Made by a program: the position numbers and the translations under genes
Source of the DNA: Bolinopsis microptera
Lineage: Eukaryota > Ctenophora > Tentaculata > Lobata > Bolinopsidae
Direction of reading: 5' to 3'
DNA length: 64,000 nt
Assembly: GCF_026151205.1 (NCBI RefSeq)
Contig: NC_087074.1
Location: 3,906,001 to 3,970,000, forward strand
Notes under the pieces: generated by a model
What the model was told of the DNA's origin: nothing
Seen by the model: the letters and a program-made list of their open reading frames with translations, nothing else
Databases searched by the model: none
Shown here: positions 1 to 64,000 of the stretch, piece by piece
How positions within the stretch are numbered: position 1 is the stretch's first letter
How the letters are laid out: each line of letters starts with the position of its first letter

Positions 1-748
1 TCAAGGCCTGTTCTGGCACACTCGTTTAACCACTGCACTTAATCATGTTATATATTTTAGAAGAATGGCTATATTATAGTTTATAATATTTTCTAGTATA
101 ATAATAATAATCAATTGAAATTTAATAACACCGCTTTTAAGATTAAACTTATACTCAGCAGTGTTTGAACTAGTCATCCCAGAAAATATCATGAATACTG
201 AGCTTAAAGATAACATATGCTTGAAAATATATCGTCAATACTAAAGCCCGAAAATGGTACTTAAATATATTATGTTATGCAAAGATCGAATTCCAAATAT
301 GACCACAATTATAGTTATCGATAAAGTTTTTGTACAATACTATATGTATGTATAATACTATATTTTATTTTATTTTCTATAGTATATAACATGGTCATTG
401 ACCAATGGCCATGGTACGTGTGAAGTGGGGTGTAACTCGACCCTGCACAGCTCAGCATCTCTATCTCTAACTAGGCCTTCTCAGTCATTATTTACTCATT
501 CATCATCTCATCAATACGTTTTTCGGTTTAATATTGATAATTTTATTTCTTTAGGCCATAATAAAAGGTGTTGCAATTATTGTTAAATATACATTGCATC
601 ATACAACCAAATGCTGGTACCTGTGCATGGAGCACAGGTTCATTCTTTTGTGATAATGAGTGGTTAAATTTAATTTCCAGCTCTCGAGTCATGCTCATGG
701 TTACAAAGTTAATCGTTCAGGCTCACTCTTTAGTTTTACTGTATTCAG

Positions 749-840
749 TGTTGATCGTTCACGTGCACTCCTAAAGTTGTGGTTCTCTCTCTCAACTGTT
801 GATCGTTCAGGTGCACTCCTAAAGTTGTGGTTCTCTCTCA
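749..840. repeat. Tandem duplication, two copies of about 46-48 bp
   Basis: Two adjacent copies contain GTGCACTCCTAAAGTTGTGG followed by a CT-rich tail, each preceded by TTGATCGTTCA. A weaker third copy of the first part (AATCGTTCAGG) sits just upstream at about 711. Confidence 0.8.
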
Positions 841-1195
841 CTTACACAGCAAAATCCTAGTGGTCCAGAGAGTTATAACATAATCTGTAAGCCTATAATA
901 TATATATAGTTCTTCAGTTGTAAGGTAGCACGTTTTTAGGGTCCCCAGCTATGATTACCTTGTTAAGATAGACAGGGTGGGGGCTGGCTAGTGGCTGGCT
1001 AGTGGCAACTGTCTACATCAAACTGTATAATCGAGTAATGACCAACACACAAGCAATAAGCATTATTATAATATATAGAAGAATAGTACACGGCCTGGAG
1101 TTGTGTAAAATAGCGCGAACTTAGAGAGTTAGAGGAAATGAGATCTCTCTCTCTTAGACCCGCTCTCTTGTGCTATTGTGTGTTAACTTTATGAA

Positions 1196-1960
1196 GGCCC
1201 GTTATTACAAACTTTAGGTTTAAACCTTGTTGGGCGACTGTCAGACTGATTTCGTCTCGTTTAACCTGGGCCTGATAATTACAATTATGTGGTGTTAACT
1301 TACTTTATCTTTTTCAATAAAGATTTAGGATCTGTAACTGTCAATCGCTCGTCCGATTCATTATGATAAACTTTTGTTTAATTCTTGTTGGGCGACTATT
1401 ATTATGTATTATACATGAAATGATCTCTTAAAGAGATCAAAACTCTTCCGGTCGTGCATATTGAAATTATCGGGTCTCGGTAAAGAGATAATCTCTTTGC
1501 CGAGACCCCATAATTTGAATAGCAGACTTTACTTTTAACCTCGTACAATAGCAATTTAGGTTTATTTTATTAAAGATTTGGTTGGATCATTATCCATCAC
1601 TCTTATTATAACAGTTGAGAGGATTATAATAAACTTTGTACATATGTTGTTGGGCGACTATAAGACTTGTATTATCCCTTAACCTAGGTCATGAATTTAA
1701 TTATATCGGTTTAATTTACTTCAATTCTTTCAATAAAGATTTACTATCCAACACTTGTCCGATTGTTGAGAGGATTATTATAAACTTTAGTTAAACTCTA
1801 GTTAAACTAGATATCTAAACTATATTCTCTACTCTAATTAAAACCTAGTTGGGCGACTGTTATACTGATAATATCTCTCTAATTAGGTCTGATGATTTCA
1901 ATAATAATTTATGATATTATAAACTTACTCTACCTCTTACAGTAACGTTTTCAATTTCAG
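1196..1960. repeat. Degenerate tandem repeat with TTGGGCGACT boxes
   Basis: The box TTGGGCGACT recurs at about 1230, 1388, 1650 and 1849. Each is preceded by a diverged AAACTTT...AAACC-type segment, and at least two are followed by TCAATAAAGATTTA and TGTCCGATT segments. The copies are strongly diverged and of unequal length (about 160-260 bp), so this is an old tandem array. Confidence 0.6.
1465..1515. repeat. Near-perfect hairpin of about 25-bp arms
   Basis: GGGTCTCGGTAAAGAGAT is followed directly by its near-exact inverse ATCTCTTTGCCGAGACCC. The pairing extends outward through AAATTAT and ATAATTT, with a mismatch at each side. There is essentially no loop. Confidence 0.8.
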
Positions 1961-3120
1961 TTTACTGTCCATCACTCGTATGATGGTTTTAAAGACGTAC
2001 GTGACTTTACAAACACCTTATTTATATCGCTAGTCATCAGCTATTTTTATTGTTATGCGATTTTTTCTGTAATCAGCTTTAACAAATTTAGATTCGAAAA
2101 TTAATAATTTTAACACTAGACCAGCACTATTCCAGAACAAATTACTAATAACATAGGGTATTTAATTCCGTATCACCTGACTCTGGATTTGAGGTGTTGA
2201 AATTAGCAGGAAGGGGTATGATTATAGAAATTATGAGGTGGTGAAGGGTGTTCCTCATTGAATTGTGCTCTAATCTATCTGAACGAGCTGCCGGCTACAG
2301 AGGAAGTTTTTGTTTTTTCTGATGATCAGTAAATCGCCGTAATTTCCCGTAATTGGACAATATTTGGCATCTAATTTTCGCTTGATAAAGATTCTTTGTG
2401 GCACCCAGTCTAAACCCAGGCCCACGTAAAGTTTACGTCGGATAAAAGTCGAATGATATTAACGGGTATATTTAAATTTATGCCACTTTGCGGCTGGACA
2501 ACTGTCGATAAATTTGCCCCAATCTTCCACTGTTCGATTATAATATAACTGTTGGCTATTTTGTTTGGGCTAAAGCTAGCGGCCCTACTAATTAGCATTT
2601 GGAGGCTCTAAGGCTACGCAGCGAATATCTTGTTTTATAATGTAGATATTTATATAACAAGACCATAATAGGATTACTTGAGCCTAATCAACTTCTTGTA
2701 ACCCACTAATTTTAGGTCTTAAAACATCGTCAGCAGGTTCTTCTCCTTTCATTAAAATGTCTATTGCATTTGTTAAACACGGTTAAGTGTTGATAATCGT
2801 AGAAGCCCTGTTTTCTCACTTTCTCTCATGTCTTTTGAAACTTTACTTCAGTTATCAAGCTTCCTTAAAAACCCGATTTCAAAATGCATACTACCTTATA
2901 ATTTATATAATTAAAATGTTTTAATCTAATTAGGACTTTAGGATTCCTTCAACATGACAGTGTTTCGCTAATTCTCACATTCTACTAGATAATACGTATT
3001 ATGTAATATACTTTTATCAGCTAAATTAATATATTATAATTGGAAACTATTCATTACTACTCCTTCGTCACTTAGCTTATATAATTACGAAATATCATTT
3101 AATAAAATTGTATTAATCAT

Positions 3121-3163
3121 TTTTTGTGCGACGTGGCAGAATATTTTGTGCGACGTGGTAGAA
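3121..3163. repeat. Short tandem duplication (about 20 bp x 2)
   Basis: TTTTGTGCGACGTGG followed by (C/T)AGAAT is present twice in direct succession with one difference. Confidence 0.75.
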
Positions 3164-3707
3164 TTAATACCGGTATAATGTATTATTTGCCGGCATATTG
3201 TCACGAACTAGACGTAGTTGCGTTTTCGTATGTAAAATCATCTGGTTAGTCAGGCTTGCAGTTTTCCTATCCCTAATTGTAAAGATGACGTCATACCACG
3301 TGACTGTGAGATATGTCAAGTGTGCGTTAGTTATCATGGGTGTAAACTGTAAAGGTTCCCAATCTTGCATGATTTCTTTCAGCACCCCCTCGTAATTAAT
3401 CCCCCGCAGATGGAGATGGCGTCCTATCTTGATTATTCTTTGCTTAACTAATGATGAGCCGTTCGTACAGTAGCTATTTCTACTTTTCTAGTCGTTTTCT
3501 TAAAATATTGTTAGACGTAGACTATAATAACATAACCACACTCTAGAGTACCATTATTTCTCATCAATCATCTCTTGATAACTGACCCCATTAACTTGGA
3601 GTGAGAGCTTAAGTAGTATATTTTAAAGTAACAAAGCCATTTGTAAATTTTTAGTATGAATATCCGATCGCGATAGGCAGCATATTATGATACTTTATCG
3701 TTCCTAA

Positions 3708-3820
3708 AGGCGTAGGGTCAGCCCAAATATCGACTAATATCGACTAATAGTAATATTGACCGGTCGATATTAGTCGCGTCAAGTCAACCCCAAGTCGCCC
3801 ATGGGCTTGACCCCACGCCT
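3708..3820. mobile_element. Small inverted-repeat element (MITE-like)
   Basis: Outer arms of about 18-19 bp are AGGCGTAGGGTCAGCCCA (3708-3725) and the inverse of TGGGCTTGACCCCACGCCT (3802-3820). An inner pair CGACTAATATCGAC and GTCGATATTAGTCG folds within them. The length, about 113 bp, suits a tiny non-autonomous element; no target duplication is evident. Confidence 0.55.
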
Positions 3821-4067
3821 TCCTAGATGACACGCCCTCGAGTTTGTTAGTTATACTTTTAAAGATATCTTAATTTTGTATAAATTGTCTTCATATTAAT
3901 ATGTTTAGATGGTCACGGTCATTAGTATCTTGCAATTATCGTTGCAATGCTAGTTGCTGCAATCGCGACATTTCTTAACTAGTTCATCATTAAAATGGCG
4001 GCAAATAGTCCAATTTGATAACATATTATAACGTTGCATCATTGTAGTGATGACGAGGCAGACAGCT

Positions 4068-4075
4068 TATATAAT
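4068..4075 (+). promoter_or_regulatory. TATA box of the first receptor gene
   Basis: TATATAAT lies about 68 bp before the ATG at 4143, a suitable distance for a short 5' leader on an intronless gene. Confidence 0.55.
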
Positions 4076-4142
4076 AGCACAATCGTCAGTTCAATCGCAT
4101 CGGTGCTATTGATTTCTTCTGGACGAACTAAATCATCTTAAC

Positions 4143-5171
4143 ATGACTTTTAACTTCGAGACCGGCACGTACGACTCCTTCATCAACTACTCTCTGGGGG
4201 CTTTCATGATAATCTGTGTCCTGATCTCAACACTTCTCAACCCTCTTATCTGCTACAGTTACACCAAGAAACGCAAGACAGTCCAGAACTTTCTCTTTAA
4301 AGTGATCGCCGTGTCGGACTTCGTAACCACTCTCATCCCAGGCATCTTTATCAGCTATGTTTTTCTCAGCAACATGAAATTTGCATACACCTTCAAAAAT
4401 CAAATTCCTGAGTTTCTCAGCTGCACATTTGGTTGTATCTCTCAAGTGACGACTACAATGATGGCAGCGACTCGCATGATTAGCATAATCCAACCCTTTC
4501 TCAGGGTCAAATTCAAATTCGTTCTGGCATATCTTGTGTTTTACGCGGTGTACATGGCAATAGGAAATGCGGGGAGCTTGCTAATAACAGGAATGAAGGA
4601 TGCGAGGAATGTAACGGAGGAAAAACAATACGGTGGTAATCACATGGGAACTCTAGAAACTCTCAACAAATTCATTTGTTTTGTAATGAATATGATCCAC
4701 TGCGTTCTGGGTGTTCTTTGTAGCTTCATCGCTGTTGGCTACCTGCGGATCATCATAGGAGCGAGCCCGGAACAGGCTCGAAAGCTAAGAAGTCTAAATA
4801 CCATTCTTATCATGAACATTCCTTACATATTTTCTATAGTCAGTAACTTCCTGGCGTTTTATCAGGTCCTCAAGATAGATTTCAAGTTGGTGAACCATTA
4901 CATTATTCCAATTCTTACAAGTGCTTTTAATCCATGTGTAATAATGGCCAGAACCAATGTTATCCAAGATGTAAGGAGTGGCAAACAAGTAAATGTAACC
5001 ACGATGGCAACAACCGCAACGGCAGTGTTATCCAGGAGATTTGTTTTAAAGAAACTGGAAAGAGACAAGATTGATATGCCTGAACAAGAATTGGAACCGA
5101 AATCGGAAGATTGCCCAGACCTCGGTACTCTTGAGACTCTAGAAGAATCTACAATTGACATGCAAACCTAG
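4143..5171 (+). CDS. Divergent rhodopsin-like GPCR, intronless
   Basis: This is a 342-residue seven-transmembrane protein in a single exon. The first hydrophobic segment contains the TM1 asparagine (LLNPL, N33). The second carries AVSD in place of LAxxD. The third ends in AATRMISI, where R111 occupies the DRY arginine position but the flanking D and Y are missing. The last segment has FNPCVI (N263-P264), a changed NPxxY motif. The roughly 75-residue C-tail is Ser/Thr- and acid-rich, as in receptors regulated by phosphorylation. A TATA box lies upstream and an AATAAA at 5258-5263. It is the first of three receptors in the same orientation; the three differ strongly from each other. The ligand cannot be told, and such orphan receptors are common in lineage-specific animal expansions. 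Confidence 0.85.
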   Translation: MTFNFETGTYDSFINYSLGAFMIICVLISTLLNPLICYSYTKKRKTVQNFLFKVIAVSDFVTTLIPGIFISYVFLSNMKFAYTFKNQIPEFLSCTFGCISQVTTTMMAATRMISIIQPFLRVKFKFVLAYLVFYAVYMAIGNAGSLLITGMKDARNVTEEKQYGGNHMGTLETLNKFICFVMNMIHCVLGVLCSFIAVGYLRIIIGASPEQARKLRSLNTILIMNIPYIFSIVSNFLAFYQVLKIDFKLVNHYIIPILTSAFNPCVIMARTNVIQDVRSGKQVNVTTMATTATAVLSRRFVLKKLERDKIDMPEQELEPKSEDCPDLGTLETLEESTIDMQT

Positions 5172-5257
5172 ACTAAAAAGCATGAGCTCGCGTTTGTATA
5201 ATAATGCGATTTTGATTATTTTGAATAATATTTTTTACGATAGATTTTATAGCGTTA

Positions 5258-5263
5258 AATAAA
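5258..5263 (+). terminator. Polyadenylation signal AATAAA
   Basis: AATAAA lies about 87 bp after the stop codon of the receptor gene ending at 5171. Confidence 0.5.
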
Positions 5264-7378
5264 TTTGAACTACTGGTTTACTGTTTACAAAGCTTAAAAT
5301 CTCAATTTAATGCTGATGTGACCTCAGCTTACGAGAACTTTATTTAATAATCCAATTCCTAGGCTCTTGTGTCTCACAATGTTCCATAGTAAGTCGGAGT
5401 TTACAAATATTTAATTTTTAAAGTTTTTGCAAGTAAACATTGTATTTAGAACTTGTTGTTTCAATTGTATTAATGCTTTTCAAACAAAGTTACAACGAAT
5501 TATTCATGTAGTGCATACTGGGTTTGGACAGGATATGCCCGTTTAAAATATTTCCATCACGTTACATTACATAATTCTCAATAAATGTAATAGATTTGTA
5601 TTGTTGTAATTAGTTTAAAACTAATTAATATACAAACACAAGATACAAGGCCAGGTCTCTCCCGAACGTTGGGATGGCCTGAGGTGCTTATCTCCTTTTC
5701 AGTAACCCTAAGCCGCCACTCTGTGCCGAGGCACTATACTAGCTGTAGGGGGGTTAGTCCTACGAGCCAGAGAGTGTGTATCACCAGCCGAAGCTGTACC
5801 AAATCACAGCTTGGTACCCACATCCAGAAACACGCCATCTTGCCAGGCAGCCTGGGAGGAATTTTTTTTGGGAGGAAAAACGGGAGAAAAAGAGGAAATT
5901 TTTGAGAAGTAACTCCTAAATTTCGAAATATTTTTTTGGAATGAAGACAAATTAATTGAGGAAATTTTTGAAGAAAATTTTTCGATTGTATAAAAATCAA
6001 AGAGGAACATCCTGTCAGTTTTGGAACACAGTGAAATATTCTGTTTGGAGAATGCAGATTGCTGTTGTGAAGATATCAAATTTACGTGAGTACTTGATTC
6101 TTTTCAATCCCAGTTTATTGCTGTCCTACAAATTTCTTTAATGCCAAATGCCGTCTAAAACACCCTATTTCGCAAAAAATTTCCGGGGGCTGCGCCCCCT
6201 AGCCCCCGCCAAGGGGCTTCGCCCCTGGACCCTGCTGGGGGCTGCGCCCCTAGACCCCTGCCACAGCTTGCTCGCTTCGCTCGCTGCGCAGCTGGATTGG
6301 ACACGTTGACTTGCTTCGCTCGCCGACAGCCCCCTCCCCAAACTTGCGAGCGAAGCGAGCGGGCCACAGAATTTAGAAAAAAACGCATCTGGGAGGAAAT
6401 ATAAAACTTTCTGGATGTGGGGCTTGGTAACTGGCCGACTTGCATCCGACCGGATTTGAACCCAGGTCTTCTGCTTGGGAGGCGATCGTGTTACCACTAC
6501 ACCACGTGTTACCACTACACCACCCGGCCGACAAATTAATATAAGGTACTTATATTATCTAATTACCTTGAGAACGGACGGGTGGAGTTGTTCCAGTTGG
6601 TCGAGTAGTATCTTAACAAGGTACTCCACGCCTCGTAACAGCACCGACACAACCTGAAGATAAATAGTTCGTATTTTGGAAACTTTGTATGATAATGTAA
6701 CTAAATTCTTATCAGTATTCAGGGGGTTTGGGGATGAGCAGTGCTTGAGATTAATGTATCACGTGAGGACACAAACAGTGATCGGGTAAGTCGGGAGATT
6801 ACACAAATTCCCGGTACCTATTTAGATAATGTCCGGTGAGGTGCTTTGAACTGGGATATTTCTAAAGTTTACTATTCTTAACACAAGTAAGAGTTGGCTG
6901 TTAGAGGGCTGAACACGATGGTAATTTATATTTTCATCACAACTGAAGTTTTAGCTGCTTTAAAAAATACCAAAGTCCATCGATGTTCATGTGAGGAATA
7001 AATGGGCATGCCCAACCCCCTTACCCTCTGCTCTGACCCAAACCCTAACCCTAGTTCCTAACCTAATCTCTAAATGAATCTTATTTTATAACCTTAACCC
7101 CAACGAGAAATAAGACCAACTTCTTTATGCTCAAGTCACGTGATCGAAACAGTTTTTCACTGATAACTCGCCAAGGGATCATTTTAACCCTATGTATGTG
7201 GAGTGATTCGGAATCAGCATTCAATAATATATCGATTTAAGTTAGTTTCAACTGTCGGGGCCGGGCCCTTTTAGAAAAATATCGAACTTCGAATGTAGAG
7301 TGATTTAACACGCCCGTACAATTTTTCTAGAAAATTGAAGTTCTTGAAAGTTCAGAAAGGTGACACTAAAATGAAGAC
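5264..7378. other. Intergenic region with repeats, no gene
   Basis: No coding sequence seen. It contains the tRNA-derived element at about 6167-6530. A second repetitive stretch at 5640-5960 contains CCCACATCCAGAAA and CTGGGAGGAA boxes also found in the element near 6400 and in an intron near 34930. A degenerate CCCTAACCCTA-type patch lies at 7028-7100. Confidence 0.6.
6167..6530 (-). mobile_element. tRNA-Gly-derived SINE-like element with GC-rich palindromes
   Basis: On the - strand the element starts with a tRNA-like head. It has an A box TGGTGTAGTGG (present twice, at 6512-6522 and 6494-6504), an anticodon-loop-like CTCCCAA (anticodon CCC) and a B box GGTTCAAATCC near 6452-6462. The anticodon stem pairs poorly and the A-box block is duplicated, so this is not a functional tRNA gene. 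The body (6170-6360) is a run of short perfect palindromes such as GGGGGCTGCGCCCCC, GGGGCTTCGCCCC and GCTCGCTTCGCTCGC. A segment near 6388-6420 recurs in an intron near 34929. The right boundary is uncertain. Confidence 0.6.
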
Positions 7379-7429
7379 TGAGTACTACTCAGTGAGTACT
7401 ACTCAGTGAGTACTACTCAGTGAGTACTA
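7379..7429. repeat. 14-bp tandem repeat, about 3.5 copies
   Basis: GAGTACTACTCAGT is repeated head to tail about 130 bp upstream of the second receptor gene. Confidence 0.9.
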
Positions 7430-7461
7430 AGGCCCCAGGTCACTAACACAAAGAGTTGTAC

Positions 7462-7522
7462 GTCAATTTATATAGGAAATGAACAGTACAGTGTACAGTT
7501 CATTTCCTATATATAAATTGAC
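7462..7522. promoter_or_regulatory. Hairpin carrying the TATA box of the second receptor gene
   Basis: The arm at 7462-7484 (GTCAATTTATATAGGAAATG...) and its inverse at 7498-7522 differ only by a 2-bp TA insertion. The inner spacer is also partly self-complementary. The right arm contains TATATATAAA (7508-7517), about 42 bp before the ATG, so the promoter lies inside one arm of the inverted repeat. Confidence 0.65.
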
Positions 7523-7558
7523 TACTTTGTCAGAGCTCTCGTCTGATAACCGATCCCA

Positions 7559-8581
7559 ATGCATCTGATAAAACTGTTTAACTGCGCTGACAGTAACTCG
7601 TCCTCTAACGATACTGTTCTCCATCTAAAAGAAGTCCTCACTGTCCCCTCTCTCATCGTATTGACTGGGACCCTGGTTCTTGCTGTCATCATCTTGATTG
7701 CCCTCGTTTTGTCGCACTGCTACAAATCTTCTAACTCCATCTTCTACTTCAACGTGTCTCTAGCTGATACTATCATGGCGTTTGTCTCCATTATCATCTT
7801 CATCCCCACTGACAGTTTCTCATGGAAGACTTACCATATATTTGCTTCAGTGGTAGAGATCCCAAGGCAGGTGTGGTCGCTGACTGTGCTGTGTCTCATG
7901 ATTAACCGCTACAAGCTGATCCTGGGTAAGCCTGGATTTACAGCTCACACAACGTATGTAGTCCTATTCTTCACATGGATTGCCAGCATTCTTCAAACAG
8001 TCTACTGGAGTCTGCGAGCTCCTGGAGGTAGCCTGGACTATCTGAGAAGTAGTGTGGTGGGAGTTGTGTTTGACAATGTAATGTTGTTGAACTATGCGCT
8101 TCCTCTGCCTGTTGTGGTTACCCTACTGGTGCTTATACTCTTTAAAGCAAGACAACACCTCGCCCGGATTAAAGATAACTATAGTCAGGATGCTACTGCT
8201 CTACAACTGGGTACTAATCTGAGACTTCTCTACGCTTTCGGAGTGGTCTACATCTTGGGTTTTGGTGTGGAGTTCGTGGTGTCAGTCAACAGTTTGGTCA
8301 ACTTGAGTGGCTACCTGGATATAGTGCCGCTTTGGGAGAAAAGTGCCACATTTTGTGGGTACCTGTTTGGGTTTGATGAGGTGGGTAACATGATTATCAA
8401 CTTCACCAACTCCCTCATCATAGTACAGAGTAGACACGTGCAGTGCGCGCTGGAGAAGATGTACAGAGCTACTTCCCAGGGGTTCAGGAATGTTAGCAAT
8501 GTTAAGAAACTTGGGAAGAGAGATGACCACGCTGACCGGGAGCAGATCGTCAAAGAAGAGAGATCTACTCAGGAGACATGA
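7559..8581 (+). CDS. Divergent rhodopsin-like GPCR with NRY motif, intronless
   Basis: This is a 340-residue seven-transmembrane protein in one exon. The N-terminus has several N-glycosylation sequons (NSSS, NDT). TM2 contains the canonical SLAD. TM3 ends in MINRYKLI, with N116-R117-Y118 in place of DRY, and TM4 has the conserved W (TWIAS). The seventh segment reads NMIINFTNSLIIV and lacks NPxxY, so TM7 activation chemistry differs from textbook receptors. A long hydrophilic C-tail follows. The first ATG after the TATA-bearing hairpin was taken as the start. A polyadenylation signal AATAAA lies at 8847-8852. The ligand is unknown. Confidence 0.85.
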   Translation: MHLIKLFNCADSNSSSNDTVLHLKEVLTVPSLIVLTGTLVLAVIILIALVLSHCYKSSNSIFYFNVSLADTIMAFVSIIIFIPTDSFSWKTYHIFASVVEIPRQVWSLTVLCLMINRYKLILGKPGFTAHTTYVVLFFTWIASILQTVYWSLRAPGGSLDYLRSSVVGVVFDNVMLLNYALPLPVVVTLLVLILFKARQHLARIKDNYSQDATALQLGTNLRLLYAFGVVYILGFGVEFVVSVNSLVNLSGYLDIVPLWEKSATFCGYLFGFDEVGNMIINFTNSLIIVQSRHVQCALEKMYRATSQGFRNVSNVKKLGKRDDHADREQIVKEERSTQET

Positions 8582-10080
8582 TCCGTTATGAGGTATGGAC
8601 TTAAATGTTGGAAGCCTGGAGTTAAGATAATCTTGTAGAATTTGGTCTCTACTCTCGTCTCTCTATCACTGTATTCTTATTGTGTTGTACTTGAACTTTA
8701 TTATTCGCTTCCGGCTGCGATTGATTGAATAGTACCTTGTTAGCTTGTTTGAAGATGTTGCTTATATAATAAGATTTTGCCCGATATGAATAGCTCCGAC
8801 CTATGGTACTCATTTTATTGAAAATGATGCTTTACTGTGTCCTTTTAATAAACTGAATTTTTTGATTCAATTTTTGTATTTTCTAAATCGTGTATTTTGA
8901 TGATTTGTTTGATGTTCGTGACTATGCAGCAGTTTGTTGACAATCCCAAGTATATTAGTAAAAGGTATAATTGGGTCGTAAGAAAATAAATCAATCCTGA
9001 ATTGATAGAGATTTTGGGGCCAATCTACAATACATTGTAGATGCCCCATTATTCATTAATTACTAATTACTAATTAAATACGTCAATCAAGTAACAGATA
9101 CTGGTAACTTGGACGTGAGATGATTTTGTAGTATTGCAATTAGTAAATTTGTATAATAACTAACACTTAGCGTGCAGCAACGTGGTTAGGATGAACTAGG
9201 GGCAGTCATTTCATGTTGCCTACTCTTTAATGTGTGGATAGTGTTGTAATTAGTTTAAACAAATTTTTTACGTTTACTGAGGTGGTACTCCCTTGTGGAT
9301 GAAAAGCCGAAACTAGTGGAGTCAACGAGCGGGTCTCCTCGAGATAGGACATGCCTTCATGATCACCATTTATCATAATATTATGTAGAGCTACTGGCCC
9401 AGAGCCCTGGATTATATTGGGGCGATTGCAGTTTAATAACACCGGTACAGCTGACTTATCTATTTCTAACTCAACAGCGGGGGCTCATTATTACAAGTCA
9501 TTACAGTTGGTTTCTGCTACTATAAGCTGTTTACTTGATCTTAGATAGATTTAACGAGTTATAACTTATCATATTATGATAAGTTATGACTCGTTAAATT
9601 TACGACCCAGTAAACAGCTTAACATTTTAAAATTGCTTTTTAACGGCCAATTCCCAATTTGTAACCAATTATGAATTACCTAACACCCTTCGTTCAAAAA
9701 GCGAGCACTACAGTTTTTTAGATGTACTATTGGTCCCTGCTACTAGTCTAATATATTAGTAAATCGTTAGTATCATTTTTCTAAGTTTGTGCGTCTAACG
9801 GCCCACATGGTCAGACTGGCGTCTGATGATGTACAAATGCAATATTAAATCATTGCTCATAAATGGGAGCATGCTGTGCAGTTGCCCTAAGAATGAGCAC
9901 ATGGTTTTAATTATCGTCCGCGTCAGCTTTAAGCCACTTGCAAACGCAATATATACCATATATTGCCGCGATTCCATTCACTACTTGCAGACACTGATTA
10001 TAAAAATATAGGTACATTTTCTAATTAAATGCCTCTATTAATTTGAACTCTGTTATAACTTATAAGGTTATATCTGTTAT
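8582..10080. other. Intergenic region, no gene
   Basis: Contains the 3' end of the second receptor transcript (AATAAA at 8847-8852) and the inverted repeat at 9523-9621. The short open frames here have no domain or splice support. Confidence 0.55.
9523..9621. mobile_element. Palindromic MITE-like element, about 99 bp
   Basis: Outer arms are TAAGCTGTTTACT and its inverse AGTAAACAGCTTA. The inner arms TTTAACGAGTTATAACTTAT and their inverse close on a loop of about three bases. The whole stretch folds into one interrupted hairpin. Confidence 0.7.
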
Positions 10081-11076
10081 ATGTCACTCCTTCTGAAGAA
10101 TATGTCAGAAAGAGAAGCAGCTTCAACACACGACCCTCCCTTGGATACCGGACAGCAAGTATTCTACACACTATTTACTTTGCTCTTGAGCTCAGTAGGA
10201 ACGACAGTTAACGCTATCTCCCTCACATTCTTTCTCAAGCAGAGAACACAAAGTTTAGGAGATCGGATCCTGATCTTGTTAAACTCGCTGGATCTGATGG
10301 TGTGTGTGTTGACTTTTGTAGATGTGGTCTGTAGGAGTTGGCTTGAGGACAAAGTTTTTAATTCTAAGATTTTCTTCGCTATCTTGGACTCGCTTTATTA
10401 CTTCGTGTGTAGTGAGAGCACCGCTTTTGCAACCTGCATACTCAGTGTAACCAGGGCCATATCTCTATCCTTCCCTTTCTATTCACTGAACAAGACAGCT
10501 GTTCTTTACACAACAATGCTGTACTTTGTGTACTTGTTTGGTAAGGAAACAACTTTTGTAGCGCTAAAAATATTGAACCCTGAATCAGAGATAGCTGACA
10601 ACACTCATCTAATCTCACTGTGCTCATTGACTCTGTTTATCACTATCAGTCTCATCTCTAACTCAATCACCGGCTACAAACTCCTCTTTGCAAGTGAAGC
10701 CACTAATATTGAGACTGGGGCAAGTACTAAACGTGCAGGAGTAACCGTGTTTATCTTGTCATCTCTCTTCATCTTCTTCAACTTTCTCTACATTATAGCA
10801 GGAGTGGTATTCAGCACCAGCCTTGAAACTATAAAAGAGCAACATCCGAATGATCATAAGACCTTCATGATAGAGTCTGTGCTGCAGTTTTCTATCCCAC
10901 TAAACTCCGCTTGCAATCCGATAATATATTTCATTAGAAAAGCTACCATGCGAGCTTATGTGAAGAGAATCTTTAGAAGTTCTGTGGAGTGTTGTGTGCG
11001 AGTTACTCCCGATAATGTTCGTGAAGACTGTGAGGAGCCGGCAGATCCAAGAAATGATACCACGTCCCATTTTTAA
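10081..11076 (+). CDS. Divergent rhodopsin-like GPCR with NPxxY, intronless
   Basis: This is a 331-residue seven-transmembrane protein in one exon. TM1 has the conserved N (TTVNAISL), TM2 has LNSLDL, and TM3 ends in LSVTRAISLSFPF (R125, with V-T replacing the acidic residue and A-I replacing Y). TM7 has the classical NPIIY (residues 279-283) followed by a basic helix-8 stretch. It keeps NPxxY where the upstream neighbour keeps LAD and NRY. A second in-frame ATG at 10102 is an alternative start. AATAAA begins directly after the stop codon (11077-11082), implying a very short 3' UTR. No ligand can be assigned. Confidence 0.85.
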   Translation: MSLLLKNMSEREAASTHDPPLDTGQQVFYTLFTLLLSSVGTTVNAISLTFFLKQRTQSLGDRILILLNSLDLMVCVLTFVDVVCRSWLEDKVFNSKIFFAILDSLYYFVCSESTAFATCILSVTRAISLSFPFYSLNKTAVLYTTMLYFVYLFGKETTFVALKILNPESEIADNTHLISLCSLTLFITISLISNSITGYKLLFASEATNIETGASTKRAGVTVFILSSLFIFFNFLYIIAGVVFSTSLETIKEQHPNDHKTFMIESVLQFSIPLNSACNPIIYFIRKATMRAYVKRIFRSSVECCVRVTPDNVREDCEEPADPRNDTTSHF

Positions 11077-11082
11077 AATAAA
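11077..11082 (+). terminator. Polyadenylation signal adjoining the stop codon
   Basis: AATAAA starts at the base after the TAA of the third receptor gene. Confidence 0.45.
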
Positions 11083-11163
11083 CTTTAGCTCAATTTCTGT
11101 TCTGTTAGAATAGCATATCTGTAGCTCCCGATCACAGTACGTTGAGTTCAAAATATTGTAATT

Positions 11164-11211
11164 ATCATAATGTAGATCATAATGTAGATCATAATGTAGA
11201 TCATAATGTAG
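11164..11211. repeat. 12-bp tandem repeat x 4
   Basis: Four exact copies of ATCATAATGTAG. Confidence 0.95.
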
Positions 11212-11389
11212 ATTCCGTTGTATTTTTCTTAGAATTATTGCTGTAATATATTTTAATTTGCTTTGTAAATACTGTATTCTCCTAACAGGACTTTCGAAAA
11301 TTGCAAATTATGAATTATCATGGCGAAAGTTATCAATATTTTCGCCAAGGCCAAAACCCGAGAGTGGTGATGAAATACTAAAAACTAAA

Positions 11390-14300
11390 CTAGAATGCGG
11401 ATGTGGAGCTAACCTGTTCCCCCTCTCTGCAATGTCCAGTAGTGTTAGGTGTCCAGACGTGAGTGGGGAGTCTCCGACTACGTTGAGACAGATTGTTTCC
11501 CAACCATTTCACCAACTCCACCAGCAGTTTCATCGCCTGAGTCAGTAAACTACAATTACTCGAGAAGAATGCTGCATACCTCAGTATTACATGGTATTTG
11601 CTAGTTATTTTATATAAAAAAATGTTATTCTGTCAAAGTGTCAAGCTCTCAACTTAATAATTAATTAAATTAAGCAAATGATGTAGATCTTTAAAATATA
11701 GATTACCTGGACAGGAGAACAGTTAACATTGAACTTATCAATGATAAGAGAGATAAGAGACACAAGTGTCTCGTCACCCCATTCTATGACACTGATAACG
11801 ATAGTATGGAAGTTATCTGGTACTCTAATCTCGGGTAGTTTAATCAAGAAGATAAGACAACGTTCTATAATGTCACCCCTCATTCTCTTCTTCTCCTGAG
11901 GCGCATTGTTATTAGGACCATATCTAATAATAAAAGGTACCTATTTTGGACTGACATGCAAGTAAATAGTATTTTGGATGCTGCCGTCTACAACTCTACA
12001 ACTGCATTTGGACGAATTTTATATTAACAAAATGTACTATAAAACTTAATTACGGCATTTAATTAAAGTGAAAGTATTGATTTAAAGTGAAAATACCCTA
12101 TCAATAAGACTGATAAGAGAGTCTGATATGTACATGACACTGGACTTGCTGCTGTGTTGAGAAGAGATACAGAGATCCAGAGCACTAGTACACACACTCT
12201 CATCCTCGCTGGATAAACACTCCAGAATGTAGTCCAGTAGGTTGTGCTGCGGAGGGAGTGGTTACTTGGGGGAGTCGAGAATATATGGAAATATTGTTTT
12301 TAATATAGATTACATGAAATATAATGCTCTTGATGATAGGACCTTGCTTCTGTTTTTTATCTACATAATTGATAAATAAGTTCTTTAGAAATGATTGTTT
12401 GCCTTAATTGTAAGAAAGTATATGTACCTGAGTAATAAGCTGGGGAGTGTCCAGGAGTTTCAGTAAAGATAAAGCGGAGGAAATAACTTCACTTGACTTA
12501 GTGTAGGCCAGTGCGTGTTTTATTCCTTGTAACAGTTTACCTGTAGGGTAGGATGGAGTGTTATGGGCTTTGGATACTAACAAGAAAGACACATACCTAT
12601 ATTATGTTCTATTCTTTTATTTAAGCGAAGCGTGAAAAGCGGAGGTGTTTAGTTCTATTAATAAATATATTCGGTCGTAGAGATAACGAATTTAAAAAGA
12701 AACAAAAGAATAAAAAGGACAATAGCTTCAAAAGGATAAAATATACAATGAAAAATACCGACCACTTGTTAAATATCGCTGGGAACACCTAATTCAATTG
12801 GAAGGTTAAATCTTCTGGAACCCCAGCTGGACAGATATATAAGTTCATTTCTAGAACTGGAGAGAACCCTACTCAGTATTCACCATGTTAGTTATCATTA
12901 CGTGCGCTCTTGCTCTTCTAACCACTATCAGTGCTGATGTGCGCAGTGATGCGCTGACAAAGCACAACGCATACCGAGCTAAGCATGGTGCACCACCCAT
13001 GGCTTGGCACAGTGGAGCCGCAGCCCATGCTCAGGAACATTGCGACTATTTGGCCAGAACTGGACAGTTTTCTCACAGCAAAAGTAGATACGGTAAGGGG
13101 ATTTATCTTACATCACTGATACTTCACTTAACTTGTTTTTTAACATTTTATAATCATGCGACCAGTTCACTGTTCAGTGTTTGTGTGCGGCTTAATTCGA
13201 ATCACAATCTATTTTCTGACTGACAAATTTAAATTTCCAGGAGAGAACCTGTACGGTGGGTGGGGAAGCAGAGGAAGTAAGATTGGAGCAGCTGTTGACC
13301 TCTGGTACAATGAGGTGAAATACTACAACTACAGTAACGGGGGCTTCAGCATGAGTAAGTCTTGAACGTCCTGATCCTCGGAGGTTCCTACTCTTGACTT
13401 AATAACAGCATTAGCAGCCTGTATTTAATCATTCAGGTGTTCAAGGTGCAACTTGTTCACAGATTTAAAGTCCCATTACATTGACTGAATTTCTCCCACT
13501 TTTCAGGGACGGGACATTTTACACAAGTAGTCTGGAAGAGTTCCACTGGACTAGGATGCGCTGAAGCTAAGAAGGAAGCAGAACAGTGGTCTGCTGCAAC
13601 TACTCCCCACCTGGCAACTACAGAGGTCGATTCCAGGAGAACGTCCTTCCTCCCAGAGTATAGACTTGAAACTGCTTCAGCTTTTTAAAAACCCCGAATT
13701 TGTGAAGAAAAACGCTGGGGTGACCCGTATTTCTCTAGCAAAGTGTTTAAATAACCTCAATGACTAATATTTATACCAGCTTTTTGAACTTCTTTAAAGA
13801 TATATTACTTCTTAGCATCATAGCCACATAATTATCTTCGCGGGGATTAGTTATGACAGCACACATTTCTAAATCTTACCTTGACTGATAATAGCGGCTT
13901 TGTGCTTGTTGGCGAAGGTTTCATGAGACAGTAAACTGTGTATTAGAAACATTGATTGAGCAACAGTAGTTGTGGAGGACAGGAGTTTGATGGTGTTGTG
14001 GATCAACTTCACTAGTCGCAACTCCGATATAACCCTGCAAAATTGAAAATTAGTATTTGTGCATTATCTTGGATTTTGTTTTCTAGAGTTAATAGGTACT
14101 GTGAAAAAAACTTGTTTTTTACTTCTCCAAATTCAATTTCTTTGGACGCACAAAGATCTATATCTAAAGTTACTCCCTTGTAAATGCAGATAATTTAGAT
14201 ATGGAGTCGCGGGTGACCGACAACTGAACCCAACGATCAGATTATCCACTTAGTCGCTTACTGATGTAAAGGGGAGTAAGAGTTGAAGTGAAGGAGGAAT

Positions 14301-15210
14301 GTGAGGATAACATTCTGGATCAGCTCTCCGGAGGGTCTCAGAGAGTCGCACATGTTGTCCACTAGCTTGTTTCTTATCACCTCGTTCCGTAACTCCAAAC
14401 TGATGGACAAGACATCAATTTAGATCTTGTCATAATATATTTGAACAACAAAACGTTCACTACAAGAAAGCTTCAACTTGTTAATAAACAACAATTTGTT
14501 TACATAAAAACAGAAACTTACTTTGCAGTTATGAGTTGAGATAGAGTTCTAGCGAGGAGGCCAGCAACTTTGGGGTTGTTAGACTGCTCGTAGAACCTCC
14601 TGCTCACTTCCTCCAGAATATTGATAGAGTGAGAGTGTACCGTGCAAGGTATGTGCTTCTCTAACAGTAGCAAACTCTCGATACCTGCCGGAATATAATT
14701 AAGTCGAACAACTAAACAATTAATGAAGTTTTAATTGGACAAGCACATCCATACATCCATTAGAAGTGACTCTCGGGTAGGGGGAGGGGACCACTCGGGT
14801 CTCTCAGGAGTTTATAATACTGCACTACTACTAGCAACAAATATTCTAATTTCCAGAGTTAATGATTCCAATATGATCACATACCGATATCATCTTGAGT
14901 GTGCGCTAAAGCTGAAATCAAGATCTTGCTGAGGCTTCTAGACAAGTCACAGTCGTGTAGCATTACTTTCAATTCATCCGAAGTCCTGAACAGATGAACG
15001 GTTACAATAAAATCGGAAGAGTTACTAAGAAACATGAAAATCGAACTATCTAGTAAAAATACATATTAAGAGAAGCCCAATGGCCAAAAGATAGAACTTA
15101 CCTTAGAAGATGGTGTATCTCGCTTAGAAGAGATTTTTTCTTTGACACGGGAGTCCGGTGGCCGTCCAACAAGAACACCAGACATGCCATACATTCCTCG
15201 CCCCATCTCC
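11390..15210 (-). CDS. ARM/HEAT-like helical repeat protein (5' end not found)
   Basis: Nine exons join in one frame on the - strand: 15102-15210, 14885-14985, 14522-14684, 14262-14399, 13880-14034, 12428-12576, 12097-12246, 11707-11895, and 11390-11536 ending in TAG. Nearly all have standard GT/AG borders and the phases match, giving about 433 residues. The product is all-helical, with leucine-rich pairs such as LLDYILECLSSEDES, LISLIIDKF and LLVELVKWLG, typical of ARM or HEAT repeats. The upstream exons between 15.2 and 15.9 kb were not identified with confidence. I do not recognise the family. Meiosis inhibitor 1 (MEI1) is one guess among several large ARM-repeat proteins and needs a profile search. 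A CAP-domain gene lies on the opposite strand inside the intron 12577-13879. Confidence 0.65.
12836..12842 (+). promoter_or_regulatory. TATA box of the CAP-domain gene
   Basis: TATATAA lies 43 bp before the ATG at 12885. Confidence 0.6.
12885..13688 (+). CDS. Secreted CAP (SCP/PR-1-like) domain protein with 3' frameshift
   Basis: Three exons: 12885-13093, 13241-13354, and 13507 to a stop at 13686-13688. A signal peptide (LVIITCALALLTTISA) is followed by a small CAP domain of the GLIPR2/PR-1 type. Recognisable blocks are the KHNAYRAKHGAPP start, the AQEHC helix, GENLYGGWGS and the CAP signature TGHFTQVVWKSS. After about 13573 the open frame no longer matches the family. The expected CNYSPPGNY block and a Pro-rich end are instead present in the +1 frame, with a stop at 13661-13663, as if one base had been lost near 13572-13576. 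It is either a recent pseudogene or an assembly indel. The gene sits inside an intron of the opposite-strand ARM/HEAT gene. CAP proteins occur in defence, venom and reproduction; nothing here says which. Confidence 0.75.
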
Positions 15211-15906
15211 CTTAACAGTGTGTTGTCTTATAGTTTAATATTCATTTTATATGTTTATTGGGAATTTGATCTCAATCTAGAAATGGAGTATATCAAATTT
15301 TACATAGTTAAGAACCAATCAAATTTTAATTCATCAGTTATCATTAAAACTGGTTTATAGAACGGATAATTGGTTTCCAAAACATTTGTTTTTATAAACA
15401 TTTGATTTTATAACGTGAAGGAAAGGTGAATGTTGCGTGAACCTGATAGAGTCCACTTTCTGCTGTGTTTGTAGTGGTCAGTAGTCTGCAAGATGTCAGG
15501 CATTGTGAGTGTAAAGCTCGTGTAAAGCTCGTGTAAAGCTCGTGCGAAGCTCAGGTAAAGACCGTGTGAAGTTCGGGTGACATGGAATTGTTACATCCTG
15601 ATCGTGAATTAGGGAATGTAAAGACTTTTTTGCTATAATTTGATGAATTGAGTGAGATTGAATAAATCAGATTTCTACACTTCTACACCTGATATTATAG
15701 TGTTCAATAATATTCAAGCAAGAGTTGTCGCAGCAATAGGTTCATTGGCTGTTTCACGGTCGAATGACACTTGAAAGTGACTTTGTGGTTAAGCGTGTAT
15801 TGTGCCGCCCTCTGATTTAGTCAGGTAATAATGCAACAGATGGGATAATTATATATACAAAGGGTACTGGGCTGCTCTGTAACCGACTGCTTTTTTATCT
15901 ATAAAT
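15211..15906. other. Region between FHIT and the ARM/HEAT gene
   Basis: It may contain the unseen 5' exons of the ARM/HEAT gene. One possible short exon on the - strand, next to a CAG near 15490, cannot be confirmed. A short direct repeat, GTGTAAAGCTC about three times, lies at 15510-15545. Confidence 0.4.
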
Positions 15907-16542
15907 TCATGATGTTATCCCCATCTCTTTAACTAATTCCTTATAAATCATCGCCTCACTTTCCATCTCCATCTCACTCCTTATCTCACTAGTGGTACTA
16001 TCTACTCTCTCGATCTCTCCGTAAATATCATCATTGTTAGCAAAGTCACCAGCCTGCCGAGGCATCAAGTGAATGTGGACATGGTGGACTGATTGACCAG
16101 CGTCAACTCCATCTTGGACTACCAGAGTTAGGCTTTCTGTCTTGTAGTGTGTTTTAAGTAGGGATGCCAGTTGCTGTGCTCCTGAAAAGAAGAGGGAGAG
16201 TCAGAAACTAAAAACTATTTCATCTAGGTAGATTATCAAGTTAAAGTAAAAAGAGAACGATATGGTGACAATATTGTCCACATTATGTATAGTAAGATGC
16301 AGGGTAATATTTGACCGATAAAAAATTCTTAATAACAACAACAAAAACAAACCTTTGAAGAGGTCCACATTCTCTTCAGGAGAGAGATTGGTAAAAGAAG
16401 GTACAATTCTTTTAGGAGATACCAAGACATGACCAGGTAATACAGGCTTAATGTTGACAAACGCAAAACTGAGCTTGCTTTCCCAGAACACACAACTCTG
16501 CTGGATTACATGCTGCCCAAACTTTAGCATGTTCGTTCTCAT
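15907..16542 (-). CDS. FHIT: FHIT, bis(5'-adenosyl)-triphosphatase
   Basis: Two exons, 16353-16542 and 15907-16181, join in phase 1 to give 154 residues (human FHIT has 147). The first exon carries KFGQHVIQQSCVFW and LSFAFVNIKPVLPGHVLVSP, the conserved N-terminal half of the nucleotide-binding fold. The second carries QDGVDAGQSVHHVHIHLMPR, which includes the histidine triad HxHxH whose middle histidine is the catalytic nucleophile. The enzyme hydrolyses diadenosine tri- and tetraphosphates to AMP plus ADP or ATP. Alternative in-frame starts are at 16542 and 16530; the latter gives MLKFGQH, nearer the family start. It lies in a run of conserved - strand genes. Confidence 0.92.
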
Positions 16543-17185
16543 GAGTTATGCACTGGTAGTTGTTACTAGATTCAATGGAATTAGATTTCAGTTCCTCGAA
16601 GATCTGCACAATCTTTGGTTCAGATACGATACAGTGAACTGAGTAGTTTAAGTAGCTGTCACGTGACAGCTGTTGTTTTCTATAAATAGTTAAGAACTTC
16701 GTCCTTTTGCTTTCAGTTTCTTACCAAACCTTTTTACACTATGACTAAAGCATGCTTTGGTGAGTTAAATTTCAGGTATGTATGAGAATATAATGTCCAA
16801 ATTAGGGTGAAAATATATAGTTTGTGATAAAACTGAAAATAAAATTTCTAAGACTAAGACGAACTAGTAAATAAATAAAACATCGTTGACATCAACTTGA
16901 TAAAAAATCTATATAAAACTTTAAATTACACAGTAATTTAAATAATCACTGTCCTGTGCAAGCAGGCACTGACTTTCAGATACCTTAGATTAATTATAAG
17001 GGTCACACACTATGCAAATAGCAAATTATAGACTATTTCATCTTCTGGGAGAAACGTTTGACCAGCAATCTATAATACTTAATGGCCAAAACATCCTCAA
17101 GGCTCAAGTTCTAGATTTTACGTTTTTATTTTATCGATTTGTTTATTCAATAGAAACAATAAATTAGTCCCTCCTTATTCACAAA
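16543..17185. other. Gap between FHIT and GRPEL1
   Basis: No clear gene. On the + strand a TATAAATAG at about 16682 is followed by ATGACTAAAGCATGCTTTG and a GTGAGT donor at 16741-16765, which looks like a minimal first coding exon. I found no partner exon, so it is not called as a gene. Confidence 0.35.
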
Positions 17186-18151
17186 TTAAGTCTCCTTCAC
17201 TACACCCACTTTAGCGGAACGTATAGATCTAGAATGCAGCACGTACCCAGACTGGATAACATTCATCACGGTGCCAGGTGTCTGGGTCGGGTCCGGTACT
17301 TGGAACATAGCCTCGTGGTACACTGGGTCAAATTCCTCGCCCAGCGGTATTATCTTTACCAGGTTGTGTCGCTTAAAAACCTGAATATTTAACGTTATCA
17401 AATTATTGACCACTTATTGAATTTTGTCTACAGACCAAAATAAGGTGTCTACAAATCAAAATTATAGGATAGTTGATTTAGCGAAAGCTGCTAGAAAACA
17501 TGCACTAAAACTATCATATTTCAGATAGAAGAGAGAATGAAGCTGGAAATGACAGACCTGATGAAGTTGACTGTGTGTTAGAGACACCCCCTCATACAAG
17601 TTAGCTAACACTTTGCTGCTTCTCTCTGATTCAGGTACACTCTCAAGAGCTTTCTCCAAAACGTCTGATACGGGCAACATGTCCTGAAGGGTGTCCGGTC
17701 GGAATAAAATATAAATACAATCACAATATTAGTCCTCTTATTATTTTCTTAATCTATAGAATCTGAACAAAGGTTTTATTTAAGAATATATGAGAACAAT
17801 TTGATCATACTGTATAGGGAAAATAGCTACCTTTGCGAAAGATTGGATAGAAAAGATTTTCGAATTCTCCAATTCTTTTTTGGCTCTATTTCTAACATTT
17901 TCTCCATCAGCCAAAGCTCTAAGGTATTTATTTTTCAGATCTGTCAAAAGTTCTTTCTCGGTAGCCAGCTTGGCTTGAAGAGCTGCTATCTCTACATCTT
18001 TTAAAGCCAATGGATCTTCTGCATCACCTTCAGGGACCACCTTCTCTGTAGTCTCACTTTCAGCTGACTGAGATGACAGCTTGGAGACCCTGGAGCATAT
18101 TACATTCTGATATGCTAATCTCGATCTGGCTACCCTCACGATAGTGTGCAT
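17186..18151 (-). CDS. GRPEL1: Mitochondrial GrpE, nucleotide exchange factor for mtHsp70
   Basis: Three exons, 17831-18151, 17558-17683 and 17186-17380, all in phase 0, give 213 residues (human GRPEL1 has 217). The N-terminus (MHTIVRVARSRLAYQNVICS) is rich in Arg and lacks acids, as in a mitochondrial presequence. A coiled-coil region follows (about residues 45-95: DVEIAALQAKLATEKELLTD, LRALADGENVRNRAKKE). The C-terminal beta domain holds GEEFDPVYHEAMFQ, TVMNVIQSGYVL and RSAKVGVV, matching the GrpE signature. It releases ADP from mitochondrial Hsp70 in the matrix, supporting protein import and folding. Both introns are short. Confidence 0.92.
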
Positions 18152-18352
18152 CCTACCCTGGGGATATAAGTGTTCTAGGTAATGATAAGATCCAAAGTAG
18201 TATAATGGTACATATATCTAAAGGAATATTATATATAACTTATAGGTTTATCCAGATTAAGTATCAAAGTCAAACAAACTGAAAAAATTACAGCACTGAA
18301 ATTGAAAAACATAAGTCTAACTTTACACAATAAAATACATCAAACTAATATG

Positions 18353-19188
18353 TTAAGGCCACAGGGGGGGTCCGAGGTCAATTTTGAGATTTTGAGATAT
18401 GTTGTAGAGCTCGATCTAAATTTTCAAATGCTTTTGTCCTTACCGAAAACAAAGTTTCCTATTTGAAGATATCGCGCGTTAAATTTTGAGGTTTACCTGT
18501 AATTCTATTGTAAATGAAAACTTTAAATGCAATTGTGTTCAAAATCTATCTTCTTTTTTAGTTTATGACTTAGAACCTTGTAACTTGGCAACAATGTTCT
18601 TAAAGGTATTTTGAGTTTTTGTTATGTAACGATTTATGATATCTTGCTCCAAAGCTGAGATATGAGGTTAACCATGAGTGAGAATTACAAAATTTACAAA
18701 ATTTAAAATGGTTAACCTCATAAAAAGAGTTAGGAGCAAAATTACAACAATCGTTACATAACAAACTTTTAAATTTATGTCAGGAACATAAGTTCCAAAT
18801 TTGAGGTGAAATGGATAAAAGCTCTAGAAGAAGATAGGTTTTTGAGGTGGTCAATAAATTGTTCAGGAGAGTCAAAAGACCATGATTCTGAGAAAATATG
18901 TTAACCTCAATTTTCCAACAAATAAAGGACATATAATAGTTCTGTTCACATTGGATGGCCAATTGATACCCATTGATAAGTTTAACTTGTGATGAGAGCA
19001 ACAAAATGTTAAGAACTGGTTATTTATGAGGTTAACTGATTAAAAAGGCAATAGTTAACCTCTATTTTACGACAAACTAGTCGCTCTGGGGGGCTAAGGG
19101 TGGTGTGCAAGCGTCAGATAGTACGTGGTCTGCCAACTGGCAAAAAACTTTTTTTCGACCTCGGACCCCCCCCCCCCTGTGGCCTTAA
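18353..19188. mobile_element. TTAA-flanked inverted-repeat element, about 0.83 kb
   Basis: Terminal arms at 18357 and 19184 read GGCCACAGGGGGG...TCCGAGGTC and their inverse. The right arm has a longer C run. Both ends are bordered by TTAA, as expected for piggyBac-type insertion, although TTAA is self-complementary and so could belong to the arms. There is no transposase frame. The interior has five GAGGTTAAC/GTTAACCTC boxes at 18664, 18711, 18900, 19028 and 19054. It lies between the GRPEL1 5' end and the DPM1 3' end. Confidence 0.7.
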
Positions 19189-19443
19189 CCCAGGTGAATA
19201 GAAACCAATATTGCATTTTAAAAATTTAGAATCAAATTTTATCTGTTATGTTTATCGACATTCATTGTGGTAATGTCAACTTTATTTGATATTTATAAGT
19301 TAGAACTTTAAAACAAGTAATATTGCGACTCTTTAATCTAAAAATGTGATAATCAAGAAGTTAAGCTTAGCAAAAAATGAAAATTAAGTACCCCAGCTAC
19401 ATTAATCAGAAGCTAGAATAAAACAACAATTACAGTAATTGTA

Positions 19444-20499
<1,056 letters not shown>

Positions 20500-21240
20500 T
20501 TACACTCTGGGTTTTATGTCATATGCAGCAGCTGCCTCTACTGTCCTTTCTTTTATTTTGCGATCTAACAGCACCTGCATATCTTTACAACCTTGAATAG
20601 TTTGTTTCACCACTTTATCTAAATGGTCATTATGAAGTCTGTTGTCAAGTTGCAATTGAACAATCTGTTCTGATTTAGGCATAACTGCTAACATAAATAG
20701 AGGTCCTCTTGAAGATTCTTCTAGATGATTGATATCTAATAGTGCAGTATCTTGGTAAACTGTTGCAGCACACGCACAAACATAATCCTTCATAGGAATA
20801 CCAGCATTGATTAATGCGAGCGTAGTTGCATTTATTGCAACACAACGCTCACCTCCATCACTCTGCAATACTTGAACAAAAATGTCAATCTGGGACTTAG
20901 GGAATTTTTCTAACAATATAGCTGCTTCAAAAGTGTTTTGAATCATGACACTGACTTCAGTGGACTTCTTATCAGTTACCATCTTCCGCATACGAACACC
21001 AGAACTGAATGTTGCTTTGTTGTAAGAACAAGAGATTATTGCTCGATCGTTAGTCCTTTTAGCACGGTTTTCACATTCTCTTGGACCATACACTGTGACA
21101 AGTACCTTAGTGTATCCTTGTTCGACAATTGCTGAACCATCTGCATCTTGAGCAATGCCAACTTCACATTTCAATTTTCTCATTTCGTGTGGACGCCTGC
21201 CATCACACCGTAATCCCTCAGGTGATAATATTTCTGACAT
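20500..21240 (-). CDS. EXOSC4: Exosome complex subunit RRP41 (EXOSC4)
   Basis: One exon, 246 residues (human EXOSC4 has 245), is an RNase PH-fold protein. Family blocks include LRCDGRRPHEMRKLKCEVG at the N-terminus, VTVYGPRE, the exposed loop with ATFSSGVRMRK, and QVLQSDGGERCVAINATTLAL near residue 130. It is a core-ring subunit of the nuclear and cytoplasmic RNA exosome. In animals the ring is catalytically inactive and guides RNA to DIS3 and EXOSC10. The start is the first ATG and matches the family N-terminus. An inverted-repeat element begins about 360 bp upstream. Confidence 0.95.
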   Translation of the reverse strand: MSEILSPEGLRCDGRRPHEMRKLKCEVGIAQDADGSAIVEQGYTKVLVTVYGPRECENRAKRTNDRAIISCSYNKATFSSGVRMRKMVTDKKSTEVSVMIQNTFEAAILLEKFPKSQIDIFVQVLQSDGGERCVAINATTLALINAGIPMKDYVCACAATVYQDTALLDINHLEESSRGPLFMLAVMPKSEQIVQLQLDNRLHNDHLDKVVKQTIQGCKDMQVLLDRKIKERTVEAAAAYDIKPRV

Positions 21241-21598
21241 TTAGTTTTAGAGCTGTGGAGAAAATGATAAATTAGGTACTTCAACTCACATCAGATTATT
21301 TATATTTTAACAGAAAAGTAAAAACAGATTTTAAAATTTCGTTAACTCAATTCTTCACAATTCAAAATGATTGGTGAACTAACTAAGGGACACAGATGGG
21401 TTGAGCTGGTTTGTTTTGCATACAGTTCTTAATCTGGTTGTAATCTGGATAACCATAAATATGAATCGATACTACCCCAGGATAATAAGGATAAAATGTT
21501 CCTTTATTTTACAGGAGACTTTCCTTAATGATGTCTTGTCTCAGCATTCTCGTCTCAGCAGTACTTAAGGTACCGACACAAAGGCATGGTGGCATCAA

Positions 21599-23119
21599 GG
21601 TCAAGTTCGGAGACAACCTGTACATAAAATCAGTCACTAATTACACTCATTTCACTGCCATAAACGGTAAAATTAATTATAATTCCTCTGACAGTCCAAG
21701 GGGTACAGGCTCTTCAGATATTATACTCCTAACCTTTCTATAATGATATCTGGGTTCAAAATTTAAATAACTCAACCTTGGTGGAGACAGTGGCCACCTG
21801 AAAATTACAAAAATAAAGGAGCTGTAAATCACTTATGAAAAAAATATTTACTCCAAATTTCACAATTTAAAGTTATGTAAGACAGGTGGGTACTCAAAAA
21901 GTGCCGGTTGAGCAGGTTTGTCTGCTCAACACAGGTGGAGCAGCTCACTGACTACATGAGCTAATATAAGTGACTAGAACTAACCCTCTCATGCTTTTTA
22001 ATTGCTCCAAAGTCCTAATATTTAATATTATGGGTTATACCAATCATATTTCATAGAATAGGATCCTCAGAATCGGCTCAACCGAGGTGGAGACAGCATA
22101 ACATGCAGTTCAAAATCTGTTATTCTGTAGTTTAGGAGCTGTAGAGTGACTGTGGCAGTCCATTTGCAATACCAATGATTCTAAATCATCTACCAACTCA
22201 TATTACAAGGCATCCTTACTGAAAAGTACACTCAACATAGGTGGAGACTCAAATTTGGCAAATTTGGGCGTAAATTTGACCTCAGAAGTCAAGGTTCTCC
22301 ACCGCGGTTGAGTGGTTGATGGCTAGTTTGATGAGTTGTATACATGCTAAAGGATCACCCAATGTTATTTCTTCCAGAAATCAACTGCCAAAGCTCAACT
22401 CAACCCGGTGGGGCCAGTTTTAATGCATTTTTAATGTTTTAATGTTTAATCAACAATTTCTCCACCTTGTTGAGCACCTTTTCACAACTTTGATAGTTTT
22501 TTCATTTGCTAGAACACTTTGCTTTAAGACAGAAGGGGTAACAGTTTTATGATCCCCTACAGTAGCAGTTAACAGAGCAGATTAGAATTAGTGATAAAAT
22601 CAATGAATTTAGGCATGTTTGACAGGCTTTTTACTGTAAAGATCTCCACCCTGTTGAGCGTCAATGGAAAAAACAAAATTTAACGGGAAGTAGAAAAGGC
22701 CGAGACGCAACTTTCTAGCTAACCTAGAACTCTCTAAACCTTTCTCCACCCCCGGTTGAGCAGCTTTGAAAAGTGCATTTAATTTCTCCACCTCGGTTGA
22801 GCACTTAAATAAAATATTGATAAAACCATCAGATTGCAAATTTGATGTAGTTTGTGTTACCAATAACCTTTTCCACCTTAATCAAAAGTTTCATCAACCA
22901 GAGCCAGTCTCCACCTTAAATCTCCACCTTTTAAGGGTTTGTTTAATACCACCTGTATCTGCTCAACCGTTCAACCTTTTAATTTTTTTTTTACTCAGAG
23001 AAAGTCCTGAAAAATGTCTTGTCAGCCATATAATCAGGGAGTTTCAGTCTGTTTTGAGCTGGCTCCACCACACACTTCTAAAAAAGTAAAAAATGTACAG
23101 GTTGTCTCCGAACTTGACC
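21599..23119. mobile_element. 1.5-kb inverted-repeat element with oriented internal motif array
   Basis: Perfect 27-bp terminal inverted repeats (21599-21625 and 23093-23119, starting GGTCAAGTTCGGAGAC) are flanked by a direct TCAA on both sides (21595-21598, 23120-23123), a likely 4-bp target duplication. There is no transposase. The interior carries CTCAACCnnGGTGGAG boxes in forward orientation at about 21771, 21925, 22077, 22231 and 22399. Inverse boxes (CTCCACCnnGGTTGAG) lie at 22297, 22460, 22644, 22744 and 22786. Forward boxes are about 152-168 bp apart. Confidence 0.8.
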
Positions 23120-23123
23120 TCAA

Positions 23124-24002
23124 CTGTTAAGACACTCAGCTCAGTGGATTTAATATGTATAGAAGTATTCATCAACTGTGGAACGAGTATTTCAGATGAA
23201 ATAATCAGTGTAGCAAGGGCAGGCCATTAGGACACAAATGTCTTCAGTTCTGACGAAAAATTGTTACTTATGAAATAATTTTGATACTTGAGACTACACT
23301 TAAAGGATTCGATCACAATAATAAACCTGATGAACCCGCCGGACTGTCATCTATTCCTTTTGTACAATAACAACAATAAATGCACAGGTGTGCACTGCCA
23401 CGAAAACAATCCAGCATACAAGAAAACCATGGAAAAGCAATCCATATTTATATTCTAAACCCTGCAAACCTTTCAACTAATAAAAGGAAAAAAATTGTTC
23501 AAACGATATACACAGATAATTTCAACAATGGTAATTGTCTAGCTGTAAGGTTAGACACCCTCGAAAATGAAGAGACCAACACAATAAATTTAATTTAATA
23601 AACACGGTAGAGATTTTTTAAAAACCAGTGTAGAAAATAAAACCCTTTGTAATATATAAAACAGTCATTTAAAAGTGACATACCACAAATTTACTTTACA
23701 ACAACCAGCGGTTCGGTCCCTCGCCCATCAGACACTCCGCGAATTTTCATGATTGTGCACAATTGACACCCAGCCTCTTTCAGAGTTCAGAGTTGGTGAT
23801 GCTCCAGCACTTGAAGATGACAGGTTTTGTCAGGTTCAGGCCCCTTTAGTGCAATTAATCCCTGAGCTCGACTCAATGTCTGCAAGGAAAACTGAATTTC
23901 AGGAATAAATCAAGTGGGGCGAGAGGATTGTGATTTTCAAGGTACTGGTGCTCACAAATCGTGATCTTGAAACTAAACTTTGCTATTTGACCGTTATATT
24001 TA
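23124..24002. other. Intergenic, nothing recognised
   Basis: AT-rich sequence without coding frames or repeats that I can support. Confidence 0.5.
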
Positions 24003-24987
24003 AACCTTGGAGGACTTCGCCGCTTCGACGCGCTGCGCGAACTAACATTCTTGCTTCGCATCGTCGATCGTTGCTTTGCTTCGCAAAGCAACGATCCCGA
24101 TGAGTTGACATCGTCAATCAAATTAAAACCACGTCATTTGAAAATTTAAGACTGCGCTAACCAAAAGTGCAACCAAATAAAATGTGAATTGCCGAAAACC
24201 CTCAGATTAAGGTTTTGGATGAATGTTCAAAAAAATTAAATATGGCAGAGTTGAGAGTAATTAAGAAACTGGCAATATTTAGTAAAATATGAAATTGTAT
24301 GATCTGTAACAACTGCGCCGCGCATTTTGAATTTGAAATAGTGGACGACAAAATTAACTTATAGTTGGCGCTCTACTAAATCGCTCGCCCAAATTTCAAA
24401 TAAATTCTTGTGTTTATGTAAAACCGTTTTGTACGGCTGCAAAACCATAAAAACCATAAAAGTCACGTAAAATTTTTTGCGAGCGAATTAGTAAAAGCCA
24501 ATAGTTGAATATATATCCGGTTGAAAGAGACAAAGAAAGTATTAAATTAATACATTTTAATACAAAATACTTTTAACACTAATATATAACAAATAATTTA
24601 AGCCTGAAGATGGCGTTGACGTCAAAAATTGTCCTAGATTCCTAATATAACTTTTTGTTTTATCTGTCATTGTCTCGAATATATATCCAACTATTATATC
24701 CAACTAATATATCAGTATTTTAATCATGAAACTAATAAACAGCGAATTGATTGACGGTGTCAACCTTAATTGACGTTGTCAATTCATGGCAGCTCGGCGC
24801 GGCACGGCACAGTAGCGCGGCACAGTAGCGCATCTCACCAATCTAGCCATGTCGCTGTGAGAAGCCTCATTGAGTGCGCGGCGCGGCACAGTAACGCATC
24901 GCGCTACAAGTGTCAACCCATCGATATCGATGCGAAGCAAAAATGCTAGTTTGCGCGGCGCGTCGAAGCGGCGAAGTCCTCCAAACA
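24003..24987. mobile_element. CpG-rich inverted-repeat element, about 1 kb
   Basis: A long arm at 24003-24062 (TTGGAGGACTTCGCCGCTTC ... CTTGCTTCGCATCG) is matched by its inverse at 24929-24987 with few differences, giving terminal repeats of about 58 bp. Just inside the left arm is a perfect 14-bp hairpin (24066-24096, GATCGTTGCTTTGC). The interior near 24790-24910 is rich in GCGCGGCACAGTA-type repeats. No transposase and no clear target duplication. Confidence 0.7.
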
Positions 24988-25390
24988 GCTAGCGAACTAC
25001 TCCATGCATCATTTGACAAAATAATTAGCCAGCGAACCATAGATGAAAAATAAGTTTGTTTGCGTGTTGAATAGCTTTAAGAAACCTTACCGACCGCGGT
25101 TATGCTTTAACCAAAGCCCTCTCGCTTGAATTAATGTGCGTCGTTCGACCGCCGAAGCCCGACTAGGTCGGCGGTCGCATATAATTTATACTGCGCCCGC
25201 CTCCCTTTACTTGTGAAACAAGCGCGCCTGCAGTGGCGCGAAAGCTTGATCCACGATCATGGACGTCGACGGATGTTACTCGTCTAAATTTCTTCGAAGT
25301 AGCGCGCGCCGCTTTATTCTACACTTGCCCGATGGCAAGTGCTACGAAGTAGCGCGCGCCGGGCCTGATCATTAACAATGGTCAACGATC
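24988..25390. repeat. CpG-rich repetitive stretch between two inverted-repeat elements
   Basis: CGAAGTAGCGCGCGCC occurs twice (about 25294 and 25346) with related GC-rich blocks. It is probably remnants of the same families as the flanking elements. Confidence 0.4.
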
Positions 25391-25802
25391 AACGATGTCA
25401 ATCCTTCCTTTACTTGGCCGCGCTCAGCCTGTCATTCCGCCGAATCTCTATTATGAACATGAGGTCCCCAAATAAATCTTTCCTAGCTCGGTGAGGCCCA
25501 GTGGTGCATCTTGCCGATCTACGGATGCGAGAATATGCGCGGTGCGGCCCAGTGCAGTAGTGCATAGTGCTACAACGCGAAAGCACATAGTTAGATGAAT
25601 ATGTACTGTGTATTGGTTTTAATTTATAGTTTATTATCGGATGTTTATTTATATTTATCATAATATTAATTATATTCATTATAATGCATTGTAGCGCGAT
25701 GCACTACTGGGTCGCGCGCGCATCAAATAATGCTTCTCGCAACCAATCGGTAGATCGGCGAGATGCACCACTGTGCCTCACCGAGCTGCGAAGGATTGAC
25801 AT
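25391..25802. mobile_element. Inverted-repeat element, about 0.41 kb
   Basis: Outer arms CGATGTCAATCCTTC (25391) and GAAGGATTGACATCG (25788-25802) pair. Inner arms AGCTCGGTGAGGCCCAGTGG (about 25485) and their inverse at 25750-25787 also pair. An unpaired stretch of about 80 bp interrupts the left arm. It shares GTAGTGCAT/GCGCTAC motifs with the element just upstream. Confidence 0.65.
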
Positions 25803-26729
25803 CGTGAATCAATATAATGCATAATGGCAATAAAATTTAAATTTCCTTATAAATATATAAATTCAATACAATTTAATCATTAATGTTTTTTATTGCATGA
25901 TAGCTAGCGCAATGCACTACTTTGTAAATTAATAACTTACAAAGACGCGCACCAAGTTGGACTCATGTCGATATAAATTCGCCTTCGTAATTTGTTAGAA
26001 TTGTTCCATCAAACAAGCAAATACAAAATTAAAATAGGTTGACATGTGTAAATATCATGTTGTATCATGTATTTATATATATTTATCTTTCAATATGCTT
26101 GCAATTAATTATTAAGGTTCAATTTTAAAGCGCTGAACATAGTGCAATGTTATGTCATTTACCTGGGTAGCGGGGACCCCAGGCTATAATGTTTATAGAG
26201 ATTCGGTGGAATTACAGGCAAGGCTGAGCGCTGCCCAGTAACTATGCCAGTAATTATGCCATACCATGTGTCGGCAGGTTGTCTGCAGTTAAAATTGCGC
26301 TAGTGTGTTGTTGGTTGAACATTGTACAGGCTACAAGGTTACCAGGTTAAATTTTTAAACCATGATACAATAGCCTCTGTTTAAATATTGTGTGGCAGTT
26401 GACAAACTTAAAATGTTCAATAAGAACCGTTTGTTTTGGTCGGAATGGTGTAATTTGCTTGTTTAAAAGTTTTGCTTTGTATTTATATCGTTAAATGCAG
26501 TACGACGTACAAAAGAGAGTAGCCAATCGCTCACATTGTCCTGATAAGAGTAAAGAGCTCACGATCACATTAACAGCTCATTACAGTAAACATTTATTAC
26601 TGTTAGGTTATCATAGTCAGTCATGAATACTAGACCTGTATCTCAAACACAGTCAGTTGGGCTGTCGTTCTAGAACTTATGTTGTATTTTCATGATATCA
26701 CAGATATTTGCTCATTATAACTAGCAAGG
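25803..26729. other. Intergenic, nothing recognised
   Basis: AT-rich sequence, no coding frame or clear repeat. Confidence 0.5.
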
Positions 26730-27998
26730 CTACGGGTATTTGCCTCACAGAATGGCCAAAAAAAAGGAAGGTCTCTCAAAGTCACAAAACACACTTTATT
26801 CCAGTTTTTATCTCATAAGAAGCTAAGTTGACACTCATATTTTTCTTCCCGGGGGTTCATTTAATCTCATAACCATTTTTTCTTTGAGAAAAATTGGCCG
26901 GAAAATCTTCCTCCAAAAAAACATGCCTCACAGAATGGCCAAATCTGAATTTCTATAATTTTGTTGATGGAGATACTTTTTAAATTTCTATCACCACACG
27001 TTCTTAGAAAACCTATTAAGGAATGGGGTAATTACCTAAAACTCACGAAAAAACTGAGCTGTGAAAAATTATTTCACAAAAAAGAAAAAATGCCTGACAA
27101 AATGGCAAAAAAAAAAGAAAACGAGAAAATTTTATTTTTCTAAAACCTTTGGCTCTTGTTTCAGGCATGCTGCTGGTATTAATATGCCTTGTTAACACCC
27201 CCATATAGGTGAAATTTCTTAGAACTGAATAAAAAGGGCATAATTTCCTACACCAAAAATGGCCATTTTGTGTGGCGTTGTTCATATTCCCTGATTTCAT
27301 GATTTATAACCTTCATTCGGCTGTAAAAACACTCCATCTGGGGTGTTAATGTATGATAAATAGCTTGTGAATACTTTAGACTTATGGTTTCATTGAATAA
27401 AAGGAGTTTTAAATTTTGGCCATTTTGTGAGGCATATTTTGGCCATTTTGTGAGGCGTTTAGCCATTTTAACATTTTGTTTCTTCCTAAATTGAACAATG
27501 TTCGTTTTGTTTGATGAATACTATTCTTTAAACATCTTCTGTCATACTGGTGCCAGAAGTTCTCACCAAAATGCAAACTTAGTTCAAAAATTTGAAAACA
27601 AATTTTGTGAGGCATATTTTGGCCATTTTGTGAGGCGTGTAGCCATTTTAGCATTTTTTTCTTCCTATATTGAACAATGTTCGTTTTGTTTGATGAATAC
27701 TATTCTTTGAATATCTTCTGTCATACTGGTGCCAGAAGTTCTCACCAAAATGTAAACTTAGTTCAAAAATTTGAAAACAAATTTTTCAGTGCTCAAAATT
27801 TCTACATAAACAGTCATATTTATGCCAGAAAATGTGGTCCTAGTTAATGATTTCACCACAGGAAGTGTTGCCAGAAGACTTTTGTTTCATATGGTATCCA
27901 CAAAACCTACCAGTCTTTTATAAAAAATTAGTTACAAAAACATTTACAAATTTGGCCATTCTGTGAGGCTAGCCATTCTGTGAGGCATTTACCCGTAG
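26730..27998. mobile_element. 1.27-kb inverted-repeat element with oriented GCCTCACAGAATGGCC boxes
   Basis: The ends CTACGGGTA-TTTGCC and its inverse GGCATTTACCCGTAG pair, with a possible TA target site. In the left part the box GCCTCACAGAATGGCC reads forward (26742, 26926, degenerate at 27090). In the right part only the inverse is present: GGCCATTTTGTGAGGC at about 27259, 27418, 27441 and 27621, and GGCCATTCTGTGAGGC at 27954, with a variant at 27970. A 180-bp internal unit is tandemly duplicated (27441-27620 and 27621-27800). No transposase. Confidence 0.75.
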
Positions 27999-28232
27999 AC
28001 TTTTTATTCCAATTCTGTTACTTGTTTCCTTCAGGCTCATGGAGGCTAAATTGTTTCATAATCGATTTCCCACTTTATATTTAAGTGATAAAGCAGATTT
28101 CGAACTTGTTATATAATAAGTTATTGAAATCGAATCTTGTTCATTCTTATACTCTTGTTTTCTCATATATAATATGTTCTTCTTCGTATTAACAACACCG
28201 TTCACAGGGTTATTAGAGGTAATGGAGATGAT

Positions 28233-31200
28233 ATGATAGCAATTTGGATTCTCAGATCACTACTGTGTACCTGCATTGTTTCACAAGAAATAAAGACCTT
28301 CTCAGACACATTGTTGCATTATGATGGTGTTTTAGCCAGCTACTCGCCATTTTATGAAAGATCAGATTATTTTGGATTCTGGCATGTTTCTGAAAACTAT
28401 GGTTCCAAGCTTCGTGATAATCTTAATGGACTTTGTCCTCCTGGATGCATTTGCAACCTTGAAGTTCTAGATTGTTCAGGTCTATCAACAGCTACATCAG
28501 CTATTTCAATTCGCCAGCAGAATTTCTATCTTATACAAAACTCCTCATTTCCTGGAGATAAATACTCTTTGGTAACCGAATTATCAATTGTGTCATGTCC
28601 AAACTTTTTCAAAATTGAAAGTTTTGTATTGGAAAAATTTCCCAATATCAAAACAATCGTAATTGATGGCACTTCTTTGATGACTTTCCCTGCTTTTCAA
28701 ACAGTTTTCAGATCACTGACGAGCATTGACATTTACAGAAGCAAGCTTTCAAGCCTAAGAAAAGCACAATTTAGCTATGCGCCTAATCTTCAGTACTTGA
28801 ACTTAGCTGAGAATGAGATAAAGTTTGTTGCTGATAGCTCATTATCAGGTACATCCCTCCGACTAGCAACCTTTGCAGGAAATGAGCTCTCATTTGTTCC
28901 AAATGCCTTCAAGGTAGTTTCCAGTACATTGGAATACCTTGGTCTTGAAAGTAACAACATATCTGTTGCTAGAGCTGAAGCATTATCAGATCTTTCAGTT
29001 CTTAAACACCTCAATATTAGCAACAATCCTATTGATCACATGGAATTGGGAGTGTTCGGTGGATGCACAGCTTTGAGTTTTATTGAGCTTCATTCGACTA
29101 AACTTACCAGCTTGAATCACTTTAGCTTTTATAACATACCAAGTTTAAATTATGTCAGCCTCTATAGAACACCAACTCTGAGTTCAATATCTGGTAATGC
29201 TTTCACGGATCTTCCAACTCTGTCTATCATTCTGCTACAGTACAGTGGAATACATTTTCTTGACTACAGGATGTTTAACAGTACATCTAAAGTTCAGTAT
29301 CTTGTTCTAGATGACAACAAAATCACAGCTGTACCCCACCTTCTGCTCCAAGAAGTTAAATTGTCTAAGTTGAAATGGCTTGGTTTACGAGACAATAAGA
29401 TTTCTGACATAAATGGTGTTGCAGATGATCAATTCCTTCCTGGAACACAGATTCTTAAAGATCAGTATCAATCTCTGTTTCCTCTTAATAAGAGTGCTGT
29501 TGCATTACCAAAACTTGAAATGCTTGATTTATCTGGAAATCGCCTTATAGAATTACCAGATTACTTTTTCACTGCATTGCCAAGATTGAAAGAACTTTTC
29601 TTGGACAACAATTTTATTAGTGATGACCACATTAAGATAAATGCTTTGACAGAGTCTTGCAAAGCCTTGGAAGTTGTGAGACTGGACAACAACAATTTAA
29701 AAACTGTCCCTAGTTTTTTGTTCCGACCGCCTAACATCAGATATATTTCGTTGAATCAAAACCTACTAACGTTTTTGGAGAGTGGCACATTCTCATCATT
29801 AACCAACCTCACTGAATTATATCTTGCTACTAACAACATTCTAACGATTGAAGATGGGACATTTCCTAGTTCTTTAAATGTGCTTGAACTGCAAGAAAAT
29901 AAATTCAGCTTCCTGGACGAAAATCAGTTCAACGACATGCCTCTGCTGACGCGCCTTGATCTCAGTTCTAACAGAATATCAGATCTGCCCGATGATGTAT
30001 TTGCAAACAATGTCAAGCTTGATTATGTTGATCTCGACAGCAACAGAATTGGCTGGATAAATAAGGCTGTATTCAGGGACACCCCCCTTGAAAGTCAAAT
30101 CACTGTATCAAACAATGAGTTAAAAACTATCGAGCATGGAACATTCTCTGGCAAAGACTTTGTTGTGTTTTCAGCCGATAATAATCAATTGTCCTTCCTA
30201 CCGGACGACTGTATGTTTTGCAATTTAACAGGTTCTGCCGTCAAAATCAGCCTACATCAAAACAGGCTGGAGTTCCTACACTCGTTCATGTTCAGTAATA
30301 TACCGAGTGTTCACAGTATTGATTTATCAGAAAACCTCATCACTGACATAATGGCAAATTCTTTCAACAACATCGGTTTGACGCACACAATTGACCTGTC
30401 AGAAAACCCTGTCAATGAGATAGAAAGATACAGTTTCAACAAGATCTCAGGTAGGGGAGATTATTCGTATCTAGACGTTACCAATATCTCACCCTACAAA
30501 ATTGTTAAATCCTTTACTTTCAATGATGTCTCCGTCCGGAATATAGACCTAGCTTTAAACAATATATCCAAGATTGAGAAAGAGGCGTTTAGCAACGTGA
30601 ATGTTGCTGATACCCTCGCACTATCTGCTGTTCATCTTAAGTTCATCGCAAAACATGCTGCAGTTGGATACATCAAATACATAAATTTGCAAGATAATGA
30701 ACTTACAAGATTGGTACAAGGAGCATTTGAGAAAACAACCTGTCATGACATAGATCTAAGCAACAACAAGATAAGCTTTGTTGACAAGAAATCTCTTCCA
30801 GACTGCACAAACACGATCAAGCTAGATAACAATCTTATTCCCAGATGGATAAAAGACATCATCGTTAGCGGAGAGAATCTCAAAATATTGTCCCTCAAAA
30901 ACAATAAAATAAGGGAAATTGAAGAAGGCGCTTTGTCTGCAGTGAGACATAGCCTAACACTTCTGGATTTAAGTGAGAATGATCTACCGTCCTTTGAGAA
31001 AGATGTGATTTCTAACTTTGCGGCAATTGAAACACTGAATATTGGAAACAACAATATTCGAAATATAGAGGCTCAAACTGGTCTAGTATCCTTGAAGAAT
31101 CTTGATTTTTCTTCCAACAATGGAAGACTAAAATTCTTCAGTAAGAGCATCTTCGAATCCATTGCAGCTGCCAATACAACATCAATCACTGTATCAAACA

Positions 31201-34067
31201 CTTTGGCTAACCCCATTCCTTGCTCTTGCTCAAATTTTGAGGCATTTTCACTTCTCTCTGAAAATTATCGTCTAAACTTCGATAACATAGATTTCTGTGA
31301 ATTTGAGGGACGGACATTTTCATTCAAGAAGGGTCCTGAGGATTACTTTGTATCCTCAATGAAACAGTTATTGTGTGAACCACAAATCTCTCAATTTGAT
31401 CGTGTGACTACTAAATGGGTTGATGACTTACCAACAGAAGAGCGGCTTGATTTGAAATGGAAACTTTGGGAGGTTGCTCTGTGGAATAAAGAACGTGCTT
31501 TTTGTTGCAATGGTGAAACCTCAGACAAATGTCTAACGGTCACCTTATTCAGAGTGAAATGTTACAGAGACGATACTGATGAACTGATTACCGAGGAGAA
31601 CGTCCCACTCAGCGGAGCTGCTGACTGTGATTTCGAGTTCACCACCTCAATAACTACACTTTACACTAACGTATCTATTGCTTGTAGTGTAGATGTTACA
31701 ACCAGTGACAAGAACAGTCCACCGTCCCCATTTGCTGTGTGTCACCCGGAGAATAAAGCCTCTGTGGCAGTGAACTGCCAGAAAAAGGATTTTCCTCTCA
31801 GTGCTACTTTCTTTGATTTTGATAACAATCTCTACGATTTTCAAAACTCTGGTGATGACGATATTGTATCTGGTTTGTCTTTTGTTAATCATCTGTTAGG
31901 ACCTTTTGTATACACAACATCCACTAGTGATTCTGTCTCAAGATGGTTCACTGTGAATAGTGATACTAAAGGCGTGCTCCAACAAGACGTATGTTTAGAC
32001 CGAATTAAGAAGAATCAGTACAAATGGTTTGCTAGAAACTGGTATCCTCTTGATGATCTAGTTTCGACTGGGAATCTTGACAGAGATAAGCATTTCATCG
32101 CTCACAATCTGTACTTTACAGCTCGAATATCTTTCCCCCTCTTAAGAACCAGTAATAATCAGGAGATACGTATTGGTGGACCTGATGATGTTTGGGTCTT
32201 TGTCGGAGGTGTGCAAGTATTGGAACTTTTATCTGAAGTGGATGATGATTCTCCCTTACCCTGCAGCATGGTGGCTATCACTTCTTCTGGTGTCAGTGTC
32301 ACTCTTGGTACGCTAGACTTTGCTAGCTCCACTGAGAGGTGTGTAGCTTCAGATGAGACAAAGAATCATCCTGAAATTATGTTCTTGGCTGGAACCGTTT
32401 ACCCTGTTGATATTTTTCTAACCCAGCGGCGTTCACTATCTTCATCATTGTATCTAGAGCTGAAGAACATAGAACCTAGTGGTTCACCTGCACCACGATT
32501 TCGGTTTGATATGTCAGAAAGTAAACCACCTGGAGGCCTCATTGCAAAGCTGGATTTACTAAACGATCAGGGGATATCAGGTCCGTATACTACTAAGATA
32601 ACACTTGGTAAGGAGTATTTTGTAGTGAAACCTCCAAAGTTCAGTTATCTTGCTGACATGACAGAAGAAGATGCCAATACAAATCCAGGTCACGATATTC
32701 CTGCTTACTATGACTGTTCTAATGAAGTAACAATAGCAGACCCACTTCCTCAGAAAGTAAACTCTTTACTTGGGGAGGATTCGGACGACCTCCTCCTTAT
32801 CTTGAGAGACAGTATGGATTTCGACACGCTTGATCGTAGATCTCGAGAGTTTATTCTTTCATTTTCAGTTTCCATGACCAATTTTCAACTAGAATACAGT
32901 TTTGAGACGACAGTACTCGTCACATTATTGGACTCAAACGACAATTGTCCGGTTTTTATGGACAGTTCTGATGCTCCTATGCTTTACGAGTCGCTGTATG
33001 CTTTATCAATAGAAGGAAAAAGTATCACCGCAACAGATGCCGATAGCTCTGAAAATAAAGTGATAAGTTACCATGTTGGTGAAATGAAACGTCCTATTAA
33101 CGAGAGTTTCTACACGTCTCAAATAGACTACTATCTCCACGAGAAAGTGTTTGTTGACTACACGGTTACAATACACGCTGTAGATAACGGTGATAAGAAG
33201 TACGGCTCCTCCACCGAGATACTCATCTCACTCAGCACCAGCTGTATCAGAGACCTCCAGCTCGTGATCAACAAAACCACAGGTCTATTCCTGACCCTAG
33301 CTCCAGGCTGGATGATATCTGGGTACAACAGTTCGTATTGTGAGTCCTGTACTGTTGGGTACAGATGTCCGGGTGATGGTGTCCGGATTAGGTGTACTAC
33401 TTGTGAACGAGAGTATGAGAACACTGACTACACCTGGCCCGAGGGAGTATCTAGATCAGAACCAGGATGTGATAACCCCAGCAAGGCTGAGTTTAGTTTT
33501 GGTGGGTCTGCTGAATGCCAGGATTGTAAAGCAGGTTGGGTGTGTCAGGAAGGGAGGGGTAGCCCGGTGCTCGAAGACATGAAGTATGTGGATATGTGCA
33601 CAAATGGAAGCTGTAATACCACAATAATGGACTGTGAACCTGGTTTCTCATGTATAGCTGGGGTTGCTGAACTCTGCCAAGTTGGGACTTATAATGACGG
33701 CACCTTCTCCAGATGCCGACTCTGTCCTCCTGGTATGTTTACTGACTCCACAGGCTCCTCTGCATGCTCCTGCTGCCCCGAGGGCTCCGAGTCAAGTCAC
33801 GGTAAGGACAAGTGTAAGATGTGTGTTTGGAACGAGATGTGGACAGAATGTGGGGAGTGTAGACCTTGTCTGGACAGTGAGGAATGTCGTTGTGTAGGTT
33901 CAGAGCATGGCTGTTATCAAGGCCAGCAGTGTGTCAACTTACCTGGGGATAGTAACGTGTGTTTGGACTGTCCTGCGGGTTCTGAGCCGCTTCAGAGCTC
34001 TTGTTCAGATGTGGATGAGTGTGGGAGATATGACCCCTGTTTTCAGGGGGTAACTTGTATCAACCTG
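28233..34067 (+). other. Exon 1: signal peptide, LRRs, fibro-slime, cadherin-like, Cys-rich
   Basis: One exon of 5,835 nt codes for 1,945 residues. Residues 1-18 are a signal peptide. A Cys cap (LCPPGCICN, about residue 66) opens a very long LRR region of about thirty or more repeats, closed near residue 995 by IPCSCSNF. After a Cys-containing linker, residues about 1183-1413 match the fibro-slime/PA14-like fold ([44 protein letters not shown]). Cadherin-type calcium motifs follow ([29 protein letters not shown]; about 1420-1665). Then comes a Cys-rich stretch with a GCC2/GCC3-like [18 protein letters not shown], ending in the first EGF ([11 protein letters not shown]). The donor is GTGAGT at 34068. 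Confidence 0.85.
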
Positions 34068-37000
34068 GTGAGTTGGATCATCAAGTTTTAAAATTGATTG
34101 CTCTTTATCTGAAATCAAAGAGAAAACGTTGCCGATTGAATAAGTCGAATTCGAGGAATTGATGCATATAATATACTATATATTACCCTTTTAGCTGACA
34201 CTGTTAAACTTATTTTGGTTTATACAGCAAAAGTGACAGCTCTCTAAAACGGTTTCAGTCTCCAGGGTTCAAGTGTGACCCCTGTCCCTCCGGCTATTCG
34301 GGAACCAGCCCTCAGGGTATTGGACGCACAGAGTCTCAGGAGTGTTATGATGTGAACGAGTGCGAGCTGAACAATGGTGGATGTGATCCTAACTCACTCT
34401 GCATCAACATACCCGGATCTGTTACGTTAGTTATATTTGACATTTCTGCAGAACTGCTTCCATTTTAAACAGGATAAATAGTTTGTCACTATCTAACTAT
34501 ATAGTCTGCCATGATTTGCTAGCAACAGAAAGCAAGAGCATCCGCAAGCATTTAAGCTATGATCAATTTAAGATCCGGTTCCCTAAAAGCGTTTGATAGA
34601 GCCGGATACAGCTAAGACTGATAAATTGAGCAGGGAAACAACAACAATTTAAATACCACGCTCTCCTAACCATCGTGTGGGGTCCAAGGTACCTGATAGT
34701 TTTCACTAACTTTCTGACAAACATCCTGCAGATGTGGCCTCTGTGCTCCAGGTCTAATTGGTTCCGGAGAGACTACATGCTCCAATGGGAACCTCTGTCA
34801 CCTGGGTAAACACCGCTGTGACGATAATGCCATCTGTATTCACACAGGTAACAATTTATAGAATTAATAGAGATTTTGTCCGTGGAAATTCAAACTTAAA
34901 TTGACCAGTGTCAACATTTTAATATCAACCCACATCCAGAAAATTTTCAATTTCCTCCCAGTCCAATGTCTCCTTCCTAAAAATTATCTTGTGTCCTAAA
35001 AAAGGCAAGGTTATCTAAAAATTTCCTCCCAGCCAGACTTCCAGACTGACATGTTTTCAGATCAATACCGTGATCATAATACACCAACAAATTCGGATAG
35101 TTAACTGTGTTTGACTAAGATTACTAACTGTTAATCTCAGGACCAGGGTGCTACAGATGTCAGTGTGAGCCACAGTTTGCTGGAGACGGTTATACCTGCG
35201 GTCTGGACTCTGATCTTGATGGATACCCGGACACACCCCTGAACTGTAACGAAACTGTCTGTGCGCAGGACAACTGTCCCCTGGTTCCTAATCCTAGTCA
35301 GGTTAAATACCGCACAAATATCAAACAAAGTCTGTGCTCAATTTTATAGTGAACATTATACTTAATGACTCTTGTGGACTATAGCAATGATATTTAATCT
35401 GTTACGTGTATCTGTAAACATATGAAATGGACTAAATAGAGAGATTCTATATAAATGAGGTCTACAGGAGTCAGGAGAATTAAGATGGAATTCATATAGG
35501 AACACCAAAGTTGCACAGGGCAAATTAGGTAGCCTCGAATAACAAATATCATAAATTGGTTAGCTTTGCTCAGCACAAAAAACTATTTGCTGGATCCTAG
35601 AATTGTCCCGTGGAAGACAAGGTTGGATTTTATCGTTGCCCTCAAAATATCTAATCTGTTTAACAATTTACTCAAAGGAGACGTCTTGTTAAATTGAAAT
35701 AACATATTTACATTATATCAACTGTTTATCTTGTTAAGTAAATAATTTTAAATAGATGCAATAATTGTTTCAACCGATCCCTACAATAAGCAGAAACAAT
35801 TATTACAAATTCACTTAATTTAAGTTTTATTAAATTTAAGCTTTATTTTGTACCTATTTTGGAGCAAGATGAGGATCCCGTTGAGAACGTTATCTGTCCA
35901 TCTTGACACGTTGCCTTCACGTTACGATCTTTCTTGGCGTGTTTTCGTGGACAGCGGTAGGTTACTTCTTCTCCGTGTCAGCTGGTAACTGAGAAACTGT
36001 AACGTCCAACAGGGTGTCGGGGACTTGCAGTTGGCTGAAATAAAGACTTTCAAATCGTGAAGAATAAATTCAAAATAGCCACTGATGGTTAACATAATAT
36101 GTTATAGCGTTTGCACAATTAACACACCAACTATATATCTTACCACGGCAATGTGGCGCAAGTGCACCATTAGGTATAACAATCCCTCCGTCAACACAAG
36201 CTGCCTTGTCTCCTCCCATGTTGGTGAAGTCTGCATCACAGTTAAGGGTTATCTCAGCTCCGTGCATCACTGGTAGTTCTGGTTCCGTCACAACGTTGCT
36301 CCAAGTTGAGTCGAGGGACTCACATTTAGGTTTGTCAACTGAAATTATAATCAGTTTCAAAAAAAATTTTTAATTTTTAAGTTATTGGTTTATTCAGCTT
36401 AATTATAGCCTGTTGAACTTAATCGAACAATGATCTGTGGGAGATTTTAGCAAATATAAAAAACAGCACAGTTAAAACACAGCTGATTAGAATTGTATTA
36501 CTTACTACATTCACTTTTCTGACTGTTGCTGACTGTTCCAGCTTCACATTCAGAACATGTTGCAGATCCAGCAGCACTGAATTTTCCAGCTTCACATTCA
36601 GAACATTTTGCAGATCCACCAGAACTAAATTTTCCAGCTTCACATTCAGAACATGTTGCAGATCCAGCAGCACTGAATTTTCCAGCTTCACATTCATAAC
36701 ATGATGCAGATCCAGCAGAACTGAATTTTCCAGCTTCACATTCAGAACATTTTGCAGATCCAGCAGCACTGAATTTTCCAGCTTCACATTCAGAACATGT
36801 TGCAGATCCAGCAGCACTGAATTCCCCTTCTTTACATTTAGAACATGATGCAGATCCAGCAGAACTGAATTTTCCAGCTTCACATTCAGAACATGATTCA
36901 GATCCAGCAAAACTGAATTTTCCAGCTTCACATTCAGAACATGTTGCAGATCCAGCAGAACTGAATTTTCCTGCTTCACATTCAGGACATGTTGCAGATC

Positions 37001-40000
37001 CAGCAGCACTGAATTTTCCAGCTTCACATTCAGAACATGTTGCAGATCCAGCAGAACTGAATGTTCCAGCTTCACATTTAGAACATGTTGCAGATCCAGC
37101 AGAACTGAATTTTCCAGCTTCACATTTAGAACATGTTGCAGATCCAGCAGAACTGAATGTTCCAGCTTCACATTCAGAACATGTTGCAGATCCAGCAGAA
37201 CTGAATTTTCCAGCTTCACATTCAGAACATGTTGCAGATCCAGCAGCACTGACTGTTCCTGCTTCACATTCAGAACATGTTGCAGATCCAGCAGAACTGA
37301 ATTTTCCAGCTTCACATTCAGAACATGTTGCAGATCCAGCAGCACTGAATTTTCCAGCTTCACATTCAGAACATGTTGCAGATCCAGCAGCACTGAATTC
37401 CCCTGCTTCACATTCAGAACATGTTGCAGATCCAGCAGCCCTGAATTCCCCTGCTTCACATTCAGAACATGTTGCAGATCCAGCAGAACTGAATTTTCCA
37501 GCTTCACATTCAGAACATGTTGCAGATCCAGCAGCACTGAATTTTCCAGCTTCACATTCAGAACATGTTGCAGATCCAGCAGCACTGAATTCCCCTGCTT
37601 CACATTCAGAACATGATGCAGATCCAGTAGAACTGAATTTTCCAGCTTCACATTCAGAACATGTTGCAGATCCAGCAGAACAACCTGAAAAGAAAATATT
37701 TATCCAGTGTTTTGCGTTACTGCCTTGCACGAATGTTATTATTTCCTACCATTTGATTATTTTTATATCCTAGCTATTTCTGGAGCAACTTCAAACTTCT
37801 TCCCATGTTATTGGTTCCTCTTAATTTAACTTTCACTCCAATTTTAAGTGATAATACGACTATACGAGGTGAATGCCGTTGCAACTTCCTGGTTAAACCC
37901 AGGATTTCCTGTTTAACTTGACCTAATAACTTATTTATGTTATAAGTAACATTTAAAACGGTTTGATCTCATCTAAACAATTCACCTTGGTTACCGATTA
38001 TAACGATCTCCGCCACCCACATCCTAGTACGGCTGTTCACTACCTCCAGCTTTACGGTGTTTCCATACATGCAGTCAGATCTTTGAGAAAGGCTGTCAGA
38101 CGATGCTCCCTCAGTGAAGACTGTGAGTGATAAATCGCTACATGTGCCTTCATTCCGAACAACACAAGTGCTACAATCTGTTGAAGAGCAGATCCAAGTT
38201 TGTGCTGAAACCCTTCCATTGTATCTCACCACTTGGTTAATACACTTTACTTGATCAAGGGTTAACTTTAACCAGATATTATTATCAGCATCCTTGGTTG
38301 CTTTGGCGGAGGTCTCCATGTCTAGGTCTATAGCAAGTTCAGCACCATAATCTACAGTGCGGGAGGATTGTTTAGCACTGACTGGTATTATCTCACCATC
38401 TTCTCTCTGTCGAGTCTCACCCTTATCTTTAGTGCCGGATTGTTCAGCACTGACTGGTGTTATCTTACCATCTTCTTTCTTACCACAATGAGAGAGCGAG
38501 ATAAAGAGAAGAACCAACAAATGAAACATTGACTTTGTCATTGTGTCTGATAGGAAATGATTTAAGTATTTATCAGGCACCACTCCGTTAAAACTATTTT
38601 GAATTATGGAAATAACAGCTATTCCTTTTTAATTCTCATTAAAATTCAAAGAAACATAAAAAGAACTTAGAGCTCACAAGCTAAGGGCTGATTCTATCTA
38701 GATCTTTCCAAAACTGGCTTTTAAAAAACAGCATCGAAATGGGACTGGCTGTCTTTAAGTTGACAGTATGGAGCTTAAAATGTTGGAAAAGCTTTCGCTT
38801 GTGTAACTTTTATACAATAGCAATGTGCTTGCGTAAAGTGGCTTACGGAGTGGCTTACGGAGTGACTTACAGAGTTGCTTACGGAGTGGTGAGTGGGTCT
38901 AAAATGGCCAAAGTGTGGCCAAGTAACATACATGTGCTCGATCCCTTAAACAATAAAGAATACACAAGCAGTTTGATTTTTCTTGGAGAAGTTATCTTTT
39001 GACTCTTAAGGTTGCAAACAAAATGAAGAAGCAGACTTTAGGCTTCAGTTCACGTAAACTTTATGACGTGAATCAAATGTGAAATATTCAAGAACTGTGC
39101 AGCTACAATAATAACTTAAGCTAAATATTCCGTTAGCTACAACATCTTAGAATTTTTGTATAACCTGAATAACGTCCAAGGCACTAGGGAACCTGGTGTA
39201 ATAAAAAACCTTATCGAAAAGAGCCAGGCAAGTCGAACAGAGGGAGAGGAAGAAACAAGAGATTTGGTGTGCACTGTGCAATTGTTAGCGTCCCCTAGTT
39301 CAGATAATGATCCCTGTCATTGTTCCAGCAGGGAATAAGGAGAATTGTGGAGTATCCTTGTGACTCACAAACGTTAGCTAGCTACAGCATCTTGGATTAT
39401 TCTCCAAGTAACGTATAGGGCACTAGGGAACATTGTGTGATAGAGAGAATCTTATTATAGAAAAGAACCAGGCAAGTCGAACAATGGGAGAGAAAGAAAC
39501 GCGGGATTTGGTGTGCAATTCTTAGCGTCCCCTAGTCGCAGATCATGATCATTTTAATCGTTTGAGAGAGATTATGTGGACAATAGCGGACAACCCTGGT
39601 AAACTTTAAGGCACAAAATCCTTGATTCGCACATTACTGAGAGGGACAGATAGAGGGAGAGATATGTGCATGAAATAGAGTAAGAGGGCAGTTTTCACAT
39701 TAAAGGACTCACTGCTGGGATGTTGTTCAGGGTAGCCGGGTAAAGTGGCCACTGCCCACTTTAGAAGGTAGATACTTTACAGGCACACTACACAGTGGCC
39801 CTGTTTTAGGGTCCCAGTGTGAGCCTTTATGTTCCGTCAGAAGACGATCAAATAAGGGATTAGGGTGGCGGGGGAAGCAGCAGGCTTGTTGAGTCGCCGT
39901 ACATTCGCCGGGTGCCCAGGTCGGATAGTGTTTAATTGAAGTAAGGCTACTATATTGTAGAGAGTTCTTACAACTAGAACTCGCTCGATATGATATTAGG

Positions 40001-43000
40001 TAAGGTTCTACAGTAGATCCTCTCCAGTAAAACGGCCTGTTCTACTGGAGAAGCGCTTTTAGTTGTTCCGGTTTAAATAATGAACTCCCAGATGGACATA
40101 GACAGTGACAACGTTGGTGACGTGTGTGATGGGGACATAGACGGAGACATGATAGTAAATGATATGGACACATGCCCAAATAAGGAGATAGAAGGAGGGA
40201 GAGATAGAGACAAAGATGGTGTCCCGGACGTGTGTGATAATTGCGTGAAGGTAGACAATCGTTATCAGCAGGATTCAGATGGGGATGGGATAGGGGACCA
40301 CTGTCAGTGTTTGGGTAGGTTTCACTCATTCGGTATGATAATTTTATACTTACTTATATTCCACTTGTATTGTGTCTTGGATAATTTTCATTGTCTTTTC
40401 TGTCCACAATGTAAGAAGATGGTTGCTATGCGCCCTTTTTTATGCACCTACTTTAATTAAGCGCATGTTTTACAATTACAAGATACTAAAGCAGGGATAC
40501 TAGAGTCATATTATACTGATCGTGATGTTTCAGGCGCTGCCTGTTTCACTGAAGCAACATGTGAAGATACAGCTGATAGCGACGGTGATGGTATCTACGA
40601 TGCTTGTGATAACTGCCCCCTTGTTCCTAACTCATTTCAGGGGGACCTCGATGGAGATGGCGTGGGTGACAGGTCTGTTTAAGGGGGCAGGGGGGTCCTA
40701 GCTAGAATACCACATCTTAGACAAGAGACGTTATTTTGGGGGCTTTGTTTTGGTAGTTTTATGGTTCTTTCATCTTAATTCAATAGCTTGTAAGAAACTA
40801 CTGAAAGATTTAAGAATATGTTAATAATCAAGATATTACATTGCCAATGGTGAAAAGTATTGATACCATTTATTACTCTACAGATGTGACGAGGACGCTG
40901 ACGATGACGGAGTACCCAACTCTCTAGACAACTGTCCCCACCTCCCTAACCCTGACCAGACTGATACAGATGGTGATCTGGTGGGGGACACGTGTGATGA
41001 TTCAACCACATGGCCCCAGGCGGTTAGTTGTGTTTAACAGTTTGCTTTGTAGATCTTGTAATTTTACTTACTTTTTGATATTAGAACTTGCAAATCATCT
41101 TAATTAGTTCCACACTTTGATTCTTAGTTTTTATCCATCCGGTAAATAATTAGCACTATCTGCATACTATTACTGGAGATTACTAACTCTGGCAGCTATT
41201 TAACCAATGTTGAGACATATCGAATATAACAGTACTCCGCCGCTCTCTGTAATACATTCTCAAGCAATAATTAGCTAAGCGATAACGTTGCCTCACAAAC
41301 ACCATGGCAACCTGTGTACATTATCGTTCCGTAGTATTTAAAAGTCTATCACCCCGAGGCCCGAAGTCATTATAAAGTTACTAACTTCTGTATAAAAGCT
41401 GATGATACCGTGACACGTGATGTAGAAACAGAGCTGTTAATTTAAGTTAGAGCAGGTGAAGAACATTACTGTTGACAAAGTAATATGCTTCTAACTTGGG
41501 CCGTTATTTGTGTGCCGACAAAATCACTCTCAGCTAGATTTAATATGCCGGGGTATACTGGGTGGATTTCGGGTGGTAAGGCATCTTGGGATCTCATAAG
41601 TGTGAATTATAATTCTTTGTAAGGAATTATTTGCGTATCAGATTGTAAGTTTCTAGTTAATCCCAATTAGACTGACAGATTTACAACAAAAGGACCAAAC
41701 CTTCAACCCGGGCCGCACGAAGAAACCAAATAAATGTAACCCGTATAACCCTAAAATGGTGTCAAGACTCAAGAGACTAAAATAATTATTTCCTATTTAA
41801 TTCGCGTTTTTGACACCACTTGGGGGTCCAAATTTTGGGCTCTAAAACTCCTATTCCTTGGCCAATTTTTTATTTTTTCATACTATCTTGAAAAGCATAA
41901 AAGCATTTGACCCAGTCAAAAAAGTTTCAGTTGTATATCTTTTACGGTTTTTTGCGGAAAGTCGCGTTAAAGTTGATGCCGTGGTGTCAGTAAAATGGCA
42001 CGGATAAATATATATATATATATCGTCTCGCTTTATATATAGTAAGATTACATGGCTAAATGATTACCTACATGGTTTTCTAAAGGTTAGTACCAGTTGC
42101 TGCATTTAAATGACAAAACTTGCAGGTGTTTGACCGAGATAGTGATGGTGATGGAGTGATTGATCTCCATGACAACTGTCCTACTGATCCCAACCTAACA
42201 ACAGTTAACTTCGTACGCCATTCTCATATGTTACTTTCTCCAGAGTAAGCTAATCATATATGCGTGTCTTTGAAATGAATTCTAACTTATGGAAGTTAAT
42301 TAATCGTGTAATTTCTTGATTCCAGCCATTGACTACTCTTCCAGTTACAGACTTATGTTAATAATGATTGAGCTGCAGAAAGTACCAGGGAAGATAACCA
42401 ATTATAACGTTTATATTTCAGGCTAAAAGAGGCTATTTGGGTTGTGAGTGAAGGTGGGAGGACTGTGGAGCTCGTTTCGGCGGAGACAGGACCCACTATC
42501 CTGCTGTCTCAGAATAGGTTAGATAATTTAAATAGGTTAGATATTTTGAATAGGTTTGATATTTGGTTATTTTCTCCCTGATAATTAATATTTTTGTTTA
42601 CCTCAAAATATCGTTACCTTTGTTATACAGAACGATACAATGTTTTACAATTAAGGTAAAGTGAAAGATAAATTATAGGTTTAATTATAAGATAGCTCAA
42701 ATCGTACGGTTACAGCATGTTTCATACTGCGCACAGTAGCAAAGGAGTGGGTGCCCGGGTGGTAAAAAGTTTGTAGAACAACTATAATATTAATAGACAA
42801 TTTTCCTAATAATGCTTTTATTTGATTATTTGTCGAAATAAGTCATCTGTAAAGCAACAGCACAGAGGAATCACACTAATAGGTATCCTAGACAAAGCGA
42901 GACATGAGTCATCTGTAAAGCAACAGCACAGAGGAATCGCACTAATAGGTATCCTAGACAAAGCGAGACATGAGTCATCTGTAAAGCAACAGCACAGAGG

Positions 43001-46000
43001 AATCGCACTAATCGGTATCCTAGACAAAGCGAGACATGAGTCATCTGTAAAGCAACAGCACAGAGGAATCGCACTAATCGGTATCCTAGACAAAGCGAGA
43101 CATAAGTCATCTGTAAAGCAACAGCACAGAGGAATAACACTAATAGGTATCCTAGACAAAGCGAGACATGAGTCATCTGTAAAGCAACTGATAGGGCCTG
43201 TCGTGATATCATGGATCGCTTAGATTCCACCAGGATTTGGTAGTCCTCATAATTCTGCGGCCTCTATGTGTCGTCATCTCGCACAACTCCGAAAAACCGT
43301 TGTGAGTTTGGCATGTGAAAATTTGCAGCCTTCCAGACATCGATTGGGTTAACGAGTTGTCGTACGTCACCTCAAGATCGGGTGACAGGGGGCTGAACAG
43401 GCCAGAACCCAATTGATTGGGTCTGAGGTCACGTGATTATGAGCCTGAGGTCACGTGACTATGACGTCACCAGAGCTCGTTCTCCGTTTCCCGCTCTTTG
43501 GACCAGGTGAGCTTGCATGCATGTGAAAGTGGGTGTAAGTACAGCTGTACTGTAGTTACATCCAATTACCCCTAATAGAACGAAGATTTATTTTCTGACA
43601 GAAAGCTAGAAATTTACCAAAATATCGACTTTGTTCAAAATTTAATTTGATGACCACTCCTAACCTAAAATTGCACGAGAAATCGATTAAATTTGGTTTC
43701 AGAACTCAACAATGCTTCCTTATGCCTTAAAATCCATGTTTTATCGATACAATAAACATTTTGATCCTGTGGATTAATTAGTAACAGGTAACAAATGCAC
43801 AGACAAAACCATCGCACTTACATTGCATTCTTAACGGGTCGATTGCTTTAAAGGAGCGGCGGTTGCTTTAAATCAATGGTTTACGTTATTTTTTGTGAAT
43901 TCGACCCCTGTTTTAACGGTTATCAGACTTTGTAATTGAATGTATTGAGGATATCTTTACAAATAAGAGGACCAGTAAATAAAATTGCCACAAGTGTTTC
44001 TCTCACTCACTTTCGATAAGACACAATGAAAAATTCCGAATCTTATGGTTAAGTAAGAATTTTCATTGTGTCTTATCGAAAGTGAGTGAGAGAAACACTT
44101 GTGGCAATTTTATTTACTGGTCCTCTTATTTGTAAAGATATCCTCAATACATTCAATTACAAAGTCTGATAACCGTTAAAACAGGGGTCGAATTCACAAA
44201 AATAACGTAAACCATTGATTTAAAGCAACCGCCGCTCCTGTCTCTTGATTGCTGATGATGATCAGGAACGCATGACGTATAATTATCATCACGACGATTA
44301 TTGGTCACTCGAAATCGACCCGTTAAGAATACAATGTAAGTGCGATGGTTTTGTCTGTGCATTTGTTACCTGTTACTAATTAATCCACAGGATCAAAATG
44401 TTTATTGTATGATCGATAAAACATGGATTTTAAGGCATAAGGAAGCATTGTTGAGTTCTGAAACCAAATTTAATCGATTTCTCGTGCAATTTTAGGTTAG
44501 GAGTGGTCATCAAATTAAATTTTGAACAAAGTCGATATTTTGGTAAATTTCTAGCTTTCTGTCAGAAAATAAATCTTCGTTCTATTAGGGGTAATTGGAT
44601 ATAACTACAGTACAGCTGTACTTACACCCACTTTCACATGCATGCAAGCTCACCTGGTCCAAAGAGCGGGAAACGGAGAACGAGCTCTGGTGACGTCATA
44701 GTCACGTGACCTCAGGCTCATAATCACGTGACCTCAGACCCAATCAATTGGGTTCTGGCCTGTTCAGCCCCCTGTCACCCGATCTTGAGGTGACGTACGA
44801 CAACTCGTTAACCCAATCGATGTCTGGAAGGCTGCAAATTTTCACATGCCAAACTCACAACGGTTTTTCGGAGTTGTGCGAGATGACGACACATAGAGGC
44901 CGCAGAATTATGAGGACTACCAGATCCTGGTGGAATCTAAGCGATCTATGATATCACGACAGGCCCTAAAAGCAACAGCACAGAGGAATCACACTAATAG
45001 GTATCCTAGACAAAGCGAGACATGAGTCATCTGTAAAGCAACAGCACAGAGGAATCGCACTAATCGGTATCCTAGACAAAGCGAGACATGAGTCATCTGT
45101 AAAGCAACAGCACAGAGGAATCGCACTGATCGGTATCCTAGACAAAGCGAGACATGAGTCGTGAAACGTGCGCCGTCTGGACTCTGGAGCGAATCAGTTT
45201 GTCAGAATCATCCCTCTTTCTTGGAACTGAAGGTGTCAGTTCCACGACTGTCACAGTATTTGTTGGTTGCCAATAACCGGCATATATCTTAAGATATCAT
45301 ACGTAACGAAAGATTTAAATAATTTAAGTTAAAGACTTAGAGAGCTCGGTGGTGACCACTGAAGATTGGCGGCACACCGTGTTCTCAGTGCCATCTTTAT
45401 TGTCTGGTATTCGGATACCCCACACTCCTTCGCAGGGTCTTCTTGCACTGCAGTCCAACATAACGATCACGTGCACAATTACCTCGCACCAGTGAACCCT
45501 GTTACCATGACAACTAATCAAAGGAGCATGTACACACCTATCTGCACTATTAAATGATATTGTAGCTGGTATTAAACTATCAGTATCATATAGGTAGCTA
45601 CATAGCTAAATATAGGTAGTAAGTACTCACAATCTTATACCGGGAGATTGGCAGGGACATTGATTTTGTACTATCGTCTGAACTTGATTTGATTTGAAAT
45701 TTCAATCAGGCTCTTGTACAAATATATAATGTTGTGGTGATTCAATAAATGTTTGTCTGTCGTAGCGTTAGTTTTTGTAACTTCGGTAGGAGCCTGAGGA
45801 TCAGAGTTCAGATTTCTTCAGATTTCTTTTTTGTAACCGGAACCGTATCGGAACTGGAACCGGTTCTTTTCGGATTTATTTTTTAATCAGATTGCACCGC
45901 ATTCGGTGCAATTATAAGACAGATCTTCAACGCACTCCCAGGAAACAAATTTCATTAATAATTAAATACGTGACGTAGATCTATAAAATTAAAGCACTTT

Positions 46001-49000
46001 ATTTAGCTTGATAATCTGATAAATTATCAACATTGCATAACCAGAATAATCTCATGACACACCTTGGGAGGCTGATCCGTTTTGATTCCGTCCATTGATA
46101 CCACTTTTTTGGCCATTTGATACCACTTTTTAGGCCATTTTATACTTTTTTGGCCTTTTGATACGAAAACAAAAATATAACTGTATTTCAAACTAAAAGG
46201 ACCCAATAAACGTTGTCAGCTATCAGCCGGATATCCGGTCAGTTCTCGGTCATAGAATCATTTCAATCACTCTCGCAGGACAACTCTTTCAATATGTTGC
46301 AGATCGGCGAAATGGTTATTACTACATTTCTGGTGCTCCTTCATGCTTTTAATATCTCATATTTTGCTATTTTGTACGTATATTTTCCGTATAACGTTAA
46401 ACATTCTGGATATGACTAATAAATATTTCGGCCCCACTAGATCACTAGATAAGGGTATCAATTTTTTTTGCGAAGAGGCCTTAAGGGTATGGAAGTGACT
46501 TCATTCGATTTATTTTGGACGCTGATTCCAGATTACCCCTGCCCCCATCACCCATGACATAGGGTTAAAACGCTTCCCTGCGGAGTTATGGGCAAACAAC
46601 TGTTTTTGACAGGCTGGTAACACACGAATTAGATTGTTTAGGGTTGTGACTTGTGGTTCAGGTCATGGTTAGGGTTGTGGTTAGCTTCTGGGTAATGGTT
46701 ATGGTTAGAATTTAGGTAAGGTTAGGCTTCCGTTAAAATTCCAAGTCACGTGATATCGCGCTGGCTCGTGAACTATAAGTGAAAGGTTAAATGCCAGACA
46801 TGATATCCACTAGTCAGTTATCAAAGGTAAAATAAGTGGATATTATACGGTAATTAATTTTAAATACTACCTTCTGATTGGTTCTCCTGTTTTCTGAGAA
46901 GTAATGACCTGTTTTACTGGGAACAGAGACACTGGACATGTTTAATGTTTATAATAAATATCATGTCCCCTGCAGTAAGGGACTCAGAATAGCAGACAGC
47001 AACTGATTAGATCAATCAAATCAAATAACCCTAAATTCAGACCTCTGGTTCGGTAAGTTCAGACCTCTGGTTGGGTAAATTCAGACCTCTGGTTCGGTAA
47101 ATTCAGACCTCTGGTTGGGTAAATAGAGTTATGTTAGGATATTAGTCGCCGTTGTGACCACCAGCATTTAAATACCGATCAATAGTATTTAGTACCCGCC
47201 ACTATAACCTTCCCGATTAATTACATATTTCAAAAACGCCTTTCTACTGGCCGATCAATAGTGTCCATGTCTTTCAAGTGTAACGTCATACCTACCTATT
47301 GAACCTATATAGCACAAGTTTAGCGACAAAGTCCGTTTAATTCTGAAAATATTTTCTTTTTGTGGCGACTTTCAAAGAAAATGCACTTATAGTTTTAAAT
47401 GTAATCCTTCTGATAAGAAACTCCTCTTAGTCTCGCTTTTTTAACGTTTTTAATCTAGTTAAGATAGTTTAGATCTATACTGAGATCAAAATAGCTGATT
47501 CGATCACTTTAGAGCTACCAGATTTATATCTAAACGATTTCTTACAATAAAGCAATAAAAAATGATAAAGTAGAGTAATCCCACGACCAGTTTTATAAAA
47601 TCATCCATCAAACATGTTTTTTTAATTTCCGCATCGAATGGTAGCCACCACCTTCCTATACAGCTGCTTATATTGAACAGTTATTACTATTCTCTCTGGT
47701 TATACATTATACAATCACTCTGATATAAACGTTTTTTATTTTACCTAACATCTTGATTAATAATAATACTAATTTGTATTGTTTATACGTTTGCGTTATG
47801 TGATTGGATTTAGCCACACTAACCTGCGAGATGCACACGCTCGAGCTGCTTGAAAAGTAATCCATTTCTACCAGTTCATTTCGTTAAGTTACAGGATCAA
47901 ACATATATTATTGAGATTTACAGCTTTAAAATTAAAGTTTTACACAATTTCTTTGAAATTTTAGTTATGCCCCGGTATGTAATTCAGATCACACTATTAC
48001 TGGGAGGCTGAACTGCCTGTAAAATATTATATCTCTAGCTCCTGGTGTCACTTAGCTCTAGAATCTGCTCTTCTCAATATGCAACCTGTCACCTTCACGC
48101 GTTATTTGGCATCCTTTGAGGTATTTGCCATTTTTCGGAGGCAATACAAGTTGTATTATTGGCAAGAGAAGCATCTTTAGTGACAGCGCTTGCTTCCAGC
48201 CGACACTTTCAGAAACTTACAATTTCAGAAATCTATTATTTCGCCTCATGTTTTTGCCAAGTGGTAAATTTTTATTCAATTTAATTAAAATCATCCATAG
48301 GATACAAAAGGATACATAAGTAATAATTGCTTATTATTGAACAATAGTTGTAATTTTGGATATAATTTAAATCTATAGAATAGAATTGTAATTATTCATG
48401 AATAAGTAATAAGTATGTAGGAATAATTTAGAAATGCTGTGCTGTACAAATAAATCAAAGTTGTGTGATCAATTAAATTTTGTGGTCCTATAGCATTAAA
48501 CACTGGCCAGTATTTGAGTGGAAGTCTGGGTTTTCATAATATACTGTAAACTTTTTGTTCACAAAGGATTGCATGGATTGCTCTTGCGTTGAAAGTTATA
48601 AACCAAACATTGTCGACATAGAACTTGAGTAAAAGAGAAGTCATGAAACCACTCCAACAAACGGTCGGCGGGTCACATGGGCAGTGTTTATATCACGTGA
48701 CCGTATTCATGGACCAATGGATCATGCTTTTACTTTACCTTTGTAGGAGAGCATAGAAATTGTACTTCACGGGTAATGAATATCAAAGTGAGAGTCATTG
48801 TTGTAAAGCACTCAATGAGCTGTCCGTAAACTGCGAGGGGCAAAAAAGTTCATTAATCAGTAAACATGAACTTTGTGTGCAATTGCTTGGCTAGTTGCCG
48901 GGACATGTGCTTTCTTTGGTATCTTTATGTTCGCAACCGCACATGTACTTATATTATTTATACTCGATGTTTGAACTCTGTTAGCCATCAGCTGTATATA

Positions 49001-52000
49001 TCCCGCCTGTTAACCAGAAGAACCAATAGATCTGTTATATACCGGTAGTGGTTGGAAGTTAATCAAAATTTGTTTTGATACGTGACAGTAATTTTGCGTT
49101 TTGATTGGTCGATCCCCTAAGATGATTGGTTAATTACTGTCTCGTGGTCAATGCTGGAAGCTGATTGGTTAATATCAGAAAATATATGGTTCACCTCCTG
49201 CAGTTCGCGGTAACCACATCTACTTGACAGTATTCGAAAATGCCGTAAAAGAGCAATTTCTCGTGCTATCTGTTTTTATAAGTTGTGTCACTACCAACTT
49301 CATATCATCATCATACATCACCAACTTCATATCATCATCATACTGTGTTTCCAGTTACTTCACCCTGCTATTTATCCCCTATTTAGCATTCAGTACAGAT
49401 TCCACCATTTTAGTGAAGGAACCAATCGGAGATAACACGATTATTACGAAACTGTGCTGATCACGTGACATTTTATCTGGTCACGTGCTCAGTTCATATA
49501 CTCAGCACCAGGGTACAATGAGTAAGAATTGTAAACAATATGGGTTATATTCTGTATTCATCATTAAATGAGGGTATATACTTATATAGGAAATTAGAAT
49601 TTCAACTTGTTCTAGAATAGCCACCCTACCAGTAGCCACACACTATATCTAATATCTATAGACTATTCGAAAATGCCTTACAGAAAGTGTTTCTCTCGCG
49701 GGGTGATCTATAAGTTTTGTTAATGTGCACTACGGTCTACGATTGCTAATAAATAGACGGCAGATTGTGCGAGATGGTTGTGCGAGATGGGTCACAATTG
49801 ACGTTGTTGGACGTCAATGGACTGGAAACTTAAAGACCACAATTATTAAATGCAACTAAAGCTGTTACTCAACACTTCTGCTTTGTTTCATTAACTATTT
49901 GACTGATTAAAGTTAATATACGATACCTCTTACAGTTCTGCCGGACATTCATGGTTGCAGCACATCTTATAACACATGGGAAACCATATCAGTTGTAAAT
50001 GGCCCATATCAGTTGTAAATGGCCCATATCAGTTGTAAATGGCCCATATCAGTTGTAAATGGCCCATGTCAGTTGTAAATGGCCCATGTCAGTTGTAAAT
50101 GGCCCATGTCAGTTGTAAATGGCCCATGTCAGTTGTAAATGGCCCATATCAGTTGTAAATGGCCCATATCAGTTGTAAATGGCCCATATCAGTTGTAAAT
50201 GGCCCATATCAGTTGTAAATGGCCCATATCAGTTGTAAATGGCCCATGTCAGTTGTAAATGGCCCATATCAGTTGTAAATGGCCCATATCAGTTGTAAAT
50301 GGCCCATATCAGTTGTAAATGGCCCATATCAGTTGTAAATGGCCCATATCAGTTGTAAATGGCCCATATCAGTTGTAAATGGCCCATGTCAGTTGTAAAT
50401 GGCCCATATCAGTTGTAAATGGCTCATATCAGTTGTAAATGGCCCATATCAGTTGTAAATGGCCCATATCAGTTGTAAATGGCCCATATCAGTTTGTAAA
50501 TGGCCCATATCAGTTGTAAATGGCTCGTGTCAGTTGTAAATGGCCCATATCAGTTGTAAATGGCCCATATCAGTTGTAAATTGCCCATATCAGTTGTAAA
50601 TGGCCCATATCAGTTTGTAAATGGCCCATATCAGTTGTAAATGGCTCGTGTCAGTTGTAAATGGCCCATATCAGTTGTAAATGGCCCATATCAGTTGTAA
50701 ATGGCCCATATCAGTTGTAAATGGCCCATATCAGTTTGTAAATGGCGCATATCAGTTGTAAATGGCTCGTGTCAGTTGTAAATGGCCCATATCAGTTTGT
50801 AAATGGCCCATATCAGTTGTAAATGGCCCATATCAGTTGTAAATGGCCAACTTCATTGTTTGTTGGCCACAAACCCAACAATTAACCACCACACACTATT
50901 TAGAGATAACTTTTCGGTCAGAGGTAGAAGTCGAACAAAAGGTACCGTTTCTGTAGTTTTTAAGTGTGCCCAGTATTTTCTCTTTCTGCTATAATATGTA
51001 TTGTATTTTAGTCTTAGTCAATTATGGTAGTTTAGTCTTAGTCAATTTATAGTATAGTTTAGTCTTAGTCTATTTTCAGATTTTAGTCTCGGAATATTCC
51101 AGTAGGTATTGGTCCGTGAGCCCATCGGGACAGTTTATTAATTCCATTTTAGTTCGCACATTTACACATGTTTTATCTTTCCTTATCTATAGTTTACACT
51201 TTACGGGCTCTGCTTATTCAAGAAACCGGCCCTTAACTTCCCGCCGTTCTGAGTATCTCACTGCTGGTCGCGTGACCTCGGACACGTTATACGTGATCCC
51301 ACGTGACCAGTAGCGCGGTAACATGGGTTGCTAGCCTTTAGCTACAACTCCCTGATCCCTTTTCTTAGCTTAGACCGTCCCGGAGCACGCCTTTTTCTAC
51401 TTAACTTCAAAATCAAATGCAACAATAATGCTCAGGATTTTTGTGAAATAAGAAAACAATTCCAAATAAGGACGATAACTAATTGAACCTGCCGTCCCTC
51501 TCTTAGAGGATACTTCAATATTTGTCACATGTCACATGGGTCGATGTTATGACAAATAACTTCATATTGTAAATTCTAAAAGTTTTTGTATGAACTATGA
51601 TGTTTATTTGAAGTTGTCAAGAGGAAATGTGACATATTTGAGATTAAGCCTACAAAAGCCATTATAATCATAATATTCCATTGACACTTCATAGTTCAAG
51701 ATACCACGCTATCGTCCAACATTATAAAGTTATAAAGACAATCCTTTAAATTAATATAATATCAAGGAAGATTCTATAATGACTTGAAGTAAGTAAAAGT
51801 TATGCTTGAAATTTTAAATAGCTTTCTGTCAATAAAATATTCAACTTAGTGACGCATTCGGTTGAAGTAAACCGTTTACAGCTTGGAGCGCTGCTGATGT
51901 CTGGCCACGTTTATTTATTTATGTTTCCTTTTTACTAACAGTTCAAATATTGACGGAACTCCGTTATAATTTGGAGATGAGATTCTGAGATTTAATTTTT

Positions 52001-55000
52001 ACTCGTCTGAAATTCAAATTTTATGTTATTTTTAGTAAATTGAATGCCCTGATTGTAAACAGATATTGAAGCTCTTTATACTAAATGTATTTTGAACAAT
52101 ATTTCGATTAAGTATACACACTTAATCTAAATGTTAATTTTCTAATCATATATAAAACTAAATTTCGAGGGAATTCGGTACTCTGTCGGTGGGCACTTAA
52201 AAGGGGCACTTAAGCCTTAAGGCAAGGTACACCGAGTTCCTTAAGTGTTCCTTAAGTATACCTTAAGTATTCCTTAAGTGTATTTCCCTTAATTTTCTTT
52301 TCCTTAAGTGTCCTTTAAGCATCCCTCCAAATATATATAGATATATATCATATAGTATATATTTCCCTGTTGATGTATGAAGCTGGTGATCAATAATATC
52401 TCAATTCATCGTAGTATCGCAGCTTTTAACCCGTACTGACACGGCGTGTCACGTTTAACCTTTTATATCTAATAGCACATGGTCACCCCCACAGAGGATA
52501 ATATCTTGGTTTGTGTCGCTCACCTGTAATAATGCCACGTTTGATGCCCAGTAGAGATGAACATTGCCTATTTATACTTGGTGATGCTTACTGACAGTTG
52601 AAGCAAAACGATCATGATGGATTGTGACGATCTTAAATTTATCGACGACTATAAATATTGACAGTCGCAGGTTCGGGCTCATTTATCATTTTGACGTAGA
52701 ATTTAGACTCTATTATTAAATGGCACTTGTCTCGGAAGACTGCATTTCGTAGATATGATTAGACCACTTTTATTGTCATTTTTCTGAAGTTGACGATCTT
52801 TATCTTTACTTCTGTATATCTCGCTCATCAAATTCATCACGTAGATTGGCAGTTTTAACCTGTGCTTTGCGTCGAGTAAACGTGTTTAATATTTTCAACA
52901 CTGCTATATAATACATAATTTGAGCTCACTATGTACCTAATCAGGGTGACAAGTTTGAAACTGGCTGGAGGAGTTTTCCGCCACTATAGAGCTATAGCAA
53001 AGTGTGTTTCTTTTCTTAATTTTCTAATAAATCCTATAGAGGTGTGCGCTTTTCTGTTTCCAATTTATTCCGGTAAGTGCAGCTCTGCCTCTAGCTCTAA
53101 TAATCATCAAGTTGACTTTATTTCAATTCAAAGAATTGTACAGCTTATTTCGGGGAACTGGTTACATTATAATGTCTCGATATTTTAATCATAGAAATGC
53201 TTGGCAGCAAATAAGTGTGTTAGATTCACAGTTTAGTGATTTAAAGTCATGTCCTGGAATTTAACAATCAGTTCCTCTCAGTGCTTACTCGACCCTCAGA
53301 GCTTTACATGTTATAACGTGATCTCGACCCTCAGTGCTTACTCGACCCTCAGAGCTTTACATCTTATAACGTGATCTCGACCCTGTTGTAACGTGATCAG
53401 TGTTTTATATTTTCAGTGGGATCAGCCAGCGTCCATGATTAGGTCCACCACATTCCCGATGTTTGTTGACCAGTATCCAGTTGAGGGAGTTGATCCTCTT
53501 CACAACCCTTGCAGCGTTGTTACTCACTTTTAACACTCATCAAACTGCTTTTAATGAGTCATGATTCCGCTGATGACTGTTTATTCAAAGTCTCATAAGA
53601 AGAAATATTGTTTAACAAAACCAAAAAACTTTGTGGTAAATTGTAACGGCGGTTTTATGACATAAAGAACGCAGCAGCAAAGTTATTGCCGTCTTGGCAC
53701 TATATTGCAATTAAGCCGCGCTGTCAATAACGGCTCAGTTAAATAGGAATCCGTGCTCGTACAATATTCTTCCCCATTATGATCGTATTCTAGAAGTTGA
53801 GGTTTCTTTGAACAATTTCCTAAAGTCTACGAAAATTATCGTATCACTTCTTTGCTCTCCATTCCCATCTCCATCTCTTATTGTGCTCATTGCTCAAATC
53901 ACGACAGAGAACTTTCTACAATATTAGAGTATTTACGTTGTTCATCAGTACATTACCTCATCCCAGCTATCAAATAAAATCTCATCTACAGTTAATTTAG
54001 CGGTTATAAGAAAGAGTAAGCAGCACAATAATTGTTCTCTGATGTTACCTCATTCCCAATAATAGCAACTAGTTGTCTATTATGCTTTGAAATGGTTTAG
54101 TTCATTTTAATTCATATTCGGCTTCGAAGGGGAGAGAAAATGTTTTGTTGGGCACCATAATGTGTAACTTATTTAGTTATATCTTATATAATATTTTTGC
54201 CGCATAAATACTGTATTTCGTTTCGTTTCGTTTCGTTCGTTAAGTACATATTCAATGATAAATAATATTTGAACCTTTTTTTTCAAACAAAAAACTATTA
54301 CCGTCGTAATAATAAGATAGATCTCGTTTCCTTAAATAAGATTCTGTTCCAAAATTATGCGACAACTTAATTACTCTTAAATCGCAGCACGTGTCCTGCA
54401 AAAACAGTACGTGTCCTGCAAAAACAGCACGTGTCCTGCAAAAACAACACGTGTCCTGCAAAAACAGCACGTGTCCTGCAAAAACAGCACGTGTCCTGCA
54501 AAACCCGTCCACAATTCAGACCTCAGGCGAGGTACCCCGTGTCTAACCCATACCTTTCATTTGCTAATCGATATAGCCGCATTCAAAAATTCTATAGTAC
54601 AACAGCTCACTATAGTATTTCATAAGCTGTTTAATAATTTGGTCAAGAACATTCCACATACCTTTAGTACGGATACAGTGTTGCTTTGACGTTTGTTTAC
54701 GTACTGATGGATTAAATTCTCTCATGACATGATCCTTCGCTGATTAATTGAAAAAAGAACGTAACATCAGCTACCCCTCCCCGCAGCCTTCCTCCTATAT
54801 TATACTTATATCCTAGCTTCAACTCTCTCGCCCAAATGGGTTTTTTAAGTTTTTGATTAATGAGGTTGGTGGGGTCTGCCAATTGTTCCGCGCAAGTGTA
54901 CGATACTTGCATCCCTTCTTACTCTTACCCATCAATTTTTAGCGGTTATTAAAATGTTAAGCAGTGATGCTGACGAAAACATGAATAGATATTCCCGGAT

Positions 55001-58000
55001 CGTGATACTGGGAACGATTATTCTGCTTCTGTTGCTCGTTGTATCTATTGTTGCTCCAATTCTTTTCATGCACATATCTGCCTAGTAACGGTAAGTTATT
55101 ATTGCTTTATTGGTATTATTTGTTTTTAAAGATGAAATTGACTTTGAGATTTGAAGGCATATTTAGAAATGCTGTAATTTTGATACAATTAATAGAACTT
55201 ATATTTTAATTTACAGTGGAGCCAATATAATTCATAAACTCATAAATACGTCACTATAATTAAGTTTAAGCTGTTGGTGCTCAATATGAACAAAATGTTG
55301 CTCTGCGCTCCAATACCTGGAAGACTATTATAGAGCACATAACGCACACTCTGCCGAACGCGATCAAATACACGCTGTTCATTCTATAAATACAAGCTGT
55401 TCATTCTATAAATACAAGCTGTTCATTCTATAAATACAAGCTGTTCATTCTATAAATACAAGCTGTTCATTCTATAAATACAAGCTGTTCATTCTATAAA
55501 TACAAGCTGTTCATTCTATAAATACAAGCTGTTCATTCTATAAATACAAGCTGTTCATTCTATAAATACAAGCTGTTCATTCTATAAATACAAGCTGTTC
55601 ATTCTATAAATACAAACTGTTCATTCTATAAATACAAGCTGTTCATTCTATAAATACAAACTGTTCATTCTATAAATACAAGCTGTTCATTCTATAAATA
55701 CAAGCTGTTCATTCTATAAATACAAGCTGTTCATTCTATAAATACAAGCTGTTCATTCTATAAATACAAGCTGTTCATTCTATAAATACAAGCTGTTCAT
55801 TCTATAAATACAAGCTGTTCATTCTATGAATACAAGCTGTTCATTCTATAAATACAAGCTGTTCATTCTATAAATACAAGCTGTTCATTCTATAAATACA
55901 AGCTGTTCATTCTATAAATACAAGCTGTTCATTCTATAAATACAAGCTGTTCATTCTATAAATACAAGCTGTTCATTCTATAAATACAAGCTGTTCATTC
56001 TATAAATACAAGCTGTTCATTCTATAAATACAAGCTGTTCATTCTATAAATACAAGCTGTTCATTCTATAAATACAAGCTGTTCATTCTATAAATACAAG
56101 CTGTTCATTCTATAAATACAAGCTGTTCATTCTATAAATACGCAAGTTGGTAGACAAGTTATATCTCCCAAAAGTCTGACTTTATCAACCATTTTGTGAC
56201 TTTCTTGGGATTAGTAATATCGGTCAACTTATATCATGACGTATACGATAAGCTGCTCTAAAACTGGACTTCTCTTGATATACAATTTTGACTTTCACTT
56301 CCATATATCTAACAACTGTAACCACTGGATTAGTTTTAACATATTTAATCAACAATGATCAAGAGTGGTCAAGAACCATTAAAATGAAGATCTACATAAT
56401 ATGTAGGTAATTTCTTGGCATCCTTTTTGGATCAACCCGTCATGAGCCCTTCCTGTGGATTAGCGTACCTAAATTCCTTTCTATCTCCCAGATTTGAAGA
56501 CGTGGATTACAAGGGAACGTTCTACATCCCCTACTCGACAGAAGAGAGCGGCTACATTGGACTGGTGCTGAGTTACCAGGATCCGGGTAACATGTACTTA
56601 TTAGTTTGGAGACAGGGGTATAAGACATGGTTACATGGGGACTGTGGTCAGGACTGCTCTCATCACCACGCTCATGGGGGGACTACTGGTTAGTACTGGG
56701 GGGGGGGGCTAATAATGGTTAGTACTTGGGGGACTTCTGGTTAGTATAAGACATGGTTACATGGGGACTGTGGTCAGGACTGTTCTCATCACCACGCTCA
56801 TGGGGGGACTACTGGTTAGTACTGGGGGGGGGGGGGGGGGTTACTGGTTATTATTGGGAGGGGGGCTAATAATGGTGAGTAATGGGGGGGGGGGGGGGGC
56901 TACTGGTTATTATTGGGAGGGGGGGGGGGGGGGCTACTGGTTATTATTGGAAGGGGGGACTACTGATTATTATTGGGAGGGGGGGGGGGGGACTACTGGT
57001 TAGTAATGGGAGGGGGGGGGTTACTGGTTATTATTGGGAGGGGGAACTACTGATTATTATTGGGGGGGGGGGGCGGGGGGCTACTGGTTAGTACTGGGGG
57101 GAGGGGACTACTGGTTAGTACTGGGAGGACTACTGGTTAGTACTGGGGGGAGGGGACTACTAGTTAGTACTGGGGGGGCGGGGGACTACTGGGTAATTTT
57201 ATTATTCTGGTACGTCAGATAAAGATATTATGTGTATTTTAATGTGTGATGAGATCTCTAATTTATATTCATTTGAAGCAGTTGATTAGAAACTGCCTTT
57301 AATCCTGGCTATACATTATAGGGAAGTATCTTAGAGGATAAAAGAAATGAGTACAAGTTACTGCATGATTAATAACGATCAGAGAGCGAAATAACTGAGC
57401 TTAAATAATAAATAGCCACCAAAGATAGCGCGTGACCAGGCAATAAACTAATACATAAAGGCTTGCAGTTACCAAACGATACTAACTAGTTCTTCTTTGG
57501 TGGCCGGAACATCAGAGTAAAGGCAGCACCTAAGAACGATGAAAGCAGGAATAAATATCAAAAAATGGCTAGTTACAAAAATTATTCTCCTTATGAGGTA
57601 GGGTACCTTGACAGGTTGAACCTGTGAAATCCCAACCGGCAAGATCGTTGATTTGGCTCCATTAATCATTACATCGTCCAACTGCATATCTTGGCAACTG
57701 TCAGTGGCGATTATCAGTGAGATGAAATAATGGGTTCCTGGTTCCAGACAAACATCAGAGTTTCCTTCTATTCCTAATTAGTACTTCTACTAAATAACTT
57801 TTAGCGTTGTTTCGGGCGATCATCGAGAAAATGGGTCTACAGCCATCATTTAATGTAACGCGCGATAGGCAAAATCTTGTTTTCGACAGGCTAGCGCGTG
57901 AAAATGCTGCCATATCATGCCAGTCAACAGAAATACGCGACGCAATGCCAAATATGTTTCAGACTTTACCAACTGCAGTAATTTTTGAAGTGGATTCAAT

Positions 58001-60729
58001 TCCCATTTCAAAACTCTGTATCTAAACTAAAAGTGCTATGGAGCCAGTCATTCAAACCGGATGCAAAAGTGTAATGGTTAATTATTGGAATTGTAGGAAC
58101 ATATTGTAGGATAGATATTATGTTCAATTCATACTGGATCAAGGAACTCCTTTTTCGCCACTGAGTGACCAATGGACAACACGAATTGTTCACTGAATTA
58201 TAGGCCCTCTTAGAGAGACCGTTTGAGAACCGTCTTCAAATAAGATCTCTGGGTTCTTAGTCAGGAACTGTATCGACGTATTATGATTTATTGGATATCT
58301 GAACATTACTGCTCGACCTGTATCATAACTGGTATTGTAGCAATCTGCTGAACAATTTATTGATGAGCTATACTTGAGTCTTGAGGGGCTTCCCCAGAAA
58401 TATTATGATGACCCGACAATAAATAAGCGTATACAAAGTTCGTTCATATTCAGCACTATGTTCCGTCAAGGGTTTATTAATTGCTCCGTGGCGTTTCTTC
58501 TTTAAAAACCACACCGGTCCCAGATGATCAAAATGTCATGATCCCCATTTCAGGATTGCAAGTACGGCGTGTTCATATCTCTATAACAGATAAGGACACT
58601 ATAGATAGCGGACTGTGGCTGAGCAGTGACAGTGATGTTTCTACGTTGCTATGGCAGGATCCCAACCACATTTCCTGGGGTCCGGGAACTTCTTACAGGT
58701 ATAATCTCTGTTATAGTTAGTTTTATTCATTTTTACGTGATTCTGTAATATAATAGTGATTGCTACCCTCCGAATCATTGAGAATATCCGGTTCTCTTAT
58801 GTTATGGTTTTTCAATAAATTTCATAGAATTGTATTCTAGATAAAGTTCCTGAAGCTTCACTTTAACTAGCAGTACAAATTATCAGGTGGATTGTATCAC
58901 ACCGACCCTCAATTGGATCTATTGAAGTACGGGTTTACACTGCTTCGGAGGGTTTGATTGTTAACTCAGGAACGATATTCGATTTAAAATTGCTTGGTGG
59001 GAAAATAGGAGTCTACAACTTCCACCAGTCACGGGCTACTTGGTAATTGTTGATCAGTAGTTGATAGTCTTTTCAGTAATAAATGTCATAAAGATGAAAA
59101 ACATGAGTTAATTAAGAAATAAAACAAACGAAGTATTTCCCAAACCTCAGATTTCCCATCTCAGTATCGTAAGTCCATTAAATTGTAATACTGAACATCT
59201 CCCTCAAACAGGACCAACATTGCTGTAAAGTGCGCTGAACCGGAGAGTTACGGCATCTCTCTATCTAATAGTCACGTGACTCTCACCTCACTACAACAAC
59301 TCAACCTCACCAACAACTTTATTATTAGTGCCTGGGTCAAGACAGCTGTTAAAGGGGTTGTCCAGCCTGTTTTATGCACCTCTGATACTGGAGTGTGAGT
59401 ATTGTGGGTTACAATCGCGTACACATTTTACGAGAATGTTCATTATTTGTAACAGTATAAAATACTCTGCAATGTTAGGATCTCTAATACGATTTTCTGA
59501 TGCGTGACCCGCCATGATAGTCTTAACTACATTAATTACATGACGATTTACAGATTTACAATGTGAAACAATATTTTCCTCAGATGCTTGTTTCTTGACG
59601 AGGATTTAAAGATTGTGGCCACACACGGTCAGACTACAGTGAAACAAGAGACACCCCTAAGTATAGGAGTTTGGAATCTTGTTGCTATGAAAGTGGATTT
59701 ACAAGAAGGCACTATCACTGTCTTTAGGTACGTGGTTGTTTAGAGAACGCTGAATGGATCAGTTTTATACATTTAAAGAGCTGTTAGATCCGTATCAGTA
59801 AGTCAGTAGCGACTTTAATTATAATGAGTAACCCAGAGTTGCATAATATACTACTGCGACAGATAATCATGCTGGTAGTGCCAGTCCCCAGAGTTATAAC
59901 TTTAAAATGCGTCATGTTACCCAAAATATTGTCTAGGGACAGATCTGAATCATCCGTTCAGCTACAAGAGAACGATCAGCCGGTGAATACCTCACACGTA
60001 TTGTACCTGGGAACAGATACGAGAAACAATTTTACAGGTTCATAGAGGGTGGTACCCTTGTCAAATCTACAAATTGCTTTGTTCGGTAATCGAACTTTAA
60101 CAAATTGAAGGAGGGAAATTAACAGGTGTAAATTCATCTCCGACAAATCTTTGATGCTTCAAATTCTTACTTGCATTACGTCAGGGAAAATGACGGACGT
60201 AAGGGTGATTTCAAGATTGTTAACAACAGACATGATCTCTGTTTTAACGAGTCCTAGTCTTGCAAGGGAGAGGAAAATGGGTATTGTGTCACTTCATCTG
60301 ACGTTTAGGGGCCGAGAAATTCAAGATCCTGATAGCTCAATCCAGGTTAGAACACTCAAGAAATAGGAAACACCTCCATTCAACTTAAACTCGATATTAC
60401 GCTTCTTCCAATTTTACTTTTACTCGTCCTTAATGAGATGAAATAAAATTCAAAGAAACATTTGCTAATTTTTAATGCTAGAGTCTTAAACATTTTAATT
60501 TATCTGTCAGGTAGAAGCCAGCAGTCCCTCGCCAGAAGTCGTGCCAGTGTTAATTACGGGTTATTTGCATCGGGTCAGAGAAAACAAGTCTCAACTTAAC
60601 AGAAGAAAAAGAAATGTTTCTGGTTTTAAGAAAAGAAGGCTGGCGATTACTGATATTCAGATGTTTGGAAGTCAGAGGCGGAAACGGGATAGAACTCTGA
60701 GGAGATTCGGTAGTAGGGAGGAGCTGTAA
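28233..60729 (+). CDS. Giant secreted LRR / fibro-slime / cadherin / thrombospondin fusion protein
   Basis: I join 17 exons: 28233-34067, 34259-34425, 34732-34847, 35141-35301, 40092-40314, 40534-40672, 40884-41022, 42126-42244, 42422-42517, 56492-56688, 58554-58698, 58887-59042, 59212-59394, 59584-59727, 59892-60037, 60185-60345, 60511-60729. All have GT/AG borders, all phases agree, and the frame stays open for 8,346 nt (2,781 residues). Domain order: signal peptide, LRR region, fibro-slime/PA14-like, cadherin-like, Cys-rich GCC2/GCC3-like, EGF, thrombospondin type 3 repeats, thrombospondin C-terminal domain, LamG-like domain, basic tail. There is no membrane segment, so it is probably extracellular matrix or secreted. 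The TSP3 and cadherin motifs bind calcium. Large non-canonical thrombospondins are known in invertebrates, but I do not know this domain order. Introns 4 and 9 are large and hold other features. Confidence 0.85.
34426..34731. other. Intron 2
   Basis: About 306 bp, GTTAGT donor and CAG acceptor. Nothing else seen. Confidence 0.6.
34848..35140. repeat. Intron 3 with a fragment of the 6.4-kb repeat family
   Basis: CCCACATCCAGAAAATTTTC followed by AATTTCCTCCCAG near 34929 matches the inverse of about 6388-6420. A second TTTCCTCCCAG occurs near 35020. Confidence 0.5.
35302..35853. other. Start of intron 4, nothing recognised
   Basis: Lies between exon 4 of the giant gene and the last exon I can see of the opposite-strand nested gene. 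It could hold that gene's 3' end, but no convincing exon is visible. Confidence 0.4.
35854..38541 (-). CDS. Nested secreted protein: discoidin-like domain, 24 Cys repeats, sushi
   Basis: Exons on the - strand are 37995-38541, 36506-37684, 36144-36338 and 35854-36034, all joining in phase 1, entirely within intron 4 of the giant + strand gene. The start at 38541 ([19 protein letters not shown]) gives a clear signal peptide; an upstream in-frame ATG at 38583 does not. Exon 1 encodes a galactose-binding/F5-8C-like domain ([32 protein letters not shown]). Exon 2 encodes 24 tandem 16-residue units of the type [16 protein letters not shown], the GCC2/GCC3 (ephrin-receptor-like) pattern. Exon 3 is a sushi domain ([23 protein letters not shown]). 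Exon 4 contains sushi-like [12 protein letters not shown] and [11 protein letters not shown], but its frames do not join: two single-base shifts are needed, so the 3' end is broken or misassembled. Expected to be extracellular; function unknown. Confidence 0.75.
36530..37684. repeat. Coding minisatellite, 48 bp x 24
   Basis: Each 48-bp unit encodes one 16-residue Cys repeat of the nested gene. As 48 is divisible by 3, another frame on the same strand also stays open for 410 codons ([15 protein letters not shown] type). That frame is an artefact: only the Cys frame joins a signal-peptide exon and a sushi exon. Confidence 0.9.
38542..40091. other. End of intron 4 with minor repeats
   Basis: Holds the promoter side of the nested gene. 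A 15-bp repeat (about GTGGCTTACGGA x 4) lies at 38839-38890. A diverged duplication of about 130 bp (39170-39310 and 39410-39545) shares GGCACTAGGGAAC, CAGGCAAGTCGAACA and TTAGCGTCCCCTAGT. No exon of either gene seen. Confidence 0.5.
41023..42125. other. Intron 7 of the giant gene
   Basis: About 1.1 kb with a short (AT)n tract near 42008-42023; otherwise nothing seen. Confidence 0.6.
42841..43188. repeat. 66-bp tandem repeat, left part (about 5 copies)
   Basis: The unit starts AGTCATCTGTAAAGCAACAG and ends in GACAAAGCGAGACATG. As 66 is a multiple of 3, frames on both strands stay open; they are artefacts. The array is interrupted by the foldback element and resumes at 44969. Confidence 0.9.
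43192..44968. mobile_element. 1.78-kb foldback DNA element with arms of about 0.85 kb
   Basis: Left end TAGGGCCTGTCGTGATATCA and right end (its inverse) pair, and the two halves are almost identical inverted copies meeting at a loop of about 20 bp near 44037-44056. It is inserted in the 66-bp array. AAAGCAAC is present at 43181-43188 and again at 44969-44976, consistent with an 8-bp target duplication of hAT type, with three extra bases (TGA) at the left junction. A 67-codon frame occurs in both arms (43209-43412 -, 44748-44951 +), reading outward; it has no known domain. No transposase, so non-autonomous. High arm identity suggests recent insertion. Confidence 0.85.
44969..45160. repeat. 66-bp tandem repeat, right part (about 3 copies)
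   Basis: Continuation of the array split by the foldback element, ending in ACATGAGTCGTG. Confidence 0.9.
46096..46164. repeat. 22-bp tandem repeat, about 3 copies
   Basis: TGATACCACTTTTTTGGCCA type units, the third degenerate. Confidence 0.7.
46640..46735. repeat. Degenerate GGTTAGGG-type patch
   Basis: GGTTAGGGTTGTGGTTAGC and further GGTTATGGTTAG units, followed by AAGTCACGTGAT. A complementary-type patch with an AAGTCACGTGAT neighbour occurs at 7028-7145. Confidence 0.4.
47036..47124. repeat. 22-23-bp tandem repeat x 4
   Basis: TTCAGACCTCTGGTTCGGTA units; copies alternate between GGTTCGG and GGTTGGG. Confidence 0.85.
49295..49345. repeat. Short tandem duplication
   Basis: ACCAACTTCATATCATCATC is present twice in succession. 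Confidence 0.75.
49983..50850. repeat. 20-bp minisatellite, about 43 copies
   Basis: The unit is GGCCCATATCAGTTGTAAAT, with GTGTC and GGCTC variants. In the last third, 21-bp variants (CAGTTTGTAAAT) recur every 121 bp (near 50491, 50612, 50733), forming a higher-order repeat. Confidence 0.95.
51005..51075. repeat. TTTAGTCTTAGTC repeat, about 3 copies
   Basis: TTTAGTCTTAGTCAATT-type units with irregular spacing. Confidence 0.6.
52190..52325. repeat. CCTTAAGT-rich patch
   Basis: About eight CCTTAAG/ACTTAAG boxes occur within 135 bp at irregular spacing. Confidence 0.6.
53285..53385. repeat. Tandem duplication of about 52 bp
   Basis: CTCGACCCTCAGAGCTTTAC with a following TTATAACGTGATC is present twice, with a partial third start. 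Confidence 0.75.
54384..54502. repeat. 20-bp minisatellite x 6, with CACGTG E-boxes
   Basis: CAGCACGTGTCCTGCAAAAA is repeated six times. Five copies contain the palindromic E-box CACGTG; one has GTACGTG. The array lies about 450 bp upstream of the micropeptide candidate. Apparent open frames across it are artefacts. Confidence 0.9.
54954..55085 (+). CDS. Candidate 43-residue single-pass membrane micropeptide
   Basis: An ATG-to-TAG frame of 44 codons encodes a short polar, acidic start ([15 protein letters not shown]) and one strongly hydrophobic segment ([19 protein letters not shown]) with a short C-terminus ending HISA. A good GTAAGT donor follows directly after the stop (TAACG|GTAAGT, near 55091), so the frame would fill the coding part of one exon with a spliced 3' UTR; a CAG acceptor lies near 55216. 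The layout, small polar N-terminus plus one helix, is that of small SERCA-regulating or other single-pass micropeptides, but no sequence family is recognised. It sits inside intron 9 of the giant gene on the same strand. It may be a chance frame, or an alternative exon. Confidence 0.4.
   Translation: MLSSDADENMNRYSRIVILGTIILLLLLVVSIVAPILFMHISA
55372..56142. repeat. 22-bp minisatellite, about 35 copies
   Basis: AAGCTGTTCATTCTATAAAT followed by AC, with very few variants (two AAACTG units, one TATGAA unit), so it is recently expanded. It ends about 350 bp before exon 10 of the giant gene. Confidence 0.95.
56615..56820 (+). repeat. Duplicated 3' end of exon 10, including the splice donor
   Basis: From TATAAGACATGGTTACATGG to ACTACTGGTTAGTACT, the last 70 or so bases of exon 10 and its donor (GTTAGT at 56689) recur at about 56744-56820 with one change (TGC to TGT) and a second donor at 56815. 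Confidence 0.85.
56689..57190. repeat. G-rich minisatellite of splice-donor-like units
   Basis: Units of the type GACTACTGGTTAGTACTGGG, or with TTATTATTGGGAGG, alternate with runs of 8-18 G. Many units repeat CTACTG|GTTAGT, the exact exon 10 border. The + strand is almost purely G-rich and could form G-quadruplexes. Open frames through it are artefacts. Confidence 0.85.
57191..58553. other. Rest of intron 10 with two coding-like fragments
   Basis: On the - strand (about 57616-57768) a frame reads [20 protein letters not shown] and [15 protein letters not shown] before a GTACCC. This looks like part of an extracellular beta-domain but has no partner exon. On the + strand 57831-58025 a frame starts [19 protein letters not shown] and ends ISKLCI. 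Neither fits the giant gene, whose exons 10 and 11 join in phase without them. Confidence 0.35.
60511..60729 (+). other. Exon 17: basic C-terminal tail with two RRKR sites
   Basis: The last 72 residues are rich in Arg and Lys and include NRRKRNVSG and [12 protein letters not shown]. Each contains RRKR, a furin-type cleavage motif, so the tail may be cut off in the secretory pathway or bind polyanions. TAA ends at 60729. An AATAAA overlaps the stop (60729-60734), implying a very short 3' UTR. Confidence 0.7.
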
Positions 60730-61758
60730 ATAAAACTTTCCTCTGTCGAGAAATTCCCATATTTCAGAGGAACATATTATTGTTGAACTTTGAATTTTGT
60801 CTGATTTAGACCCCACCAGACTCCAGAGATGTATATAAAACGTCATTTTTAGCAAGTTGTTGCCGCCTATGATTAAAGAGATATTTTGCAAAAGATAACT
60901 CTAGATCGTGATCACCATTTTTAAGTGTTTCATAATTCAATTTCGTTACATTCTAAATTATTTCGAAGAATTTGTAGCTTGCGAATAAACGATCTATAGC
61001 GTATGAAATGAGGAAATCGTTAGGTTTTAACAATAAAAAGCATCGTGCCGGCAAAAATATAGAAAAGTGGTATGCTGTAACCACAATCGATCTGTTCTTC
61101 AGAAAATTCATGACGAAATCTGATGTCTTCATCGTCATTAAGACTCATTTTTAAAGTTCAAGTTTAAAATGTCTTAATTCAAACACCTTGCTGTTGTTGT
61201 TATCATTGTTAATGTTATCATGTGAACATTATTTTGTAAATCCCTTTATATAACGTCGTTTAATTTACCTACTTATAAGTTATTTGGTCACTTTGTGTAC
61301 GTCACTCTTAGTCTTATGTTAAATGTGACGAGGAGGGACAATTTTGTAGTTTAATCTAGCTGTTGACCATCCATAATTTAAACAAGAGATGGGCGGCATC
61401 TTTTTGCCTACTCTCTCATAATTTCCGTGTTTATGTTGAGCTTGTTGACCACGTCAAAAAGTCGGAAACTATCTCGCGTACCTAACCTGCCTGACTCGCC
61501 TATATCGATATAAATCGACATGGCTCTACAATTCTTGCAGTAGACTGATTACTATTGCTACTTAGTGTTGGAACTTAACGTTAAACACATGCTGAGGATA
61601 AGATCACTTATATAAGTTATAGTAATAGCTATAGCTATAATATATATTATACACAAATCTATCTGCGATAACTTTGTAGCTAGCAGGAGTTGCATTCTGT
61701 GGGAACGGTGATAAGACCTCCCTCTTTAAATAGGAGACCAGAAACCGTTGACCAGAAC

Positions 61759-61853
<95 letters not shown>

Positions 61854-64000
61854 TTTGATCCCACCTGGCATTCTCAAACATTTTGTATAAATAAAGTCTG
61901 TCTTTTGTAGCAATGCAATACCGTGTCAGCCTGTACTAGTGTCTGTGAAAGTTTTTACCACGCTAAAAAATTTAAAGTCAGATGAATATTTTTTGCTATC
62001 TTTGTTGGACACGACTAGCCGGGGCCTGCTAATGTACCGTCAACTTCAAGTTGATTAAACAAGTTCAAATATATTCAAATTTTTTATGCATCATATTGCT
62101 ATATTGTCCTGGCTTCGTATGGATATAGAAATAGAATTGTTTAAGAACATGAACTTTTTATATTTCTTTCCCAATGTAGTACGTTTGATAAAACTTCATT
62201 CATGGCTTTTGTATCGCATGATCTGCATTGTCGTAGTTTTACATGTGGTATTTGAACACTGAACAGCATCGCTTATTGTAATTAGTCCAGTGTAGTAGAT
62301 ACAGAATAGACCACATTGTGGCTGCTTGAAAGGTGTGTCTTTTTCTTAACGTTTTTTGTTCGCCGTAACTTTCATCATTTTGATACCAACTTGAATCAAG
62401 ATTAAGGAAGCACTCTTTCTCTCATTCTGGATTTTATGTTAATGTCATTAACGATTTTTCAATGGAAAAGGTGATTCGCTAGAAAGGTTGAATTGCCAAA
62501 GCCTAGAAATAGATAACATATTTGTGTAAAATCCCATTTTCCCCTTTTCAATTCTTCCCAATGGGTGTTTAAAAAATAAAATGATCATCAGTAATAATTT
62601 TGGGATCCAATGGCGGGCCTCGATATTTAAATCAGATGATGGATGAGCAGATTTTATTCCAGCTCCTGAAAGCTTGATGTTAGCAGATGAAAGTGGATGT
62701 TAGCAGATGACAAACTCATTGCCGGTTCCTTGATATTGACTATATTAATGTTGAGTCCTTAACACTAACAAATTAACAAAATCCCATAGCGGCTTTTGTG
62801 AGCTTATGTCACGTGACCATAATTAAACATATCAATATTACTCACGGCCATTTTCCAGGGAAGTCGTAAAACTGCAAAAATGAATCAATAACTCTCCCGT
62901 TCATTCGAGAGAGTTCTTAGGCATTCGAATTTAATATGTTTTAGTTCGCTCGGATATCAGTCGTACCAGTTTCTATTTTGCCATACATTGTATTTTCTTT
63001 ATTGGAATTCTATCCTTCTCCCCACCGTGCTTTATAGTCTCAAGAGTGTGTAATACAGAGGTGTCCAAAACATGGTGTCGGTGATTGTGAATTTGCCCCC
63101 TTATTTGAAAGTTGTTGATTGAGCCTAATCGTAAAGTATTGAACCAAGAAAATTCGTTTGCACAAAAGATTTGTGCCAACCAAGTGTGAACTGTGAAGTG
63201 TCGCCCAATTATTTCTAACTTTTCGGACGTAAAGTTATCAAAACGTGACTAACTGTTTGAAAAATGTGGGGCCACGTGGACATTGCTCCTAAATAATTAT
63301 ATGTCCCATCACCTTAGTTTATAAAATTGTAAAATCATAGCCGGTAATCATGAATCACATGCACAGCATAATTAAATTAATGTCTTCCATGCATGTCATT
63401 GCTGGTGATGATTTTGATTTTTACAACTGAATGAACTGGAAAACGTGATAGGATTATTAATTTATTTTATAAAATCTTGCAGTTAGATAAGCAGATCATG
63501 CGTCAATATTGAATGGTGCCAACGCGATCAACGCGTGTTGTTATATTCTGGGGAAGGCTGGGGATTCTGGAAACATATAACTATTAATATTATAAGTAAG
63601 GTGATATGTTTGTCTCGTTTTAGAAGCTTTCAAATAATAGTGTGTTAGGAGTCTGCAGCTCTTTTTTTCATCTTCAGCTCTCATTTTTCGTTCAAAAGAA
63701 AAAGCGAGGAAACAATCCCATGGGAATTGGCATGTTTTGAGCTTTTGACCCTATGGCTATACATCGGTACTATACTTCATGCTCGGCCATTTTATTTATT
63801 GTGGCTGATAAAAAATAATTGGATCCGCCAAGTTATACTTTGGGTCAAATAATCGATACGAATTGGACCAAAATAGTTGCCAATTTCATTACCCGTGTAA
63901 TCAGCATACCATTAACATTACCCAATGCAAAAACCATTCCAGTACTACCCACAGAAAACCATAACTGTAGTATTACTATTACAAATAGTATAATAGTATT
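60730..64000. other. Intergenic region, no gene seen
   Basis: After the giant gene's polyadenylation signal there is AT-rich sequence without credible exons. It contains the (GA)n tract at about 61760-61849 and a short duplication (GATGTTAGCAGATGA x 2 near 62678-62710). Confidence 0.55.
61760..61849. repeat. (GA)n microsatellite, about 90 bp
   Basis: Nearly pure GA dinucleotides with one AAAG interruption near the start. Long Ser-Leu and Arg-Glu frames over it are artefacts. Confidence 0.95.

Follow-up and report, generated by a model that had tools for sequence, protein, structure and literature searches.

A predicted complete mega-thrombospondin gene in the ctenophore Bolinopsis microptera, with a PA14/fibro-slime-like module and a KDEL-like C-terminal tail

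The locus considered here lies in a window of 64,000 nucleotides of Bolinopsis microptera genomic DNA (the whole stretch analysed; contig NC_087074.1, positions 3,906,001 to 3,970,000, forward strand) and raises two questions: whether the leucine-rich repeat (LRR), cadherin-like and thrombospondin (TSP) modules encoded there belong to a single gene, and, if they do, whether their combination is a novelty or belongs to a known family. The spliced model built from the genomic DNA is a single gene on the + strand, 28,233-60,729, whose 17 coding exons encode 2,766 residues. Every intron is bounded by GT...AG, the phases are consistent, and no internal stop occurs between the start at 28,233 and the stop codon at 60,727-60,729. 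The first-pass annotation had proposed 17 exons in frame with a start and a stop, which the splice model and a tblastn comparison with the Mnemiopsis leidyi protein P0004 confirm; its length of 2,781 residues has to be corrected, as the model gives 15 fewer.

Exon 1 (28,233-34,067) alone comprises 5,835 bases (1,945 codons) and ends at the donor GTGAGT. Delimited by its open frame, its homologs P0001-P0008 and this donor, it encodes the start, a hydrophobic leader, the LRRs, FN3-like, PA14/fibro-slime-like and cadherin-like domains, a Cys-rich region and the first EGFs. The remaining exons follow from the splice model and the tblastn of P0004, which matches all 17 exons and by which those at 42,422-42,517, 60,185-60,345 and 60,511-60,729 were placed. 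EGFs continue in exons 2 (34,259-34,425) and 3 (34,732-34,847), and exon 4 (35,141-35,301) encodes the last EGF and the first type 3 repeat. Further type 3 repeats are encoded by exon 5 (40,092-40,314; TSP_3, E = 3.7e-13), exon 6 (40,534-40,672), with VGD at the KGD-equivalent site, and exon 7 (40,884-41,022), with VGD at the RGD-equivalent site. The last of these repeats and the start of the L-lectin share exon 8 (42,126-42,244), and the first L-lectin strands are in exon 9 (42,422-42,517). The L-lectin then extends through exons 10 (56,492-56,688), where ESG stands in place of the canonical DDD, 11 (58,554-58,698) and 12 (58,887-59,042). Exon 13 (59,212-59,394) encodes the last TSP_C residues and the start of a second ConA/LamG domain (Laminin_G_3, E = 1.5e-9 for the domain alone), which continues, with Pfam support, in exons 14 (59,584-59,727) and 15 (59,937-60,037) and ends in exon 16 (60,185-60,345). 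Exon 17 (60,511-60,729) encodes a basic tail (19 K/R and 7 D/E in 72 residues, RRKR twice) and the stop.

P0004, the hypothetical protein ACHWQZ_G005126 (2,545 residues), is an annotated chain whose N-terminal part is absent from the annotation. Its alignment starts at 28,917; support for the 228 codons before this point comes instead from P0001-P0003 and P0005-P0007, and the final 22 codons of exon 17 fall beyond its tblastn match. Over 2,532 aligned residues it is 68.3% identical to the spliced window protein (exon 1 alone, 69.4%; exons 2-17, 66.0%), and the 16 junctions are gapless in the protein alignment, bar one residue beside the last. Since P0004 is a single chain across all 16 junctions, the window holds one ctenophore gene with its halves joined. 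The first-pass annotation had allowed for two separate genes with a promoter between 34.1 and 40 kb; in the form considered here, a gene for the LRR, fibro-slime and cadherin parts (exon 1) would have as its neighbour a thrombospondin gene of its own, starting near 40 kb. Such an arrangement would suit the single huge exon 1, the 4.8-kb intron after exon 4 (35,302-40,091), which holds an opposite-strand gene candidate, and the relatives' predicted open frames, which finish at or shortly past the exon 1 donor. However, exons 2-4, located upstream of that intron, already run through the EGFs into the first type 3 repeat, the NPSQ/MDID join is in phase and falls within a repeat, and the exon 4-5 join is spanned by Mnemiopsis P0004. 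With the single-chain Mnemiopsis annotation and the identical order in mega-thrombospondins (mega-TSPs) of other phyla, the two-gene arrangement becomes very improbable.

When residues 1000-1945 of exon 1 served as the query, the matches were three cadherin-type proteins and P0001-P0008, whose identities in the exon 1 alignment are 92, 76, 70, 69, 52, 50, 46 and 30%, respectively. P0001-P0003 and P0005-P0007 are predictions of 1,893-1,967 residues over the exon 1 stretch that stop at or near the donor, and in five of the six V directly follows NL, as a read-through GT donor would yield. Termination where exon 1 ends, which had also been considered, is disfavoured by these frames and by the splicing of P0004 at this position. 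The giant first exon looks conserved, because the predictions of all six relatives cover the same stretch and end near the donor. A tree built from the PA14-cadherin part, which took in 18 of the 32 full-length mega-TSPs defined below, places the window beside P0001 (100/99), and a set of five rows (99/97) contains the window, P0001 and Mnemiopsis. From the identities, this tree and P0004, we infer that P0001-P0003 and P0005-P0008 are ctenophore sequences. P0008 (1,675 residues), the divergent 30% relative, has LRR, PA14-like and cadherin parts, lies on a long branch of the tree and may be a second ctenophore paralog. Judged from the sequence, this single gene is a real, intact and complete ctenophore mega-TSP gene.

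The introns and flanks of this gene contain further features. The opposite-strand candidate in intron 4 (36,498-38,628, -) has a leader-like exon (37,969-38,628), with no Pfam match and discoidin-like on visual inspection, and a further exon in which a 48-bp unit recurs about 24 times, the encoded repeats matching Ephrin_rec_like (E = 2.3e-34). In intron 9, two arrays of one 66-bp unit (42,841-43,188 and 44,969-45,160) each have a 22-bp tandem-repeat unit beside them (at 43,423 and 44,696); the 22-bp units look mutually reverse-complementary, and the whole is possibly a mobile element. Two minisatellites follow in the same intron, at 49,984-50,848 (20-bp unit, 43 copies) and 55,366-56,141 (22-bp unit, 35 copies, 99% match). 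The 3' end of exon 10 and its donor are duplicated in tandem within the next intron (56,620-56,816), where a 24-residue stretch is thus encoded twice; a G-rich minisatellite (56,802-57,192) adjoins the duplication, and an open frame on the - strand of intron 10 (57,469-57,777) has no Pfam match. Elsewhere in the window, three long single-exon frames at 4,113-11,076 (+) resemble seven-transmembrane receptors, a weak 7tm_1 match (E = 0.0022) being found for the third only, and Pfam identifies at 12,882-21,240 a CAP gene (+) and HIT, GrpE, family 2 glycosyltransferase and RNase PH family genes (all -).

Along the protein the modules are arranged as LRRs, FN3-like, fibro-slime/PA14-like, cadherin-like, Cys-rich, EGFs, TSP type 3 repeats, L-lectin, second ConA/LamG and basic tail, all encoded on the + strand. 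A probable signal peptide occupies about residues 1-21 (28,233-28,295): the top Kyte-Doolittle window of the chain starts at residue 2, and the N-terminus is likewise hydrophobic in P0001-P0003 and P0005-P0007. It is followed by an LRR solenoid with a C-terminal cap, with approximate limits at residues 90-1000 (28,500-31,232), for which Pfam LRR_8 gives E = 7.2e-85 over 13 stretches with the whole exon 1 and E = 2.9e-89 over 15 stretches with the N-terminal part alone (residues 1-1030). An FN3-like domain (residues 1047-1176; 31,371-31,760), which the first-pass annotation had not listed, separates the LRRs from the fibro-slime domain. The PA14/fibro-slime-like, lectin-like domain (residues 1181-1425; 31,773-32,507), defined by HMM and predicted fold, precedes tandem cadherin-like repeats (about residues 1426-1670; 32,508-33,242) with the motifs DSNDNCPVF and TDADS. 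For these repeats the Pfam Cadherin match to the window is below cut-off (E = 0.11), and in a Foldseek search the predicted fold matches protocadherin-19 EC3-6 (E = 8.6e-7). Within the Cys-rich region, an Ephrin-receptor-like motif (PF07699; residues 1818-1853; 33,684-33,791) scores E = 3.3e-5 and 24.0 bits against a cut-off of 23.1 when the segment is scanned, and 19.3 bits, under the cut-off, in the whole exon. The Pfam scan of the thrombospondin part, with a query from which exon 9 and the two final exons were absent, gave TSP_C at E = 3.5e-39, TSP_3 at 1.7e-35, EGF_3 at 8.2e-12 and Laminin_G_3 at 3.9e-8; these four families and LRR_8 exceed the Pfam curated cut-offs. Sequence matches in the PDB are TSP-2, COMP and TSP-1, and no coiled-coil family is among the Pfam matches of the chain. 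A canonical thrombospondin would have a single terminal L-lectin with the DDD calcium site, whereas here a second ConA domain follows and, in an alignment with 1ux6, the site reads ESG. The original proposal that LRR, fibro-slime, cadherin, EGF, thrombospondin and LamG modules are united in one secreted chain is borne out.

This combination is not new. Mega-TSPs were described in 2019 (Shoemark et al., PMC6526912), with members listed for ctenophores, calcareous sponges, a placozoan, cnidarians and many bilaterians, and the text of that paper gives them as the sole form of the thrombospondin superfamily recorded in ctenophores. The window protein fits their definition, with tandem LRRs over some 1,000 N-terminal residues, the canonical C-terminal region of thrombospondins (EGF, type 3 repeats, L-lectin), an L-lectin without the DDD calcium motif, a second ConA/MAM-like domain after the L-lectin, and 2,766 residues where the typical length is > 2,700. 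It is therefore a mega-TSP, a member of a known family already recorded in ctenophores (PMC6526912), and the earlier statement that no thrombospondin of this order was known is wrong; apart from the name fibro-slime, the order is the published mega-TSP architecture, as far as the text of that paper describes it. The related idea of a lineage-specific fusion, confined to this animal or to ctenophores, could appeal to discoidin (PF00754), which is common in bilaterian members and absent from P0004, ctenophores lacking it. However, the order of LRR, PA14-like, cadherin-like and Cys-rich parts recurs in 32/32 full-length mega-TSPs, all of which have TSP_C among their precomputed Pfam domains, and the weakest match of the cadherin HMM among them is i-E = 6.8e-4 (P0120). 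Unless the annotations of those proteins are artefacts, a fusion of such restricted distribution is accordingly extremely improbable, and the search for the same order in other animals, suggested with the original observation, tells against uniqueness.

These 32 chains are the rows with both TSP_C and LRR; some are paralogs or closely related (three chains from Patiria, four from Mytilus, two each from Owenia and Antedon), and they do not represent 32 independent lineages. P0017, P0018, P0024, P0140, P0145, P0146, P0148 and P0149, having no LRR or TSP_C, were excluded. An HMM built from ctenophore sequences only finds the PA14-like module at the same place in 32/32, with domain i-E values from 4.5e-22 to 7.3e-9, while the best E among 300 controls (200 shuffles and 100 other proteins) was 0.0083; on P0017, P0018 and P0024, which have no LRR, it gave a fragment (E = 9e-4), a stray match (E = 0.8) and nothing. 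The earlier fibro-slime call proved right: Fibro_Slime TIGR02148 reaches E = 2.6e-5 and 24.6 bits on the segment (E = 8.1e-4 on the whole exon) and matches 10/11 proteins tested. Because the score lies under the curated cut-off of 45 bits, which the best relatives also do not attain (42.2 bits), the module is named fibro-slime-like. Pfam PA14 matches 1/15 members, at E = 0.053, under its curated cut-off. The predicted fold is confident and is the beta-sandwich of PA14 domains, like the Flo/Epa/RTX PA14 lectins; speaking against a PA14-like assignment, the two best VIA rows for the module are an anti-sigma-factor protein.

A PA14-like structural spacer that binds no sugar, with ligands bound through the LRRs and the C-terminal end, is a possible reading, if a somewhat doubtful one. 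It is consistent with the variability of the acid pair at the position matched by eye to the DcisD motif of PA14 lectins (PMC8092209), which lies within GGPDDVWVF in the window module and is DD in only 16/41 proteins (DE in 10, EE in 9, ED in 1, no match in 5), with the lack of any sequence match between PDB chains, known lectins included, and the module profile up to E = 10, and with low Foldseek TM-scores (about 0.3-0.47). On the other hand, the DD pair is retained in 8/9 ctenophore-group sequences, and the ten best Foldseek matches are all Flo/Epa lectin domains. In the open-licence literature, where mega-TSPs were found in one paper, none was found that treats fibro-slime together with thrombospondin, and the main text of PMC6526912 (its figures and supplements aside) contains "PA14" once and "fibro-slime" not at all. 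A PA14-like module common to mega-TSPs thus looks unreported.

The second feature of interest is the end of the chain. The last RRKR site and 13 further residues, the final four of them REEL, are encoded at 60,676-60,726, and the Mnemiopsis P0004 tail has RRKR, then eight residues, the last four of which are REEL. Among 34 chains (the 32 full-length mega-TSPs, the window and P0004, related rows not being independent), 15 end in [HR]xEL, and all 15 have R-x-[KR]-R among their final 60 residues, with 7-14 residues between the most C-terminal of these sites and the chain end. The endings are HSEL (5), HTEL (3), HEEL (3), REEL (2), HAEL (1) and HQEL (1); the tailed chains are the window, Mnemiopsis, 10/11 echinoderm chains, Branchiostoma, P0143 and P0144, so that the tail is shared across ctenophores and deuterostomes, groups far apart. 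The sea star proteins P0017 and P0018, outside the 34, likewise have a basic site followed by the endings HGEL and HTEL. The tail is found in 0/16 named lophotrochozoan chains; with P0126, P0142 and the sea cucumber P0129, whose chain terminates inside a domain, 19/34 are without it, and it is therefore not essential to the family.

Known ER-retrieval ends are of the KDEL type, with HxEL in carboxylesterases, and the polybasic site of the tail is of the furin type. The natural reading is consequently that the tail is a removable retention tag. Nearly as probable as its opposite, in our estimation, is the reading that [HR]xEL is no retrieval signal and marks a processed propeptide end or a heparin-binding tail, its last residues being kept for another reason. 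Most of the 15 tails are indeed HSEL, HTEL, HAEL or HQEL rather than KDEL or HDEL, the strict KDEL-type retrieval pattern [KRHQSA][DENQ]EL fits only 6/34 chains (the REEL of the window among them), and lophotrochozoans manage without any tail. Against this, the frequency of the tail greatly exceeds that of [HR]xEL at internal positions of the 34 chains (33/95,432) and its occurrence at the ends of 132 control proteins (0/132; mostly bacterial or cadherins, not matched as secreted animal proteins), with the caveat that the final EL and the H/R at the fourth-last position are invariant among the 15 by the selection itself. All 15 also bear the basic site, and the proteins of the family enter the secretory pathway, which recognises KDEL-like ends. 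If the tail is a retention tag, its removal raises a further point: furin acts in the Golgi, later than the ER, so release of the mega-TSP would depend on leakage past retrieval. Mega-TSP was not the subject, by title or start of abstract, of any open-licence paper on the module or tail among the matches listed. In the main text of PMC6526912 (figures and supplements aside), the terminal sequence is called nonconserved and the terms "KDEL" and "endoplasmic reticulum" are absent. A polybasic-[HR]xEL tail common to ctenophores, echinoderms and amphioxus looks unreported.

It is proposed that the chain is monomeric on entering the secretory pathway, because no oligomerising coiled coil was found among Pfam families. 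Calcium would stiffen the cadherin, EGF and type 3 stretches into a rod, the LRR solenoid and the PA14-like module would bind protein or glycan ligands at the cell surface or in the matrix, and the thrombospondin end with the second ConA domain would grip the other side, forming a bridge of cells and matrix. The KDEL-like tail would probably make the protein slow to leave the ER, up to the removal of the tail by a furin-type convertase. The DDD site through which canonical thrombospondins are retained in the matrix is absent here, which implies that this protein binds matrix in another way (PMC6526912). The product may therefore be described as a secreted bridging matrix protein, possibly retained in the cell until a convertase cleaves off the tag. 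Functional evidence on mega-TSPs consists of expression work and of regeneration experiments in Hydra, where silencing is reported to block head regeneration (PMC6526912).

Taken as a whole, the reading of the locus as an intact ctenophore mega-TSP gene, encoding a chain with a KDEL-like tail that is proposed to act as a secreted bridging protein, is very probable. Much more tentative is the broader idea that mega-TSPs carry an ancient PA14/flocculin-type lectin-like module at a fixed place, together with a natural secretion switch, equally ancient, that is present in ctenophores, echinoderms and amphioxus and was lost by lophotrochozoans. If it is true, a giant matrix adhesin is made, held in the cell and released once a convertase cuts the tag. 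The complete ctenophore gene model, the common lectin-like module and the common C-terminal tag each open a direct test. They further indicate that this extracellular protein of many parts was for the most part put together before the ctenophore lineage diverged from the remaining animals, a point of relevance to how animal matrix arose.

Among known systems, the closest are the published mega-TSPs of Mnemiopsis (MlMT, 2,323 aa), Hydra (HmMT, 2,827 aa) and Nematostella (NvMT, 2,804 aa), with which the window protein shares the long LRR region, the central cadherin, the C-terminal region of thrombospondins, the second ConA-like domain, the size and the lack of DDD; with NvMT it also shares VGD at the RGD-equivalent site, whereas at the KGD-equivalent site it has VGD and not IGD (PMC6526912). 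The text of that paper describes the central region in ctenophores as a single cadherin domain and assigns PA14 to Hydra only; the window adds to this description FN3-like and PA14/fibro-slime-like domains and the common polybasic-REEL end. Its Mnemiopsis ortholog ACHWQZ_G005126, annotated as a hypothetical protein, has the same domains and the RRKR...REEL end. Canonical thrombospondins and COMP (PDB 1yo8, 3fby, 1ux6) are alike in their EGFs, type 3 repeats and L-lectin, but have no LRR, PA14-like or cadherin parts and no second ConA domain; they mostly bear a coiled coil, and their DDD site is highly conserved (PMC6526912). The PA14 lectins (yeast Flo1/Flo5, Epa adhesins and the RTX-adhesin PA14 domains 6m8m and 6x8a) have the overall beta-sandwich predicted in the window, where the DD pair, matched by eye, resembles their DcisD motif (PMC8092209); the window module differs in having no significant sequence match to them, and its sugar binding is only putative. 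Finally, in the engineered lumER switch (PMC8904541) a protease site ahead of a C-terminal KDEL governs whether the protein is let out of the ER, as proposed for the tail described here; that switch is man-made and its potyviral protease works in the ER, whereas the cut proposed for mega-TSPs would be made by furin in the Golgi.
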